A stretch of DNA of 64,000 bases from Persicaria tinctoria (lineage: Eukaryota; Streptophyta; Magnoliopsida; Caryophyllales; Polygonaceae): contig JBANSL010000003.1 in assembly GCA_037127255.1 (NCBI GenBank), forward strand, positions 43,707,314-43,771,313. Direction: 5' to 3'. The translations under genes were made by a program, and so were the position numbers. The notes below the pieces were generated by a model. That model saw only the letters and a list, made by a program, of their open reading frames with translations. It searched no databases and was not told the DNA's origin. The stretch's first letter is position 1; every line of letters starts with the position of its first letter. Of the stretch, positions 1 to 64,000 are shown piece after piece.

Positions 1-12
1 AATTGTGTATGA

Positions 13-17
13 GTACT
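13..17. repeat. Target-site duplication GTACT, left copy of element A
   Basis: GTACT directly precedes the 5' LTR and recurs at 8960-8964 directly after the 3' LTR. Removing the element and one copy joins the minus-strand TNP2 reading frame (..PGCST then HTQ..), which supports this as the true insertion point. Confidence 0.85.
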
Positions 18-1953
18 TAATGTCTCCAAAGTAGCCATATCTTTATGCATATTTTAGTTCCATATTCTATACATTTTGCATATTTCGGGTAGGGAATATG
101 TCGAATTTATGTAGTATATGCTTATTTGTCAGAAATGGAGATCTACATAAGTTTCTGTTTAATATTGCAGAATATGGATTCATTTCGAGAGAAAACCAAG
201 AAGCAAGGACGGAGGCCCAAGTCTACTCGATGTCGACTAACCATAGTCGATCTCGACAACCCATGTCTAGACACCTGCCAGGATCGAGGAGGACCATGTC
301 GGGAAGCTGAAGATGAAGAACCCGACTCCACACCTTCCTCGAGATCGAGTACCCAACTCGATGTCGACAAAGTCCCGAAGCCCATGCCCGGAGTCGAGGA
401 AAGCATGTCCGAGGATGCCGAGGAGAGACTACCCGACCTAGTGTCCGGACACAGAGCAACACACAACTCGATGTCGACGGAACTCCTCGAGGTCGACAAA
501 GCCAAGCCCCTGTCCGAGCATGCCGAGCACACTAGTCGACGAGCCACCTTTACTCGAGATCGAGTAAGGTCCTTGAGAACGACCAAGCCTAGGAGCTATC
601 TCCGAGCCCTGTCGAGGACCAGAACCCCGAGATGCCGAGCCAGCCAAGTCGACGTCAGTTCTACTCGAGATCGAGTAGAATTACTCGAGATCGAGGAAGC
701 TTCCAAAAGACGCGTAACGCGTTGTGAGCTGTCCTACTCGGATTTGGATTCCTTGGAGCCGAAGATTGCCAAGTTCTATCCGATTTTATCAAGATCTATC
801 ATCATGAAGAGAGATTTATCCACTTGAAGACTTTAGATATAATTTCCCTTTTTAGATTTAATTATGTTGTTGCTTTTATTTATCATTAAGCTTTTAGATA
901 TAGTTTTAGATATCGATAGATGTTTCTATCCTTGAGTAGCAAGGTTTAGAAGCCTATAAATAAAGCCCATCGGGCAGATTTCTAGTCATTCAATTTCAGG
1001 GGGAGAAGTAGTAGTACAGAGAGAAAGGGGGGCCGAATGGAGCAAAGGAGCGAGAGCAAGTTGGCTTTGTTCGGTTGTACTTTCTACAGTTTGGATTTAA
1101 TGCAATTAGTTTCTTTTCATTCAAATCAATGTCTGAGGTTGCAATGAAGCGCGAGTAGTCCACCCACTTCTAGGGTTGGGGCGAGCCCGACGATAGCCCT
1201 GCGTGTTTATGGTAAAGATCCGACTTTTATCATGTTTTGAGCATCTGCTACTTGGTATGTGTTTATTACCCATCTAATGGAGGTCCATGCTAACAACTTG
1301 GATTGTAAACATAAAATCGGTAGAGACAATTAGGGTTTCTTGAAAGAGTTGTCTAATTGTTGGAAAAGGCGAAAGCTTAGTCCTTTGATGCAAATTACAT
1401 GATTGTCTGTTTTATTCCTGCCTTATGCATGCTTGGTTATCGTTGTTGCAAACCCCAATCTTGGAAGTCCTTTTCATACAGTTTAGTTCGAAATCCCAAA
1501 GCAATTGCCTTTACTTTATTTTCTTTCGTTTTAGTTTCTGTTTTCCTCGAGATCGACTAGCACTACTCGATCTCGAGTTACTGATCTTCGACCTAGGTCG
1601 TTGTAGCTTCTGTGTGCAGGCAATCGACCAAACCAACCCGACGTCGACGAAGACCTTACTCGATCTCGAGTAGGCTCTTGTCGAGATTGACTAACCCTGT
1701 GCTTGTTGCTGCGTTGTGTTTGACTGTCCGATCTTCTGTCGAGTTGCTGTACTCGAAATCTAGGACCCCTGTTGTCGACTTTTGTGAGATTTATCCGCTG
1801 CCTAGGATCTGCTGACACGCTTCCTCGTGGATCGATCCTGACTTCCCGCTGCTACATCAGGAGGAGGTCTTGTAATTATTTTCAAGGGACGGAATCTGGT
1901 TTGCCTTAGTTTATTTACATTCTATTTTGCATACTCGGTTTCCTCCTACAACA
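18..1953 (+). repeat. 5' LTR of element A
   Basis: Same length as 7024-8959 and nearly identical by eye. It carries two clusters of the TCGA-NN-TCGA motif: 225-695, upstream of the TATA box (U3), and 1545-1760, near the LTR end (U5). A double ACGCGT lies at about 709-721. The start is TAATGTC where the 3' LTR has TGATGTC; the end is TACAACA. Apparent ORFs here (for example 126-827) are made of the TCGA motif read in frame and have no family resemblance, so I do not call them genes. Confidence 0.9.
955..962 (+). promoter_or_regulatory. LTR TATA box (element A, 5' LTR)
   Basis: TATAAATA in the context AGCCTATAAATAAAGCCCAT. The same box and flank are kept in all LTRs of A, B, C and D, at about the middle of each LTR, so it probably marks the U3/R transition. 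The start point would lie some 30 bp downstream. Confidence 0.7.
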
Positions 1954-1956
1954 AAT

Positions 1957-1974
1957 TGGCATCGTTGCCGGGGA
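1957..1974 (+). other. Primer-binding site, tRNA-Asp type (element A)
   Basis: TGGCATCGTTGCCGGGGA lies 3 bp after the LTR. The 3' end of plant tRNA-Asp would pair with TGGCGCCGTTGCCGGGGA, so this copy differs at two positions. Element B (35664) has the perfect version and element C (62614) has one difference. Confidence 0.85.
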
Positions 1975-2036
1975 AGCTATCATTCGCGCCTTAGGTAGTT
2001 GAATCTCACGTCTACTTTGAGTTACTTTTCAGGTGT

Positions 2037-3597
2037 ATGCGTCGTTCTGGTCAAACACCTGAGTTTGGCGCCTTAGAAGAACCAGAGCGTTTCCTACACA
2101 TCCACTCTAAACTTAAAAAGATCATGGCGACCGCAGAAACCCAGGAACAGCTGATACAGAGGCTTACAAGGGAACTGGCCACTAAAGATGTTGCTATCGC
2201 CGCTGAGAAAGCAGCAAGGGAACAAGTAGAAGCTGAGCTTGCCCAGTACCCAACTACTGTAGAGGATTATATGCATCCAACTCTCATCGTGCCTAAATCG
2301 GCGATTCTAATCCCTGAAAACTCTTTTGAAATTCGCACTCAATTTCTTATAGAGCTTAAAAATAATACTTTTTATGGCAAATTTAATGAGTGTCCTCTTG
2401 AACATATTACCAATTTTTCTGACATGTGCCGTACTCTTGCTGAAGGTACAACTCTGGAATATGTCAAGATGAAGGCTTTTCGTTGGTCTCTCGCTGGGCC
2501 TGCACTGAAGTGTCTTGAAGGGCTGAAACCAAGATCCCTCACAACATGGGCCCAAGTAGAGCAAGAGTTTCTGAATAAATTCTTTCCACCTGCCAAGACA
2601 GCACTCCTCCGCCAAAAAATCACCACCTTCAAACAGAAGCCTGGGGAACCGCTGGCAAAGGCATGGGAACGCTACAAGGAACTGCTGCGATCTTGCCCTA
2701 CTCATAGACATCCACCCTACGTCATTCAAGAGATCTTCTTCAACTCTCTTGATCAAGTCACTAAGGACAGGATCAATCAGTACACTCACTATGAGTATCT
2801 GACGATGCCACCAATCGACGCTTGGGTGTGCTAGACAAGCTCACCAATTATGACAACAAATATGGGTCTACTACAAACTATGAGGAGAACTCCTATGCCA
2901 GGCCAGCACCATCTATGCCACTCTATGAGCCAGCAAAGGAGATTGACCCAGATGTCAGGGAGCAGTTCTACAGAGACCAGAATCACAAGCTCGTCAAGCA
3001 AGTCAAATACCTATCTGTCAACCAGCCTTGCATAGAATGCGGATCACAGCGGCACACCACTACTGAGTGCCCACACACTGAGCAAGTCATGATGGCGGAG
3101 ACACACGAGGAGGTAGCCTACGCTAGGGGTCCCAATCGCTACATGGTATACATCAAAGGTTCTATCAACCACAGTGGAACCAAGGTCCCCCTAGGAACCC
3201 CCCACCCTACAGAGCTCCAGGACAACTAGAAAGGGATCAAAAGAAGGATGATCTGCAGCTCATCCTTGAGGAGATGCGTCGGAATCAGGGCACCATCAAC
3301 AACCAGTTCCAGAACATCACTACAAAATTTGGAGAACTGGATATCTGAAAAGGAGGAATAGAGACCCAGATGGGTCAAATCGCTGCACAGATCCCACGAC
3401 CATCCGGACAGCTCCCTGGGCAAACAGAACCAAATCCTAAGGGGAAGATCGGACACGTCGCAGCTATCAAACTCAGAAGTGGGCATCAATTACATGAGCC
3501 AGAGGTCCGGAAACATCAAGACAAGGCAGAGCAGCAACTCGACATAGAGCAGACTCAACTCGATCTCGAGGAGACTGTACTCGATGGCTCGACCTAG
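2037..3597 (+). pseudogene. gag: Athila-like gag, frameshifted (element A)
   Basis: Encodes the capsid/nucleocapsid precursor that would package element RNA. The first frame (2037-2834) starts MRRSGQTPEF and holds the Retrotrans_gag core, recognisable by WLEGL-like, LTTWAQVEQEF and NKFFPPAKTALLRQKI motifs and AWERYKELLRSCP. A one-base loss in a G run near 2824 shifts the frame to 2822-3229, which carries a CX2CX4HX4C zinc knuckle (about 3028-3070). A two-base gain near 3147 and an in-frame stop near 3348 break it again before the last piece (3370-3597). The start matches elements B and C just after the PBS. In frame 0 it would originally have run straight into the protease ORF. Confidence 0.85.
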
Positions 3598-3605
3598 ACC
3601 AACAT

Positions 3606-4727
3606 TTGCTCGACACAGACCAGAAGCTGAGCTCGGACTCCACTGCACAACCAGACAACTCGAGGTCGATAAGACAACTCGAGATCGAGGAGCCCCTGGT
3701 CGATATCGAGAAGAATCTGGCCGAGGTCGACGACTCTGCAACACCTTCGACGTCTGATCTGGCTCCGAAGCAGAAAAAGCCACTGCCTTTTCCTTCAAAA
3801 GCACAAAAAGATCCCACTGCAGGTAGGTTTAACAAATTTGTTAATATGCTACAAGAACTGAATGTTTCTATTCCTTTTACAGAAGCCCTGCAAGAGATGC
3901 CTGGATATGTCAAATTTCTAAAGGAAATTCTAAGAAAGAAGCGATCCATCTTAGAGATCGCAGGCAAATGCAAAGTACTCCACTTCCCTGAAAAGAGACC
4001 TGACCCTGGTAAGTTTTCTGTTACTGTGGGTTTTGGACAATACAAATATGAGTCTCTGTGTGATTTAGGAGCAAGTGTGAGCATCATGCCTTTATCAATC
4101 TGGCGGAAGGTCAAGATAGGATGGATAGAGCATGTGGATGCCAAATTATACATGGCAAATAATACAGTGGTCATCCCTACAGGTATAGTTGAGAATGTCC
4201 CCGTCCAGGTTGGTAAATTCTTTGTTCCAACATATTTCCTTATTATAGACTATGTTGAAGATCCTACTAGCCCTATTATTCTTGGTAGACCATTCTTAGC
4301 TACTGCAAATGCCAGAATTAGTGTCAAGAATCGATCGCTCACTTTCACCATTGGAGATGAAGTCTTAGATTTCTCTTTTGGCCCTGCAAAAGAGGAAATT
4401 TCATGGTTAGAGGTAAAAAGCATCAGCAATCACCGGACCAATCAATCAGCGGAAGAAAGCACCATCACTGTCCTCGAGATCGAACAAGCGTCCTCGATCT
4501 CGACAACCCTTCTACTCGATCTCGACAAGCCTTTGTCGACGTCGACTTCCTCTGCTGAGCCAGTGACTTGCCCAGAGCCTAAGTATGGGGTCCCTGTACT
4601 CGAGGTCGACCAGCAGTACTCGACATCGACTAGCCCCAAGCCCGAAGATTTCTGTTTTGGGTCCGAAAAGGTAAGTTCAGGTATGAATCCTACCCCCCCC
4701 CCCTCAGTCCATAAAGAAATTTATTAA
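3606..4727 (+). CDS. Athila-like aspartic protease ORF with TCGA-motif inserts (element A)
   Basis: 373 codons in the gag frame. The retropepsin core has LCDLGASVSIMPL (Asp about residue 153; DLGA in place of the usual DTGA/DSGA, common in Athila) and the flap/helix motif PIILGRPFLAT about 70 residues later. It would cleave the gag-pro precursor. Two low-complexity acidic stretches rich in LEIE, LDLD and VDIE (residues about 10-45 and 280-345) are simply the TCGA-NN-TCGA DNA motif read in frame. There is no reverse transcriptase after it. The first methionine is not a natural start; the ORF is probably a broken part of a gag-pro fusion. Confidence 0.75.
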   Translation: MLDTDQKLSSDSTAQPDNSRSIRQLEIEEPLVDIEKNLAEVDDSATPSTSDLAPKQKKPLPFPSKAQKDPTAGRFNKFVNMLQELNVSIPFTEALQEMPGYVKFLKEILRKKRSILEIAGKCKVLHFPEKRPDPGKFSVTVGFGQYKYESLCDLGASVSIMPLSIWRKVKIGWIEHVDAKLYMANNTVVIPTGIVENVPVQVGKFFVPTYFLIIDYVEDPTSPIILGRPFLATANARISVKNRSLTFTIGDEVLDFSFGPAKEEISWLEVKSISNHRTNQSAEESTITVLEIEQASSISTTLLLDLDKPLSTSTSSAEPVTCPEPKYGVPVLEVDQQYSTSTSPKPEDFCFGSEKVSSGMNPTPPPSVHKEIY

Positions 4728-5060
4728 TAATTTAAGGGGAGGTAAGGCCCCGCGGCGAGAGAATCTGCGAAAATTAAGAGCTGAAAGGAAGAAGAAGAAA
4801 GAGAAAGAAGATGATGCAAGCAACCACATGTCAACTGAGCTTGCATACTACAATCAGGACCTAGATGATGCAGGAGAAGGGCCAAGCAAGAGCGGGCCCC
4901 ACACTAATGGTCCTTGAGCGCAAACGAAGAAGTAGACCTAGCGACTCTAAAATCTAGAACATGTATATAAAAGTTTATGAATTTTGGGACTTTTGAACTT
5001 TTTAGTTTTGGTTTTGGTTTTTGGTTTTGATTTTTGGTTTTGGTTTTTTAAGTTTAGAAT
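4728..5060 (+). other. Lysine/glutamate-rich coding remnant after protease (element A)
   Basis: After the protease stop, the frame near 4732-4917 reads LRGGKAPRRENLRKLRAE, then a KKKKEKED tract and an acidic tail ending at a TGA near 4915. A run of nine C residues at 4692-4700 just upstream may have caused a frameshift. I do not recognise the peptide. From 4920 to 5060 the DNA is T-rich with GGTTTTTGGTTTT repeats and holds nothing further that I can name. Confidence 0.4.
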
Positions 5061-5209
5061 ACTTCATGTGGATAGTCTTGTTTTTTTTTGTGCAATCTAA
5101 CACTTTTAAGTCGGCAAGCATATAAGGATCGCGAAAAGTGGAATAAAGAAGCCTCTGAAAAACAGTCAGGATCGACGAAGGCCAAGTCGACGACGACAAG
5201 GAGGAGCAG

Positions 5210-5345
5210 TCCAGACACTCCTCGATATCGAGTAGGCCAACTCGATATCGACAAGCCCAGAAGCTCCTAGACTTCAGAATCCACTGGACGCAGAAAAGCT
5301 ACTCGAGATCGAGTTGCACTACTCGAGATCGACAAAGATTTTTTA
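5210..5345 (+). repeat. Internal TCGA-NN-TCGA cluster (element A)
   Basis: Several motif copies lie in non-coding DNA between the protease and the 3' LTR. Two have TA centres (TCGATATCGA near 5223 and 5240) and two have GA centres (near 5303 and 5322). They show that the motif is not tied to coding sequence. Confidence 0.8.
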
Positions 5346-5437
5346 CTCGACATACCTGTTCTGCCATCCTCGATGTGTTATCATGTGAGTTCCTTCCTTT
5401 ACTCTTGTTTTTATTTAATACAGTGGGGACACTTATA

Positions 5438-5460
5438 TTTTAAGTATGGGGTGGGGGAAA
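5438..5460 (+). promoter_or_regulatory. Internal polypurine-tract-like motif (element A)
   Basis: AAGTATGGGGTGGGGGAAAA repeats the sequence of the terminal polypurine tract (AAGTATGGGGTG, 7009-7023) about 1.6 kb upstream of the 3' LTR. Element B has the equivalent at about 39409. It could serve as a second plus-strand primer or be a relic of an old LTR boundary. Confidence 0.5.
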
Positions 5461-7008
5461 AGCTCATTATCATTATTATATGTTTTAGTCTTGTTCTTGG
5501 TTTTACATGGTGAAATTTTAATTTCTATGTTATGCATTCATGTTTAAATTTTATGCATTTTAATCTTTTGTCATACTTTAGTCTTGTTTTTAGTTAAATA
5601 AAAAAAATATAGAAAATGTCGAAAAAAAAAATATGCATGTTTAATTTTTGCATTGTTTTAGTTTTTTATACCATAACTTAGATGTCCTATGATGATGAAT
5701 AATGATTGACTTGATCATGTAAATCCTATGGCATATTTGGAAGGTTTAGCCTAAGTCCTCGAAATTGTTTTTATGTGGATTGTGAACTTGTAATGAAATT
5801 GAGCACATATGATCCTAAGCTAAAGGTTAAAATCCAACAAAAATTATCCTAGTGAGAATTTTGGCCTTATAGGGAGAACATTAAAAATCCCTCTGCTTTC
5901 TTGAGTGTATTTACTCTTCCTATGCATCTCTAAATGTTGTGATAGTTATTCAAAGTCAATGCATTTATATGTTGATGTTAATGAGAATTAAATGATGGAG
6001 GCACCTTTTAAGCCAATTTTATCCTCTCTTTACCTACCCTGCATTATCCATGCTTGAAGCCAGAATATTAGCCTGAGACTTTTATTGTAAACTCCACAAA
6101 ATTATCCTTAGCCAAATTGAGCCTGACCCCCATTTGAGAATTAAGACTTAGAGTTGGTTGGAAGAATGATTTGTGGAAAGAATAAGCTTATGTTTCATTT
6201 CAAACAAGAAGGATTTTTTGAGTTTATTGAGATATGGGTTGGTTTCATATTTTTATCTTGCTATACACATTATGTAAAAGGATTTTTGGCTCACCTTATA
6301 AATGCACCATTAGTCTTTATTTTCGTTTCAAAAAAAAATCGAAAAAAAAAGAAAAAAAAATATATATGTTAGTGAATAAAGTGCATTAGCCAAATTTACC
6401 TTATTTCGTTCATTATTCGCAAGATACATACTTTGGAGAGATTGAGGAAGTTTGCAAGGTTACATACTTCATTTAGATAAATTGGAGAGTTTGGTTGATG
6501 CATATGATTGAGAGTTATGGTTTGGTTGAGTTGTGTTTGAGATTTAGGAGTCTTGATTCCCGAATTTTAGTAAGCACCACATGGCCAAATAATTTCATAC
6601 CCTTATATTTCTTACCAAGCCCCATTACAACCCTACCGAATTGAATCTTCTTTGAAGACTTCTATTGAGCGAAGTCCTCTTGATAATTCTTGTTGCATTT
6701 TCATAATTGGTTGCGAAGTGGATTTATATTTAAATTGCAATGTTTATGAGATTGTATATGGAATTAAGTTGAGAGTTGATATACATGGCCTAAACACATT
6801 GAGAGCTGAGTGTAAACACATTATCCCTGTGAGGTTGGATTTATATTGCCTACGCCTATGGATCGCTCATATATGTGTGATGACGTTAAATTCACTTGTC
6901 TTACATTGCTACTACTTAAGATGTTGCTTTTGACAAAAGGCGAAGACTCGAAGGATGTGTTGTAGGTCTTGGTTATTGTTTAGTTATTGCTTGAGGACAA
7001 GCAAGTCT
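5461..7008 (+). other. Non-coding 3' internal region (element A)
   Basis: About 1.5 kb of AT-rich sequence without a convincing gene. Athila elements often carry an env-like ORF here, but I see only short ORFs (for example 6652-6933) with no recognisable features. Element C rejoins homology to this region at its position 63602. Confidence 0.6.
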
Positions 7009-7023
7009 AAGTATGGGGTGATT
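7009..7023 (+). promoter_or_regulatory. Polypurine tract (element A)
   Basis: AAGTATGGGGTGATT directly precedes the 3' LTR start TGATGTC. It is preceded by TTGAGGACAAGCAAG, which is conserved before the 3' LTR of element B. Confidence 0.75.
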
Positions 7024-8959
7024 TGATGTCTCCAAAGTAGCCATGTCTTTATGCATATTTTAGTTCCATATTCTATACATTTTGCATATTTCGGGTAGGG
7101 AATATGTCTAATTTATGTAGTATATGCTTATTTGTCAGAAATGGAGATCTACATAAGTTTCTGTTTAATATTGCAGAATATGGATTCATTTCGAGAGAAA
7201 ACCAAGAAGCAAGGACGGAGGCCCAAGTCTACTCGATGTCGACTAACCATAGTCGATCTCGACAACCCATGTCTAGACACCTGCCAGGATCGAGGAGGAC
7301 CATGTCGAGAAGCTGAAGATGAAGAACCCGACTCCACACCTTCCTCGAGATCGAGTACCCAACTCGATGTCGACAAAGTCCCGAAGCCCATGCCCGGAGT
7401 CGAGGAAAGCATGTCCGAGGATGCCGAGGAGAGACTACCCGACCTAGTGTCCGGACACAGAGCAACACACAACTCGATGTCGACGAAACTCCTCGAGGTC
7501 GACAAAGCCAAGCCCATGTCCGAGCATGCCGAGCACACTAGTCGACGAGCCACCTTTACTCGAGATCGAGTAAGGTCCTCGAGATCGACCAAGCCTAGGA
7601 GCCATCTCCGAGCCCTGTCGAGGACCAGCAACCCGAGATGCCGAGCCAGTCAAGTCGACGTCAGTTCTACTCGAGATCGAGTAGAATCACTCGAGATCGA
7701 GGAAGCTTCCAGAAGACGCGTAACGCGTTGTGAGCTGTCCTACTCGGATTTGGATTCCTTGGAGCCAAAGATTGCCGAGTTCTATCCGATTTTATCAAGA
7801 CCTATCATCATGAAGAGAGATTTATCCACTTGAAGACTTTAGATATAATTTCCCTTTTTAGATTTAATTATGTTGTTGCTTTTATTTACCATTAAGCTTT
7901 TAGATATAGTTTTAGATATAGATAGATGTTTCTATCCTTGAGTAGCAAGGTTTAGAAGCCTATAAATAAAGCCCATCGGGCTGATTTCTAGTCATTCAAT
8001 TTCAGGGGGAGAAGTAGTAGTAGAGAGAGAAAGGGAGGCCGAGTGGAGCAAAGGAGCGAGAGCAAGTTGGCTTTGTTCGGCTGTACTTTCTACAGTTTGG
8101 ATTTAATGCAATTAGTTTCTTTTCATTCAAATCTATGTTTGAGGTTGCAATGAAGCGCGAGTAGTCCACCCACTTCTAGGGTTGGGGCGAGCCCGACGAT
8201 AGCCCTGCGTGTTTAAGGTAAAGATCGGACTTTTATCATGTTTTGAGCATCTGCTACTTGGTATGTGTTTATTACCCATCTAATGGAGGTCCATGCTAAC
8301 AACTTGGATTGTAAACATAACATCGGTAGAGACAATTAGGGTTTCTTGAAAGAGTTGTCTAATTGTTGGAAAAGGCGAAAGCTTAGTCCTTTGATGCAAT
8401 TTACATAATTGTCTGTTTTATTCCTGCCTTATGCATGCTTGGTTATCGTTGTTGCAAACCCCAATCTTGGAAGTCCTTTTCATACAGTTTAGTTCAAAAT
8501 CCCAAAGCAATTGCCTTTACTTTATTTTCTTTCGTTTTAGTTTCTATTTTCCTCGAGATCGACTAGAAATACTCGATCTCGAGTTACTGATCTTCGACCC
8601 AGGTCGATGTAGCTTCTGTGTGCATGCAATCGACCAAACCAACCCGACGTCGACGAAGACCTTACTCGATCTCGAGTAGGCTTTTGTCGAGATCGACTAA
8701 CCCTGTGCTTGCTGCTGCGCTGTGTTCGACTGTCCGATCTTCTATCGAGTTGTTGTACTCGAGATCTAGGACCCCTGTTGTCGACTTCTGTGAGATTTAT
8801 CCGCTGCCTAGGATCCGCTAACACGCTTCCTCGTGGATCGATCCTGACTTCCCACTGCTACATCAGGAGGAGGTCTTGTAATTATTTGCAAGGGACGGAA
8901 TCTGGTTTGCCTTAGATTATTTACATTCTTTTTTGCATACTCGATTTCCTCCTACAATA
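7024..8959 (+). repeat. 3' LTR of element A
   Basis: Mate of 18-1953. It starts with intact TGATGTC and ends TACAATA where the 5' LTR has TACAACA. It has the same two TCGA clusters (about 7231-7700 and 8551-8765). Confidence 0.9.
7961..7968 (+). promoter_or_regulatory. LTR TATA box (element A, 3' LTR)
   Basis: TATAAATA in the same context as at 955. In a 3' LTR it could drive read-out transcription into the TNP2 fragment region, on the opposite strand to that gene. Confidence 0.6.
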
Positions 8960-8964
8960 GTACT
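8960..8964. repeat. Target-site duplication GTACT, right copy of element A
   Basis: Matches 13-17; see the left copy. Confidence 0.85.
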
Positions 8965-9579
8965 ACACCCTGGGAACACCGGTTCATCAGCCGCTTTCAA
9001 CACATCTGCAAATAGCATGGAGACCCCATCAATATCGATATCAGTACAATATTCACCTACATGATCTTCTCTCATTTCATAAACCTCTATGTCTTCCGCT
9101 GGTTGGAATCCACCTCCACTATGAGTAGTGTTTGTACGACCATGATCATTGCGAACACTAAACCACGATGGAGGAACAAAATTCGGGCCTGCAACATCAA
9201 ACACCATCCTCTGCTCTGTAGTTAATTCACCATACAACTGATCTCCTACCCTTTCTTTGGGATAGTTATTAGATGGAGGAACGAATGTCTGCACTGATTC
9301 ACCATGCGCTGTCCACCGATAATAATATGGCATAAAACCACGTTTATATAAATGTCCCTTCACATCATCTATCAGCTCAAATTTGCAGTTAACACATGTT
9401 CTACATGGACATTTTATCTTGCCCTCATCCATGTAATTCGGTTGAGAATATGCAAACTGTATAAACTTTTCTACCCCGGTGTAGTATTCGGGTTTCAATC
9501 CTCTACCGCCTGACAAGTACATATCATACATCCACGCTCGATTGTCCATATATATCGATCGATCAACAAATCTGCGCAT
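8960..9579 (-). pseudogene. CACTA (En/Spm) TNP2 transposase 5' exon, interrupted by element A
   Basis: The minus-strand frame starts MRRFVDRSIYMDNRAWMYDM and shows the transposase-associated domain of plant CACTA elements: a WMY start, then KFIQFAYSQPNYMDEGKIKCPCRTCVN with the CPC-C cysteines, and GFMPYYYRWTAHGE. The frame runs to PGCST at 8960 and continues across element A into positions 17-1 (HTQ), as in TNP2 proteins. TNP2 would bind CACTA ends and catalyse transposition. The rest of the gene lies left of the window. A second copy of the first part is at 18232-18564. Confidence 0.8.
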
Positions 9580-9598
9580 ATATATAAAATTGTAGCTA

Positions 9599-9600
<2 letters not shown>

Positions 9601-9645
<45 letters not shown>
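9601..9645. repeat. (TA)n microsatellite
   Basis: About 45 bp of alternating TA just upstream of the TNP2 start, followed by CGATCGATCGATCG. Copy 2 (18587-18655) is longer. Confidence 0.9.
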
Positions 9646-9648
<3 letters not shown>

Positions 9649-10100
9649 TTCGATCGATCGATCGAAAATCTTATGTCATCAGACATCACACTATTTACAT
9701 TAGTCAGAAAAACGCATGATGTTAAATAACTATATAACATCGATATTTAAATTTGTGATGTTAATTAGAAAAGAGACATCAGTCTTTTTTATCGACTGAT
9801 GTTAAAAAAGCCATTTAAAATTGGCCAATTTGCATGGATATACTAAAAAAATATCAACTTTGCAAAAATAATCATTGAGTGTAGAATTTACAAGGGAGTA
9901 GCAAAATGTTATTTTTGCAAATAAATTGGGCACCTACACAGCCGGTGGAAGGTAAATGCTACAGGGGGAGGGGGAGAGAAAGAGAACAATTTTAATTGTT
10001 TTAAACTAAATTTCAGCAATTTTTATTTGTTAAAATTAAAAAATAAATTTATTTTTGAACTTAATTTAATTTTATCTATCTATAGACACCCACTTTATAT

Positions 10101-10406
10101 ATGTTTATGAAAAAAATATTTCGAACTAAAGTTGGGTGTATATCGTATCTTAATCTCAATTTGGAGTATGATATGGATAACCATTTGGATGGCAAAGATA
10201 ACAATTTATCTGGCACAGAAATTCACACAACTGGCAAGATAAACCAGAAAACCTGGGCAAAACCGACAATCGTTGCTCCGGAGATGAAAGGTAAAGCTGC
10301 CGACGTGGATATGGAGGAGGGGGCAATGCTCATAGAGGAGAGCATGCCGTTTGGGTCCGTCAGGAGCAAGATAATAGAGACAAGCAGGTACCCGTCTCGA
10401 GGATAG
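10101..10406 (+). CDS. Hypothetical 101-codon ORF in duplicated block, copy 1
   Basis: Starts MFMKKIFRTKVGC and ends SRYPSRG, with a charged middle (KGKAADVDMEEG). It is intact and the same length in copy 2 (19112-19417), but that says little because the blocks are so similar. I see no domain. It may be a captured gene exon; GT-like donors follow it. Low confidence as a gene. Confidence 0.25.
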   Translation: MFMKKIFRTKVGCISYLNLNLEYDMDNHLDGKDNNLSGTEIHTTGKINQKTWAKPTIVAPEMKGKAADVDMEEGAMLIEESMPFGSVRSKIIETSRYPSRG

Positions 10407-10561
10407 TTCCTTCGCCGGAAGCGTCGGAGGACATAAGCAAGTGTACGTGTGGTGGTAAGGTAAAGAAATCGATGTCTAGTGGGATAACTCTTCTTTTGCG
10501 TAGTCGAATGTAGTATTTTGTTAGTTTGCTTCTAACTCACTGACATTTTAGGGTTTTGGTG

Positions 10562-11745
10562 GTTTTGAATGTACATAACTGACCCTAGAAACAAACCTAC
10601 ATTATTCTCAAATGACATCGTCCATTGTAACATTAATGGTTTCAATCGCAACATATTTCAACACATATAAATAAATTTACAACGATGTATAAGTATAACC
10701 CATTGTGATGTATGCTTACTAGCTAGTAAATACTATTATCTGATGTCTTAGCCGATAAAAGAATAACACCTGACATATTTTATCTATCTCAGAAACTTCC
10801 CAACCTAAAAATATCGGCCATTAAACCCAAATGAAATGCGTTATAACGCAACATTCACAACAACCATCCATAATGAATATAAAAAAGTGTCGACAACATA
10901 ACTTATCAGTCATCAAATACAAGTCATCCAAAAGGTGGAAACGATTAAATGTTTAACAAGTAAACCAAACACTACGAAGTACTAAAGTTCCCTTCCAAAG
11001 AAGCTTTGAATGTCATCTTTGTGATTCTCCTCCTCAAAGTCCCGATTTCTTCTAGCACATTTGAGGTCGGTGACGAGGCAAAATTCCTTGATGGTAAACC
11101 GGAGGAGTCGCCCCTGGAGCTCGTACCATGTCTCCCACCTCTGAAATACTTTTCCAGAGGAAGGGCTAGTGTCCGCTGCACAAATATCACCTGACACGAC
11201 ATGTTTAACATCACCGAGACAAAAAGAAGGCCCTTAATCTGTCCGAGAAGTGATTACAGTTAATACCTTGTTGTTCGACGGTCTCGCTACTTTTTTTCTT
11301 TTCAATTTTCTCATTGTCTACTTTATCTATCATACAGGTGTTCAAATAATAGCCATTTTAACAATAATCCTAGCCAGTATATACATGTGTCTAGCCAGTC
11401 AAAATAATATTTATGTCAAAACAGATAACATTACACAAATGACACAACTACACAAATGTCACGAATACAAATGTTCACATATTCATATGTCCGATAAATA
11501 CACATGTTCAAATAATCTCAAAATGGTAACTGACACAAATAAAGAATGAAACAAACACCACACATACACAACTACACAATAGTGTCAACAATAAAAAAAA
11601 CTTATGTAATACACATATGACAACCCTAGAAACAAACCTACATTACTCTCAAATGACATCGTCCAGTGTAACATTAATGGTTTCAATCACAACATACTTC
11701 AACACATAGAAACAAACTTACAACGATGTACAAGTATAACCCATT
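10562..11745. repeat. Direct repeat pair within CACTA-related DNA
   Basis: About 120 bp at 10590-10710 (ACCTACATTATTCTCAAATG...) recurs at 11633-11750 with about ten differences. The sequence between is AT-rich. The second copy lies outside the duplicated block. Confidence 0.6.
10982..11197 (-). pseudogene. DUF1985-like fragment, copy 1
   Basis: The minus-strand frame reads RWETWYELQGRLLRFTIKEF followed by CLVTDLKC and an acidic segment. The pattern [FL]-x-[IL]-x-G-x-x-[RL]-x-F-[ST]-x-x-EF-x-[LI]-VT-x-L-x-C is that of DUF1985, a domain seen in plant transposons that carry Ulp1-like peptidases. Only this domain is visible and it has no start or end context. The overlapping frame 10972-11214 is a shadow. 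The family name is from memory and would need a profile search. Confidence 0.45.
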
Positions 11746-12300
11746 ATTAGCATTATATTTTGAAGGCAACTAGTCACTAAACACCCCCGATCTTGAAATC
11801 CACAAAAAGTTTCCGATTTCCAAAATAATACACACCCATTCTATCTACCATTCACCTTCCCCTTTACCACATTCAACATCATTCCATACCCATCTCAGCA
11901 GGACAACAAAACACACACGAAAGGACACAACATCACCATTGTTGCTGGTCAAACAAAAATTCGTGCCAGTAAAGAAAAAATATGTGCCAGTAAAGAAAAA
12001 ATGCGTGACAGAAAAATGTATGACAGTAAAAAATCAGTGACGTTAACTATTTCCCCATTCCAAAATCCACCAATTAATCGAGATTTTCAGTTCGATTCAC
12101 ATGAGTTCAGACCTTCAATTTCAATTTCGTCTTCAGATCCCCGATGACTTCCATGTCCATTTGAAAATCACAACTTCCTCAATTTCCCCAAACCTTCCAA
12201 CTCCCACAAAGTTAGGGTTTCAAAAAAATTTCAATCCGATTTCTCCCCAACCTGGCTGACTATCTACAATAGAACAATCTACAAAATTTTCGAGTTCAAT
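11242..12300. other. AT-rich non-coding stretch
   Basis: No gene is recognised. It contains A/C-rich sequence with many ACACAAATG words. At about 11962-12040 there is a short tandem repeat of GTGCCAGTAAAGAAAAAATA and decayed versions. It is probably transposon interior. Confidence 0.5.
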
Positions 12301-12317
12301 AGAGGGAGGATGAGTAC

Positions 12318-12560
12318 TTACTTGCTTTCTGTGTGGGCGGGGGATTGATCTTCTTCAATCGCCTTCAATATTTCTCTGGGGGTGAGGTTTCTTCTTCTTC
12401 GAAACTCCTCCAAAGTTTCTTCCTTTAATTTCTTCATTGTTTTCTCCGTTATGGAATCGCCTCCCGGGCTTCTCTCTCTCCGTTGGATGGGCGGTTGAGG
12501 GTAGCGGTTCGAACGGTGGTGGTTGGGTGGGTTCCGTCTACGCTTCTCAGTCGCCGCCAC
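12318..12560 (-). CDS. Small hypothetical ORF, charged
   Basis: 80 codons on the minus strand. The N-terminus is Arg/Pro-rich, followed by KKLKEETLEEFRRRRNLTPR and a short acidic end. It sits in GC-richer DNA (12310-12660) with CT-rich tracts like a 5' UTR. I recognise no family. It may be a first exon of a transposon or captured gene. Confidence 0.2.
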   Translation of the reverse strand: MAATEKRRRNPPNHHRSNRYPQPPIQRRERSPGGDSITEKTMKKLKEETLEEFRRRRNLTPREILKAIEEDQSPAHTESK

Positions 12561-12660
12561 CGGAAGTCACCGCCTCTCAATCGCCTCCTCCACTTCTCTC
12601 CTCCTCCTTCGCGATCTCTCTCTCTCTCTCCATATCTGCAGATTTGATTTTGTGAGAATG

Positions 12661-13086
12661 AATTCTCTCTCTCCTTTTCTAATCCCTTAAATCTCACCCA
12701 AAGATTTCCAAAATTTCAAAAGCCCGCCCTAATTAATTAACCCATGATACAAGGTCACCATGACCGGTTAGTTTTGCAAAAAAAAATTCACCTTTTGACA
12801 TTTACTACATTTTTTATGGGGGAGTGATAATTTTGCTGAGAATTTTTGGTATATTGAGTACCATTTACTCTTTAAAATTCTTAGAAAAGGGCGAAATTGA
12901 AAATTTGAGACTTCAAAATTTTTCATAAGCCCCTCTCTTTCAAAAATAGATGGATCTCTTTTTTTAGGTCGCCCACTCACTGTCATCCACTCATCCTCAC
13001 TTTCCTCTCTATTCTTCTCATGCCCTCAGATCTATACCTGTCTGAACGAAAATCTCCTCCTCCATTTCTCCATCCGTCGTTCTCTC
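12661..13086. other. AT-rich sequence and putative 5' region of MYG1-like exon
   Basis: No gene to about 12990. Then a pyrimidine-rich leader (12985-13086) runs up to the MYG1-like start codon. Confidence 0.4.
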
Positions 13087-13254
13087 ATGGAGTCTCCCTC
13101 CGCTGTCAAGAAGGCCAAGGTTTGTTCCTTCACCAATGGCAGCTCCGTCACCGTCAAGCGGGTAGGCACTCACAACGGTAGCGTCCACTGTGACGAAGCC
13201 CTCGACTGCTTCACGATTCGCCTCTCCGAGATCGTTCGCAATAGTGACTCCCAG
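13087..13254 (+). pseudogene. MYG1-like (UPF0160) first exon fragment
   Basis: The frame begins MESPSAVKKAKVCSF and continues with KRVGTHNGSVHCDEALDCF and TIRLSEIVRNSDSQ, ending at a CAG/GT donor (13254-13256). The TH-x-GS-x-HCDEAL motif is the metal-binding start of MYG1/UPF0160 exonucleases of the DHH-like hydrolase group. At about 13339-13363 KVLETLDA, which follows in MYG1 proteins, is seen, but the downstream reading to 13470 (a frame with EEPKYSKVAWRFCNERF) no longer resembles the family. The gene is therefore broken, and later exons are missing. Confidence 0.6.
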
Positions 13255-13479
13255 GTTTCCATTCTTTCTCCCGCTTAATTGTGTAGAAGTTATTAGAAAT
13301 GGCATAGGAAGCCAAGCTTTTTAGGTTTGCAATTGTGTTGAAGGTTTTGGAGACTCTCGACGCAGAGGAAGGCGTTGAGGAGCCGAAGTACTCAAAGGTT
13401 GCATGGAGGTTTTGCAATGAAAGATTTCGGGAGCCTCCTCAGCGGCCTAGCAAATTTCTCGCCATGGCTGGAGGTAACA

Positions 13480-14610
13480 TGGGAGTTCATTTCGATCTTT
13501 TAGGTTTTAAGTAGCTTTTTGGGTGGATTTTTTTCCTGGAGAAAAGACCTATAATGCAATCTTGTGGTGCGCTATTAAGTGATTCAAAACTGATTAAAAG
13601 ATAAATTAGATAAGACATTTTTGTCAGAGCACTCTATTGTTTATCGCCTAGTGCTCTGAGGCCTTTGTATCATGCTATTGTTCACCATTAGAAGAAAATT
13701 GGCACTGGTTGCGAGGAGTTGTGAAGAGCTTATATTTGAAGGCAAGGTGGCTGATAACGGCTTTGTTTGCAAGCTATGTCTCAAGTTAGATGATGAATCT
13801 GATTCATTAGATCATATGTTGTGTGCATTATATTTTGAATGAAGCTTGCACAGCTTTCCTTGTTGGTATAATGTCTATGATATTTTCACGTAGTTACCTT
13901 CATTGTTGTGCTATATTGTAGGTGATTCTATATGTTAGTTGAGGACAGTCCTTTTAGGATTTTTGAAATCTGAAATTTTACAAGTGCTTTAGTGGTATTT
14001 CATTTGATAATATGCTGATAAGAGTTGATACTGATAAAGATAGCATCTATGTCAATGGGAATCATCTTCCTAAAAAGCTCCCACCCAAAGTGTATGTGTT
14101 GCCTTTTGTTGTAGATTAGATTGTTCAAGACATTTATGATTTATATATGGGCATTGACTCTAGTTAGACCATTAAGAAATTAATTAGTTGCGTCTTTTTT
14201 ACTAGACAAAAGCATCAGGTAAAAATATAAACATTCTAGTATTATGACATTCTTACGCGACTACCAAATAATTTAGGGGTATATATTAGTCTTTCACAAG
14301 TTATTATTAAGCAATTGGAGGTTATAAATATCTACTTTAGGATATAAGATCCTTTGAAAGACTTAATCTTAACATTGTTAGATCTGATCCGTCTCCTTCC
14401 CTTTTTTTCTCATTTTGTTTCTTCTCCCTGAATATTTTTGGAAAGTTAGATGAAAGATCTGCATACCTTTTTCTTTTTCAAAGAGTATCCTACCTGACCA
14501 CTTGTGTTAGGTCTAATATTCCAACTTCAAAACCCAAGAATAGAGACTTACTATATATATCTTTTCCGTTTGCTTGTATGGTATCCTGATGTTGCCTTGC
14601 CTTATGTGCA
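13480..14610. other. Sequence between MYG1-like and Argonaute-like pieces
   Basis: Mostly intron-like and T-rich. A short conserved-looking frame at about 13995-14115 reads FDNMLIRVDTDKDSIYVNGN then HLPKKLPPKVYVLPF, but it meets stops on both sides and I cannot name it. Confidence 0.3.
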
Positions 14611-14614
14611 TTAG

Positions 14615-17150
14615 CTATGTTGTCATTGGGAGATCCTATTTCTCTGCAACATTAGGGAAAGGTGACCTAGGATCAGGCCTAGAGCTAGTACTGGCGAGGG
14701 TATTACCACTCTCTTCGACCCACACAGATGGGTCTGTCGCTAAATGTTGGTAAGGCTCCCTTCATATTTCTCTTTTCAAGTTTGATGAGTTATGTTGTTG
14801 AACTAATTGTGATTCTGTTTGATTATTGCAGATATCTCTGTCAGACCATTTTATGAGGCAATCTGGGTGACTGATTTTATTATTAGGCTTTTGAATTTAC
14901 GAGATTTGTCCAAGCCTCTGTTAGATCGGGATCGTTTGAAGGTAGCAACTAACCTCAGTGTTCATAGTTGAAATGATGCTGCAAATAAAAAATCGGAGAT
15001 GTGTTTCTGTTGAAATTCAAGTGCAGGATTTGCATGATATAATTTTGACTATGTTTTAAACTAGTTAACGTAGTTCTTAGAATTGTTCATTGCATTGTCC
15101 AGGTAAAAAAAGCTCTTAGAGGGACTATATATAGTTGAAACTGCTTATAGGGGATTCACCAAGCGGCTCAAAATCAGTAGCTTATCCCCTGAATCAGCCG
15201 ATCAAGTGATGTAAGTTGTCTTCTACTTGTATTGTTTGATAATGCAACTTTGTAATTACTTTGCTGTTTGTCTAATACCTTACTTGCTCAAGTAAAGATC
15301 AAAGAAATTGCCATTGATCATAGTAAGCAGTGTTTTGTAAAATTTATTTAAGCGTACATGAATATTTTGGCTATAACATGCTTATGGTTTTCCTCTTGAT
15401 TTTGGCAGGGTGATTTTCTTTACTATTTTATTAGGTGTATTAGTTTGCTTTGCTTTAATATTTAGATTTAACTAATGTTTTTTTTGTAGTTTTGTTAGTG
15501 ATGATGGGTCTAAGAAGTCTGTATATGATTATTTTTATGAGAAGTATAATGTTGTACTTCGTTATCCAAACCTTCCTTGCATTATTTCGGGCCAGGGGAA
15601 GAGAGTTGTGCACATTCCAGTGGAGGTGATTTATCTTAGGCCCCGTTTGGTATAAATGCAGTAATCGGAATGGGAATCGGAATGGGAATGGGAATCAAAA
15701 CCCGGAATAAACCATTACCGAGACAAGTTGTTTGGTACGCTATCGGAATGAGGAATTCACAAATTCAATCTAAACATCCAAAGATTCAAAGTACCAAATT
15801 CAAGAGCAAACCAATTCAATCTCTCAAATTAAGAATGAAAATACACAAAATCAACTTCCAATTTCACAAATTCATCACAAAATTAAACCAATTTTAACAA
15901 ATTATAGTCTGGAAGTAGAGATTGTGATTAAGGGAGAAAACCCTAATCCAACAGAGAAAGACACTGGCGGCCAGGGGTATGGGGGACGGGGAGTCGGGGA
16001 CAACGGAGGACGGACGCCGGTGACCGATGATGTCGAGCCCTAGATTTGGTCGGGCGGAGGGAGGGAGGGAGAGAGAGGGAGGGTGGCTGCCGAGGCCTAG
16101 ATCTGCCGCATCTCGACAGGGCCTGGCTTCTAGTAGATCGGCGACAGAGGGTGGCTGACGGAGACGGAGGGGTGACGCCGGCAACGGAGGAGGCCGCTGG
16201 TGATGGCGCCTGGAGGTTGGAGGGAGGGAGGGAGGGAGGGCGCCGGATCTGGATTCGACAGGGCTGGAAGACCGTGGCTGCTGGTAGGTCGGCGACGGAG
16301 GGTGGATGTCGGCGACGGAGGGGCGACGACCGTCGAAGGTGGAGGAGCCGCAGTGGAGGAGCAGCGGCGGTCGTCGAAGATGGTGCAAGATGGAGACGGG
16401 AACTGTTGAATCTGGGTGGAAATTGGGAATGGGTTGATCCCCCTCCTTTTGCTGGGGAATGAAATGGGATAGAAATGGGGGATGATTTGATTACCGGTAA
16501 TCAATTTAATTCCGGATTTTATCATACCAAACACTAAAACAGTAATCATCCATTCCGATTACCGATTTTTCATTCCCGGGAATCCATACCAAACAGGCCC
16601 TTACAGTTTGATCTTTTGCTTTCTGTTGGTTCTTTCTTTGGTTTCGTGTATGTAATGCATGTTTGTGTATTTGTGTTTAGATGTGCAAACTCGTTGATGG
16701 AGAAAGATATACTAAAAAACTGAATGAGAAGCAAGTTTCTAATATGCTAAATGCAACATGTCAGCGCCCTGTTGACCGAGAGAAAAGTATTTTGAAGGTA
16801 TATACAGTATAGTCCTGAAATGAGTTGACCCTCATGTTTTTCTACCATTTACAAATTGGGACTAAAAACAATTTTAATCTACTATGAAGATTGTCAAGGA
16901 TAACCGGTACAGTGAAAATCAAGTTGTTGGCAAAGAATTTGGCATGCAAGTGAATGAAGTGGCCACCTCAATTGATGCCAGAGTTCTACCTGTTCCTATG
17001 GTGAGCACTGGTTTTTTATCTATTTGATTAGATACGCTTGCTGTATCCTTGTAATGTTTTGATTTTGTTGTTGGTACATTAGCTTCAATATCATAAAAGT
17101 GGGTGAGAGTCCGAGGTTACTCCTGGCATGGGCCAATGGAACATGATTAT
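14615..17150 (+). pseudogene. Argonaute (AGO5-like) pseudogene, L1-PAZ-L2 part
   Basis: Seven exon-like blocks in order. They are 14615-14749 (GRSYFSATLGKGDLGSGLE, then SLRPTQMGLSLNV after an indel); 14832-14941 (ISVRPFYEAIWVTDFI, NLRDLSKPLLDRDRLK); 15103-15210 (VKKALRG, frameshift, TKRLKISSLSPESADQV); 15490-15625 (FVSDDGSKKSVYDYFYEKYN, YPNLPCI); 16681-16797 (MCKLVDGERYTKKLNEKQVS, ATCQRPVDREKSILK); 16890-17000 (KEFGMQVNEV, SIDARVLPVPM); and 17083-17150 (TGA in place of an Arg codon, then GQWNMI). GT/AG borders fit. This is the linker-PAZ-linker part of a small-RNA-binding Argonaute of the AGO1/5/10 clade, closest to AGO5 from memory. The N-domain start and the MID-PIWI slicer part are absent. 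Frameshifts and the stop make it non-functional. Confidence 0.8.
15639..16600. mobile_element. PIF/Harbinger (Tourist-like) element in Argonaute intron
   Basis: Terminal inverted repeats GGCCCCGTTTGGTAT (15639) and ATACCAAACAGGCCC (to 16600), followed inward by GGAATGGGAATC-type sequence and its complement. It is flanked by TTA on both sides (15636-15638 and 16601-16603), the usual Harbinger target duplication. It is 962 bp, with a GC-rich core (about 15960-16440) of GGCGACGGAGG-type repeats. The ORFs through the core on both strands are low-complexity and have no transposase motifs. It sits in the intron between AGO exons 4 and 5. Confidence 0.8.
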
Positions 17151-17279
17151 CATTAATATACATTAGGCTTGTCTACTACTTCTATCATTCAGTAGAGACT
17201 TACTATATATATATATATATATATATCTTTTTAGATATAGGCATGCACAAAAATGTATCTATGTTTAGATTTTCCTTTG

Positions 17280-17470
17280 AAATCTAATACCCTGTTTTAT
17301 CTTCAAAGGGTAGACAAAGTTTGCATTATTTACTTGAGAATAAAGGCTGAACTGCATCCATATCAGCTGGTGTTGGCGATGAACTACTTCCAGGCTATGA
17401 TAAGGAAAGCTCAAGCCAAGTCTGCGCATAATTCTGCTCGGAGGATGGAAGAAGCTTACTCAACTGGAGT
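17280..17470 (+). pseudogene. Unidentified exon-like fragment
   Basis: The frame reads IKAELHPYQLVLAMNYFQAM then IRKAQAKSAHNSARRMEEAY. Codon use looks real, but I do not recognise the family and it does not match the next Argonaute exon. It precedes CACTA subterminal DNA. Confidence 0.25.
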
Positions 17471-17529
17471 CGTTATCATTTCTTTCGGTTTTTGTAATAC
17501 TAAGCAGAACATATATGCATGTAGATAAT

Positions 17530-18229
17530 ATGAACAAGTACTAATAGATAAAACATTATTGAATGTTTTGACATATCTTGATTATTTTAGATTTGAGAAG
17601 TAGCCTATTAATGGATACAAACAGAAAATGAGACATCATTTAATAGAATAAAAAGCGGTTTTAAAATGTAATAAACACAATACATGACTAATAAAACTTA
17701 TGTCTTTTGTAAAATTATACATAGTTATTCATAAAGAAAATGATGTTGTAATCTTTTTAGACATCATTTCTTTCAAATATACTGATTTAAATATATACCT
17801 ACAACATTGTCTTTATAAATATTGAATGTTGTATACTATTTTTTAAATGAAACAACAAGACATAATAGAAACAAAAAGTTAATAAACATGAAAGAAATCA
17901 CCTATAACTGATGTGAATAAGATATTACAACATCGTTTTTGAAAAAAATATCGATGTCAATGTGAATTTTTTTATTGCTCTACATATATTTAGATAACTA
18001 AAAATGAAAAATAATAATGTTTTAACATTAGATGAATCAATCAAAATGTAATTATATTCGTGCATTTAAGTCGATATTACAAAGAGAAACGATGCTATAA
18101 ATTATTATAGACATCGGTTATAAAACGATGTGGTAAAGTTTGGATTTTTAACACCACCCACTAACACATCGAATTTTTTTTAATAACATCGGTTTATACC
18201 CGATGTCTATGAACAAAATTCTAGTAGTG
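17530..18229 (-). mobile_element. CACTA transposon end with subterminal repeats (family 1)
   Basis: On the minus strand the terminus reads CACTACTAGAATTTTGTTCA (18229 inward), followed by repeated ACATCG/CGATGT words in both orientations across about 700 bp. This is typical of TNPA-type subterminal arrays. The other end is not seen. It abuts copy 2 of the duplicated block, cutting the TNP2 exon. Confidence 0.65.
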
Positions 18230-18231
18230 AA

Positions 18232-18564
18232 TACCCTTTCTTCGGGATAGTTATTAGATGGAGGAACGAATGTCTGCACTGATTCACCATGCGCTGTCCA
18301 CCGATAATAATATGGCATAAAACCAAGTTTATATAAATGTCCCTTCACATCATCTATCAGCTCAAATTTGCAGTTAACACATGTTCTACATGGACATTTT
18401 ATCTTGCCCTCATCCATGTAATTCGGTTGAGAATATGCAAACTGTATAAACTTTTCTACCCCGGTGTAGTATTCGGGTTTCAATCCTCTACCGCCTGACA
18501 AGTACATATCATACATCCACGCTCGATTGTCCATATATATCGATCGATCAACAAATCTGCGCAT
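18232..18564 (-). pseudogene. TNP2 transposase 5' exon fragment, copy 2
   Basis: Starts MRRFVDRSIYMDNRAWMYDM as in copy 1. It keeps the IKCPCRTCVN cysteine motif and is cut at PSNNYPEERV, where the CACTA end begins. One visible change is R to L (HLYKLGFMPYYY). Confidence 0.75.
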
Positions 18565-18583
18565 ATATATAAAATTGTAGCTA

Positions 18584-18586
<3 letters not shown>

Positions 18587-18655
<69 letters not shown>
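18587..18655. repeat. (TA)n microsatellite
   Basis: About 69 bp of alternating TA; the counterpart in copy 1 is 45 bp. It is the main length difference between the two blocks. Confidence 0.9.
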
Positions 18656-18659
<4 letters not shown>

Positions 18660-19111
18660 TTCGATCAATCGATCGAAAATCTTATGTCATCAGACATCAC
18701 ACTATTTACATTAGTCAGAAAAACGCATGATGTTAAATAACTATATAACATCGATATTTAAATTTGTGATGTTAATTAGAAAAGAGACATCAGTCTTTTT
18801 TATCGACTGATGTTAAAAAAGCCATTTAAAATTGGCCAATTTGCATGGATATACTAAAAAAATATCAACTTTGCAAAAATAATCATTGAGTGTAGAATTT
18901 ACAAGGGGGTAGCAAAATGTTATTTTTGCAAATAAATTGGGCACCTACACAGCCGGTAGAAGGTAAATGCTACAGGGGGAGGGGGAGAGAAAGAGAACAA
19001 TTTTAATTGTTTTAAACTAAATTTCAGCAATTTTTATTTGTTAAAATTAAAAAATAAATTTATTTTTGAACTTAATTTAATTTTATCTATCTATAGACAC
19101 CCACTTTATAT

Positions 19112-19417
19112 ATGTTTATGAAAAAAATATTTCGAACTAAAGTTGGGTGTATATCGTATCTTAATCTCAATTTGGAGTATGATATGGATAACCATTTGGA
19201 TGGCAAAGATAACAATTTATCTGGCACGGAAATTCACACAACTGGCAAGATAAACCAGAAAACCTGGGCAAAACCGACAATCGTTGCTCCGGAGATGAAA
19301 GGTAAAGCTGCCGACGTGGATATGGAGGAGGGGGCAATGCTCATAGAGGAGAGCATGCCGTTTGGGTCCGTCAGGAGCAAGATAATAGAGACAAGCAGGT
19401 ACCCGTCTCGAGGATAG
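19112..19417 (+). CDS. Hypothetical 101-codon ORF in duplicated block, copy 2
   Basis: The same predicted product as 10101-10406. No domain is recognised. Confidence 0.25.
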   Translation: MFMKKIFRTKVGCISYLNLNLEYDMDNHLDGKDNNLSGTEIHTTGKINQKTWAKPTIVAPEMKGKAADVDMEEGAMLIEESMPFGSVRSKIIETSRYPSRG

Positions 19418-19992
19418 TTCCTTCGCCGGAAGCGTCGGAGGACATAAGCAAGTGTACGTGTGGTGGTAAGGTAAAGAAATCGATGTCTAGTGGGATAACT
19501 CTTCTTTTGCGTAGTCGAATGTAGTATTTTGTTAGTTTGCTTCTAACTCACTGACATTTTAGGGTTTTGGTGGTTTTGAATGTACATAACTGACCCTAGA
19601 AACAAACCTACATTATTCTCAAATGACATCGTCCATTGTAACATTAATGGTTTCAATCGCAACATATTTCAACACATATAAATAAATTTACAACGATGTA
19701 TAAGTATAACCCATTGTGATGTATGCTTACTAGCTAGTAAATACTATTATCTGATGTCTTAGCCGATAAAAGAATAACACCTGACATATTTTATCTATCT
19801 CAGAAACTTCCCAACCTAAAAATATCGGCCATTAAACCCAAATGAAATGCGTTATAACGCAACATTCACAACAACCATCCATAATGAATATAAAAAAGTG
19901 TCGACAACATAACTTATCAGTCATCAAATACAAGTCATCCAAAAGGTGGAAACGATTAAATGTTTAACAAGTAAACCAAACACTACGAAGTA

Positions 19993-20208
19993 CTAAAGTT
20001 CCCTTCCAAAGAAGCTTTGAATGTCATCTTTGTGATTCTCCTCCTCAAAGTCCCGATTTCTTCTAGCACATTTGAGGTCGGTGACGAGGCAAAATTCCTT
20101 GATGGTAAACCGGAGGAGTCGCCCCTGGAGCTCGTACCATGTCTCCCACCTCTGAAATACTTTTCCAGAGGAAGGGCTAGTGTCCGCTGCACAAATATCA
20201 CATGACAC
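19993..20208 (-). pseudogene. DUF1985-like fragment, copy 2
   Basis: The same LQGRLLRFTIKEFCLVTDLK motif as at 10982-11197, with the same short length. Confidence 0.45.
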
Positions 20209-20261
20209 GACATGTTTAACATCACCGAGACAAAAAGAAGGCCCTTAATCTGCGCATATAT

Positions 20262-20300
20262 ATAACACGCACGCGCACGCGCACGCACGCGCACGCACGC

Positions 20301-20347
<47 letters not shown>
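20262..20347. repeat. (CA)n / (CGCA)n microsatellite
   Basis: Begins as ACGCGCACGC units and becomes pure CA. It marks the right edge of duplicated block 2. Confidence 0.9.
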
Positions 20348-20352
<5 letters not shown>

Positions 20353-20634
20353 GGTGAGGTTAAAGTGAAAAAAGGGCTTAAGATGAAAATATCTCTTAAA
20401 GTGAAAATAGGGCAAGGGATAAGCTGGTCGGCGCGGGTTTGATTTAATAATAATAAAAAAAAAACAAACAAACAGAGACGCGCGCTTTCATGGAGGTCTC
20501 GCCCAAATTGATTTCTCTCTCCCTCTTTCCCATTCCCAGCCATCAATTCCGAATTTTCGATTGCATCTGCTTTGGGACAATGAAGAAATTGACGGATTTG
20601 CGAGAGCCCCAAAGTTCGAAGCATTCAATCTCAG

Positions 20635-20964
20635 ATCTCGGAGGTACTCGAGGGCAACGAGGACCTCGGAGGCATAGAAGCGGACGGAGGCGAGGGGGAA
20701 GCGGCGGAGGGAGCGGCGGCGGAGGCGGACCAATGGGGGTCGTCGGAGGCGAGGGGGAAGCTCACCAGCACCGAGACGACGGAGGAGCTTGAGGTGGCGG
20801 AGGTGGAGGCGGCCGTCGGGGGAGAGGCTGGAGGCGGCGCGGATGGCGGACCAATGGGGGTCGTGGCGGCGGTGGGGTCGGTGGTGGGAGGGGGTGGAGA
20901 CGACGGTGGAGGGGGCGGAGGAGGTAGAGAGGCGGTCGTTGAAGCTGAAGGCGCGGGCGGAGGA
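20635..20964 (-). pseudogene. WAG/D6PK-type AGC protein kinase N-terminal fragment (captured)
   Basis: The minus frame reads ARAFSFNDRLSTSS, then PHRRHDPHWSAIRAASSLSP and DGRLHLRHLKLLRRLGAG. This is the pre-kinase region and the start of the glycine loop of WAG1/WAG2-like AGC kinases that act in auxin transport. It then jumps to FPLASVRFYASEVLVALEYL, the helix-E segment before the catalytic loop, so most of the N-lobe is missing. The DPHWSA-coding sequence is partly duplicated in another frame (20728 and 20848). No catalytic loop or C-lobe follows. It looks like a rearranged gene fragment carried by a transposon. Confidence 0.65.
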
Positions 20965-21240
20965 GGTGTAGCATCGCCGATATCTTTTGGTACTGTAGCA
21001 ACACAGGAGGAGGAAGAAGATGCTGAAATTACAAAAAACACCCCATACTTTCATTTCTATAATTATTGCCCTATTTTAATTGTAAAAATTACAAATTTTA
21101 TGCCCTAATTTTTATCGGGTTTAAATTCTATAAGATGCATCTTCAATATTCTAAAGTGCATAAATAATAAATCAACTATTTAGATTGTTTGAATGATTTA
21201 GGTTGAGATTGAAAACCTAGGGTTTGATTTAGGAGCGGAA

Positions 21241-21715
21241 TTTGGGGCTTTTTGCCAAAAACCAAATTGATTGAAATTGATGATATTGTTGTGTTGTTGG
21301 GTTGATTTTGAGCTAATTTCATGTTCATATCATTGTCAAATTGTTTATAGATCATTAACTAATTGGATTTTAGAATTTTATATTGCGATATGTTTTATAA
21401 TTTGGGGCTTTTTGCCAAAAGCCAAATTGATTGAAATTGATGATATGGGTGTGTTGTTGGGTTGATTTTGAGCTAATTTCATGTTCATATCATTTTCAAC
21501 TTGTTTATGGATCATGAGCTAATTGAATTTTAGAATTTTATATTGCGATATGTTTTAGAATTTGGGGTTTTTTGCCAAAAGCAAAATTGACTGAAATTGA
21601 TGATATGGTTGTGTTGTTGGGTTGATTTGGAGCTAATTTCATCTTCATAGCATTGTCAAATTGTTTATGGATCATGATCTAATTGGATTTTAGAATTTTA
21701 TTGCGATATGCTTTA
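21241..21715. repeat. 160-bp tandem repeat, about three copies
   Basis: Units start at 21241, 21401 and 21561 with TTTGGGGCTTTTTGCCAAAA. Spacing is exactly 160 bp and copies differ at a few positions. The last copy decays at about 21715, just before the tRNA-like unit. Confidence 0.85.
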
Positions 21716-21757
21716 GGTCGATTAGATTCTTCTATTTTAGCATGAAAATCATAATTT

Positions 21758-21828
21758 AGCCTATTAGCTCAATTGGTAGAGCAATGTGCGTTTGCACAAA
21801 GATGTGGGTTCAAATCTCACATAGGTTA
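21758..21828 (+). other. tRNA-like sequence (left terminus)
   Basis: The acceptor strand AGCCTAT pairs with ATAGGTT near the 3' end (one mismatch). The D arm GCTC/GAGC is complete, with the A box TAGCTCAATTGGTAGAGC. The T arm GTGGGTTCAAATCTCAC includes a B box. The anticodon arm is abnormal: TGTGC-GTTT-GCACA leaves a 4-base loop instead of seven, so no usable anticodon. Confidence 0.6.
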
Positions 21829-21942
21829 CATAATAGACAAGAGCGCAAAAATCGCAAATTGTTAATCATGCACATTATAGTCTTAGTTATGCACAATTGT
21901 ATACTACTTTTGCACAATCCTATCTTACTTTTGCACAATTGT

Positions 21943-22310
21943 ATTATTAGATATGCACAACATAATGTTACATTTGCACAACATAATATTATATTTGCAC
22001 AACTTAAAGTTATCTTTGCACAATATAATGTTATATTCGCACAACATGATATTATATGTGCACAACGTAAAATTATATTATTAGATATGCACAACATAAT
22101 GTTACATTTGCAAAACATAGTGTTATAATTGCACAACTTAAAGTTATCTTTGCACAATATAATGTTATATTCGCACAATATAATATTATATGTGCACAAC
22201 GTAACATTATATTATTAGATATGAACAATATAATGTTACATTTGCAAAACATAGTGTTATATTTGCACAACTTAAAGTTATATTTGCACAATATAATGTT
22301 ATATATGCAT
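21943..22310. repeat. 134-bp higher-order repeat of GCACAA units
   Basis: ATTATTAGATATG recurs at 21943, 22077 and 22211, giving a 134-bp period. Each period holds six roughly 21-bp subunits such as TTTGCACAACATAATGTTAT. Most subunits contain an imperfect inverted half (ACATAATGTTAT), so both strands give spurious long ORFs rich in LHN and CAN. Confidence 0.85.
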
Positions 22311-22399
22311 TATATCATCTTATTTGTGCACATTATCATTTTATTATTGCACTTTATAATCTTATTCATGAACGGGAACACAAAAAAAGCAACCATAAA

Positions 22400-22474
22400 T
22401 AGCTTATGCGGGATTTTGAACTCGAATCTTCGTGCATGGGCACATCACTATACCATTTTTTGAGCTAATAGGCT
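22400..22474 (-). other. tRNA-like sequence (right terminus, inverted)
   Basis: On the minus strand: AGCCTATTAGCTCAAAAAAT..., TGTGC-CCAT-GCACG hairpin, TTCAAAATCCC T-arm, ATAAGCT end. It is more diverged than the left unit but has the same order. Confidence 0.55.
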
Positions 22475-22995
22475 TTTAATGGCACATGTTGCATTAAAGT
22501 ACAAAATTGTCATAAAATAGCGGCCCATAAAGAAAAATTTTGGTATGACACATTATGAAAATGCACATTTATTAATAATAACATTTATTGTATTATTTGT
22601 TCACTTTATATTTTGTAATCTCATCTTTTTCCATTTTTAAAATAAAGACAAAAACTGTAATGTAACATTCTTGTTGTATTTTTTTAATATTATAGTTGCA
22701 CATAACAAGATTATTTCAAATAAAAATTATGGGCTAAAATCTGTAATTTTCATAATTGAAATAAGGGCAATATTCGTATGAATGGAAAGTTTAGGGTGCG
22801 TGTGAAATTTACCATATAATTAGGGTCATTTAACCATTTTCCCATTAACTCATAAAATTAGGCCCATTTACACCAAAATTAGGCTCATTTATTCATTACT
22901 CATTTAATTAGGCCCATTTACCTTTAAATTAGGCCCATTTACATCGAAATTAAACTATTTTCACTTTAAGAAAGATTTTCATTTGAACCTTTACC
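22475..22995. other. AT-rich non-coding stretch
   Basis: No gene. At 22845-22960 the phrase TTAGGCCCATTTAC is repeated four or five times with variations, a degraded short tandem repeat. Confidence 0.5.
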
Positions 22996-23224
22996 TATAT
23001 ATATATATATAGAGGATAGATCATATGAGAACAACTCTTATTGTGTATAATGAGAACAAATATCATCCATTGATTTAGGAAAATTGGATGGATGAGATTA
23101 ATCAATAATTTTAATTAATTTAAAAAGAAAAAAAAACAAAACACAAAAACATCCCTATATAGGCGCGTTACCCACACATTCCCAACCCTACCACACAATC
23201 GCAAGTTTCAACCGTAGAAGAAAG

Positions 23225-23725
23225 AGAGAGCGCAGGCGGGCGATTAGGCGAGAGCGAAAACCACCGAAACTAGGTCTTGGTGTTTTGACGAATTCCGACG
23301 GCGATGGCGTTGTCGGAGTATCGAGAAGTCCGACGGCGATGGCGGGTGAAGAAGGCGACGACTCCGGCGATGGCGAAGGTGGCGGTGGCGACGGCTATGG
23401 CGGTTGCAGAGGCGGTCGAGGCTACAACACCCATCGGACTCCAGATCCGGCCTTCCGCAGTCCTCGCTCTCCTTCCTCGCTCCCTGTCGCGCCTCTCCAG
23501 TCAAAGATCCGGCCTTCCTCCGGCAACCACAAGCCCAGATCCGGCCACCCTTAGCCCAGATCCGAGCCCCACCACACCCAGCCGCCACCAACAGACCCAA
23601 ATCCGACCACACTGGCCACCACTAGCCCAGATCCGGCCGCGTGGAACTCCCCCGAGCAGGTTCGTCTTCCACTTCTTGAGCGACGGCGATTTGAGTATCC
23701 TCTCCCGGCGGCGATTCTCGTAAGG
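23225..23725 (+). other. GC-rich exon-like tract inside the inverted-repeat element
   Basis: Open frames on both strands are low-complexity (Ala/Pro/Arg) and I recognise no family. The strand and reading frame cannot be decided. It may be a captured gene fragment, as in Pack-type elements. Confidence 0.3.
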
Positions 23726-24057
23726 CTGAAGAACAAGGTATACAGACTTCGATTTGGGGTACTGTTGTTGTAGACATTTTTGATTTTTTTTGTAATTATT
23801 GACTGCAATTCAAGAGATCTAGGAATCATGCAATTAGTGACTGGAATTGCATTGCTGCTACTGTAATTGCATTTAGGCTTTACACGACTTTGTAATTGCA
23901 ATTGCAATTGCAATTGAAAGATTAGGCAGGACTTTGTTAATTTTTTACAATTGTAATGGAATGGTAATTTTGCAATTTAGTCTTTGTGTTTGTAGCAAAA
24001 ACTCGCACAGGTTTTGTTTTTTGTAGGCAACGAGCCCGAACAAACGAGCTCGGGTAA

Positions 24058-24500
24058 TCGAATAATCGAGCGATACCATTGAATAATCAAACGATACCAT
24101 TGAATAATTTTTGTAATTTAGGTTTATTCGTTTGTATGTATAACTTTATTCATATGTATATAGGATAATTTGGTGGGATTTGTTTATGGGTGAATTTAAA
24201 GTTGTCAATGATCAAGTAATACTATCGAATAATAAAGCGATATCATCGAATAATCCATCGATACCATCAAATAATCGACTGATATTATCGAATAATCAAG
24301 TAATAATCACTCATATACGGGTGAATAATCATCTATATATCACCGAATAATCATTCATAAACGATCGAATAATCAACCATTTAGAAAGATTAACAAAAAA
24401 AAAATCATATACCATCGCATAATCTGTCGATACCATTGCATAATCAGACGATACGATTGAATAATCTAGATATACTGTCGAATAATTTGAAGAGAGTGCA
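24058..24500. repeat. Minisatellite-like CGATACCAT-CGAATAATC repeats
   Basis: Words of the form CGATACCAT[TC]GAATAATC recur about fifteen times with degeneration. Scattered copies continue to about 24840. Confidence 0.7.
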
Positions 24501-25239
24501 CCCCACACGCCCTCATTCAGCAAGTGGGCAAAAAAACGACGTGGGTCCCACTGTTTTTTAATTTAAAAAAAGCCAAAATTGCCTATTAATCTCAGCCTTC
24601 CATTTCATTCAATCAACGTTCCAGATGTGTTCTCATTTTACACAATAAGGGCTGTTCACCCAACCCTTAACGTGTATCATGTACTCAGAAATTATTCATC
24701 TATTTGTTCATGATTATGCATCTGTTTTCACGTAATTATTCATCTGTAAAAAATGTAAATTTTATTCTACTGAATAATTGCCCAATACCACTGCATAATT
24801 TCATTCTACCGAATAATCTCTCAATACCATCGAATAATGGTCCAGATCTTCTTAATTCAATGGTCCAATACCACTGCATACTTTTAATCTCATCCGTTGA
24901 TCTTCTTAATTCAATGGTCCAGATTTGTGTACATGATACACGTTAAGAGATGAGTACATATGATCCATACTCTATATATATATAACATTGAATTGAATCT
25001 ATAGCTAGATCGATCTACATATTATAGTATATATTGATCGATATATCGATGAATTTGAGTGCGTGAAAGAAAATGATATCTCATAAACATACGTACCTTA
25101 TTAATTTTCTTTTCCACACTTTAATTCGATCAATTCGATCGATCGATCGAGAGCTGCGCGGGGGTAAGATATACGTGGCCTGGGATTTTTTATCGAATTG
25201 GGGCTCCTCCGGTATGAGATTTGGGGGAAAATGAAGAGG

Positions 25240-25811
25240 AAGACAAGTACAGTCCACCTATATCTCGTCCATAAAGGTGTAAAACTTCAATTCGGTCATT
25301 AATGACCCAACTGTTTTAGCCACGACCTTTGCAACGGACAAGTACGTGGCTATGCGTATACTCCCTTTTCGGCAGGCAACGAAGACCTTTGTCGTCGCTA
25401 AAATTGTATCTATTAGCTACGGATAGACCATCGAATAATTGTTGAGGCGCCCATACTTCGATGGTAGCCACAACCACTATGTTTGTCGCTTATATTGGCC
25501 ATGGAATAATGATTCTTGGCTAGCTTCGTCGACAAATATCCGCACGTAGAGGGCACGTGCTCCAAGTCGTTGCTAAATAGCCACGATTCCAGCGACATTA
25601 ATATAATTCATCGCTATTAGCAACGAACTCAGTCACGAATTCATGCCATTGGAAAATGGCCACGACCCCAGCCACGAACGCCATTCTTCGATGCATGTTT
25701 AGCTTCGACTCCATATTTTCGTCGCTATTGTCGTGGCTACTAGCTACAACTTTGGCAACAATAAATTTTGGTTGCTAAAATCCGTTGCTATTTGACAGTT
25801 TTTTAGTAGTG
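25240..25811 (-). mobile_element. CACTA transposon end (family 2)
   Basis: On the minus strand the terminus is CACTACTAAAAAACTGTCAA (25811 inward). It is followed by many TAGC-ACGA type words (AGCAACGA, AGCCACGA) in both orientations over more than 500 bp, as in CACTA subterminal regions. The other end and transposase are not seen. It directly abuts LTR D with TAA between. Confidence 0.65.
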
Positions 25812-25814
25812 TAA

Positions 25815-27604
25815 TGTTGATAGGAGGAAATTGAGAATTGCAATAAAATATAAATAAAGTACAGCAAACCAGATTTCGTCCCTTGTAAATAATTACAAGA
25901 CTCCCTCCCGATGCAGTAGTGGGAAGTCAAGATCGATCCACGAGGAAGCGTGTCTGCGGATCCTAGGCAGCGGTGGAATCTCACGAACAGAAGTCGACTA
26001 CAGATGCTCGACCTCGAGTAAAGTTACTCGACAGAAGATCGGGCAAGTCGAACAAAGCAGCAGCAACTCTCGGTGGTTACTCGATATCGAGTAAATCTCC
26101 TCGATATCAAGGAAGGCTCTTGTCGATCTCGGGTACCTACACAGGAGAAGCTACGACGATCTTCGTCGATCGAATATCAGTACTCGATATCGACCAGATT
26201 TTGTCGATATCGAAGAAACAAAAACTTAAAAACGCAATAAAGAAAGAACACAACTTGTGGGATTCTCGAAATAAACTTTACGAAAGGAAACTTCAGGATC
26301 GGGGTTTGCAACAACAATAACCAAGCATGCATAAGGCAAGAATAAAACAAATAATCATGTAAATTGCATCGAAGGACCAAACTTTCGCCTTTTCCAACAA
26401 TTAGATAACTCTTTCAAGAAACCCTAATTGTATCTACTGATTTTATGTTTACAATCCAAGTTGTTAGCATGGACATCCATTAGATGGGTAATAAACGTAT
26501 AACAAGTAGTAGATGCTCAAAACATGATAAAAGTCGGATCTTTACCTCAAACATGCAGGGCTATCGTTGGGCTCACCCCAACCCTAGAAGTAGGTGGACT
26601 ACTCGCGCCTCATTGCAATCGCAGACATTGATTGAAAAGAAATAACTTGCATTAAACCAAAATGAAGAAAGTACAAACCGAACAAAGCCAGATCACTTTC
26701 GCTCCTTTGCTCCACTCGGCCTCTCTTTCTCTCTCTACTACTACTTCTCCTACTGAAATTGAATTGTCTAGAAATCAGCCCCTAAGGCCTTATTTATAGG
26801 CTTCTAATCCTTGCTAATCAATGATAGAAATCTCTATCTATATCTAAAGATAAAACATTAATAAAGGGAATATTTATCATAAAAGGGAAATATATCTAAA
26901 AGACTAAAATATCTTCATGTGGATAAATCTTCTTCTCCATGGATGGATCTTGATAGAACTTGGATAGAATCGGACTCCCTTTGGCTCCAAGCAATCTAAA
27001 ACCGCGTCGGACAGCTCACCGCGTAACGCGGTCCACGATAGCGCTCCTCAATATCGAGTAAACTACTTGATATCGAGTAACTGTGTCGTCGACTTGGCTG
27101 GCTAGGCATCTCGAGTAGCTGGTTCTTGATCTGGCTCGGAGATGCTCTTCTGGTCTTGGCGATATCGAGTAACCTACTCGATATCGAGGAAGTGGTGCTC
27201 GACATGTCTTCATCTTCGGCTTCTCGACTAGGTGTGGCTTCCTCGACTTCGGGCATTGGCTTCAGGGTGTTTGTCGATATCAAGTAAACTACTTGATATC
27301 GAGTAGAGCTCCAGATTCGGGTTGCTTTGTCTTCAGCTCCTCGATCAGCTTGTCCTCGACCAGTCCTCTGCTTCAACATTCTTGTCGATATCGAGTAGCT
27401 TTTAGCTTCCGTTTTTACTTCTTGGTTTTGTCCCGGAATGGCTCCATATTCTGTAATATTAAACCAAAACTTACGTAGATCTCCATTTCTTGCAAATAAG
27501 CGTATACTACATAAATTCAACATATTCTCACCCCGACATATGCAAAGTGTATAGAATACGGAGCTAAAATGTGCATTTCAACATGGCTATTTTAGTGGAC
27601 ATCA
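25815..27604 (-). mobile_element. Element D: solo Athila-like LTR
   Basis: On the minus strand it runs from TGATGTCCACTAAAATAGCC (27604) to CCTCCTATCAACA (25815), 1790 bp, aligning along its length with the LTRs of A and C. No internal region lies on either side, so it is a solo LTR. The 5-bp flanks differ (TGTAA left, ATTGA right), so no target duplication survives. Its TCGA-NN-TCGA motifs nearly all have TA centres, unlike A, B and C. Confidence 0.8.
26791..26798 (-). promoter_or_regulatory. LTR TATA box (solo LTR D)
   Basis: TATAAATA on the minus strand in the conserved AGCCTATAAATAAGGCC context. Confidence 0.6.
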
Positions 27605-28759
27605 ATTGACCACTCCTTGATGGTTATTGTCTCAGATTCAACTACAAAATCAAGAAAAGAAACTTGATTAGTGCACAATTCAGATTTCATATTAACGTCA
27701 TGATGTTCTAACTTAATGAGCACTGTATCTTGGTTATTAATCCCTAAGTTTCCATCCAATGCTAGCAAATTTTCATCCCTTTTCAAGGCTGGATTTTCAA
27801 TTAATTCAAGGCTAGTAATAGGAGAAGAATTTTCACCATCAATGATCAAATTAGAAACTTTGCCTTTTGCTAAGCACAAATCTTCTCTTTGATTATCCTC
27901 ACAAGGACTAGGTTGAACACTTAAAACTTTACTATCAATCAAAGAGTCATCATGCTCATATTCAATGCAATCATCTTGAGAGGCAAGTAAACTAAGATCT
28001 TGATCATTATTAACATGCTCGTCATTTTCACCACTAGAATTTTCAGATTCATTATCGCATATGTGATTAATCATGAGAGTTTTCTTATTTGGGCAATCCT
28101 TCATAACATGTCCTCTACCTTGGCATATAAAGCAAGGAATGTACATAAGTTTAAGAGTAGAAGAGTTAGGATTACTCCTTTTATGGCCAGTAGATGCCCC
28201 AGACGAATCACGTCTGTTCCAAGGCGCTTTGCCTTTGTCGATGGGCTCTTGAGGCATTCGGCCTTCACTCCTCCCTTGGGGTTGGCTTGCTCTCTCCTTT
28301 GAGCCGCCATCAAACCTCCTTTGGGGCTGCTGCACATGGCCTTGGTGCCACCTTTGGGGTTGCCCACTCGACATTCTACCACCTTGACTTCTGTATCTAA
28401 CATTCCTTTCCACTTTCATAGCTAAATGTAAAAGTTCAGTAGGCGTAGAATAATGAAAGTAATCAATTTCACGAGCTAAGGCGGGGTGCAATATTCTAAG
28501 AAACCTAGCATTTGTATCTTTATCATGTTCAACTACATTAGCTCTAGCCATGATTTCTTGCATTGCATTAAAGGTTTCCTCAACAGTTTTGCTACCTTGC
28601 TTAAGATTTTCTAATCATTGTGTAAGCTCTCTAGCATAGTGTTGGGGAACAAACATACTTCTCATAAGTGCTTTTAGTTGGGTCCAAGAAGCGATAGGCG
28701 CATCAAGGGCTCTTCTTCTTTCTTTATTCAGACTATCCCACCAAATTAAAGCGAACCCT
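27605..28759 (-). pseudogene. gag: Chromovirus-like Ty3 gag pseudogene
   Basis: The minus frame reads IWWDSLNKERR..., then WTQLKALMRSMFVPQHYAREL, a TGA stop near 28614, then LENLKQGSKTVEETFNAMQE and MKVERNVRYRSQGGR. A CFICQGRGHVMKDC zinc knuckle follows (CX2CX4HX4C, about 28092-28133). This is the gag of chromovirus-type Ty3 elements, a lineage unlike the Athila-like LTR beside it. After an acidic spacer the last residues (VSFLDFVVESETITIKEW) resemble an RT/RNase H segment, so an internal deletion may join gag to pol. It is cut on the left by solo LTR D and on the right by a CACTA end. Confidence 0.75.
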
Positions 28760-28931
28760 CAATACTAGAATTATGTTATTTAACATCGGTTCATTAACAT
28801 CGGTGAAAAAAACCTGCCATGTTAAACAATTTTTTAACATCGCTTTCTTTTATAAAAAATATTTGTTAAATATTTTAGACCGATGTTAAATATTTGTTTT
28901 GAATTTTTTTTATAAAAAACGCGGTATCAAA
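28760..28931 (+). mobile_element. CACTA end fragment (family 1)
   Basis: CAATACTAGAATTATGTTAT differs from the family-1 terminus CACTACTAGAATTTTGTTCA at a few positions. It is followed by AACATCGGTT words typical of that family, and only the end is present. It interrupts the gag pseudogene. Confidence 0.55.
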
Positions 28932-28933
28932 TA

Positions 28934-29166
28934 CTCCCTCCGTCCAAAAATACATGGACTTTTACTATTAATGCACGCTTTTTTAGGAGTTAAAAACTAT
29001 ATAAAATATTAACTTTTTTATTAATTTTTTTTAATAATTACAAACTTATTATCAATAAGTTTGTAATTATTAAAAAAAAATAAAAAAGTTAATATTTAAA
29101 TAGTTTTTACCGTCTTAAAAAAGCGTGCGTGAATAGTAAAGGCAATGTATTTTTGGACGGAGGTAG
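28934..29166. mobile_element. Stowaway-type MITE
   Basis: Terminal CTCCCTCCGTCCAAAAATAC and its complement GTATTTTTGGACGGAGGTAG, flanked by TA (28932-28933 and 29167-29168). At 233 bp it is almost one long hairpin; the inner half is itself an inverted repeat around TTTGTAATTATT. Confidence 0.9.
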
Positions 29167-29183
29167 TAATGAATTAATTTAAA

Positions 29184-29975
29184 CTAGTAAAGTCCCCGCG
29201 CCATGGCGCGTATTTTTTTTTAAAAAATAAAATAAAATTTGTATGTATAGAAAATTGCTACAATGTCACAAAGTAAGTAAAAATAATAATAATATTTCTG
29301 AAAAATGTGTAAAAATTACATGAGTTTAAGATTTGAGTATAATAGATTAATTGGGTGAAAATCGATCTCAAAATAAAAGTGGTTATAACACCTAATAAAA
29401 AATTCTTATGGTTTTATGTAGTTTATATTAGGTTGGTTGGGTGAAAATCCAAAATTTAAGTTTATTATAAGAACAACAATAGTTTTCATTATATTTAGAT
29501 TGGCTGCTCCAAAAACTCATATATTTGGAACTATATATTATTATTTTTATAAAAAAAAATGCTTTTGAATTCATCCAATTGTTTAAAAAACTAAATAGAA
29601 ATGATATTGTGTGATTAATGTAGAATGAAAATTGTGTATAGTTAATATTATCTTTATTTTTTTTAAAAGTTTTGAATTAATCTCATTGGTTAGATAAAAA
29701 AGAATTGCCTAAAATAGAAAAATCATATATTTGGAACTATAATTTTTTTTATATAAAAAAAAATGCTTTTGAAATCATCATATTGTTTAAAAAATAAACG
29801 GAAATAATAATGTGTAATTAATATGGAATAAAATAATATTGTATAGTTAATATTAACATTATTTTAAAAAAACGTTTTGAGTTAATCTCAATTGCTAAAT
29901 AAAAAGGAATTGCCTTAAATAACTTCGCGCGAGAATGCGACACGTGGCCAAAAGGCTTTGGTTTTAAGTAATATA
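29184..29975 (-). mobile_element. Small non-autonomous Helitron (outer), main part
   Basis: The minus-strand 3' end is a 14-bp palindrome CGCGCCATGGCGCG (29197-29210) followed by GGGACTTTACTAG and a target T, the classic Helitron hairpin plus CTRR. The 5' end reads TCTA (56226-56229) plus TATATTACTTAAAACC (from 29975), because the larger Helitron sits between them. The interior is AT-rich and contains an approximate 205-bp tandem duplication (about 29515-29720 and 29720-29930). It encodes nothing. Confidence 0.7.
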
Positions 29976-30613
29976 CTAGTCATATCCCCGCGCCATGGCG
30001 TGTTTACATTAAAAAATGGGGATACGAAAAGCAAAATAATATATTGGTAGATACATTGTATTATTTTGTGTAGTAGAAGTACATATTATAGTTATAATGA
30101 TATCTACAAATGTACAAATATTATTATAAGAATATAAGAATACTGTAAGAATACAAAGGTGAATAATAATAATAATTAACGAATAGCAATAAAAGAAATT
30201 ATTTATTAAATGTAAATAAATGTTTACATCGGAAATAAATTTGACATGATATCTAGATAAACCAAGAACTAAGAAGCGTTTATTGTGCTAGGAAAGAAGC
30301 ATAAAGTTTCAGATAGACCATTACGACATTCAACGTCCATAGTTCTACTGCCTTCACACATAAAAACATAATAAAAAAAGAAGAAGTTACGATCATTCAA
30401 TAAATGCTACATTCAATTAGTTAAAAATACGAAATTGAAATCAAATTAATGAAAGAAATAGGGAGCTAACTTACATAAAGAATTCAGTAAACACTAACTC
30501 CACCAAGTTACCGACTCTAATAATTGCCTGCATAAGAAAGTAATGAGACCAGGATAAGCACACATTGTATATAAAAAGTTAAATGGAAAACTTCATATAA
30601 GGAGTGTCACCTG
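29976..30613. other. Helitron 3' non-coding region
   Basis: AT-rich. Apart from the hairpin at 29989-30002 I see no feature. Confidence 0.5.
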
Positions 30614-30778
30614 TTATGCCAATGCTTGTAACACTTCCTTGTACACCACATTTGTTGTAGTGTTCAATGGGTGGCCCTCCATATCACAACATAAAATTTT
30701 CAAGTCGGATTTGCTGGTAACCCTTGAAACCGCAACATATAATTGACCATGACTGAATACTGGCCTCTTTAGGAACAA
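30614..30778 (-). pseudogene. Helitron/PIF1-like helicase C-terminal fragment
   Basis: The minus frame reads LFLKRPVFSHGQLYVAVSRV, then TSKSDLKILCCDMEG and ends EVLQALA with TAA at 30614-30616. PVFSHGQLYVA-SRV is the last conserved motif (VI) of PIF1-family helicases in the Rep/Hel protein of Helitrons, which unwinds DNA during rolling-circle transposition. All upstream helicase motifs and the Rep nuclease are gone; the frame breaks at about 30778. Confidence 0.7.
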
Positions 30779-31433
30779 CCCTACTTAAAAATAGTTTATG
30801 GGAGATTGAGCTGTTGGAACTGTTATGGCGGTGAGTTGATTCGGGTAGCAGCGTCAGGTGGAAGCCGGTGTGGAGTGAGCGTACTGGCTGTGTATATATA
30901 GATATAAGCCCGGGTAGATATGGACTGAGAAACTGAGCACCTGATTTTACTGGATTGAGCACAGGAGAACCCGATTTATCTCTGATCGAGAAACTACCGC
31001 AGTGCTCATCAAAAGTAGAGATAAATTATAAAATAATCTAAAAACATATATAATCAGAGTAATATGGTTGGAAAAAATCAGTTATGCAAATCTAACTTAG
31101 ATGGATACTCAGCCCTCTCTGGCTATTCTGTGATACGACTCTTGGTATATGCAGAGCATCAGCTTGCCTGTCCATGTAGCAGTTGTGCTCATCAAAGAGT
31201 TCACTTAAGCAACGTCCCTGTTGTTGTCTTTTCACTTATTACACTCTCAGGAGCCAAGAATTGATCTTCATCAAAGCATATAGCAGTTGTGCTAGAACCG
31301 ACACTGTTGCTCAAGAGGTGATCGAGACCCAGGTGAGAATTGATCTTCATCAAAGCATATAGCAGCTATGCTAAAATTTTATTTTACTAACTTTTGTGAT
31401 CTTCATCGAATCGCTTTGATTTGACCATTGCAG
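30779..31433. other. Helitron interior, non-coding
   Basis: No gene recognised. A 31-bp phrase TTGATCTTCATCAAAGCATA(TAGCAG..) occurs twice (about 31261 and 31338), next to the P-protein exon. Confidence 0.4.
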
Positions 31434-31656
31434 GTGATTGTTGGCGGTGCTGCTGTTGCTGCATACAACGGTGGTGGAGCTCCTGTAGCTGCTGCTCCCA
31501 GCGAAGGTGCTGCTGCCGAAGCCCGTTGGTGCGGCTGTTGCTGCATACAGCGGTGGTGGAGCTCCTGCAGCTGCTGCTCCTAGCGGAGTTGCTGATGCCG
31601 AAGGCCGTAAGGAGGAAAGTGAAGACGACGACATGGGTTTCTCACTCTTTGATTAG
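31434..31656 (+). pseudogene. Acidic ribosomal P-protein C-terminal exon (captured)
   Basis: After a TTGCAG acceptor the frame reads VIVGGAAVAAYNGGGAPVAA, and the end reads KEESEDDDMGFSLFD followed by TAG. This is the Ala/Gly hinge and invariant acidic tail of 60S stalk P proteins (P2/P3 type), which recruit elongation factors. A unit coding AAVAAY-GGGAP-AAAP is repeated, and the second copy is in another frame, so the exon is broken. The retained splice acceptor indicates capture from genomic DNA. It runs opposite to the Helitron. Confidence 0.7.
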
Positions 31657-32581
31657 TTTGGTGTTCTGAAAGCCTGATTTGTTGTTACTGTTACATAATT
31701 TCTGAATGCATAATGTTAACCAAGAACACAAAAGAAACATGAACTCTATGATCCCATTTCAAGTGTTCACCAAATAAGCCTTTAGTGAATGGTCAGACTT
31801 CAGAGGGCCTTCAATTGATATGATCAACACGATTCATGACAGTATTCAATTTGTGCAGGTTAGTTGAGAAATCAATTTTCCTTTTCATGGTTTTAGGTTT
31901 TGCTGCATGGTTTTAGGTTTTCAGCAAAGAGATTATGTTTTTTAATGGGTATGGCCTGATGAATTTGGTAAAGACAGCAGGTTAATGAATTTGGCAAAAG
32001 AGTTCCCATTAATGTGTGAGAAAAAAGGTCCGCGATACTTACTATGTTCCAGTCCATTTTTATTCATTTCACAATATCAAATTTGTACAAACATGAGGTT
32101 ATTCTGAAATAATATTCATTCAGTTGAAACCAATGATAAGGTGGCTACAGTGGAACTCCTATCGGCTTGCAACATATGAACACCAGGAAGTGGCTACACA
32201 ACCATTTGCACATCTCCTATCTCTACTTTCACTAATTGAAAGAATAATTCCTCCCTTAACTTATGAGAAACATTGAGAGATCAATTCAACTCTGATTGGA
32301 CTTGTCCAATTTGAAATATACTGCACATAAAATCAAGTCTAAAGAAGATAAACAACTGAATTGGAATTGGAATTGGAATAATGAAACCGTAGGCTTTATT
32401 TACCCATAAATATATTATCAAATAAATAACATGAAGAAACACGGGGTCTTAAGGGGGCATGATGTTAAAAGGAAACGATAACCTAAAGTCGAATCCCAAA
32501 AATGGGTGATAAGACGATGAAACTGCATAAAAACTACCAAGCAAAGACAATAAGGTTTTTTCATAGTGCAGCTGATAGAAA
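31657..32581. other. Helitron interior between P-protein exon and RPA-like gene
   Basis: No gene recognised. The P-protein downstream flank may extend some way. TTGGAATTGGAATTGGAATA at 32360 is a short tandem. Confidence 0.4.
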
Positions 32582-33572
32582 TCAGTCTTCATCTGGCTCA
32601 ATCTTCACCTCGACCTTCTTCTGTTTGGTAGTAGACATTTTGAAGTCATCCTGCTCTTCTCCACTATCAATCGAAATGTACTTCCGACGCTTTTTTGGAG
32701 TATTTAAGGATGTTGATACCACTCCAGACGAAGAAACATCTTCCTGAGTATCCTAACAGACATGCAAAGGAATGTAAGGATTAGAAAAGTTAATTGAGAG
32801 AGCATACTTAAACACATATACAGGTTATGTGTAGGTAAATCAAGTACCTGTAGGGGAAGAGTATGTGATTTGAACTGTTCAATACAGTTTCCATCAAGCG
32901 TCATGTTCTAAATTGTGTGCGTCTTGTCCCCCTTCTTCACATAATGACCTTTTACCTCAGCTTGGAACAGAAAAGTCTTGTTTAACAATACGTTCAACTC
33001 AATAGGGAATGCATCCATATCACCGTCCTGTGAAGTTATAAATTTGAGGAATCGGATGGCAAAAGGAAAGAATAAAAGAAAAGAGAAATAAGAAGATAAG
33101 TTGTGAATGTATAATTAAGAGTATGGAATATAAAAACGATTTACCTTATCTTGCTTCTCACGCAAAGCTCAGACGGAAAACTGAACAATCGATTGAACAT
33201 CTTCATCGAAGAGCATCAGAGAAGCATAACCGGTATCATCTTCTACTTTAACTTTCAATAAAAACCTACAGTTTATTGCACACAAAGGTGAGGGCTGGTA
33301 TGTTTGATAAAACGTTACTGAATAACAAAACACAATAAACTAAAGGCTGTGATCCAATTTTGTCAATAAAATGAAATTATCAAGATGAGGGAAGTGGATA
33401 TCGAAGGGATATATGACAACCCAATAAAGCATACATATTCAACACTTGCAAACACCCCAAACGTTACTGAACAACAAACAATTATGAAGATAAAACCTTA
33501 CTCCACAGCAAAACACAATAAAGAATTGTGAGGATTTACCTCTGAACAAGGAACTCTACAGGCTTATCACAT

Positions 33573-35660
33573 TGTTGTTAGCTGAATCTGTCGTGTTCTA
33601 TAGTAACTTTTATATCAATTTCTGCATACATTTCATTCATTTGGGCTAAGATAGTACATAATCTATGTAGCTTATGTTTATTTGCCAAATTATGGAATCT
33701 ACACCAGTTTCTGTTTAAATTCGCAGAATTCGAGGCAAATTACAGCAATTCTAAGGAAGGTCAGAAAAGCTCGGAAAACAACTATAGAAGTCCAAGAATC
33801 AGAGAGTACAGAACCAGGACAAACCGAGCTGAAGCCAGAGCTACTCTATGTCGAGTACACCTTACTCGATCTCGAGTAGAGAGTCCGAGGAGACTTGGTC
33901 GACAAAGCCTGATCAAGTCCGAGGCAACCTGACTCCGGAAGACAACTCGATCTCGACAAGACCTAGTCGAGATCGACTACACCTCAGCGCCACACCCGAG
34001 GTCGACGGGAAGAGGAGCTGATCGAGGAGCCGAGGACGAAGACGCCGAGCACATCTCTACTCGATCTCGATGAGACGTTGTCGAGATCGACGAGCCACCC
34101 TGCGCTAGTCCGAGACCATGCCGAGGAGGAGTCCTCGACATCAACAGAGAGCCGTCTTCGACCACACTCCTAGTCGATCCCGAGGAACCCTAGTCGAGAT
34201 CGACGACACCCAGGAGCCCAGATCCGAGCCTGTCGAGGACCAGCTAGCCGAGACGACGAGCCGAGCCAGTCGACCACAATCCTACTCGAGATCGACTAGA
34301 CCTTTGTCGAGATCGAGTAGACCTCCAGAGCCGTGTTACTCGGGTTGACCAATTCTACTCGGCTTGGAGTTACTTGGGCACGAAGGAAGTCGAGAAGCCC
34401 GAGATCTATCCTACATCAATCATCATCTATCTATGGAAGGAAGATCTATCAACATGAAGACATATTACCTAGTTTAGATATAGTTTTCCTTTAAAGATTT
34501 ATTTCCCTTAAGAATTTTATTTATCTTTAAGCTTTAAGTAGATATAGATAGAAGATTCTATCCTTGATTAGCAAGGATTAGAAAGCTATAAATAAAGCCC
34601 ATGGGGCTGAGTTTTAATCATTCAATTACAGTGAGAGACAAGTAGTTCCAAAGAGAAGTTTTAGGAATTCTAAGGTTTTTAAGGTTTTGGCATTCAGCGA
34701 AAGTTGATTGCCGGGATTGTAAAGGCTTTGAATATAGTTTAATGCAATTTAGTTTCTTTTTATCAATCAATGTATGCGATTGCGATGAGGCGTGAGTAGT
34801 CCACCCACTTCTGGGGCTAGGGTGAGCCCGACGGTGGCCATGTGAGGTGATGCGGTAAATGTCAGATCTTGTTATGCAATTCGTCTTCTATCCCTATAAG
34901 CATGATTCTTTTGCGAGAGTTGAAGGTGATCCTTGTTTGTGTTATTGAAGTGAAAGTGATCTTAATGCAACTTGGATTAATTATGTGAAAAGGGTTAGTA
35001 ACAATTAGGGTTTATGCGAAAGCCTCTATATGCCTATTTGTTAGTAACGAAAGTTATTTTGATGAAAAGCATGATCTTTTATGCCTTTATGTGTTACTTT
35101 GCATGGTTATCGTTGTGGTGTTGATACCCTAGCTTTGGAAGTCTTTTATATATTGAATTTATTTCGTCGGAAATCTGAGTTTTTGGTTCGAAATTTGCAA
35201 TTTAAGTTTTCTGTCTTTCCAGTCGAAATAGAGGAGAAGCTTGTCGATCTCGAGTAGGATCCTTGTCGAGATCGAGTAGAACTAGTCTAGGTCGAGTTGA
35301 GTTTCTGTTCTGTTGTCGATTTTTCAGTTTCTGTTTTCTGTTGTCGATCTCGAGTAGGCTTAGTCGAGATCGAGTACGTCTGTTGTCTTGCTTTGTTCTT
35401 TACTTTCTTTCGCTATTTTCTGTCTTTGCTTTTGTTTCTGTTTTGCTTTGTCTTTTCTGCTTTCTGTTTCTGTCTTTCTGCTGCTTGTTTGTGAGATCTG
35501 TTGCTACCTGAGAACTGCTGACGTGCTTCATCGTGGATTCGATCCTGACAACCTTCTACTACAACGGGAGGAAGTTTTGTATTTATTTGCTGAGACAGGG
35601 AAGTCAGTCTGATCTCTATTCTATATTTATTTCATACTTGACCATCCTCCTGCAACAACA
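33573..35660 (+). repeat. 5' LTR of element B
   Basis: Starts TGTTGTTAGCTGAATC and ends CCTGCAACAACA. TCGA-NN-TCGA clusters lie at about 33848-34325 (U3) and 35242-35375 (near the LTR end). A long pyrimidine/TTTCTG tract follows (35390-35490). It shares the TATA region and layout with A but is clearly a different subfamily at its 5' end. Confidence 0.9.
34587..34594 (+). promoter_or_regulatory. LTR TATA box (element B, 5' LTR)
   Basis: TATAAATA followed by AAGCCCATGGGGCT, a palindrome shared with A and C in similar form. Confidence 0.7.
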
Positions 35661-35663
35661 AAT

Positions 35664-35681
35664 TGGCGCCGTTGCCGGGGA
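35664..35681 (+). other. Primer-binding site, tRNA-Asp type (element B)
   Basis: TGGCGCCGTTGCCGGGGA, the perfect complement of a plant tRNA-Asp 3' end, 3 bp after the LTR. Confidence 0.9.
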
Positions 35682-35743
35682 AGCTATCATTCGCGCCTTA
35701 GGTAGTCAGTTCTCACGTTCTCTTTGAGTTACTTTGCAGGTGT

Positions 35744-37153
35744 ATGCGTCGTTCTGGTCAAACACCTGAGTTTGACGCCTTAGACGAACCGGAACACCTT
35801 TTTCACATCAGAGGTAAACTACAAAGAGCCATGGCGGCCGTTGAAACACAGGAACAACTGATCACAAGGCCTACAAGGGAACTAGCCGCTAAAGATGCTG
35901 CTATCGCCACTGAGAAAGCAGCAAGGGAGCAAGTAGAAGCTGAGCTTGCCCAGTTCCCAACCACTGTAGAGGATTACATGCATCCCACTCTCGTCGTGCC
36001 TGAATCGGCGATTCTAATCCCTGATAACTCTTTTGAAATTCGCACTCAATTTCTTATAGAGCTTAAAAATAATGCCTTTTATGGTAGATTTAATGAGTGT
36101 CCTCTTGAACATATTACAAACTTTTCTGACATGTGCCGTACTCTTGCTGAAGGTACAACCTTGGAATATGTCAAGATGAAAGCTTTTCGCTGGTCTCTCG
36201 CTAGTCCTGCACTGAAATGGCTTGAAGGGCTGAAAGCAAGATCACTCACAACCTGGGCCCAAGTAGAGCAAGAGTTTCTGAAGCAAGGGGAACCGCTGGC
36301 AAAGGCATGGGAGCGCTACAAAGAATTGCTGCGATCTTGCCCTACTCATGGACAGCCACCATACGTCATTCAGGAGATCTTCTTCAACTCTCTTGATCAA
36401 GTCACTAAGGACAGAACCAACCATTATACTCGCTATGAGTATCTGACAATGCCGCCAAGTGACGCATGGGATGTGCTGGAGAAGCTCACTAACTACGACA
36501 ACAAGTATGGGTCTACTGCAACCTATGAAGAGAACCCATACGCCAGGCCAGCACCATCCATGCCCCTCTATGAGCCTCCTAAAGATATTGATCCTGATGT
36601 AAGGGAGCAGTACTACAGAGACCAGAATAAGAAGCTCCTTAAGCAAGTAAAGTATCTCTCTGTCAACCAGCCTTGCATTGAATGCGGATCGCAACGGCAC
36701 ACCACTATTGAGTGCCCACACACAGAGCAAGTCAGGATGGCAGAGCACCACGAGGAGATAGCTTACGCAGGGGGTCCCAATCGCTACATGGGGGACCAAA
36801 GGTTTCAGCAACCCCAATGGAACCAAGGTATCCCTAGAAACCCCCCGCCCTACAGAGCTCCAGGACATCCGGAAAGGGACCAGAAAAAGGATGATATACA
36901 GACAGTTCTGGAGGAAATACGGAGGAACCACTCAAAAACTAGGCAATCTTTCAACTCCGTCTACACTCAGATGCAGGGTGTCAACTCGAGACTTGGGGAA
37001 ATTGATATATGGCGAAAATCAGTTGATACACAGATTGGTCAGCTAGCAACAGGAATCCCCAGACAGTCAGATGCGCTCCCTGGATCTTCAGAACCAAATC
37101 CTAAGGGAAAGACTGGACACATCGCTGTTGTAAAACTCAGAAGCGGGCATTAA
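35744..37153 (+). CDS. gag: Athila-like gag (element B)
   Basis: 469 codons, starting MRRSGQTPEFDALDEPEH right after the PBS as in A and C. Order: a short coiled N-terminus (EKAAREQVEAELAQ), the Retrotrans_gag core (WLEGLKARSLTTWAQVEQEF then AWERYKELLRSCP), zinc knuckle CIECGSQRHTTIEC (CX2CX4HX4C, about 36674-36715), and a C-terminal region with LEEIRRNHSKT and LRSGH. An in-frame deletion of about 21 residues after EQEFL removes the NKFFPPAKTALLRQKI segment present in A and C. The TAA at 37151 replaces a CAA codon found in A, so gag and protease were one frame; a TAG lies at about 37181. Confidence 0.85.
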   Translation: MRRSGQTPEFDALDEPEHLFHIRGKLQRAMAAVETQEQLITRPTRELAAKDAAIATEKAAREQVEAELAQFPTTVEDYMHPTLVVPESAILIPDNSFEIRTQFLIELKNNAFYGRFNECPLEHITNFSDMCRTLAEGTTLEYVKMKAFRWSLASPALKWLEGLKARSLTTWAQVEQEFLKQGEPLAKAWERYKELLRSCPTHGQPPYVIQEIFFNSLDQVTKDRTNHYTRYEYLTMPPSDAWDVLEKLTNYDNKYGSTATYEENPYARPAPSMPLYEPPKDIDPDVREQYYRDQNKKLLKQVKYLSVNQPCIECGSQRHTTIECPHTEQVRMAEHHEEIAYAGGPNRYMGDQRFQQPQWNQGIPRNPPPYRAPGHPERDQKKDDIQTVLEEIRRNHSKTRQSFNSVYTQMQGVNSRLGEIDIWRKSVDTQIGQLATGIPRQSDALPGSSEPNPKGKTGHIAVVKLRSGH

Positions 37154-37480
37154 CTGCAAGAGCCAGAGGTCGGAAAGCAGTAGAACAACGAAGAACAGCA
37201 AGTCGACATCGACGACACTGTAGTCGATCTCGAGGAGGGCCTCGTCGATCTCGAGGAGAAACTTCAAAGGCCCTCGTCTGCACTACACAACAACTCGACT
37301 TCACCCAATCTAGTCGAGATCGACAAGGACCTAGTCGATGTCGAGGAGCCCCTAGTCGACGTAGAGAAAGCTGCCGCACCTCCGACATCTGTTCTGGCTC
37401 CAAATCAGAAAAAGAAGCTGCCTTTCCCCACAAAATCTCCAAAGGACCCAGTAGAAAAGAAATATCAGCGCTTCATCAAG
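37154..37480 (+). repeat. TCGA-motif spacer between gag and protease (element B)
   Basis: The same frame as gag, with one further stop. It encodes VDIDDTVVDLEEGLVDLEEK and similar acidic repeats made of TCGA-NN-TCGA, then joins the protease at KKKLPFPTKSPK. Confidence 0.7.
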
Positions 37481-39100
37481 ATGCTTCAGAAACTCAACGT
37501 CACCATCCCCTTCACAGAAGCTCTTAATGAAATGCCATCTTATGTCAAGTTCCTGAAAGAGATTCTGAGCAAAAAGCGATCGATGGCTGAAATCACAGAG
37601 GAATGCAGCCATTTGGACATACTAGAGAAGAGGCCGGATCCAGGTAAGTTTGCTATAACCATTGGATTTGGTCCATACAAAATTAATGCTTTATGTGATC
37701 TTGGAGCTAGTGTGAGTATAATGCCTTTAACAATTTGGTCCAAGATTAAGATAGGTGCCCTAGAGCCTGTGGATGCTAGACTTTACATGGCCAACAACAC
37801 AGTGGTCATTCCAACAGGCATGGTGGAAAATGTGCCAGTACAAGTAGGTAAATTCTTTGTCCTTGCTGATTTCCTAGTTGTTGATATGCAAGAAGATCCT
37901 GCTTGTCCAATTATTCTAGGGAGACCCTTCTTGGCGACGGTGGATGCCAACATAAGCGTAAAGAAAGGAGTGCTCACCTTCAACATCAGCGATGAGGTAA
38001 TTGAGTATTCCTTTAATAAAACTGAAAGGCATACATGTCCAATGGAAGAGGTCAAATCTATCTCAGCTGGCTACATCACCTGCGGGGAACCCAAGGTCAG
38101 AAATATGACCCCTAAGGAGCTAGAAAAGAGGGACATGGAGGCCCAGGTGGAGGAGATCATGGCAATCCTAAAGGAGGATGCAGAAAATCCAATCGACACG
38201 AACCAAGGTACGTCGTTAGGGATTAATTATTTTTCGGATGCCTTGACAGGAACCAAGTATGGGGTCAAGATTGACCAAGGCTCCTCGACATCGAGGACCC
38301 TAATCGACCTCGACCAAAAACAGAAACCTTCACCAGCACCAGCATCGACGAGCAACAACACTGAAGTGCCAGGCTACTCGATCTCGAGTAGGGTACTCGA
38401 GATTGTCCACCCCTCTGCTGTCTCGGCTTCGCCGTCCTCGACGCTGAAGACTCCAGGATCTATAACCTCATCGAGATCGACTACGCTAGTCGAGATCGAC
38501 CAAGCTCCTCGGGCACCTGATTCCTCGACGCTGACTCCACCAGACGAACCAGACTCCTCGATCTCGACCATGCTTGTCGAGATCGACCATCACCCGGCTA
38601 CACCAGCCCCTATTTCCTCGACGCTGAAGCCACCAGGAGCAGAAAGCTACTCGAGATCGAGTAGTCTACTCGATGTCGACCAGCGCTCGACTTCACCAGC
38701 TTCTGCATCCTCGAGTAGACCACCACCAGAAACTGCAGACTCGTCGAGATCGACTAGCCCTAGTCGAGATCGACCAAACACCGTGGTTCCTGATTCCGTC
38801 TCTGCGAAGGTAAGCCAAGGTATGGATCTTTCTACTCCTATTTCCATTAAAGATCTATCTATACATGGGAGAGGTTTGCCTTGGTATGTGCGCTTATGTA
38901 GGATTTCCAATGATGAGCCCAAGGAATATGAAGTTGGAGAAAAGCTCTATGTCTCTAAATCAAAGGATCATTGGTTCCCCAACAAATTCACCAAGAAGCG
39001 GATGGGACCTTTCGTGGTGAACAAGATCCATTATGGAGGACTACAGCTGATGGACAAGAATGGAGTCTTATTTGAGGCCCAAGCTACATGGGCCCTATAG
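37481..39100 (+). CDS. Athila-like protease with TCGA-motif domain and integrase-C-terminus-like tail (element B)
   Basis: 539 codons in the gag frame. Retropepsin motifs are LCDLGASVSIMPL (Asp about residue 73) and PIILGRPFLATV (about 145). Residues about 265-440 are a low-complexity Ser/Glu/Asp region (LVEIDHH, YSISSRVLEIV, SRSSSLLDVD) generated by the TCGA motif in three frames. The last about 75 residues (EYEVGEKLYVSKSKDHWFPN, then MGPFVVNKI and LQLMDKNG) resemble the C-terminal domain of Ty3 integrases (GPF-V and L-D-G). The RT, RNase H and integrase core would then be deleted between. Family placement of the tail is inference. Confidence 0.7.
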   Translation: MLQKLNVTIPFTEALNEMPSYVKFLKEILSKKRSMAEITEECSHLDILEKRPDPGKFAITIGFGPYKINALCDLGASVSIMPLTIWSKIKIGALEPVDARLYMANNTVVIPTGMVENVPVQVGKFFVLADFLVVDMQEDPACPIILGRPFLATVDANISVKKGVLTFNISDEVIEYSFNKTERHTCPMEEVKSISAGYITCGEPKVRNMTPKELEKRDMEAQVEEIMAILKEDAENPIDTNQGTSLGINYFSDALTGTKYGVKIDQGSSTSRTLIDLDQKQKPSPAPASTSNNTEVPGYSISSRVLEIVHPSAVSASPSSTLKTPGSITSSRSTTLVEIDQAPRAPDSSTLTPPDEPDSSISTMLVEIDHHPATPAPISSTLKPPGAESYSRSSSLLDVDQRSTSPASASSSRPPPETADSSRSTSPSRDRPNTVVPDSVSAKVSQGMDLSTPISIKDLSIHGRGLPWYVRLCRISNDEPKEYEVGEKLYVSKSKDHWFPNKFTKKRMGPFVVNKIHYGGLQLMDKNGVLFEAQATWAL

Positions 39101-40585
39101 ATGCCACCATGAGCTACATGGAAAGTCGGCCTAGCCACTATAAAATCTACAGCTTGTACATAGACTTTTTTTTAGGACATTTTTTGGGACATTGTTTTTT
39201 GCTTGTTTTTGGTTTTGAACATTTTTTGGTTTTTATTTTTTGTGGGTATATGTCTTCCATACTTTTCAGGTCCATGGATAGAACCAAGCAATATTCATAC
39301 TCGGCCCAAGAGGTGCTTCCATTCGAAATTTAGAAGCCCTGCACACCAGTCTAGTGAGTTTCTTTCTTTACCCTTGTTTTTTTTATACAGTGAGGACACT
39401 GTAATGTTTAAGTATGGGGTGGAGGAAGGGCTTACTTTATGCATATTTGCTATATTGTGACATTATATGTGCATTATTTCTTTGAATTGCTACATGGTTA
39501 TTTTGGAATGCATTATTGATGTATGTGCCTATATGCATGTTTTCCAAAATTTGAGAAAAATGACCCCCATTGAATTTTTTTGATAAATGTCATGGAAGCT
39601 TATATAGAACTAAATGATGCAAAATTGGATTCATTAGAGATATAGCATGAAATTGCCTAGTAAAGGGAAGTCACAATAAAGTGCATATTTTATTGAAAAC
39701 CATGAAAGGAGGTAAAATTTGAAGTTGTTTTTGACATGTTACATGATAAGATGATGGAGGACTTTATATTTCCATATAATGCTCACTGTATAATCCTAGC
39801 CTTACCCATGCTTATACATCACAAAAGCATATTATGCCTTATTTCATATATTGCTCCGCATGATCTAAATATTGCCATTCTTTACTTTATCCGGGGATTA
39901 TGTTGAGAATGATGTTACATTATGGAGATTATCATATGGTGTTTGTGTTGTTAATTATCATTATTGGAGTTTGGAAGGAAATTGTTTGAAATATATGGAA
40001 AATTTATCGAGTGAGAGAAAATCCAATCACCTCAGGAGATAAAGGTAGATTGACCCTGCTCTCTGAGATAATAGTTTGGAGAGATGGGACACATTGTGAG
40101 GAGTCCAAAGCACTAAGTATCCGGGGCCATTCATGAGACCCATGTTTGCGACTCGCGAGAAGGCAGTGCTGAGGTTAGAGAGGTAAAAGCATTATTATGA
40201 ATAGAAGCAATATGAAAGGTGATGAATCTTACGGAGAAGGAATGTGGAAGTTCAATTTGGGAAGTACTCCATTTCCCCGAATTATTAACACCACATTGCC
40301 AAAAAATGCCCACCTTTTAGCCTTTTATCAATCTACTCCTTATTTGAGTTTAAATTAAAGTCCTCTTGATTATTAATGCTTTGTCACGAATGAATGTTTT
40401 GCATAACCCTCCTTTTATGAGTAAATGTTGTTTTTAATTGCACATGCATAAATTTGTGACACTAGTACCTTTTCGATGATGGTAATTTATTGCAGGGACA
40501 TATAACAATGAATCTGATATGTTGAGAGTTTTGATTTCTTCCCCTGAATGACAAATAAAGGTATTGCTTGAGGACAAGCAAGCTT
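39101..40585 (+). other. Non-coding 3' internal region (element B)
   Basis: No gene recognised. An internal AAGTATGGGGTGGAGGAAGG motif at about 39409-39428 repeats the terminal polypurine tract. The rest is AT-rich, as in element A. Confidence 0.6.
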
Positions 40586-40599
40586 AAGTATGGGGTGTT
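40586..40599 (+). promoter_or_regulatory. Polypurine tract (element B)
   Basis: AAGTATGGGGTGTT directly before the 3' LTR, preceded by TTGAGGACAAGCAAGC as in A. Confidence 0.75.
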
Positions 40600-42686
40600 T
40601 GTTGTGAGCTGAATCTGCCGTGTTCTACAGTAACTTTTATATCAATTTCTGCATACATTTCATTCATTTGGGCTAAGATAGTACATAATCTATGTAGCTT
40701 ATGTTTATTTGCCAAATGATGGAATCTACACCAATTTCTGTTTAAATTCGCAGAATTCGAGGCAAATTACAGCAATTCTAAGGAAGGTCAGAAAAGCTCG
40801 GAAAACAACTACAGAAGTCCAAGAATCAGAGAGTACAGAACCAGGACAAACGGAGCTAAGCCAGAGCTACTCTATGTCGAGTACACCTTACTCGATCTCG
40901 AGTAGAGAGTCCGAGCAGACTTGGTCGACAAAGCCTGATCAAGTCCGAGGCAACCTGACTCCGGAAGACAACTCGATCTCGACAAGACCTAGTCGAGATC
41001 GACTACACCTCAGCGCCACACCCGGAGTCGACGAGAAGAGGAGTTGATCGAGGAGCCGAGGACGAAGACGCCGAGCACATCTCTACTCGATCTCGATGAG
41101 ACCTTGTCGAGATCGACGAGCCACCCTGCACCAGTCCGAGACCATGCCGAGGAGGAGTCCTCGACATCACCAAAGAGCCGTCTTCGACCACACTCCTAGT
41201 CGATCTCGAGGAACCCTAGTCGAGATCGACGACACCCAGGAGCCCAGATCCGAGCCTGTCGAGGACCAGCTAGCCGAGACGACGAGCCGAGCCAGCCGAC
41301 CACAATCCTACTCGAGATCGACTAGACCTTTGTCGAGATCGAGTAGACCTCCAGAGCCGTGTTACTCGGGTTGACCAATTTTACTCGGCTTGGAGTTACT
41401 TGGGCACGAAAGAAGTCGAGAAGCCCGAGATCTATCCTACATCTATCATCATCTATCTATGGAAGAAAGATCTATCAACATGAAGACATATTACCTAGTT
41501 TAGATATAGTTTTCTTTTAAAGATTTATTTCCCTTAAGAATTTTATTTATCTTTAAGCTTGAAGTAGATATAGATAGAAGATTCTATCCTTGATAAGCAA
41601 GGATTAGAAAGCTATAAATAAAGCCCATGGGGCTGAGTTTTAATCATTCAATTACAGTGAGAGACAAGTAGTTCCAAAGAGAAGTTTTAGGAATTCTAAG
41701 GTTTTTAAGGTTTTGGCATTCAACGAAAGTTGATTGCCGGGATTGTAAAGGCTTTGAATATAGTTTAATGCAATTTAGTTTCTTTTTAACAATCAATGTC
41801 TGCGATTGCGATGAGGCGTGAGTAGTCCACCCACTTCTGGGGCTGGGGTGAGCCCGACGGTGGCCACGTGAGGTGATGCGGAAAAGGTCAGATCTTGTTA
41901 TGCAATTCGTCTTCTATCCCTATAAGCATGATTCTTTTGCGAGAGTTGAAGGTGATCCTTGTTTGTGTTATTGAAGCGAAAGTGATCTTAATGCAACTTG
42001 GATTAATTATGTGAAAAGGGTTAGTAACAATTAGGGTTTATGCGAAAGCCTCTATATGCCTATTTGTTAGTAACGAAAGTTATTTTGATGGAAAGCACGA
42101 TCTTTTATGCCTTTATGTGTTACTTTGCATGGTTATCGTTGTGGTGTTGATACCCTAGCTTTGGAAGTCTTTTATATATTGAATTTATTTCGTCGGAAAT
42201 CTGAGTTTTTGGTTCGAAATTTGCAATTTAAGTTTTCTGTCTTTCCAGTCGAAATAGAGGAGAAGCTTGTCGATCTCGAGTAGGATCCTTGTCGAGATCG
42301 AGTAGAACTAGTCTAGGTCGAGTTGAGTTTCTTTTCTGTTGTCGATTTTTCAGTTTCTGTTTTCTGTTGTCGATCTCGAGTAGGCTTAGTCGAGATCGAG
42401 TACGTCTGTTGTCTTGCTTTGTTCTTTACTTTCTTTCGCTATTTTCTGTCTTTGCTTTTGTTTCTGTTTTGCTTTGTCTTTTCTGCTTTCTGTTTCTGTC
42501 TTTCTGCTGCTTGTTTGTGAGATCTGTTGCTACCTGAGAACTGCTGACGTGCTTCATCGTGGATTCGATCCTGATAACCTTCTACTACAACGGGAGGAAG
42601 TCTTGTATTTATTTGTTGAGACAGGGAAGTCAGTCTGATCTTTATTCTATATTTATTTCATACTTGACCATCCTCCTACAACAACA
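40600..42686 (+). repeat. 3' LTR of element B
   Basis: Mate of 33573-35660, starting TGTTGTGAGCTGAATC and ending CCTACAACAACA. The TATA box is at 41613-41620. Confidence 0.9.
41613..41620 (+). promoter_or_regulatory. LTR TATA box (element B, 3' LTR)
   Basis: TATAAATA in the same context as the 5' LTR. Confidence 0.6.
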
Positions 42687-44029
42687 CACACCTCTCACAG
42701 TATGAGGTCACACCATCGGTTTCAACACTTTTCCTGCACTTGATGCAGCCATTGTAGAACCATTTTTTAGGATTAAGAAATTTGACAATTGTAGCCACAA
42801 AAGGAAAGAAACCACTCTGCAAAGTTGGATGAAAAGAAGTTATGACATAAAAATCATATGGTGAAACAAATGGGGCGAGGAACAGAAATTAATATCAATA
42901 GACAGAGATAACCTCAGTCTTGGTGTCAAGGATACTAAGGGTTGTGCTCTCGTGGGACGTCAAATACTTCTGGCCAAAAGATAAATCACTTCGGGTTGTG
43001 ACATGGCTTATAGTCCGGGAATCCAAGTCTCCCTCCGGGAAACCCCTGTGATAAAACACAAAACAAACATCCAAATTGATTAAATATATATTTGAAGAGT
43101 CCTAAAAATGAATTAAAAAGAATAGCAGATATAGGAGTAACATCAAAAGGTTAAAACAGAGATCAAAGTAGGATTCAGAACTTGGAGAATTCAACAATTG
43201 CAGGATGCTCCTGGTCGATAATAAGTCGTGAACCCCACCTCGCGTTTGATACACTTAACTGATCTGGTAATGGCAATAGTGAGGAGTCAAAATTTGTTCA
43301 CAAGTTGAATTGTACCAAAAGAATAACATTTTATAAAGAAGGTATGTAGTTACCTTCAAATATTGATGTCTTAGCAAATTGTAATATAATAATGACTCTT
43401 CCACCTTTTAATGAGTCAAGATGGGTAAAGAGTTCGACAGCGAAGTCCGCCCAAAGGGTGCAAGGTAGAATATTGTGTCTACATTAAAAAACATGTAAAT
43501 CAAGTTAAAAAAAGGTTGAAAAAATAGTGTAAGACAAATATATACGACAACTTGATAGGATGCACCTGTGATCCTCCAACTGAATTTTCATCCTCTTAGT
43601 TATGGAGTTGTCTTTATTGACAGAAGTGATAATACCGCCATAGTCACTGACCTCTCCAATAACATCTAAAGAAAAGAAACGTGAGTAGGAGTTAGAACAT
43701 TAACATAAAGTGGTGGAAATAATATATAAAATATTAAAATTAGAGAGTAATAATTACCAAACAAAAAGCCAGCTTTAGTGCTATTTGATAAAATAGTTGG
43801 GAAATCCATAAACTCTAAACCATTAAGAGGTATAGACAAACCATCACATGACTTGATGGTGGTTGATTCATTAACCATAATTTTTTTCGGATGTTAACCT
43901 GAATGGACCACGATTTTCAATGAGGTCAAAGCTCAACATAATTATAGTACAAACTCCTTAACATGATCAACACTTCTCCAAATGAACTTTGCTCGAATGT
44001 ATGCTTCAATTCGATATCCCTATAAAATA

Positions 44030-44092
44030 AAAGCAACTAAATGGAATTAGAAGCAACTAAATGGAATTAGAAGCAACTAAATGGAATTAGAG
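44030..44092. repeat. 20-bp tandem repeat in RPA-like intron
   Basis: AAGCAACTAAATGGAATTAG three times in a row, in the intron after the second coding block. Confidence 0.85.
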
Positions 44093-44296
44093 CAATGGAA
44101 TAAAAACCCAAACATAATGGTTTATACAAATGGAGAACATGGACAAAATATGTGATTGAAACATGGATAAAATATGAGAAATGTTCAAACCATTTCATCA
44201 AAGAGAACTAACTCCAAGGCTGGTTTTGTGTTTGATCCAAGAAAAGGGTCTTTAGAGAACATGCACATAATGAAGGCTTTGATGGTAGAGCCTTGA

Positions 44297-45805
44297 GCTA
44301 TTTCCTTGATGCTAGAAACTGTGGTTATCGCATCCTTCAATGCCATGGTAAACAAATGTGAGTATCGATTGATGGATGAGATGATGGGGAATGGGTTAAT
44401 AAAGGACCGGTATTTATAAAAGGAGAGGGAAAATGGATAAAATCAAATCAGCGAATAAGATTTTTTGAAGAAATAAGAGGAAAATAAAAAACTAACAAAT
44501 TCTATAATAATCTGAAAAAACAAACCAATTATCGGATAAGTTGCAAGGGTAAAATCAAACCTAATTACAGAAAATAGGAATAATAAAAAAATCATCGGAT
44601 AAAAATACTAAAATACTAACAACATCAGTAAATGAAGAAAAAAAATCCAATAATCATGGGATACTAACAACACCAGAAAATCGGATACTAACAAATCCAA
44701 TACTCAAATCAGAATCTAACAACACCAGTAAATGAAGAAAAACAAATCCAATAATCATCGGATACTAACAACACCAGAAAATCGGAAACTAACAAATCCA
44801 ATACTCAAATCAGAATCTAAGATGGTTTGAGAAAAAATGAAGAAAAACTAAAATACTAACAACACCAGTAATCATCGGATAAAAACAAATCTGACTCAAT
44901 CAAAGAAAATAGGAATGATAAAAAAAATAATAAACAAACCTACAAAAATAAGTCAGTATCTATATCTATAGGTGTTGCATTGCAGGTACATAATTGATCA
45001 AACTGGATGTCCATGCAAATTGTTTTCTATTGGTATTTTCTTCCCTAGTTTCAGCTAGTTCAGGCAAATCGTTTTCTATTGGTATTTTCTTCCCTAATTT
45101 CAGCAATAACCCTTTGAGTTGTGAAATGCCAATGGGGCGAACTGCAATTGAAAGATTGAAATGAAAGAGGCAAACCTAATTCCAGATCCAGTAGTGAACA
45201 TCAAAACAGTAGGAAGATATCTCGACAGCAAATCCGACCGACAGCAAATCCGTTCCCCAGCGGGGTTGATCTCGACAGATCTAGAGTTCTTCCTTGTTGG
45301 CGTCAATGAGAAGGAGATGGAAAGGTCAAGAGTTGGGCTCCTCTTTTTGTGTGATCTTTGTTCATCTAATTGTTTGAGTGAGAGAGAGGGGTGGGGTTTC
45401 GAGAGAAAGATATCTCAGATCTGTGGTGGTGGTGGTGGCGGCAGTGGAGACAACGGAGGTAGCGGTGATGGTGGCGGTGGTGGCGACGGCCGCGGTGGTG
45501 ACGGCGGCAGTAGGAGGCGCAGATGGAGATTGAGTCATGGAGGTGGACGGACGGAGGAAGGAGAATGAGATGTCAGGCGTAGAAGGAAAGGGCAACTAAG
45601 GAAGGAGAATGAAATGTCAGGCGGAGAAGAGTCTCGGAGAAGGCTGAGAACCCTAATTTCCAAGTCCAAAAAATGAAAGAAAAATAAAGAGAAAATTAAA
45701 ATAAAAGGAGATTAAAAAGAAAATTAGAGGGATAAAAAATTATAATTGGTTAAAATGGCTAAAATCACTCTCGGGTTGACACGTCAGCTTGAACTCTTCT
45801 AAATT
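44297..45805. repeat. Tandem duplication of Helitron 5' region, unit 1
   Basis: 1509 bp. The matching unit 2 is 45814-46457 plus 55345-56210 (1510 bp once the copia element is removed). Each unit holds the first codons of the RPA-like gene, an AT-rich stretch with its own approximately 107-bp repeats, and a GGT/GGC-rich tract (45421-45520) that yields low-complexity ORFs. Unit 2 ends 15 bp before the Helitron 5' terminus. Confidence 0.85.
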
Positions 45806-45813
45806 TCCTTGAC

Positions 45814-46457
45814 GCTATTTCCTTGACGCTAGAAACTGTGGTTATCGCATCCTTCAATGCCATGGTGAACAAATGTGAGTATCGATTGATGGATGAGATG
45901 ATGGGGAATGGGTTAATAAAGGACCGGTATTTATAAAAGGAGAGGGAAAATGGATAAAATCAAATCAGCGAATAAGATTTTTTGAAGAAATAAGAAGAAA
46001 ATAAAAAACTAACAAATTCTATAATAATCTGAAAAAACAAACCAATTATCGGATAAGTTGCAAGGGTAAAATCAAACCTAATTACATAATATAGGAATAA
46101 TAAAAAAAAATCATCGGATAAAAATACTAAAATACTAACAACCCCGGTAAATGAAGAAAAAAAAATCCAATAATCATGGGATACTAACAACACCAGAAAA
46201 TCGGATACTAACAAATCCAATACTCAAATCAGAATCTAACAACACCATTAAATGAAGAAAAACAAATCCAATAATCATCGGATACTAACAACACCAGAAA
46301 ATCGGAAACTAACAAATCCAATACTCAAATCAGAATCTAAGATGGTTTGAGAAAAAATGAAGAAAAACTAAAATACTAACAACACCAGTAATCATCGGAT
46401 AAAAACAAATCTGACTCAATCAAAGAAAATAGGAATGATTAAAAAAAATAAACAAAC
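45814..46457. repeat. Tandem duplication of Helitron 5' region, unit 2 (first part)
   Basis: Homologous to 44297-44943. It is cut at CAAAC by the copia insertion and continues at 55345. Confidence 0.85.
46453..46457. repeat. Target-site duplication CAAAC (copia, left)
   Basis: Matches 55340-55344. Unit 1 of the duplication shows the uninterrupted site (AAACAAACCTACAAAA at about 44932), which confirms the insertion exactly. Confidence 0.9.
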
Positions 46458-47393
46458 TGAAGGTTCGATAATATAAAAGCAATGTAATAAGAAATACTCT
46501 AGAAGGGGGAAACCTTTGAGATTAAACCTGAATCACAAAGTTAGACAATCGAACCAAGTGCGGAAATAAGGTAAAGCAAAAAAGTAAAGAACACGAGTAA
46601 TTGTTTACGAGGTTCAGCACAACTTGGCCTACGTCCCTGCCTAGGGTTCTTTCACAACCCTAGGATTCAAAGGCTTTATTGATTCGCTTAGCTTAGGATC
46701 CTAATAGCTCACCGAGAAGCCTCTCTCCTATACAATTGCAATCTAGTCAACTCACGTTCCCTTGGAGTCCTAGACCAATCTAGAAGAGCCCCACCTCTCT
46801 CAGCTATCTAGTACAATCCTCTTACTCTCACAAATCAATAGCCTAGTGCAACTGCCCGAGTTATAAACTCTCGAGTAACACTATAAATGAATATATCCTA
46901 TAAGCTCACAGTGACTCTCAAAGGCTTTGAAATAAACAACAAACTCTAGAGCGCTTAGTAGAGAGACACTTGGAAGACAGATTTCGCTTGAATGAATGAA
47001 AGCTCGTGTAGCACTTCTCTTTCTTTGTCTTCTTCTTTCTTTCCTTTATATAAGAATGGAATGGCGCCTGAGAATCTTCACCAACGGCTCTATGAATCAG
47101 GCTTGATCTTCAATCTTCTATATATGGACACTTCGAAGCCATTATCCGTTTTGAATAGGATTTCCTCATATGCACCAAAGGGAAGATATAATCTCGAATA
47201 TACTTCCTGAAAAAGGTTAGGCATGCATATATATAATATAACGGAAGTATATAATAAGATAAAATAATATTCGGACAAATAAGATAGGTTTTGTATTTCA
47301 TCAACTGTTAACGCTCCAAGGCCTTTGACACAAACATCCTGTCAAAGCCCTTGAAACATTTATTCCATTTTCCATCAAGGGAGGGAATTATCA
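46458..47393 (-). repeat. 3' LTR of the copia element
   Basis: 936 bp. On the minus strand it begins TGATAATTCCCTCC and ends CCTTCA. It lacks about 64 bp present in the other LTR near 54307-54370 and has only a short (TA) tract near 47226. Confidence 0.9.
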
Positions 47394-47406
47394 ATCTCCC
47401 CCTTGA
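47394..47406 (-). promoter_or_regulatory. Polypurine tract (copia element)
   Basis: The minus strand reads TCAAGGGGGAGAT directly before TGATAATTCC, a typical copia polypurine tract. Confidence 0.85.
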
Positions 47407-47752
47407 TGAAAGACAAAACCTGTGCATCCCTGCAACTTAGTCAAACATAGATAATAAAATAGAAATCAGACTAAGTACCTGCAAGGGTTAGACAAATGTT
47501 GGATCAAAAATTTTAAAGTATGTAAAAACCATCCAACCGAAAACCATAAATAAAAAACCAGGGTCTTCCAAGACCTTTAAGCATAGGTTTTCAAAGTCTA
47601 AGCACCACAGATCATCTCCCCCTTTTTTTGTTTCAACAAAGGGCGGAGGTAAAACAGTCACCAAAACAGTTACCAAGAGTTTTGAAAACGTTTCCAAAAA
47701 CCAGCAATGTAACAAGTTTCAGGGGTGGGATAGGGTGGGTTAGGGTTTAGGT

Positions 47753-49468
47753 TTAGTCATCCGGAGCATCATCAGTGAGCCTCGTCCACAGTCCTTCCAG
47801 CATCTTGGAAATCCCGCTCATCTCCGTCATAATCCCCTTCTGCAGCTCCTTAATATCCATGCGAACCTCCTCCAAGCCCATCTCTAGGTTGTCCATGCGT
47901 TCATCGAAAGCTAGAGCAGTGGGAAAGGCTTTTGAAGGAGTGGCAAGACTCAAGGTCCCTTGGGGAAACCGAGTGATGCCAATCTTTTCAAGGCCTTTAG
48001 AGTCGAACTTACCCGTATGACGCAGCTGTTCTTCATTTTTGACATCAATTCCAGAAGCTTTGAAGATAGGGGTCAAAAGGGTAGCAAAGGGGAGGGGAGA
48101 GCCTTTTCTAGCTTTTCTGGCATGAGCCATGGTTCCAAGGATAGTGTTGGCCAGATCAAGATCAATGCCATTTAAGATGCGATAGAGCAGGACCATAGCA
48201 TTGTCGGTAAGGAGTGAGCCAGAGTTAAGACGGGGTAAGAGGCATCGAACAATGATGTTAAAAATTATTTTTGCCTCAAGGGTTAGGGATGAGTGGGTGA
48301 GTTGCTTTGAGGTGCTGTTGGATGCTTTGGGTAGGAGATACTTGGCTCGGGCAAGGATGATGCAGTTCTCTTTTGAGGGGTGGATTTCAGAGGGTGGAAC
48401 TGGAGTAGGTAAGCCTAGGAAGTCTGCAAAATCATTGGAGTTGAGAGAGATTCTAACCCCTTTGACAACAGACTCCAAAGACCAACCATCGGTGTCGTTT
48501 TTGGCTTTTAGGTTAATGTAGAAAAGTCTGGTAAGCTGGGAGTAGTAGACAGTCTCAAGGTTAAGAAGGGTCCAGACTAGGGAATTTTTGAGGAGCTCAA
48601 TGCAAGGTAACTTCAAAGCTTCAAAGAACTTAACATCTAAAAAATCAGAACAACTAATCTTACGAGTTCGAAACTCGTCTACCCACTTACCAGCAGTCTC
48701 AGCATCTTGAAACCAAGAGGAGGGCAAGGATTGATTTACCTGGATATAGGCCGGGGGGTCTGCATTCTTTCTGCGCGCAACTGTTGGAGCAGCTCTTTTG
48801 ACAGGCGCGACAAGACTCTTGACAGTGCCCTTCCTGGTGCGCTTGGGGGATGGAGGCTTGACAGCAGCAGGGGCTTTCCGCTTCTTCGGAGACGGGGGAG
48901 GAGGAGGAGAAGGAGAGGGAGATTCTTCCTCCTCTTCCTCAGACCCCGAGTCCTCACCGGACCCCGCTTCATCTCCTTCAGGTTCCTCGTCCTCTCCAGA
49001 TCCCTCTTGCTCTTCTTCTTCTTCTTCTTCCTTAGGCTCCTCCTCGGATGGAACTTCCTCGGCTTCGGCTTATTTCCGAATCCACTTAGCTTCTTCCTCG
49101 GCCAGTTTCTTAGCAAGCTCGGCCTCCTCATCGGCCTTTTTCTTCGTTAAGGCCTCCTCCTCGGCTTCCTTGGCAGCATCTCTTTCTAGGAGGCCGTCTA
49201 GGTCATCTTCCTCCTCTTCCTCGTCCACTTTCTCAGCCAGAATCTTCCTCTTTCCTTTCTGTTTAGCACTGATCGGCTTCTTAGCAGAGCGCTTTTGAGA
49301 GCCCTTGGGAGCAATGGCCGAGCTCTCGGCGATGGTGCTCTGGACGACAGTTAGGACGATAGCTTGAGGAGCGGGTTCAGGTGTGGGAGAGGTAGCAGTG
49401 GCCTGACGTCCCTTGGGGGTGGCGCCAAGTCTTTTGGGTGTGACAACTTTCTTGGTTTTGGGTGCCAT
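47753..49468 (-). pseudogene. Sirevirus env-like / extra ORF downstream of pol
   Basis: One frame of about 571 codons starting MAPKTKKVVTPKRLGATPKG, with a single TAA at 49070-49068. Order: a basic N-terminus; an acidic Lys/Glu-rich coiled-coil-like stretch (EEEEEDDLDGLLERDAAKEA); Glu/Asp/Ser and Pro-rich middle; and a conserved-looking C-terminal half (48727-47753) with WSLESVVKGVRISLNSNDFA, FADFLGLP and IIFNIIVRCLLPRL. The last heptad-like helix is MDNLEMGLEEVRMDIKELQK. The C-terminal half resembles the 'putative plant transposon protein' family found after pol in Sireviruses and other plant elements. I see no signal peptide or clear membrane segment, so an envelope role is unproven. Confidence 0.65.
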
Positions 49469-49928
49469 GGAGGAAATAGGCTAGGGTTTTCTTAGAACAG
49501 ATGAGAGGTTGAAGAGGGAGAAGGTGAAGGGGTTTGGATTAGTTTGAGAGTGTGAAGAAATCGGGTACAGTATTGGGTTTAAGTAGAGGGAGTGATGGGA
49601 AGGGTTTAGGGTTCCAAGGAAAGAAATCATTACATTGCCAATATGAAAGGATTCAAATTCAAAAATTCAAATGTTCCATTAAAATCGGACTGAAAAACCG
49701 TGTGATTTAGTTCCTAAAATTAAAATATCTTAATGGTTAAGGAAAACACAGAAATAGGCAATTTTGAAATTCAATAAAAAATATAATTGATTAAATATCT
49801 AAAAAGATATTAAACAAAAATATATGATCCGATATATGTACTCCACCATTTAGTTCACACACCTTGACATAGTTCTCAAGGGTCTTGATACTAAGTAGAA
49901 TTTATCTTTCGTAAAGGGAAAGCTCCCC
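49469..49928 (-). other. Spacer between pol and env-like ORF
   Basis: AT-rich, with no ORF of note. It may hold the leader or splice site for the downstream ORF. Confidence 0.5.
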
Positions 49929-51617
49929 CTACGAAAGTACATCCTTGTTAAGCATCCCAATCTCTCGTCTTATGAAGGTGAACCTGTCCTCTGCCAAAGG
50001 CTTAGTAAAAATGTCAGCCCATTGATAATCAGTAGAAATAAAAGATATGGACACATCACCTTTTTCAACATGATCTCTAATGAAATGATGCCTTACATCA
50101 ATATGCTTGGTCCTTGAATGCTGAACATGATTCTTAGTGATGGAGATGGCACTTGTATTGTCACACTTAATTGGAATACCTTTGAGGTTAATGCCAAGAT
50201 CTCGCATTTGTTGAGCTATCCAAAGGATTTGGGAGCAACAGGCTCCAACTGCAATGTATTCGGCTTCTGCAGTGGATAGATCAACTGAGTTTTGCTTCTT
50301 TGAGTGCCAACTAATCAAAGATGCTCCTAAGAATTGGCAACATCCTGATGTGCTCTTCCTATCCACCTTATAGCCTGCAAAATCTGCATCAGAATATCCA
50401 ATTAAAGTGAAATCCTTTTGCTTTGGGTACCATAGTCCATGCTCCTTAGTGCCATTGAGATATCGAAAGATCCTCTTCACAACCACGAGGTGAGATTCTT
50501 TTGGATCAGCTTGAAACCTAGCACACATGCAAACACTAAACATGATGTCAGGTCTACTAGCCGTGAGATATAATAAAGATCCAATCATTCCTCGATATTC
50601 CTTTTGATTGACACTTGTTCCAGTCTTGTCTTGGTCTAGAGACAATGTTGAGCTCATGGGAGTCTTGGTTGACTTGGATTGATCCATCTTGAACTTCTTC
50701 AAGAGATCCTTAGTGTACTTGCTTTGGTTGACAAAGATCCCTTTCTTGGATTGATGAACTTGTAATCCCAAAAAGAAGTTGAGTTCACCCATCAAGCTCA
50801 TCTCAAATTCACTGCACATGATGTCAGAAAATTCCTTGCACAAAGATGTGTTAGTAGCACCAAATAATATATCATCAACATAAATTTGAATAACCAAAAT
50901 GTCCTTTCCTTTGGTCTTGATAAAAAGAGTCTTGTTGATCAACCCCCTTTTAAAATCATTTTCTAAAAGATATTTAGACAAGCGCTCGTACCAAGCTCTT
51001 GGGGCTTGTTTCAAACCATAAAGCGCTTTGTCAAGTTTATAAACATGATTGGGAAATTATAAGCTTTCAAAACCTGGGGGTTGAGCCACATAAACTTCTT
51101 CCTGTAAGAAACCATTGAGAAAAGCACACTTGACATCCATTTGATATAACTTTATGCTCATAAAAGATGCAAATGCTAATAAAATGCGAATGGCTTCAAG
51201 CCTGGCTACGGGAGCAAAAGTCTCCTCGTAGTCAATACCTTCCTCTTGATTGTAGCCTTGAGCAACAAGCCTTGCCTTGTTCCTCACAATCTTACCATTC
51301 TCGTCTAGCTTGTTTCGAAATACCCATCGTGTGCCAATGACTGATTGATGCTTTGGCCTAGGCTTCAAGGTCCTGACTTTGTTTCTTTCAAATTCGTTAA
51401 GCTCACTTTGCATAGCAATGATCCAGTCTGGCTCCTGAAGTGCCTCATCTACCTTCTTTGGCTCAATAAGAGAAACAAACGCGTGAAAAGCACAAAGATC
51501 TTTAAGTTTAGAACGAGTTTGAACACTAGAAGTAGGGTCAGAAATGATATCCTTTAATGAGTGTGATGAGGAGTATTTGAATTTCCTTTTGCTAGTCTCA
51601 GCTCCTTGATTTGTCAC
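49929..51617 (-). pseudogene. pol: Copia reverse transcriptase - RNase H
   Basis: RT converts element RNA to DNA and RNase H removes the template. The frame 51617-51057 has the RVT_2 start ([20 protein letters not shown], then [20 protein letters not shown]). A TAA at 51059-51057 interrupts; the same frame resumes with ALYGLKQAPRAWYERL and the catalytic IYVDDILFG (about 50888-50862), then SLMGELNFFLGLQV. RNase H follows: YSDADFAGYKVDRKSTSG, STAEAEYIA, TKHIDVRHHFIRDHV and DIFTKPL. All key motifs are intact apart from the single stop. Confidence 0.9.
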
Positions 51618-51632
51618 ACCGGTAGGATTGAC

Positions 51633-52454
51633 TTATGGTACATCTGACTCCGTGGTCCTGTTAGATTCAATTACAGCAGTTTCTGACGTCTCAACATTGT
51701 TGGATTGGACACCAAGGGCTTTGGACGAATCTTCAACACCTTGGGCCAATTCTTCAGTGTTGAGAATCGGTTCCTGCATGTTCCTCTTCTCTGTGTTCTT
51801 GGTAGCAGCATCATCCCCTTCCTCGTTCTCTGCATGACTGTTCAGATCTAGATCTGCAACACTTTCACTTAAAGAACCGTCATTGCATTCATCAAATATA
51901 ACAACAAGCATGATCTTTTTACCATTGGAAGATTTGACTCGCATAGGACCACATAAATCCATATGTAAAAGTTCAAGGGGTCTATAAGAACTTACAACCT
52001 TTTTGGGTTTGAAAGAGCTACGTGTTTGTTTACCTCGTGTGCGTGCTTTGCACATCTCAATACCTTTGAAATGCATCTAAGGTAGTCCTCTTACAAGCTC
52101 TTTGGACACAAGCTTCTGTAGCGTATGTGGACTCACATGACCGAGTCTCATATGCCAGAGCTTTGGTTCGTCCGTCAAAGCCTTTAGACAGGATAAGCTT
52201 CCTTGTGCCACTTGCTCAGCATTCACGGCATAGATGTTGTTATAACGATAGACAAATAGAACTATTTCACCTGTATCTCCTCTGCGCACAATGATGTCAT
52301 ACTTTTCTTTGTCACCAAGAGTGATTGTTCCCGTGGATTGCTCCTTTAGATCATGAAAGAGAGAACTCTTCCCACTCATATGCCTCGAGCATCCACTATC
52401 AATAATCCATTTTTGGTCCTTCACCTTGGCAATCTCCTGCAAAACAAACATCAA
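51633..52454 (-). pseudogene. pol: Copia protease, GAG-pre-integrase and deleted integrase
   Basis: The protease has WIIDSGCSRHMSG (DSG catalytic). The GAG-pre-integrase domain has LWHMRLGHVSPHTLQKL, and TAG follows at 52077. In the same frame the integrase begins LELLHMDLCGPMRVKSSNGK but jumps, at about 51905, straight to IFDECND, a motif normally found after the whole catalytic core. So the DDE core is deleted. An acidic linker runs to a TAA at 51633 and then into RT. Confidence 0.85.
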
Positions 52455-52905
52455 CCTTTGTGGCTAGACCAGTGAGCAAATTTAGATCCTTTATTGGGAT
52501 AAACCATATTTGGTAAAATAGTGCCTTTGGGGACCCAAACTTGCGTTATCCGTTCTTTTCTCAAGTGAATAGGAAATGTATTGCGAATAATATGAGGATC
52601 CTTTCTTCTATAGGGGGAGGTCCTTTTGCCTTTACAAAAGTGGTAATGTGTTGCTTCTTTAAAAACTTTGGATTGTAACCAATACCACTTTTGTTTAGAG
52701 AGCTTTGTTGCTCACCCAACATCTTATCGAGAGTGCCTTTGGATTTGGTAAAACTTATGAGGGCTGTCTGTTGGTCTAGAATCTTATTATTCAGGGAGAT
52801 CTTCTTGTTCTCTAAGTCATGATGCTCATTTCTTAGAGAGGAGAGATCTTGCTTGAGTTCAGATTTCTCCGAGTCAAGCGTCTTGACCTTAATGTCAAGA
52901 CCTGA
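52455..52905 (-). pseudogene. Copia gag C-terminal / gag-pro linker
   Basis: Coiled-coil-like peptide (KSELKQDLSSLRNEHHDLEN then KISLNNKILDQQTAL) followed by a linker with stops and a frame change before the protease. Such a coiled coil between gag and protease is common in Sirevirus-like elements. Confidence 0.5.
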
Positions 52906-54195
52906 TTAAGAAGCTTCAAGACCTTTGACCCTCATAGACAGATCCTCAATAGTTCTTTCATGATCCACAATTCTCTTAATAAGAATGTTAGTTTGGGCAA
53001 TAAGCTTTTCTTCATTGGCAATCATATTGGAAAGGAATTTCGATAATACCTCTTTTGGACTTTCCATAAGTTCTCTTAGAGTAGCTTCAAACTTTTCATC
53101 GTGGGATTCATCTTCTGAGGCCATAAGACAAATGTTGGCCTTCTCATCGTCGGAGTCAGAGTCGGAATCACTCCAAGTAGCCACCATTGCTTTCTTCTTC
53201 CATTTGTCACCTTTCTTGGGCTGGCTCTTTGTCTTTTGAGGTCAGTCCTTCACAAGATGATCTGTTTCACCACATTCAAAACAAGACAACGGTTTAGTCT
53301 TCTTTTCATACTTGTTGTATTGAGGCTTACCTCGAAATTTTGAAGACTCTGATCCATCCTTGTTGTTGAATTGCTTCTTCATTTTGAGAATTCTAGCAAG
53401 GCCTCTTGTGATAAGAGCAAAAGGATCATCCTCATCGTCATCCTCATCTTCGGAATCAGATCCATCCTTGGGCTCATCCTTCTTAGACTTGAGTGCCAAG
53501 TTTTTAGTGCTAGTAGGAAGTTCTCCATCGTCTTCATTAAGGATCATCTCATGCGTGATCAGCTTTCCAAGAAGGTCATCAAGGGGTAGAGTGGTGAGGT
53601 CCTGGGCTTCCTCTATAGGTGTTACTTTTGGACCCCATTTCTCCTTTGGAAGGCACCTCAGTATCTTCCTTACTTTCTCCACGTTGGTAAAGCTCTTGCC
53701 GAGAGAGTCAAGGTAGTTGGTGATTTCTGTGAATTGTGTGAACATGGCCTCGATTGACTCATCAGAATTCATCTTAAAGAGCTCATACTTTCGAAGGAAG
53801 ATGCTGATCTTGGTGTCTTTCACTTGGCTTGTTCCTTCATAGGTGACGACCAACTTGTCCCAAATCTCTTTAGATGACCTACAAGATGAAATACGATTAA
53901 ACTCATCAGTGATAAGACCACAATAAAGTAAGTTAATAGCCCTGTAGTTTTTGGAGATGGTTTCAAGATCTGCTTGGTTGTATTCAGACTCCTTCTTTGC
54001 AACTTTGGTGTCATTTGGTCCATCTTTTTCTGGAATCTTCGGACCATTTTCTATAATGTTCCAAAGCTCTAGATCTTGGTCTATGATGAACATCTTCATC
54101 AAAGATCTCCAGTGGACAAAGTTGTTTCCTACAAAGAGTGGCGGTCTGCTTGTGGACCTTCCCTGTGCAAATCCTCCGCTTGCTTCACCAGACAT
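52906..54195 (-). pseudogene. gag: Copia gag
   Basis: Starts MSGEASGGFAQGRSTSRPPL, with the UBN2-type gag core (NFVHWRSLMKMFI, then DTKISIFLRKYELFKMNSDE and LGKSFTNVEKVRKILRCLP). A zinc knuckle CFECGETDHLVKD ends in TGA exactly where the last Cys (TGC/TGT) should be (53242-53244). The frame reopens to 52906 with an acidic Ser/Asp tract and coiled-coil-like helices before another TAA. Confidence 0.85.
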
Positions 54196-54239
54196 GATAA
54201 AAAACTCACAAGATTGTTAGATCAAAAACAATGAGTAAA

Positions 54240-54251
54240 GCTCTGATACCA
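54240..54251 (-). other. Primer-binding site, tRNA-iMet type (copia element)
   Basis: The minus strand reads TGGTATCAGAGC, 2 bp inside the LTR end. It is complementary to the 3' end of initiator tRNA-Met and fixes the element's orientation. Confidence 0.9.
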
Positions 54252-54253
54252 AT

Positions 54254-55077
54254 TGAAGGTTCGATAATATAAAAACAATGTAATAAGAAATACTCTAGAA
54301 GGGGGTTGAATAGAGTATGCCCGTTTTTCACAAAAAGTCTCAAGACTTTTGGAGCTTGTACCAAAACCTTTGAGATTAAACCTAAATCACAAAGTTAGAC
54401 AATCGAACCAAGTGCGAAAACAAGGTAAAGCAAATAAGTAACGAACACGAGTAATTGTTTACGAGGTTCAGCACAACTTGGCCTACGTCCCCGCCTAGGG
54501 TTCTTCCACAACCCTAGGATTCAAAGGCTTTATTGATTCGCTTAGCTTAGGATCTTAATAGCTCACCGAGAAGCCTCTCTCCTATACAATTGCAATCTAG
54601 TCAACTCACGTTCCCTTGGAGTCCTAGACCAATCTAGAAGAGCCCCACCTCTCTCAGCTATCTAGTACAATCCTCTTACTCTCACAAATCAATAGCCTAG
54701 TGCAACTGCCCGATTTATAAACTCTCGAGTAACACTATAAATGAATATATCCTATAAGCTCACAGTGACTCTCAAAGGCTTTGAAATAAACAACAAACTC
54801 TAGAGCGCTTAGTAGAGAGACACTTGGAAGACAGATTTCGCTTGAATGAATGAAAGCTCGTGTAGCACTTCTCTTTCTTTGTCTTCTTCTTTCTTTCCTT
54901 TATATAAGAATGGAATGGCGCCTGAGAATCTTCACCAACGGCTCTATGAATCAGGCTTGATCTTCAATCTTCTATATATGGACACTTCGAAGCCATTATC
55001 CGTTTTGAATAGGATTTCCTCATATGCACCAAAGGGAAGATATAATCTCGAATATACTTCCTGAAAAAGGTTAGGCA

Positions 55078-55169
<92 letters not shown>

Positions 55170-55339
55170 TATATATATATAATATAACGGAAGTATATAA
55201 TAAGATAAAATAATATTCGGACAAATAAGATAGGTTTTGTATTTTATCAACTATTAACGCTCCAAGGCCTTTGACACAAACATCCTGTCAAAGCCCTTGA
55301 AACATTTATTCCATTTTCCATCAAGGGAGGGAGTTATCA
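54254..55339 (-). repeat. 5' LTR of the copia element
   Basis: 1086 bp. It is longer than its mate through a (TA)n expansion of about 90 bp at 55080-55170 and about 64 bp retained near 54307-54370. Confidence 0.9.
55079..55187. repeat. (TA)n expansion within one copia LTR
   Basis: A long TA run, interrupted once by GCAT, where the other LTR has only GCATATATATAATATAAC. Confidence 0.9.
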
Positions 55340-55344
55340 CAAAC
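55340..55344. repeat. Target-site duplication CAAAC (copia, right)
   Basis: Matches 46453-46457. Confidence 0.9.
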
Positions 55345-56210
55345 CTACAAAAATAAGTCAGTATCTATATCTATAGGTGTTGCATTGCAGGTACATAATT
55401 GATCAAACTGGATGTTCAGGCAAATTGTTTTCTATTGGTATTTTCTTCCCTAGTTTCAGCTAGTTCAGGCAAATCGTTTTCTATTGGTATTTTCTTCCCT
55501 AATTTCAGCAATAACCCTTTGAGTTGTGAAATGCCAATGGGGCGAACTGCAATTGAAAGATTGAAATGAAAGAGGCAAACCTAATTCCAGATCCAGTAGC
55601 GAACATAAAAACAGTAGGAAGATATCACGACAGCAAATCCGACCGACAGCAAATCCGTTCCCCAGCGGGGTTGATCTCGACAGATCTAGAGTTCTTTCTT
55701 GTTGGCGTCAATGAGAAGGAGATGGAGAGGTCAAGAGTTGGGCTCCTCTTTTTGTGTGATCTTTGTTCATCTAATTGTTTGAGTGAGAGAGAGGGGTGGG
55801 GTTTCGAGAGAAAGATATCTCAGATCTGTGGTGGTGGTGGTGGCGGCAGTGGAGACAGGGGAGGTAGCGGTGATGGTGGCGGTGGTGGAGACGGTCGCGG
55901 TGGTGACGGCGGCGGTAGGAGGCGCAGATGGAGATTGAGTCATGGAGGTGGACGGACGGAGGAAGGAGAATGAGATGTCAGGCGGAGAAGGAAAGGGCAA
56001 CTGAGGAAGGAGAATGAAATGTCAGGCGGAGAAGAGTCTCGGAGAAGGATGAGAACCCTAATTTCCACGTCCAAAAAATGAAAGAAAAATAAAGAGAAAA
56101 TTAAAATAAAAGGAGATTAAAAAGAAAATTAGAGGAATAAAAAATTATAATTGGTTAAAATGGCTAAAATCACTCTCGGGTTGACACGTCAGCTTGAACT
56201 CTTCTAAATT
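55345..56210. repeat. Tandem duplication of Helitron 5' region, unit 2 (second part)
   Basis: Homologous to about 44944-45805. It includes the GGT/GGC-rich tract at 55826-55920, which gives the low-complexity ORFs 55566-55973 and 55767-56000. Confidence 0.85.
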
Positions 56211-56229
56211 AAGAGTTTATATAGATAGA

Positions 56230-56457
56230 TGCCCGTCCAGGGATTCCGACTATATCCAGCACTCTCTCTATTTCAGCCCAGGGTTCCACATTTCGTCTAG
56301 TCTCTCTCCTTTCTCTCTCTGCTCTCTCGCTCTCGCTGGAGCGAAATCTGGCTGGCCTCCTTCCTTCAAGTCCTTCTCCCATCATCCTCTCCTTCTCTCT
56401 CGCTCTGGTCGGCCTCCTTCTCCGATTCTCTTCCCCTCACCAAGTTGTGCGCGCCTC
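56230..56457 (+). promoter_or_regulatory. CT-rich leader / putative 5' UTR of the MMTAG2-like gene
   Basis: Dense TCTCTC tracts typical of plant 5' leaders. The promoter itself would fall in or beyond the Helitron ends (TTTATATAGATAG at 56216-56228 could act as a TATA-like element). Confidence 0.4.
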
Positions 56458-57648
56458 ATGTCTCTCACCCTTTCGGCCATAGCTCACTCTCGCACATCGC
56501 AGTTTTCGCACTCTCGTCCCTCTCAGTCAGAGGTTGCAGGTTACGCAATTTCTTTCTGCCTCTTTTCTAGCTAGTGTCTATTTCCACTTTGCTGCCTTCT
56601 TTTGAAGAAATCTATGCATAAATTTCGAGAAAGAAAGATTGCTGCCTTCGATTCATTTGTTCCTTTTTAGATTAGGTTTCGATTTCCACTTTGCTTGATC
56701 TATTTGAAATTGCTTTTCATTTCGAGGTTAGGGATTTAGGGCTTAAGGTTTTGATTTTTTGGAGGTCAAAATTTTTGATTATTTAGAAGTCAGTGGTTTA
56801 GGGTTTCAATTTAGGGATTTTGATGCTGTACACTGCTTATTTAATGTGTCAAGCTTTATGAATATGGTAAACATGCTTATGTTGTAGGATTACATAATTA
56901 AAATGACGAAAATGTGCTAATTTGTTTGATTACTTATATGGTAGTTTAGGATTACATAATTTGTTTCTTACTATCATTCTCTTGCACAGGGAAAGATTTG
57001 CACTGGTACACCCGGGATAAGAATTCTCAAAGTGGTGATCAGGATGCACTTAAGGCAGAAATTCAGAGGGTAAAAGAAGATGAGGAACATATGATGAGGG
57101 AAGCTCTTGGTTTAGCTTCTAAGCGTGCCAGTCGCCCTAAAGTTAATCGGATTGATAAACATGAGTTCTCTGAACTTGTGAAGCGTGGGTCTATAGCAGA
57201 AGATGTGGGTGCGGTTCATGCGGAAGCAGCAGCGGTTCATGGTCTTGGTTTTGCAAGGTATCTTTAAATTCTATCTTATAATTTCTTGTTGGTGATTACT
57301 TTTGTATGCCTTGAAGAACAGAAATTCTATCTTATAATTTCTGATTGCTAGCAGTGGTTCTAATTTTTTCCTGTTGACAAACCATACCTTGTGTGCTTTG
57401 ATTCAACATTAATTGAATATTTGACATTTGATTTCTTCCTACCTTCTCCTCTCTAGAGAAATCACTCATGTAGAGGAAACATTGAGCGGTAAACTATTTC
57501 TAATTTTGAGTTTTTTTTTTATGATTGTGTTTGATTTGGAGAATTTAGGAATATAGAAATTAAATGTATTACTGTGCAATTGGGTGTTGTAGATGATGTG
57601 AAAAAGTATAAGAAAGGGGAAATAGAAGAGCTCTTCAAGAACATTTAG
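56458..57648 (+). CDS. MMTAG2-like (kinase phosphorylation domain) gene, four exons, atypical first exon
   Basis: Predicted exons: 56458-56539, 56990-57257, 57457-57488 and 57593-57648, all with GT/AG borders and compatible phases, ending TAG. Exon 2 encodes GKDLHWYTRDKNSQSGDQDA, then LKAEIQRVKEDEEHMMREAL and NRIDKHEFSELVKRG, the conserved part of the multiple-myeloma-tumour-associated-protein-2 (MMtag) family, nuclear proteins of unclear role. Exon 3-4 end REITHVEETLSGDDVKKYKK. The usual start of the family is not found. Instead an in-frame MSLTLSAIAHSRTSQFSHSR exon lies behind a CT-rich leader (56270-56450), close to the Helitron 5' end. The C-terminus is short for the family. It could be an expressed truncated gene or a pseudogene. 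Confidence 0.6.
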
Positions 57649-58394
57649 ATTTTGTTAACTCATTTTGTCCACTTTGATTCATGTTTTGAGTCGAGTTAGG
57701 GTTTTCATGAACTGTCGAACGTTACAAATTAGGGATTCTAAAATATGAAATCTTCTCCCCCTATCACTTCAGTTTATATGACTCCTCTTTCTGATTCATA
57801 ACTTGTCAATAAGAGCTTACACGAATTTGGGTTTTAGGAATTTTGTATCTAGTTTGTTATTTAGCCATTTAGGCACTATAAGTTGTACTTTGTTATTAGG
57901 TTATGGTAGTTTGGTATTCGCAAGTCTTGATTTTGATATGCATGTTCTTTGAGAATTAATCATGTTCATAGTCTTAAGACCACAATTTTAGTTTTAAAGG
58001 TATAGATATTTATGCATTATTTTTTCCGTGTATTTTGAATGTTTTCAGTGGGCTTATAGTTGCTAAAATCAATCTCAGAAACTAAGGTAAAACTCGTAAT
58101 TGCTGCTACTTAGTAATTTCATTGGATCTTTTTATTCTTGTTTTTCATCCTTCTGAGAAGATAGTATTCTCTCATATAACTTAAGGAAAGGACGATGGCA
58201 CTTCTATAAGTGTTTAAACTGCATACTTCCATTTTCAAGTTTTCACTCAAAGAAAGCTAGTTGTAATCTAGTGAGGTGCATCCAACACTCTATTCTAATA
58301 GCTTTTTTTTTAATCTTCTTCTTGTTCTTTCCATTTTTTGTGCGATTTTGTTATGGGGTTATAACATTTATTTTGTTTTGATTACATGTATGAG
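57649..58394. other. 3' flank of MMTAG2-like gene / intron-like sequence
   Basis: T-rich, with no coding block recognised. Confidence 0.4.
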
Positions 58395-58562
58395 GGAACC
58401 GGAAGAGGCGATTGAGAATGTTTTGAGTACTAAGAAACAGAAGGTAGAGAAAATCAAAGTTGTGGTTGCTAAGAAGAAGGCGGAAGTCGAAATTGTTAAG
58501 AAAAAGAGAGATGAGACTAGCAGCTTTGATGATTCGTCTGAGTCCGAGGATGAGCTGCCCAG
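58395..58562 (+). pseudogene. Nucleolin-like exon
   Basis: The frame reads REPEEAIENVLSTKKQKVEK, then VVAKKKAEVEIVKKKRDETS and DDSSESEDELP, ending at a CAG/GT donor. REPE-x-x-I...KKQK followed by basic stretches and DSSESEDE acidic runs is like the N-terminal part of plant nucleolins, which act in rRNA transcription in the nucleolus. No RNA-recognition motif follows, so it is at most a fragment. A generic K/E-rich protein is an alternative. Confidence 0.45.
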
Positions 58563-60039
58563 GTTTGCTTCTGTTTATGATTGTTGCAAATTTCTCGTGT
58601 TTTGATGAGTTTTAATGTTGTATGCATTGGAGTTAATTGTCTAATAGTTCATTAATATGCTTAGTGGCTTTTTCTTGATCATCTTTTCATAAGATATATA
58701 GATGAGTTGTGTTAGGTTAATTTATTAGCATATATAGTTGTGTTTTCATGTAGGTTCTTTGAGTCTCGGTATACTTACAGGTTCATTGAGTCATGTACGT
58801 TACATGAGATTTGCTCTACATGATGTTGTCCCAATATAAAATTGGATTTTAATGGATGTTTTAGGATTAGCAAAGTCGGAAATCCACATGGAAGGTTTAC
58901 CACTTGCCCACTCACTAAATTTGGTGGGAGTGAACATTTCTATCCTAAATTCTCTACTTGCATATTAATTTTTTATATACTATCTCCTCCTGGCTTGTTT
59001 CTGCTAGCTCTTGTAGATTGCCCTCGATCTCTTGCATGTGATTGACCTTAGTGACTGTTTAAAATCAAATTAATTGGATGGAAATGAGTAAGAGAGAGGG
59101 ATTTTTCACCACCTAAAACTAATGCTCATATTTCAATTTCATGCACTGAATAAAGAATTTAAGGACACCAATTCAAGCAAATGCAAATCATTTTAGCTTT
59201 TGGTTAAACTTGTGAATTATATTGCCATTGGTCTACAGTGGATTTGTATAATTTCCAATCCTTACTGTTTTAATTGGAAATTAGAAATATCAACTTTAAA
59301 GATAGAAGATCAGTAATGCTTGCATTTTAGAAGAAATTATAGTTGTATCTCAGCAGACCACTTTTTTCAAGAAGAAGAGAGTAGGGATTTGTTTGAAAAC
59401 ACGTTCATTTAATGTTTGATCACTTTGATAGCTAGATTTGGAAAATGAGGCTTTTTGCTTGCCCTGCATGTGTAGTTTGATAGCTGGATTTAGCTATCCA
59501 ACTTTGAAAGTTAAAAAAAAAGGATGTCGGGCTTTCTATGGATCTCTTTATGTCCTGAGTTCTTTAAGGGTCTAAAGGACTGCACGGCTCTAGCTTTTCA
59601 TGTTAAGAGAATCTTAATTTTTGGCTTTGTTTAGTCGTGATTTGGAATATGCAAATTGATGCCTATGAAATAATGTATTGAAGATTTTCTTCTGCTAAGA
59701 GGACGCCCTATATATAAGAGAGGGTTAATGTTTCATATGGTTAATACTTTATTTTTCTCTCTTTTTCATGCCTTTACATTCTCATTTACGGAAAGGTTAA
59801 ACTAAACTCTTCCTTGATGCTGCTGAATATTCATTACTGTTATTCGCTGGGGCTAACTTTTCTGAAGTTATTCCAAATGACTGATATATTTGAAGGAAAG
59901 GCTAGATGAGTTTATTATTCGGGTATGTTTTACGATCTCATGTATCCATTGCACTCTGTGATGTTTTTTTTAAATACAAAAAAAAATTAAAGTTTTGTCA
60001 AATGAATGGTCGATCATTTCTTCACTCTTTCCAATTGAA
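58563..60039. other. Intron-like stretch
   Basis: AT-rich, with no coding block I can support. The ORF at 58842-59045 has no features. Confidence 0.4.
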
Positions 60040-60144
60040 AGGTGCTGCTAAAGCTGTTGGAGATATTGATCTAGAGAACAAGTTTTCCGAGGCCAGTGCA
60101 AGCCTTCGCCATGGCATCATGTATGGCAACTCTATGTACTTGTA
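60040..60144 (+). pseudogene. Unidentified C-terminal exon
   Basis: After an AAAG acceptor the frame reads GAAKAVGDIDLENKFSEASA, then SLRHGIMYGNSMYL and stop. Composition and codon use look like a genuine last exon, followed by a 3' UTR-like region. I cannot name the family. It may belong to the same gene as the preceding exons or be separate. Confidence 0.35.
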
Positions 60145-60384
60145 GCTTTGCAGAAGTTCTATGCACTTGTTTGGATTTGAGACTAATTCCAAGAAATTTG
60201 TCTTATTGATGTTGGAGCAGGATAGATATTTAAAGAAACACAGGAGCTGTAACAAGTAGTGACAGTGTACTTGTATTAAGAAAGAGTCTTGAGGGAAGCT
60301 ATAATCATGCGAACACAGAATCTCACTAGTTAGTCTACATGCAACAATTTATGGTAGTAATTTGTTTTATTATTTCTAAGTTAA
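60145..60384. other. 3' UTR-like region
   Basis: Moderately AT-rich, with no further feature until the tRNA-like unit. Confidence 0.3.
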
Positions 60385-60456
60385 AGCCTATTAGCTCAAA
60401 TTGGTAGACCGATGTGTTCAAGCACAGAGGTGCGGGTTCAAATCCCGTATAGGCTA
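60385..60456 (+). other. tRNA-like sequence with A-rich tail
   Basis: AGCCTAT...ATAGGCT gives a perfect 7-bp acceptor stem. A box TAGCTCAAATTGGTAGA; D stem partly lost (GCTC/GACC). T arm GCGGGTTCAAATCCCGT with a good B box. The anticodon arm is TGTGT-TCAA-GCACA (4-base loop), as in the other units. ACAACGAC then A10 follow, as in a minimal tRNA-derived retroposon. Not a functional tRNA by structure. Confidence 0.55.
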
Positions 60457-60489
60457 CAACGACAAAAAAAAAAATTCATTTAACAAATC

Positions 60490-60725
60490 AGCTAAAAACC
60501 GATGTTAATCAAAATAAAAAATCGATGTCTATGTGGGTGATGTAAAAATTTAAACATTTTAACATCGGGTAACAGCCGATGTCTTTGCATCTTATAACAT
60601 CGGATGTATTTTATAATCGATGTTATACCATATCAAAGACATCGGAATTAAATATATGACTGATGTAATAAACAAAGACATCGGCTATTACCCGATGTTA
60701 AAAAGTTTTGACTTTTTACATCACC
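60490..60725. mobile_element. CACTA subterminal repeat region (family 1)
   Basis: About ten ACATCGG/CCGATGT words in alternating orientation. Element C has inserted at its right edge (TTTTACATCACC). Confidence 0.55.
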
Positions 60726-62610
60726 TGATGTCTCTAAAGTAGTCATGTCTTTATGCATATTTTAATTCCATATTCTTTACATTTTACATATTTCGGGTTG
60801 GGAATATGTCAGATTTATGTAGTTTATGTTAATTTGTCAGAAATGGAGATCTACATAAGTTTCTGTTTAATTTGCAGAATATGGAACCATTTTGGGAGGA
60901 AATCAAGAAGCAAGAACCGAAGCTCAAAGTTACTCGACATCGACAAGCCTTAGCCAATCTCGACGAATCACGCCTAGACACACCCTAGTCGAAGAGCACA
61001 TGACGAGGAGCGAAAGACGAGCCAACCCGGAGCCAAGAAGGGATTATCCGGATCTAAGGAGAAATTACCCGGGGTCGAGGAGAGACTACCCGACCATGCC
61101 CGAACATCTTCCTCGAGATCGAGGACTTTTACCCGAGATCGACAAGGCTGAGAGCCCACACCCGAGCATGTCGAGAACATCTACCCGATGCTACCGAGAA
61201 GACCTAGTCGACGAGCCACCTTTACTCGAGATCGAGTAAGGGTACTCGAGATCGACGACTCCCAGGAGCCCTTTCCGAGCCAGTCAAGCACCAGCAACCC
61301 GAGACGCCGAGCCAGCCAGTCGACCAACACTTCTACTCGAGATCGAGTAGCCTTACTCGAGATCGAGGAAGCCTCTAGAAGCCGCGTAACGCGTTTTGAT
61401 CTATTCTACTCGGATTGGGATTCCTTGGAGCCGAAGGTTGCATAGTTCTATCCGATCTATCAAGATACATCATGGAAGAAGAAGATTTATCCACTTAAGA
61501 CTTTTAGATATATTTCCCTTATTTAGATTTAATTATGTTGTTGCTTTTATTTATCTTTAATGCTTTTAGATATAGATAGATATTTCTATCCTTGAGTAGC
61601 AAGGATTAGAAGCCTATAAATAAAGCCCATGGGGCTGATTTCTATTCATTCCAATTCAGAAAGTAGGAGAAGTAGTAGTAGAGAGAGAAAGGGAGGCCGA
61701 GTGGAGCAAATGAGTAAGAGCAAGTTGGCTTTGTTCGGTTGTACTTCCTTCAGTTTGATTTAATGCAAGTTTCTTTTCATATATCAATGTCTGAGGTTGC
61801 GATGAAGCGCGAGTAGTTCACCCACTTCTAGGGTTGGGGCGAGCCCGACGATAGCCATGCGTGTTTGAGGTAAAGATCCGACCTTTATCAAATTTTGAGC
61901 ATCTGCTACTTGTTATGTGGTTATTACCCATCTAATGGAGGTCCATGCTAACAACTTGGATTGTAAACATAAAATCGGTAGAGACAATTAGGGTTTCTTG
62001 AAAAAGTTGTCTAATTGTTGGAAAAGACGAAAGCTTAGTCCTTTGATGTGATTCACATGATTATCTGTTTATTTCTTGCCTTATGCACGTTTGGTTATCG
62101 TTGTTGCAAACCCCAATCTTGGAAGTCTTTTACATACAATTTAGTTCGAAATCCCAAAGCACTTGTCTTTACTTTATTTTTGTTTTAGTTTTCTGTCTTC
62201 TTCGAGGTCGAACCAGCACTCCTCGATCTCGAGTTACTAATTCTCGATCCAGCATCGCCGTAGCTTCTGTGTGCAGGTGATCGACAAGAGCCAACCTGAC
62301 GTCGACAAATCTACTCGATCTCGAGTAAACCCTTGTCGAGATCGACCAAAACCGCCGGGAGTTGCTGATGTGCTGTTCGACCGTCCGATCGTCTGTCGAG
62401 TAACTGTACTCGAGATCTAGGACCCCTGTTGTCGACTTCTGTGAGATTTCTCCGCTGCCTAGGATCCGCTGACACGCTTCGTCGGGGATCGATCCTGACT
62501 TCCCGCTGCTACATTAGGAGGAGGTCTTGTAATTATTTGCAAGGGACGGAATCTGGTTTGCTGTGATTTATTTATATTTAAATTTGCATTCTCGATTTCC
62601 TCCTACAACA
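60726..62610 (+). repeat. 5' LTR of element C
   Basis: 1885 bp, TGATGTCTCTAAAG...TCCTACAACA. TCGA motifs lie at about 60938-61370 and 62205-62415. It is more diverged from A's LTRs than those are from each other. Confidence 0.9.
61615..61622 (+). promoter_or_regulatory. LTR TATA box (element C)
   Basis: TATAAATA followed by AAGCCCATGGGGCT. Confidence 0.65.
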
Positions 62611-62613
62611 AAT

Positions 62614-62631
62614 TGGCACCGTTGCCGGGGA
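62614..62631 (+). other. Primer-binding site, tRNA-Asp type (element C)
   Basis: TGGCACCGTTGCCGGGGA, one transition from the perfect site, 3 bp after the LTR. Confidence 0.85.
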
Positions 62632-62692
62632 AGCTATCATTCGCGCCTTAGGTAGTGAAATATCACATCTACTTTGAGTTACTTTACAGGTG

Positions 62693-63600
62693 TATGCGCC
62701 GTTCTGGTCAACCACCTGAGTTTGACGGCTTAGACGAACCAGGGCGCCTTCTACACATCAGAGCTAAACTACAAAGAGCCATGGATACTACTATCGCCGT
62801 TGAAAGGGCAGCGAGGGAACAAGAAGCTGGGCTTGCCCAGTTCCCAACTACTGCAGAGGATTATATGCACCCAACTCTCGTCGTGCCTGAATCGGCGATT
62901 CTAATCCCTGATAACTCTTTTGAAATTCGCACTCAATTTCTTATAGAGCTTAAAAATAATGCTTTTTATGGCAAATTTAATGAGTGTCCTCTTGAACATA
63001 TTACCAATTTTTTTTGACATGTGTCGTACTCTTGCTGAAGGTACAACTTTGGAATATGTCAAGATGAAAGATTTTCGATGGTCTCTCGCTGGGTCTGCAC
63101 TGAAGTGGCTCGAAGGGCTGAAACCAAGATCACTCACAACATGGGCCCAAGTAGAGCAAGAATTTTTTAATAAATTCTTCCCACCCGCCCAAACAGCACT
63201 TCTCCGCCAGAAAATCACCGTCTTCAAACAAAAGCCTGGGGAACTACTGGCAAAGGCATGGGAACGCTACAAAGAACTGCTGCGATCTTGCCCTACTCAT
63301 GGACAGCCACCCTACGTCATTCAGGAGATTTCTTCAACTCTCTTGATCAAGTCACTAAGGACATGATCAATCAGTACACTCGCTATGAGTATCTGACGAT
63401 GCCACCAATTGACGCCTGGGGTGTGCTAGACAAGCTCACCAATTATGACAACAAATATGGGTCTACTGCAAACTATGAGGAGAACTCTTATGCCAGGCCA
63501 GCAACACCTATGCCAGCAAAGGAGATTGACCCAGATGTCAGGGAGCAGTTCTACAGAGACCAGAATCGCAAGCTCCTCAAGCAAGTTAAATATCTGTCTG
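62693..63600 (+). pseudogene. gag: Athila-like gag, frameshifted and truncated (element C)
   Basis: Starts MRRSGQPPEFDGLDEPGR. An extra T in a T run at about 63008-63015 shifts the frame. The conserved core (LTTWAQVEQEF, NKFFPPAQTALLRQKI) is read in the second frame. A base loss near 63330 returns to the first frame. It ends at the deletion junction after LLKQVKYLS, before the zinc knuckle. No protease follows. Confidence 0.85.
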
Positions 63601-64000
63601 ACCCCCATTTGGGAATTAAGACTTAGAGTTAGTTGAAATAATGGTTTGTGGAAGGAATGAGCTTATGTTGGACTTCAAGAAAGAAGGATTTTCGGAATTT
63701 ATTGAGATATGTGTTGGTTTTATCATGCTATACATATTATGTAAAAGGATTTTTAGCTCACCCTATAAATGCACCATTAGTTTTATTTTATTTTCGTTAA
63801 AAAAAAAATCCGAAAAAAGAAAGAAAAAGTATATATGTATATAAATAAAGTGCATGAGCCAAATTTACCTTATTTCTTTCATTATTTCGCAAGATACATA
63901 CTTTGGAGAGGTTGAGGAAGTTTGAAATGTTACATAATTCATTGAGATAAATTGGAGAGTTTGGTTGATGCATATGATTGAGAGTTATGGTTTGGTTGTG
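63601..64000 (+). other. Element C 3' internal region
   Basis: Matches A from about 6125 onward (GACCCCCATTTG.GAATTAAG). Non-coding as in A; continues past the window. Confidence 0.7.

Follow-up and report, generated by a model that had tools for sequence, protein, structure and literature searches.

Paired arrays of a short palindromic site in the LTRs and internal DNA of related retrotransposons of Persicaria tinctoria were probably selected as binding sites for a dimeric DNA-binding protein, which would keep the LTR promoter active or unsilenced. We put the probability of this reading at roughly 0.7. It was favoured because the half-sites were constrained, the centre was free, each site had dyad symmetry and the sites were paired at two helical turns. 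An earlier sequence-only reading had offered four roles, which were a binding site for a dimeric protein, CpG density, RNA pairing and a self-propagating insert. Constraint, symmetry and pairing pointed to the first of these.

Site sequence and abundance

The window, which is the whole 64-kb stretch of DNA analysed, contained 97 copies of TCGANNTCGA, every one inside the related elements A-D (Table 1). Sixty-seven were located in LTRs and 30 in internal DNA (14 in A and 16 in C). No copy was found in the three flanking stretches, 40.4 kb in total. The sequence-only reading had described the motif as saturating all Athila-like copies over positions 18-64000. That span includes three long site-free stretches. 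Its figure of about fifteen sites per LTR was too high, with 6-14 counted, while the density noted at 5210-5345 was confirmed by four sites. The shuffling control that it had proposed (200 dinucleotide shuffles per region) gave means of 0.06-0.10 sites in the LTRs.

In the whole genome (1.68 Gb), TCGANNTCGA occurred 617,165 times, compared with 43,496 for the reversed pattern. This abundance belonged to a spacer of exactly 2 bp. Half-sites 3 bp apart occurred only 29,630 times, which was near the control level of 26,979. The site was a 16-bp near-palindrome, TNSTCGANNTCGASNA, with the core TCGA-NN-TCGA. The 16-bp form was matched by 404,376 sites (65.5% of all), and its reversed pattern by 612. 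T(-3) and A(+12) were kept in 120-129 of 142 distinct pairs, on the inner and outer sides alike, which indicated that each site was near-palindromic by itself. A homodimeric DNA-binding protein would be the likely reader of this dyad site.

Among the first 100 genome sites listed on C1, six clusters, each with 7-17 sites, contained 74 and the other 26 lay elsewhere; genome sites were thus partly outside clusters of this type. The TFIIIC B-box and the heat-shock element were also considered and were not retained.

Pairing of the sites

The sites were paired 19-22 bp apart, which corresponds to about two helical turns. Genome-wide, 230,240 pairs had this spacing, compared with 84 for the reversed pattern. 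Gap classes were also compared across the genome. Gaps of 9-12 bp accounted for these 230,240 pairs, or 57,560 per gap value, whereas gaps of 13-30 bp gave 20,109, or 1,117 per gap value. The spacing was held in coding DNA, though steps of 19 and 20 bp shift the partners into different frames. The predicted protein would occupy the two sites of a pair cooperatively, from the same helical face. Pair spacing was the main order in the arrays and, like the 16-bp extent of the palindrome, was absent from the sequence-only reading.

Constraint on the half-sites

Substitutions were counted in 28 further LTR copies with the 3' LTR of A as the reference. The half-site letters were changed in 3.8% (bootstrap by copy, 1.8-6.6%), the central two bases in 26.4% and the spacers in 27-37% (36.5% inside pairs); the alignment was aided by the motifs themselves, but a free centre between fixed half-sites is immune to that artefact. 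Thirty-four shifted controls were kept, and the lowest of them was changed in 19.3%. Within the half-sites, T and A were changed in 2.6% and CpG in 5.0%. Conservation above the neighbouring sequence had been set as a test beforehand, and changes were about one-seventh as frequent in the half-sites as in the central bases. With half-sites constrained and centres and spacers free, the sites were clearly under constraint.

Comparison of the LTRs of A and C gave 70-73% identity in half-site columns, 45% in the flanks and 54% overall, and 7-10 of 12-14 site positions were in common. In A and C alike, the 3' LTR repeated all the sites found in the 5' LTR. Between the two LTRs of the same element, changed site CpG letters numbered 2 of 56 and 0 of 52, against 9 of 143 and 6 of 139 for CpG letters elsewhere, with few changes overall.

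Position of the arrays in the elements

Arrays on both sides of the TATA box were common to the LTRs of A, C and D, with 10-14 sites per LTR. In A, the upstream array was located approximately 260-730 bp 5' of the TATA box. The U3 cluster that had been reported upstream of the TATA box was thus found in all three elements, and a second array downstream of it was found too. A second TATA match, TATATA, was present at LTR position 1575 of the C 3' LTR. The primer-binding sites of A and C are presumably those for tRNA-Asp.

Table 1. Features of elements A-D in the window.
Feature	Position	Strand	Sites	Remark
Element A (LTR, gag, protease, LTR)	17..8958	+		LTRs 97.2% identical
5-bp AGTAC on both sides of A	12-16 and 8959-8963			
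A 5' LTR	17..1951	+	12	
A 5' LTR array upstream of TATA	227..694	+		TATA placed from 3' LTR
A 5' LTR array downstream of TATA	1547..1669	+		
A primer-binding site	1957..1974	+		from sequence; two letters differ from that of C
A gag open segment, PF03732	1995..2831	+	0	
A open segment with protease-like domain	3498..4724	+	10	in linkers on both sides of domain
Consecutive sites in A	4474..4545	+	4	steps of 20, 22 and 20 bp
Two site pairs in A	5222..5332	+		3' of protease frame
A 3' LTR	7023..8958	+	14	7233-7700, 8553-8696
TATA box CTATAAATAA, A 3' LTR	7961..7966	+		between two arrays
B, single LTR	25811..27611	-	6 exact	15 with at most one mismatch
C 5' LTR	33572..35660	+	12	33866-34316, 35244-35373
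C primer-binding site TGGCGCCGTTGCCGGGGA	35664..35681	+		from sequence
C gag open segment, PF03732	35702..37150	+	0	
C open segment with protease-like domain	37184..39097	+	16	in linkers; end weakly integrase-end-like
C linker array after protease	38285..38773	+	11	units start 93, 93, 87, 93 and 93 bp apart
C 3' LTR	40599..42686	+	13	40892-41342, 42270-42399
TATA box CTATAAATAA, C 3' LTR	41613..41618	+		between two arrays
D 5' LTR	60726..62610	+	10	60934-61366, 62202-62345; element runs off window
TATA box CTATAAATAA, D LTR	61615..61620	+		

Many sites had also been attributed to the gag-pro region. They were present in the linkers flanking the protease in A and C, but the gag frames and the protease domain itself had none. 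Of the 26 sites within open protease frames, 14 were in frame 1, 10 in frame 0 and 2 in frame 2, so that three frames were used, as had been read. Three of the 10 protease-linker sites of A aligned with sites of C, which shows gain and loss of sites in the linkers. The arrays around the TATA box and in the protein linkers would recruit the protein. Once recruited, it might raise transcription or hold the LTR open against DNA methylation.

Coding capacity and relatives

The gag domain PF03732 was above the cut-off in A, C and D, and the protease-like domain was below the Pfam cut-offs. The retropepsin and gag were of Ty3/gypsy type, and the protease resembled that of RT-bearing plant elements. 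By these domains, the elements are of Ty3/gypsy type; "Athila-like" is the label of the earlier reading, and A and C carry no recognisable RT, RNase H or integrase by which to place the clade. Gag and protease were encoded in A and C, with no recognisable polymerase. In tblastn with six relatives bearing RT, RNase H or integrase, the internal DNA of A and C was matched over gag-protease only, and the control L044 was matched over most of the length of the six relatives. Among the protease matches scored, the longest open frame was 1,172 aa, compared with up to 2,048 aa in RT-bearing relatives.

The protease frame of C had 470 homologues, and 14 of the 120 matches listed carried RVT_1. All 150 protease matches that were scored, from 19,566 candidates, were at least 96% identical. 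Coding copies without polymerase were thus widely multiplied, RT having been checked directly in A and C. For the gag of C, two homologues were found, 82% and 52% identical over approximately half its length; for the C-terminal region, none of 16 candidates was homologous. ENA record P0001 showed the same plan of protease, linker and tail, with SIST/VDID-like peptides. In viral contigs, none of seven pattern matches was a relative. Of 30 gag-pol loci excised from RT-bearing relatives found with P0002, 29 had no sites, and locus L064 had four near one end. The frames of A and C were searched for a candidate site-binding protein, and none was found beyond gag and protease. The host or a helper element might supply such a protein in trans.

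Alternative explanations

An action of the sites in RNA, where motifs 10 nt apart would form stem-loops for dimerisation, packaging or small-RNA production, appears unlikely. When pair segments were folded, 7 of 9 had z < -2 and several stems reached at least 10 bp. This folding may be a by-product, because any two copies of the self-complementary TCGA motif can fold. In five C1 LTRs, the centres were complementary in 16 of 29 pairs (9.9 expected from shuffles), and among 142 pooled pairs complementarity was modestly higher than shuffled at both the centre and the two innermost spacer positions. However, the bases just outside the pairs were complementary in 44 of 142 cases, fewer than the 57.2 of the shuffles. 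The pairs of the window gave 12 of 34 against 8.8 expected (p 0.12), and those of subfamily A gave 39 of 133 against 43.8. The earlier proposal of RNA pairing had no consistent support: centres were complementary, as it would predict, at the two pairs downstream of the TATA box in subfamily A (46 of 58 rows) and at three of four U3 pairs in element C, but in only 9 of 114 rows at five subfamily A pairs in U3. In addition, a hairpin does not require the site symmetry seen on both the inner and outer sides.

The sites might instead be a CpG reservoir, with dense symmetric CpG attracting or spreading host DNA methylation and no dedicated protein. The observed/expected CpG ratio was 0.99-1.07 in the LTRs, higher than the 0.31-0.74 in internal pieces of A and C, and Sirevirus repeats are likewise described as forming CpG islands (PMC2829016). 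However, the role of CpG density on its own fitted poorly, because half-sites with a 3-bp spacer have the same CpGs and were not enriched. T and A in the half-sites were at least as constrained as CpG, T(-3) and A(+12) were kept despite not being CpG, and the element would presumably gain no advantage from drawing in methylation. We regard this explanation as quite improbable. Descent only, from a site-rich founder that was recently amplified with no selection on the sites, is more improbable still. The many young protease copies and the recurrence of all 5' LTR sites in the 3' LTRs were consistent with it. However, equal rates of change were contradicted by the substitution counts, and site positions were kept between A and C LTRs of low overall identity. 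A Gag-Pro polyprotein repeat copied elsewhere has a negligible probability. The spacings of the C linker units were all multiples of three, and the units encoded related Ser-rich and (L/V/I)(D/E)(I/L/V)(D/E) peptides. The LTR sites and mixed frames excluded it, since most sites were in LTRs and partners 19 or 20 bp apart fell in different frames; the earlier argument against a protein repeat was sound. The self-propagating short insert was not supported in the LTRs because of the positions common to A and C.

Comparison with known systems

The closest known kinds appear to be the repeated motifs of Sireviruses and the VANC target arrays, and the Ty3/gypsy-type (Athila-like) setting seems to be new. 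Among the papers listed in literature searches, none described, judged by title and the opening of the abstract, TCGANNTCGA arrays or any such array in a Ty3/gypsy-type plant element. In Drosophila, gypsy carries in its leader an array of sites for the zinc-finger protein Su(Hw), which acts as an insulator. That animal case is similar in being an array of host-protein sites in a Ty3/gypsy element, and the host protein here is putative.

In the part of the Sirevirus paper drawn on here, the RM boxes are palindromic and CpG-containing, with 8-32 copies per element, and form clusters 5' of the TATA box in the LTR, with extra internal copies mostly upstream of ENV (PMC2829016). Their sequence varies between families while the symmetry stays; the core CGG-CCG is present in all but one of 13 listed elements, the exception being Tnd-1, and the authors call the boxes Sirevirus specific (PMC2829016). 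The arrays in A, C and D were similar, with many palindromes clustered 5' of the LTR TATA box. However, the core here was TCGA-NN-TCGA, the gag was PF03732 rather than copia-type (Sireviruses are Ty1/copia), and the extra internal sites were around the protease. Two-turn pairs and an LTR array downstream of the TATA box, both present here, do not appear in that part of the description.

VANC21 targets in VANDAL21 DNA transposons have the motif YAGTATTAY in one orientation and lie mainly in non-coding arrays; both the protein that binds them and its anti-silencing action have been established (PMC5735166, PMC10398659). Both systems have a dense short motif in one transposon family and fast-diverging target regions. 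In contrast to VANC21, the sites here were partly coding and in a retrotransposon, and anti-silencing would be an inferred role. Pol-less Athila families of Arabidopsis are described as having LTRs and gag but no polymerase, some with env, and are thought to multiply with the enzymes of other Athila families (PMC2410132). A and C resembled them in having LTRs and gag coding with no recognisable polymerase. They differed from that partial description in their site arrays, and env was not seen here.

Biological meaning

In a tentative extension, the arrays would form the DNA side of an anti-silencing system in an LTR retrotransposon, one that is sequence-specific like VANC but arose independently of it. 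The Gag-Pro linkers would then also have been reshaped to carry sites, and the fast-diverging spacers would escape small-RNA homology. If a dimeric protein does bind the arrays, approximately 600,000 sites would also form a large sponge for it. Because the sites are so abundant and so clearly constrained, a probe carrying a site pair could capture the putative protein directly. Should this protein prove to activate the element or to counter silencing, its action would partly account for how a family without its own polymerase filled the genome.

Abundance and shape of the site

The sequence-only reading had described the motif as dense in four related LTR elements, A-D, and the counts agreed. 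All 97 window copies of the 10-bp site TCGANNTCGA lay inside A-D, 67 in LTRs and 30 in internal DNA. Shuffles of each LTR gave approximately 0.1 sites, and three flanking stretches (40.4 kb) had none. In the genome (1.68 Gb, 221 contigs), 617,165 sites were counted vs 43,496 for the reversed pattern. When the half-sites were retained with a 3-bp spacer, which is the better control, 29,630 matches were found vs 26,979 for its own reversed control. Chance was thus ruled out as the source of the motif. Some genome sites lay outside such elements: a listing of the first 100 placed 74 in six clusters of 7-17 sites and 26 elsewhere. For five of the six clusters, alignment to window LTRs covered most of the cluster at about 70-80%; the sixth, at locus L040, aligned in short stretches only.

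The site extended beyond 10 bp. T at -3 and A at +12 were found in 120-129 of 142 distinct pairs, alike on the inner and outer side of each site, and the core was usually flanked by C or G. TNSTCGANNTCGASNA was matched by 404,376 of the 617,165 genome sites, and its reversed form gave 612. Of 276 distinct sites from the window and subfamily A, the LTR copies close to element A, 253 had GA, TC, TG or TA at the centre. None of these 276 had a GC centre, which was present elsewhere in the genome. At G000:C1:974689-985022, TCGAGCTCGA pairs 220 bp apart, with GC at the centre, occurred three times with a 5,052 bp step and represent a distinct repeat.

Constraint on the half-sites

A probe from the U5 of A gave 5,501 candidates, of which 40 were scored and 30 cut as loci. 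The window copies (L009, L013) were excluded, and the remaining 28 were aligned to the A 3' LTR (14 sites). Half-site letters differed from this reference, which is slightly biased toward intact sites, at 3.8% (bootstrap by copy 1.8-6.6%). The values were 26.4% for the two central letters, 36.5% for spacers within pairs, 27.1% between pairs, 28.1% for other upstream positions and 11.2% for LTR positions 1000-1480. Shifted controls gave 19.3% or more in all 34 that kept at least eight windows. Because the central letters sit between fixed half-sites, alignment cannot account for the free centre. CpG letters differed at 5.0% within sites vs 14.0% elsewhere. When every row served as reference, individual half-site letters differed at 0.7-6.1% and the central letters at 25-26%. 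The LTRs of A and C were 54% identical overall, with 70-73% in half-site columns and 45% in flanks. The 5' and 3' LTRs of a single element had too few changes to separate site classes. These results indicated that the sites were under constraint.

Pairing and position of the sites

The order of the sites had been overlooked in the earlier reading: successive sites stood 19-22 bp apart, and a longer gap came next. Among the first 100 listed genome sites, 30 of 99 successive distances were 19-22 bp, and none was 7-18 or 23-62 bp. Two sites were separated by 9-12 bp in 230,240 cases genome-wide vs 84 for the reversed pattern, and by 13-30 bp in 20,109 vs 910; per gap value, the wider class was about 50 times rarer. 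Some sites also formed runs of three or four with an equal step (table). Two turns of B-DNA are twenty to twenty-one bp, so the pair members lie on the same side of the helix.

The LTRs of A, C and D shared CTATAAATAA at LTR positions 939, 1015 and 890, with one site array upstream and one downstream. A second match in the C LTR was TATATA at LTR position 1575. The motif is stop-free in all forward frames, so a 233-aa open frame that crosses the upstream array in each A LTR may be incidental.

The protease frames had 26 sites (14 in frame 1, 10 in frame 0, 2 in frame 2), located in linkers on both sides of the protease; none of the 26 was inside the domain. Three of the 10 protease-frame sites of A aligned with C sites. 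Where the members of a pair are 19 or 20 bp apart, they fall in different frames, which meant that the DNA spacing was kept and the peptide was not. The protein relative P0001 (443 aa; 2,890-bp ENA record) had the protease-linker-tail plan of element C. Its linker contained SIST and VDID-like peptides, a likeness which suggests that the sites may be present in another species.

Elements carrying the sites

Features of the window
Feature	Position	Strand	Remarks
Element A	17-8958		AGTAC on both sides
Element B	25811-27611	minus	one LTR
Element C	33572-42686
Element D	60726 to window end
233-aa open frames	126-827; 7132-7833		A LTRs
Equal-step site runs	37203-37245; 4474-4536		three or four sites
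Direct repeat	9247-11241; 18232-20252		98.4%, ~9 kb apart
Transpos_assoc match	8917-9579	minus	frame overlaps first direct repeat copy
Tandem repeats	21238-22332		160-bp and 134-bp units, three copies each
Copia-type stretch	44291-56210		gag and RVT_2 frames; 97-99% flanking direct repeats; zero TCGANNTCGA

The LTRs were 1.8-2.1 kb long, with LTR-LTR identities of 97.2% in A and 97.9% in C. Between their LTRs, A and C encoded a Retrotrans_gag protein, which exceeded the Pfam cut-off, and a retropepsin-like domain, which fell below it (E about 0.001-0.002). Six relatives bearing RT, RNase H or integrase matched this internal DNA in gag-protease only, and the same six aligned over most of their length at control locus L044. 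The final 89 residues of the C frame were 66% identical to the P0001 end. They were weakly similar (E 0.002) to the end of another relative, P0015, which we take to resemble an integrase tail. The protease domain had 19,566 first-look candidates genome-wide, and all 150 scored were at least 96% identical. The longest open frame around any of these 150 was 1,172 aa; RT-bearing relatives reached 2,048 aa. Copy number, identity and gag-protease-only matching showed that the A/C family consists of abundant, young gag-protease elements. 'Athila-like' is the label given to the elements in the sequence-only reading.

Head-to-tail tandem elements were observed at G000:C1:1796393-1821483, where site patterns recurred about every 6.67 kb. 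The 150 listed protease matches included seven same-strand pairs with separations of 6.2-7.4 kb, close to the combined length of LTR and internal DNA in A (7,006).

Possible function

A homodimer that binds cooperatively would require dyad symmetry, fixed half-sites and a free centre of fixed length, all seen here. The outer T/A contacts, two-turn pairing and arrays around the promoter would also fit such a protein. No candidate encoding it was found in A or C. In the RT-bearing relatives the gag-pol part of 30 loci was covered, and 29 of these had no site. The paired sites could instead act through RNA pairing. Seven of nine pair segments folded at z below -2, and complementary centres were kept in 46 of 58 rows for the two pairs downstream of TATA. 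They were also found in three of four U3 pairs of C, and five LTRs of contig C1 were above shuffles. In subfamily A, by contrast, complementary centres were present in just 9 of 114 rows across the five U3 pairs.

The putative homodimer would raise LTR transcription or block LTR silencing. Sirevirus elements are described with 8-32 palindromic CpG boxes in the LTR upstream of TATA and extra internal copies, termed Sirevirus specific by the authors (PMC2829016). VANDAL21 transposons are described with dense motif arrays bound by VANC21 (PMC5735166), and VANC causes DNA methylation loss, its target regions being fast-diverging (PMC5735166, PMC10398659). Pol-less Athila families are reported in Arabidopsis (PMC2410132). 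The A-D arrays differ from Sirevirus boxes and VANC arrays in site and element type, and in their strict pairing and coding copies. The A-D arrays may work like the Sirevirus and VANC systems.
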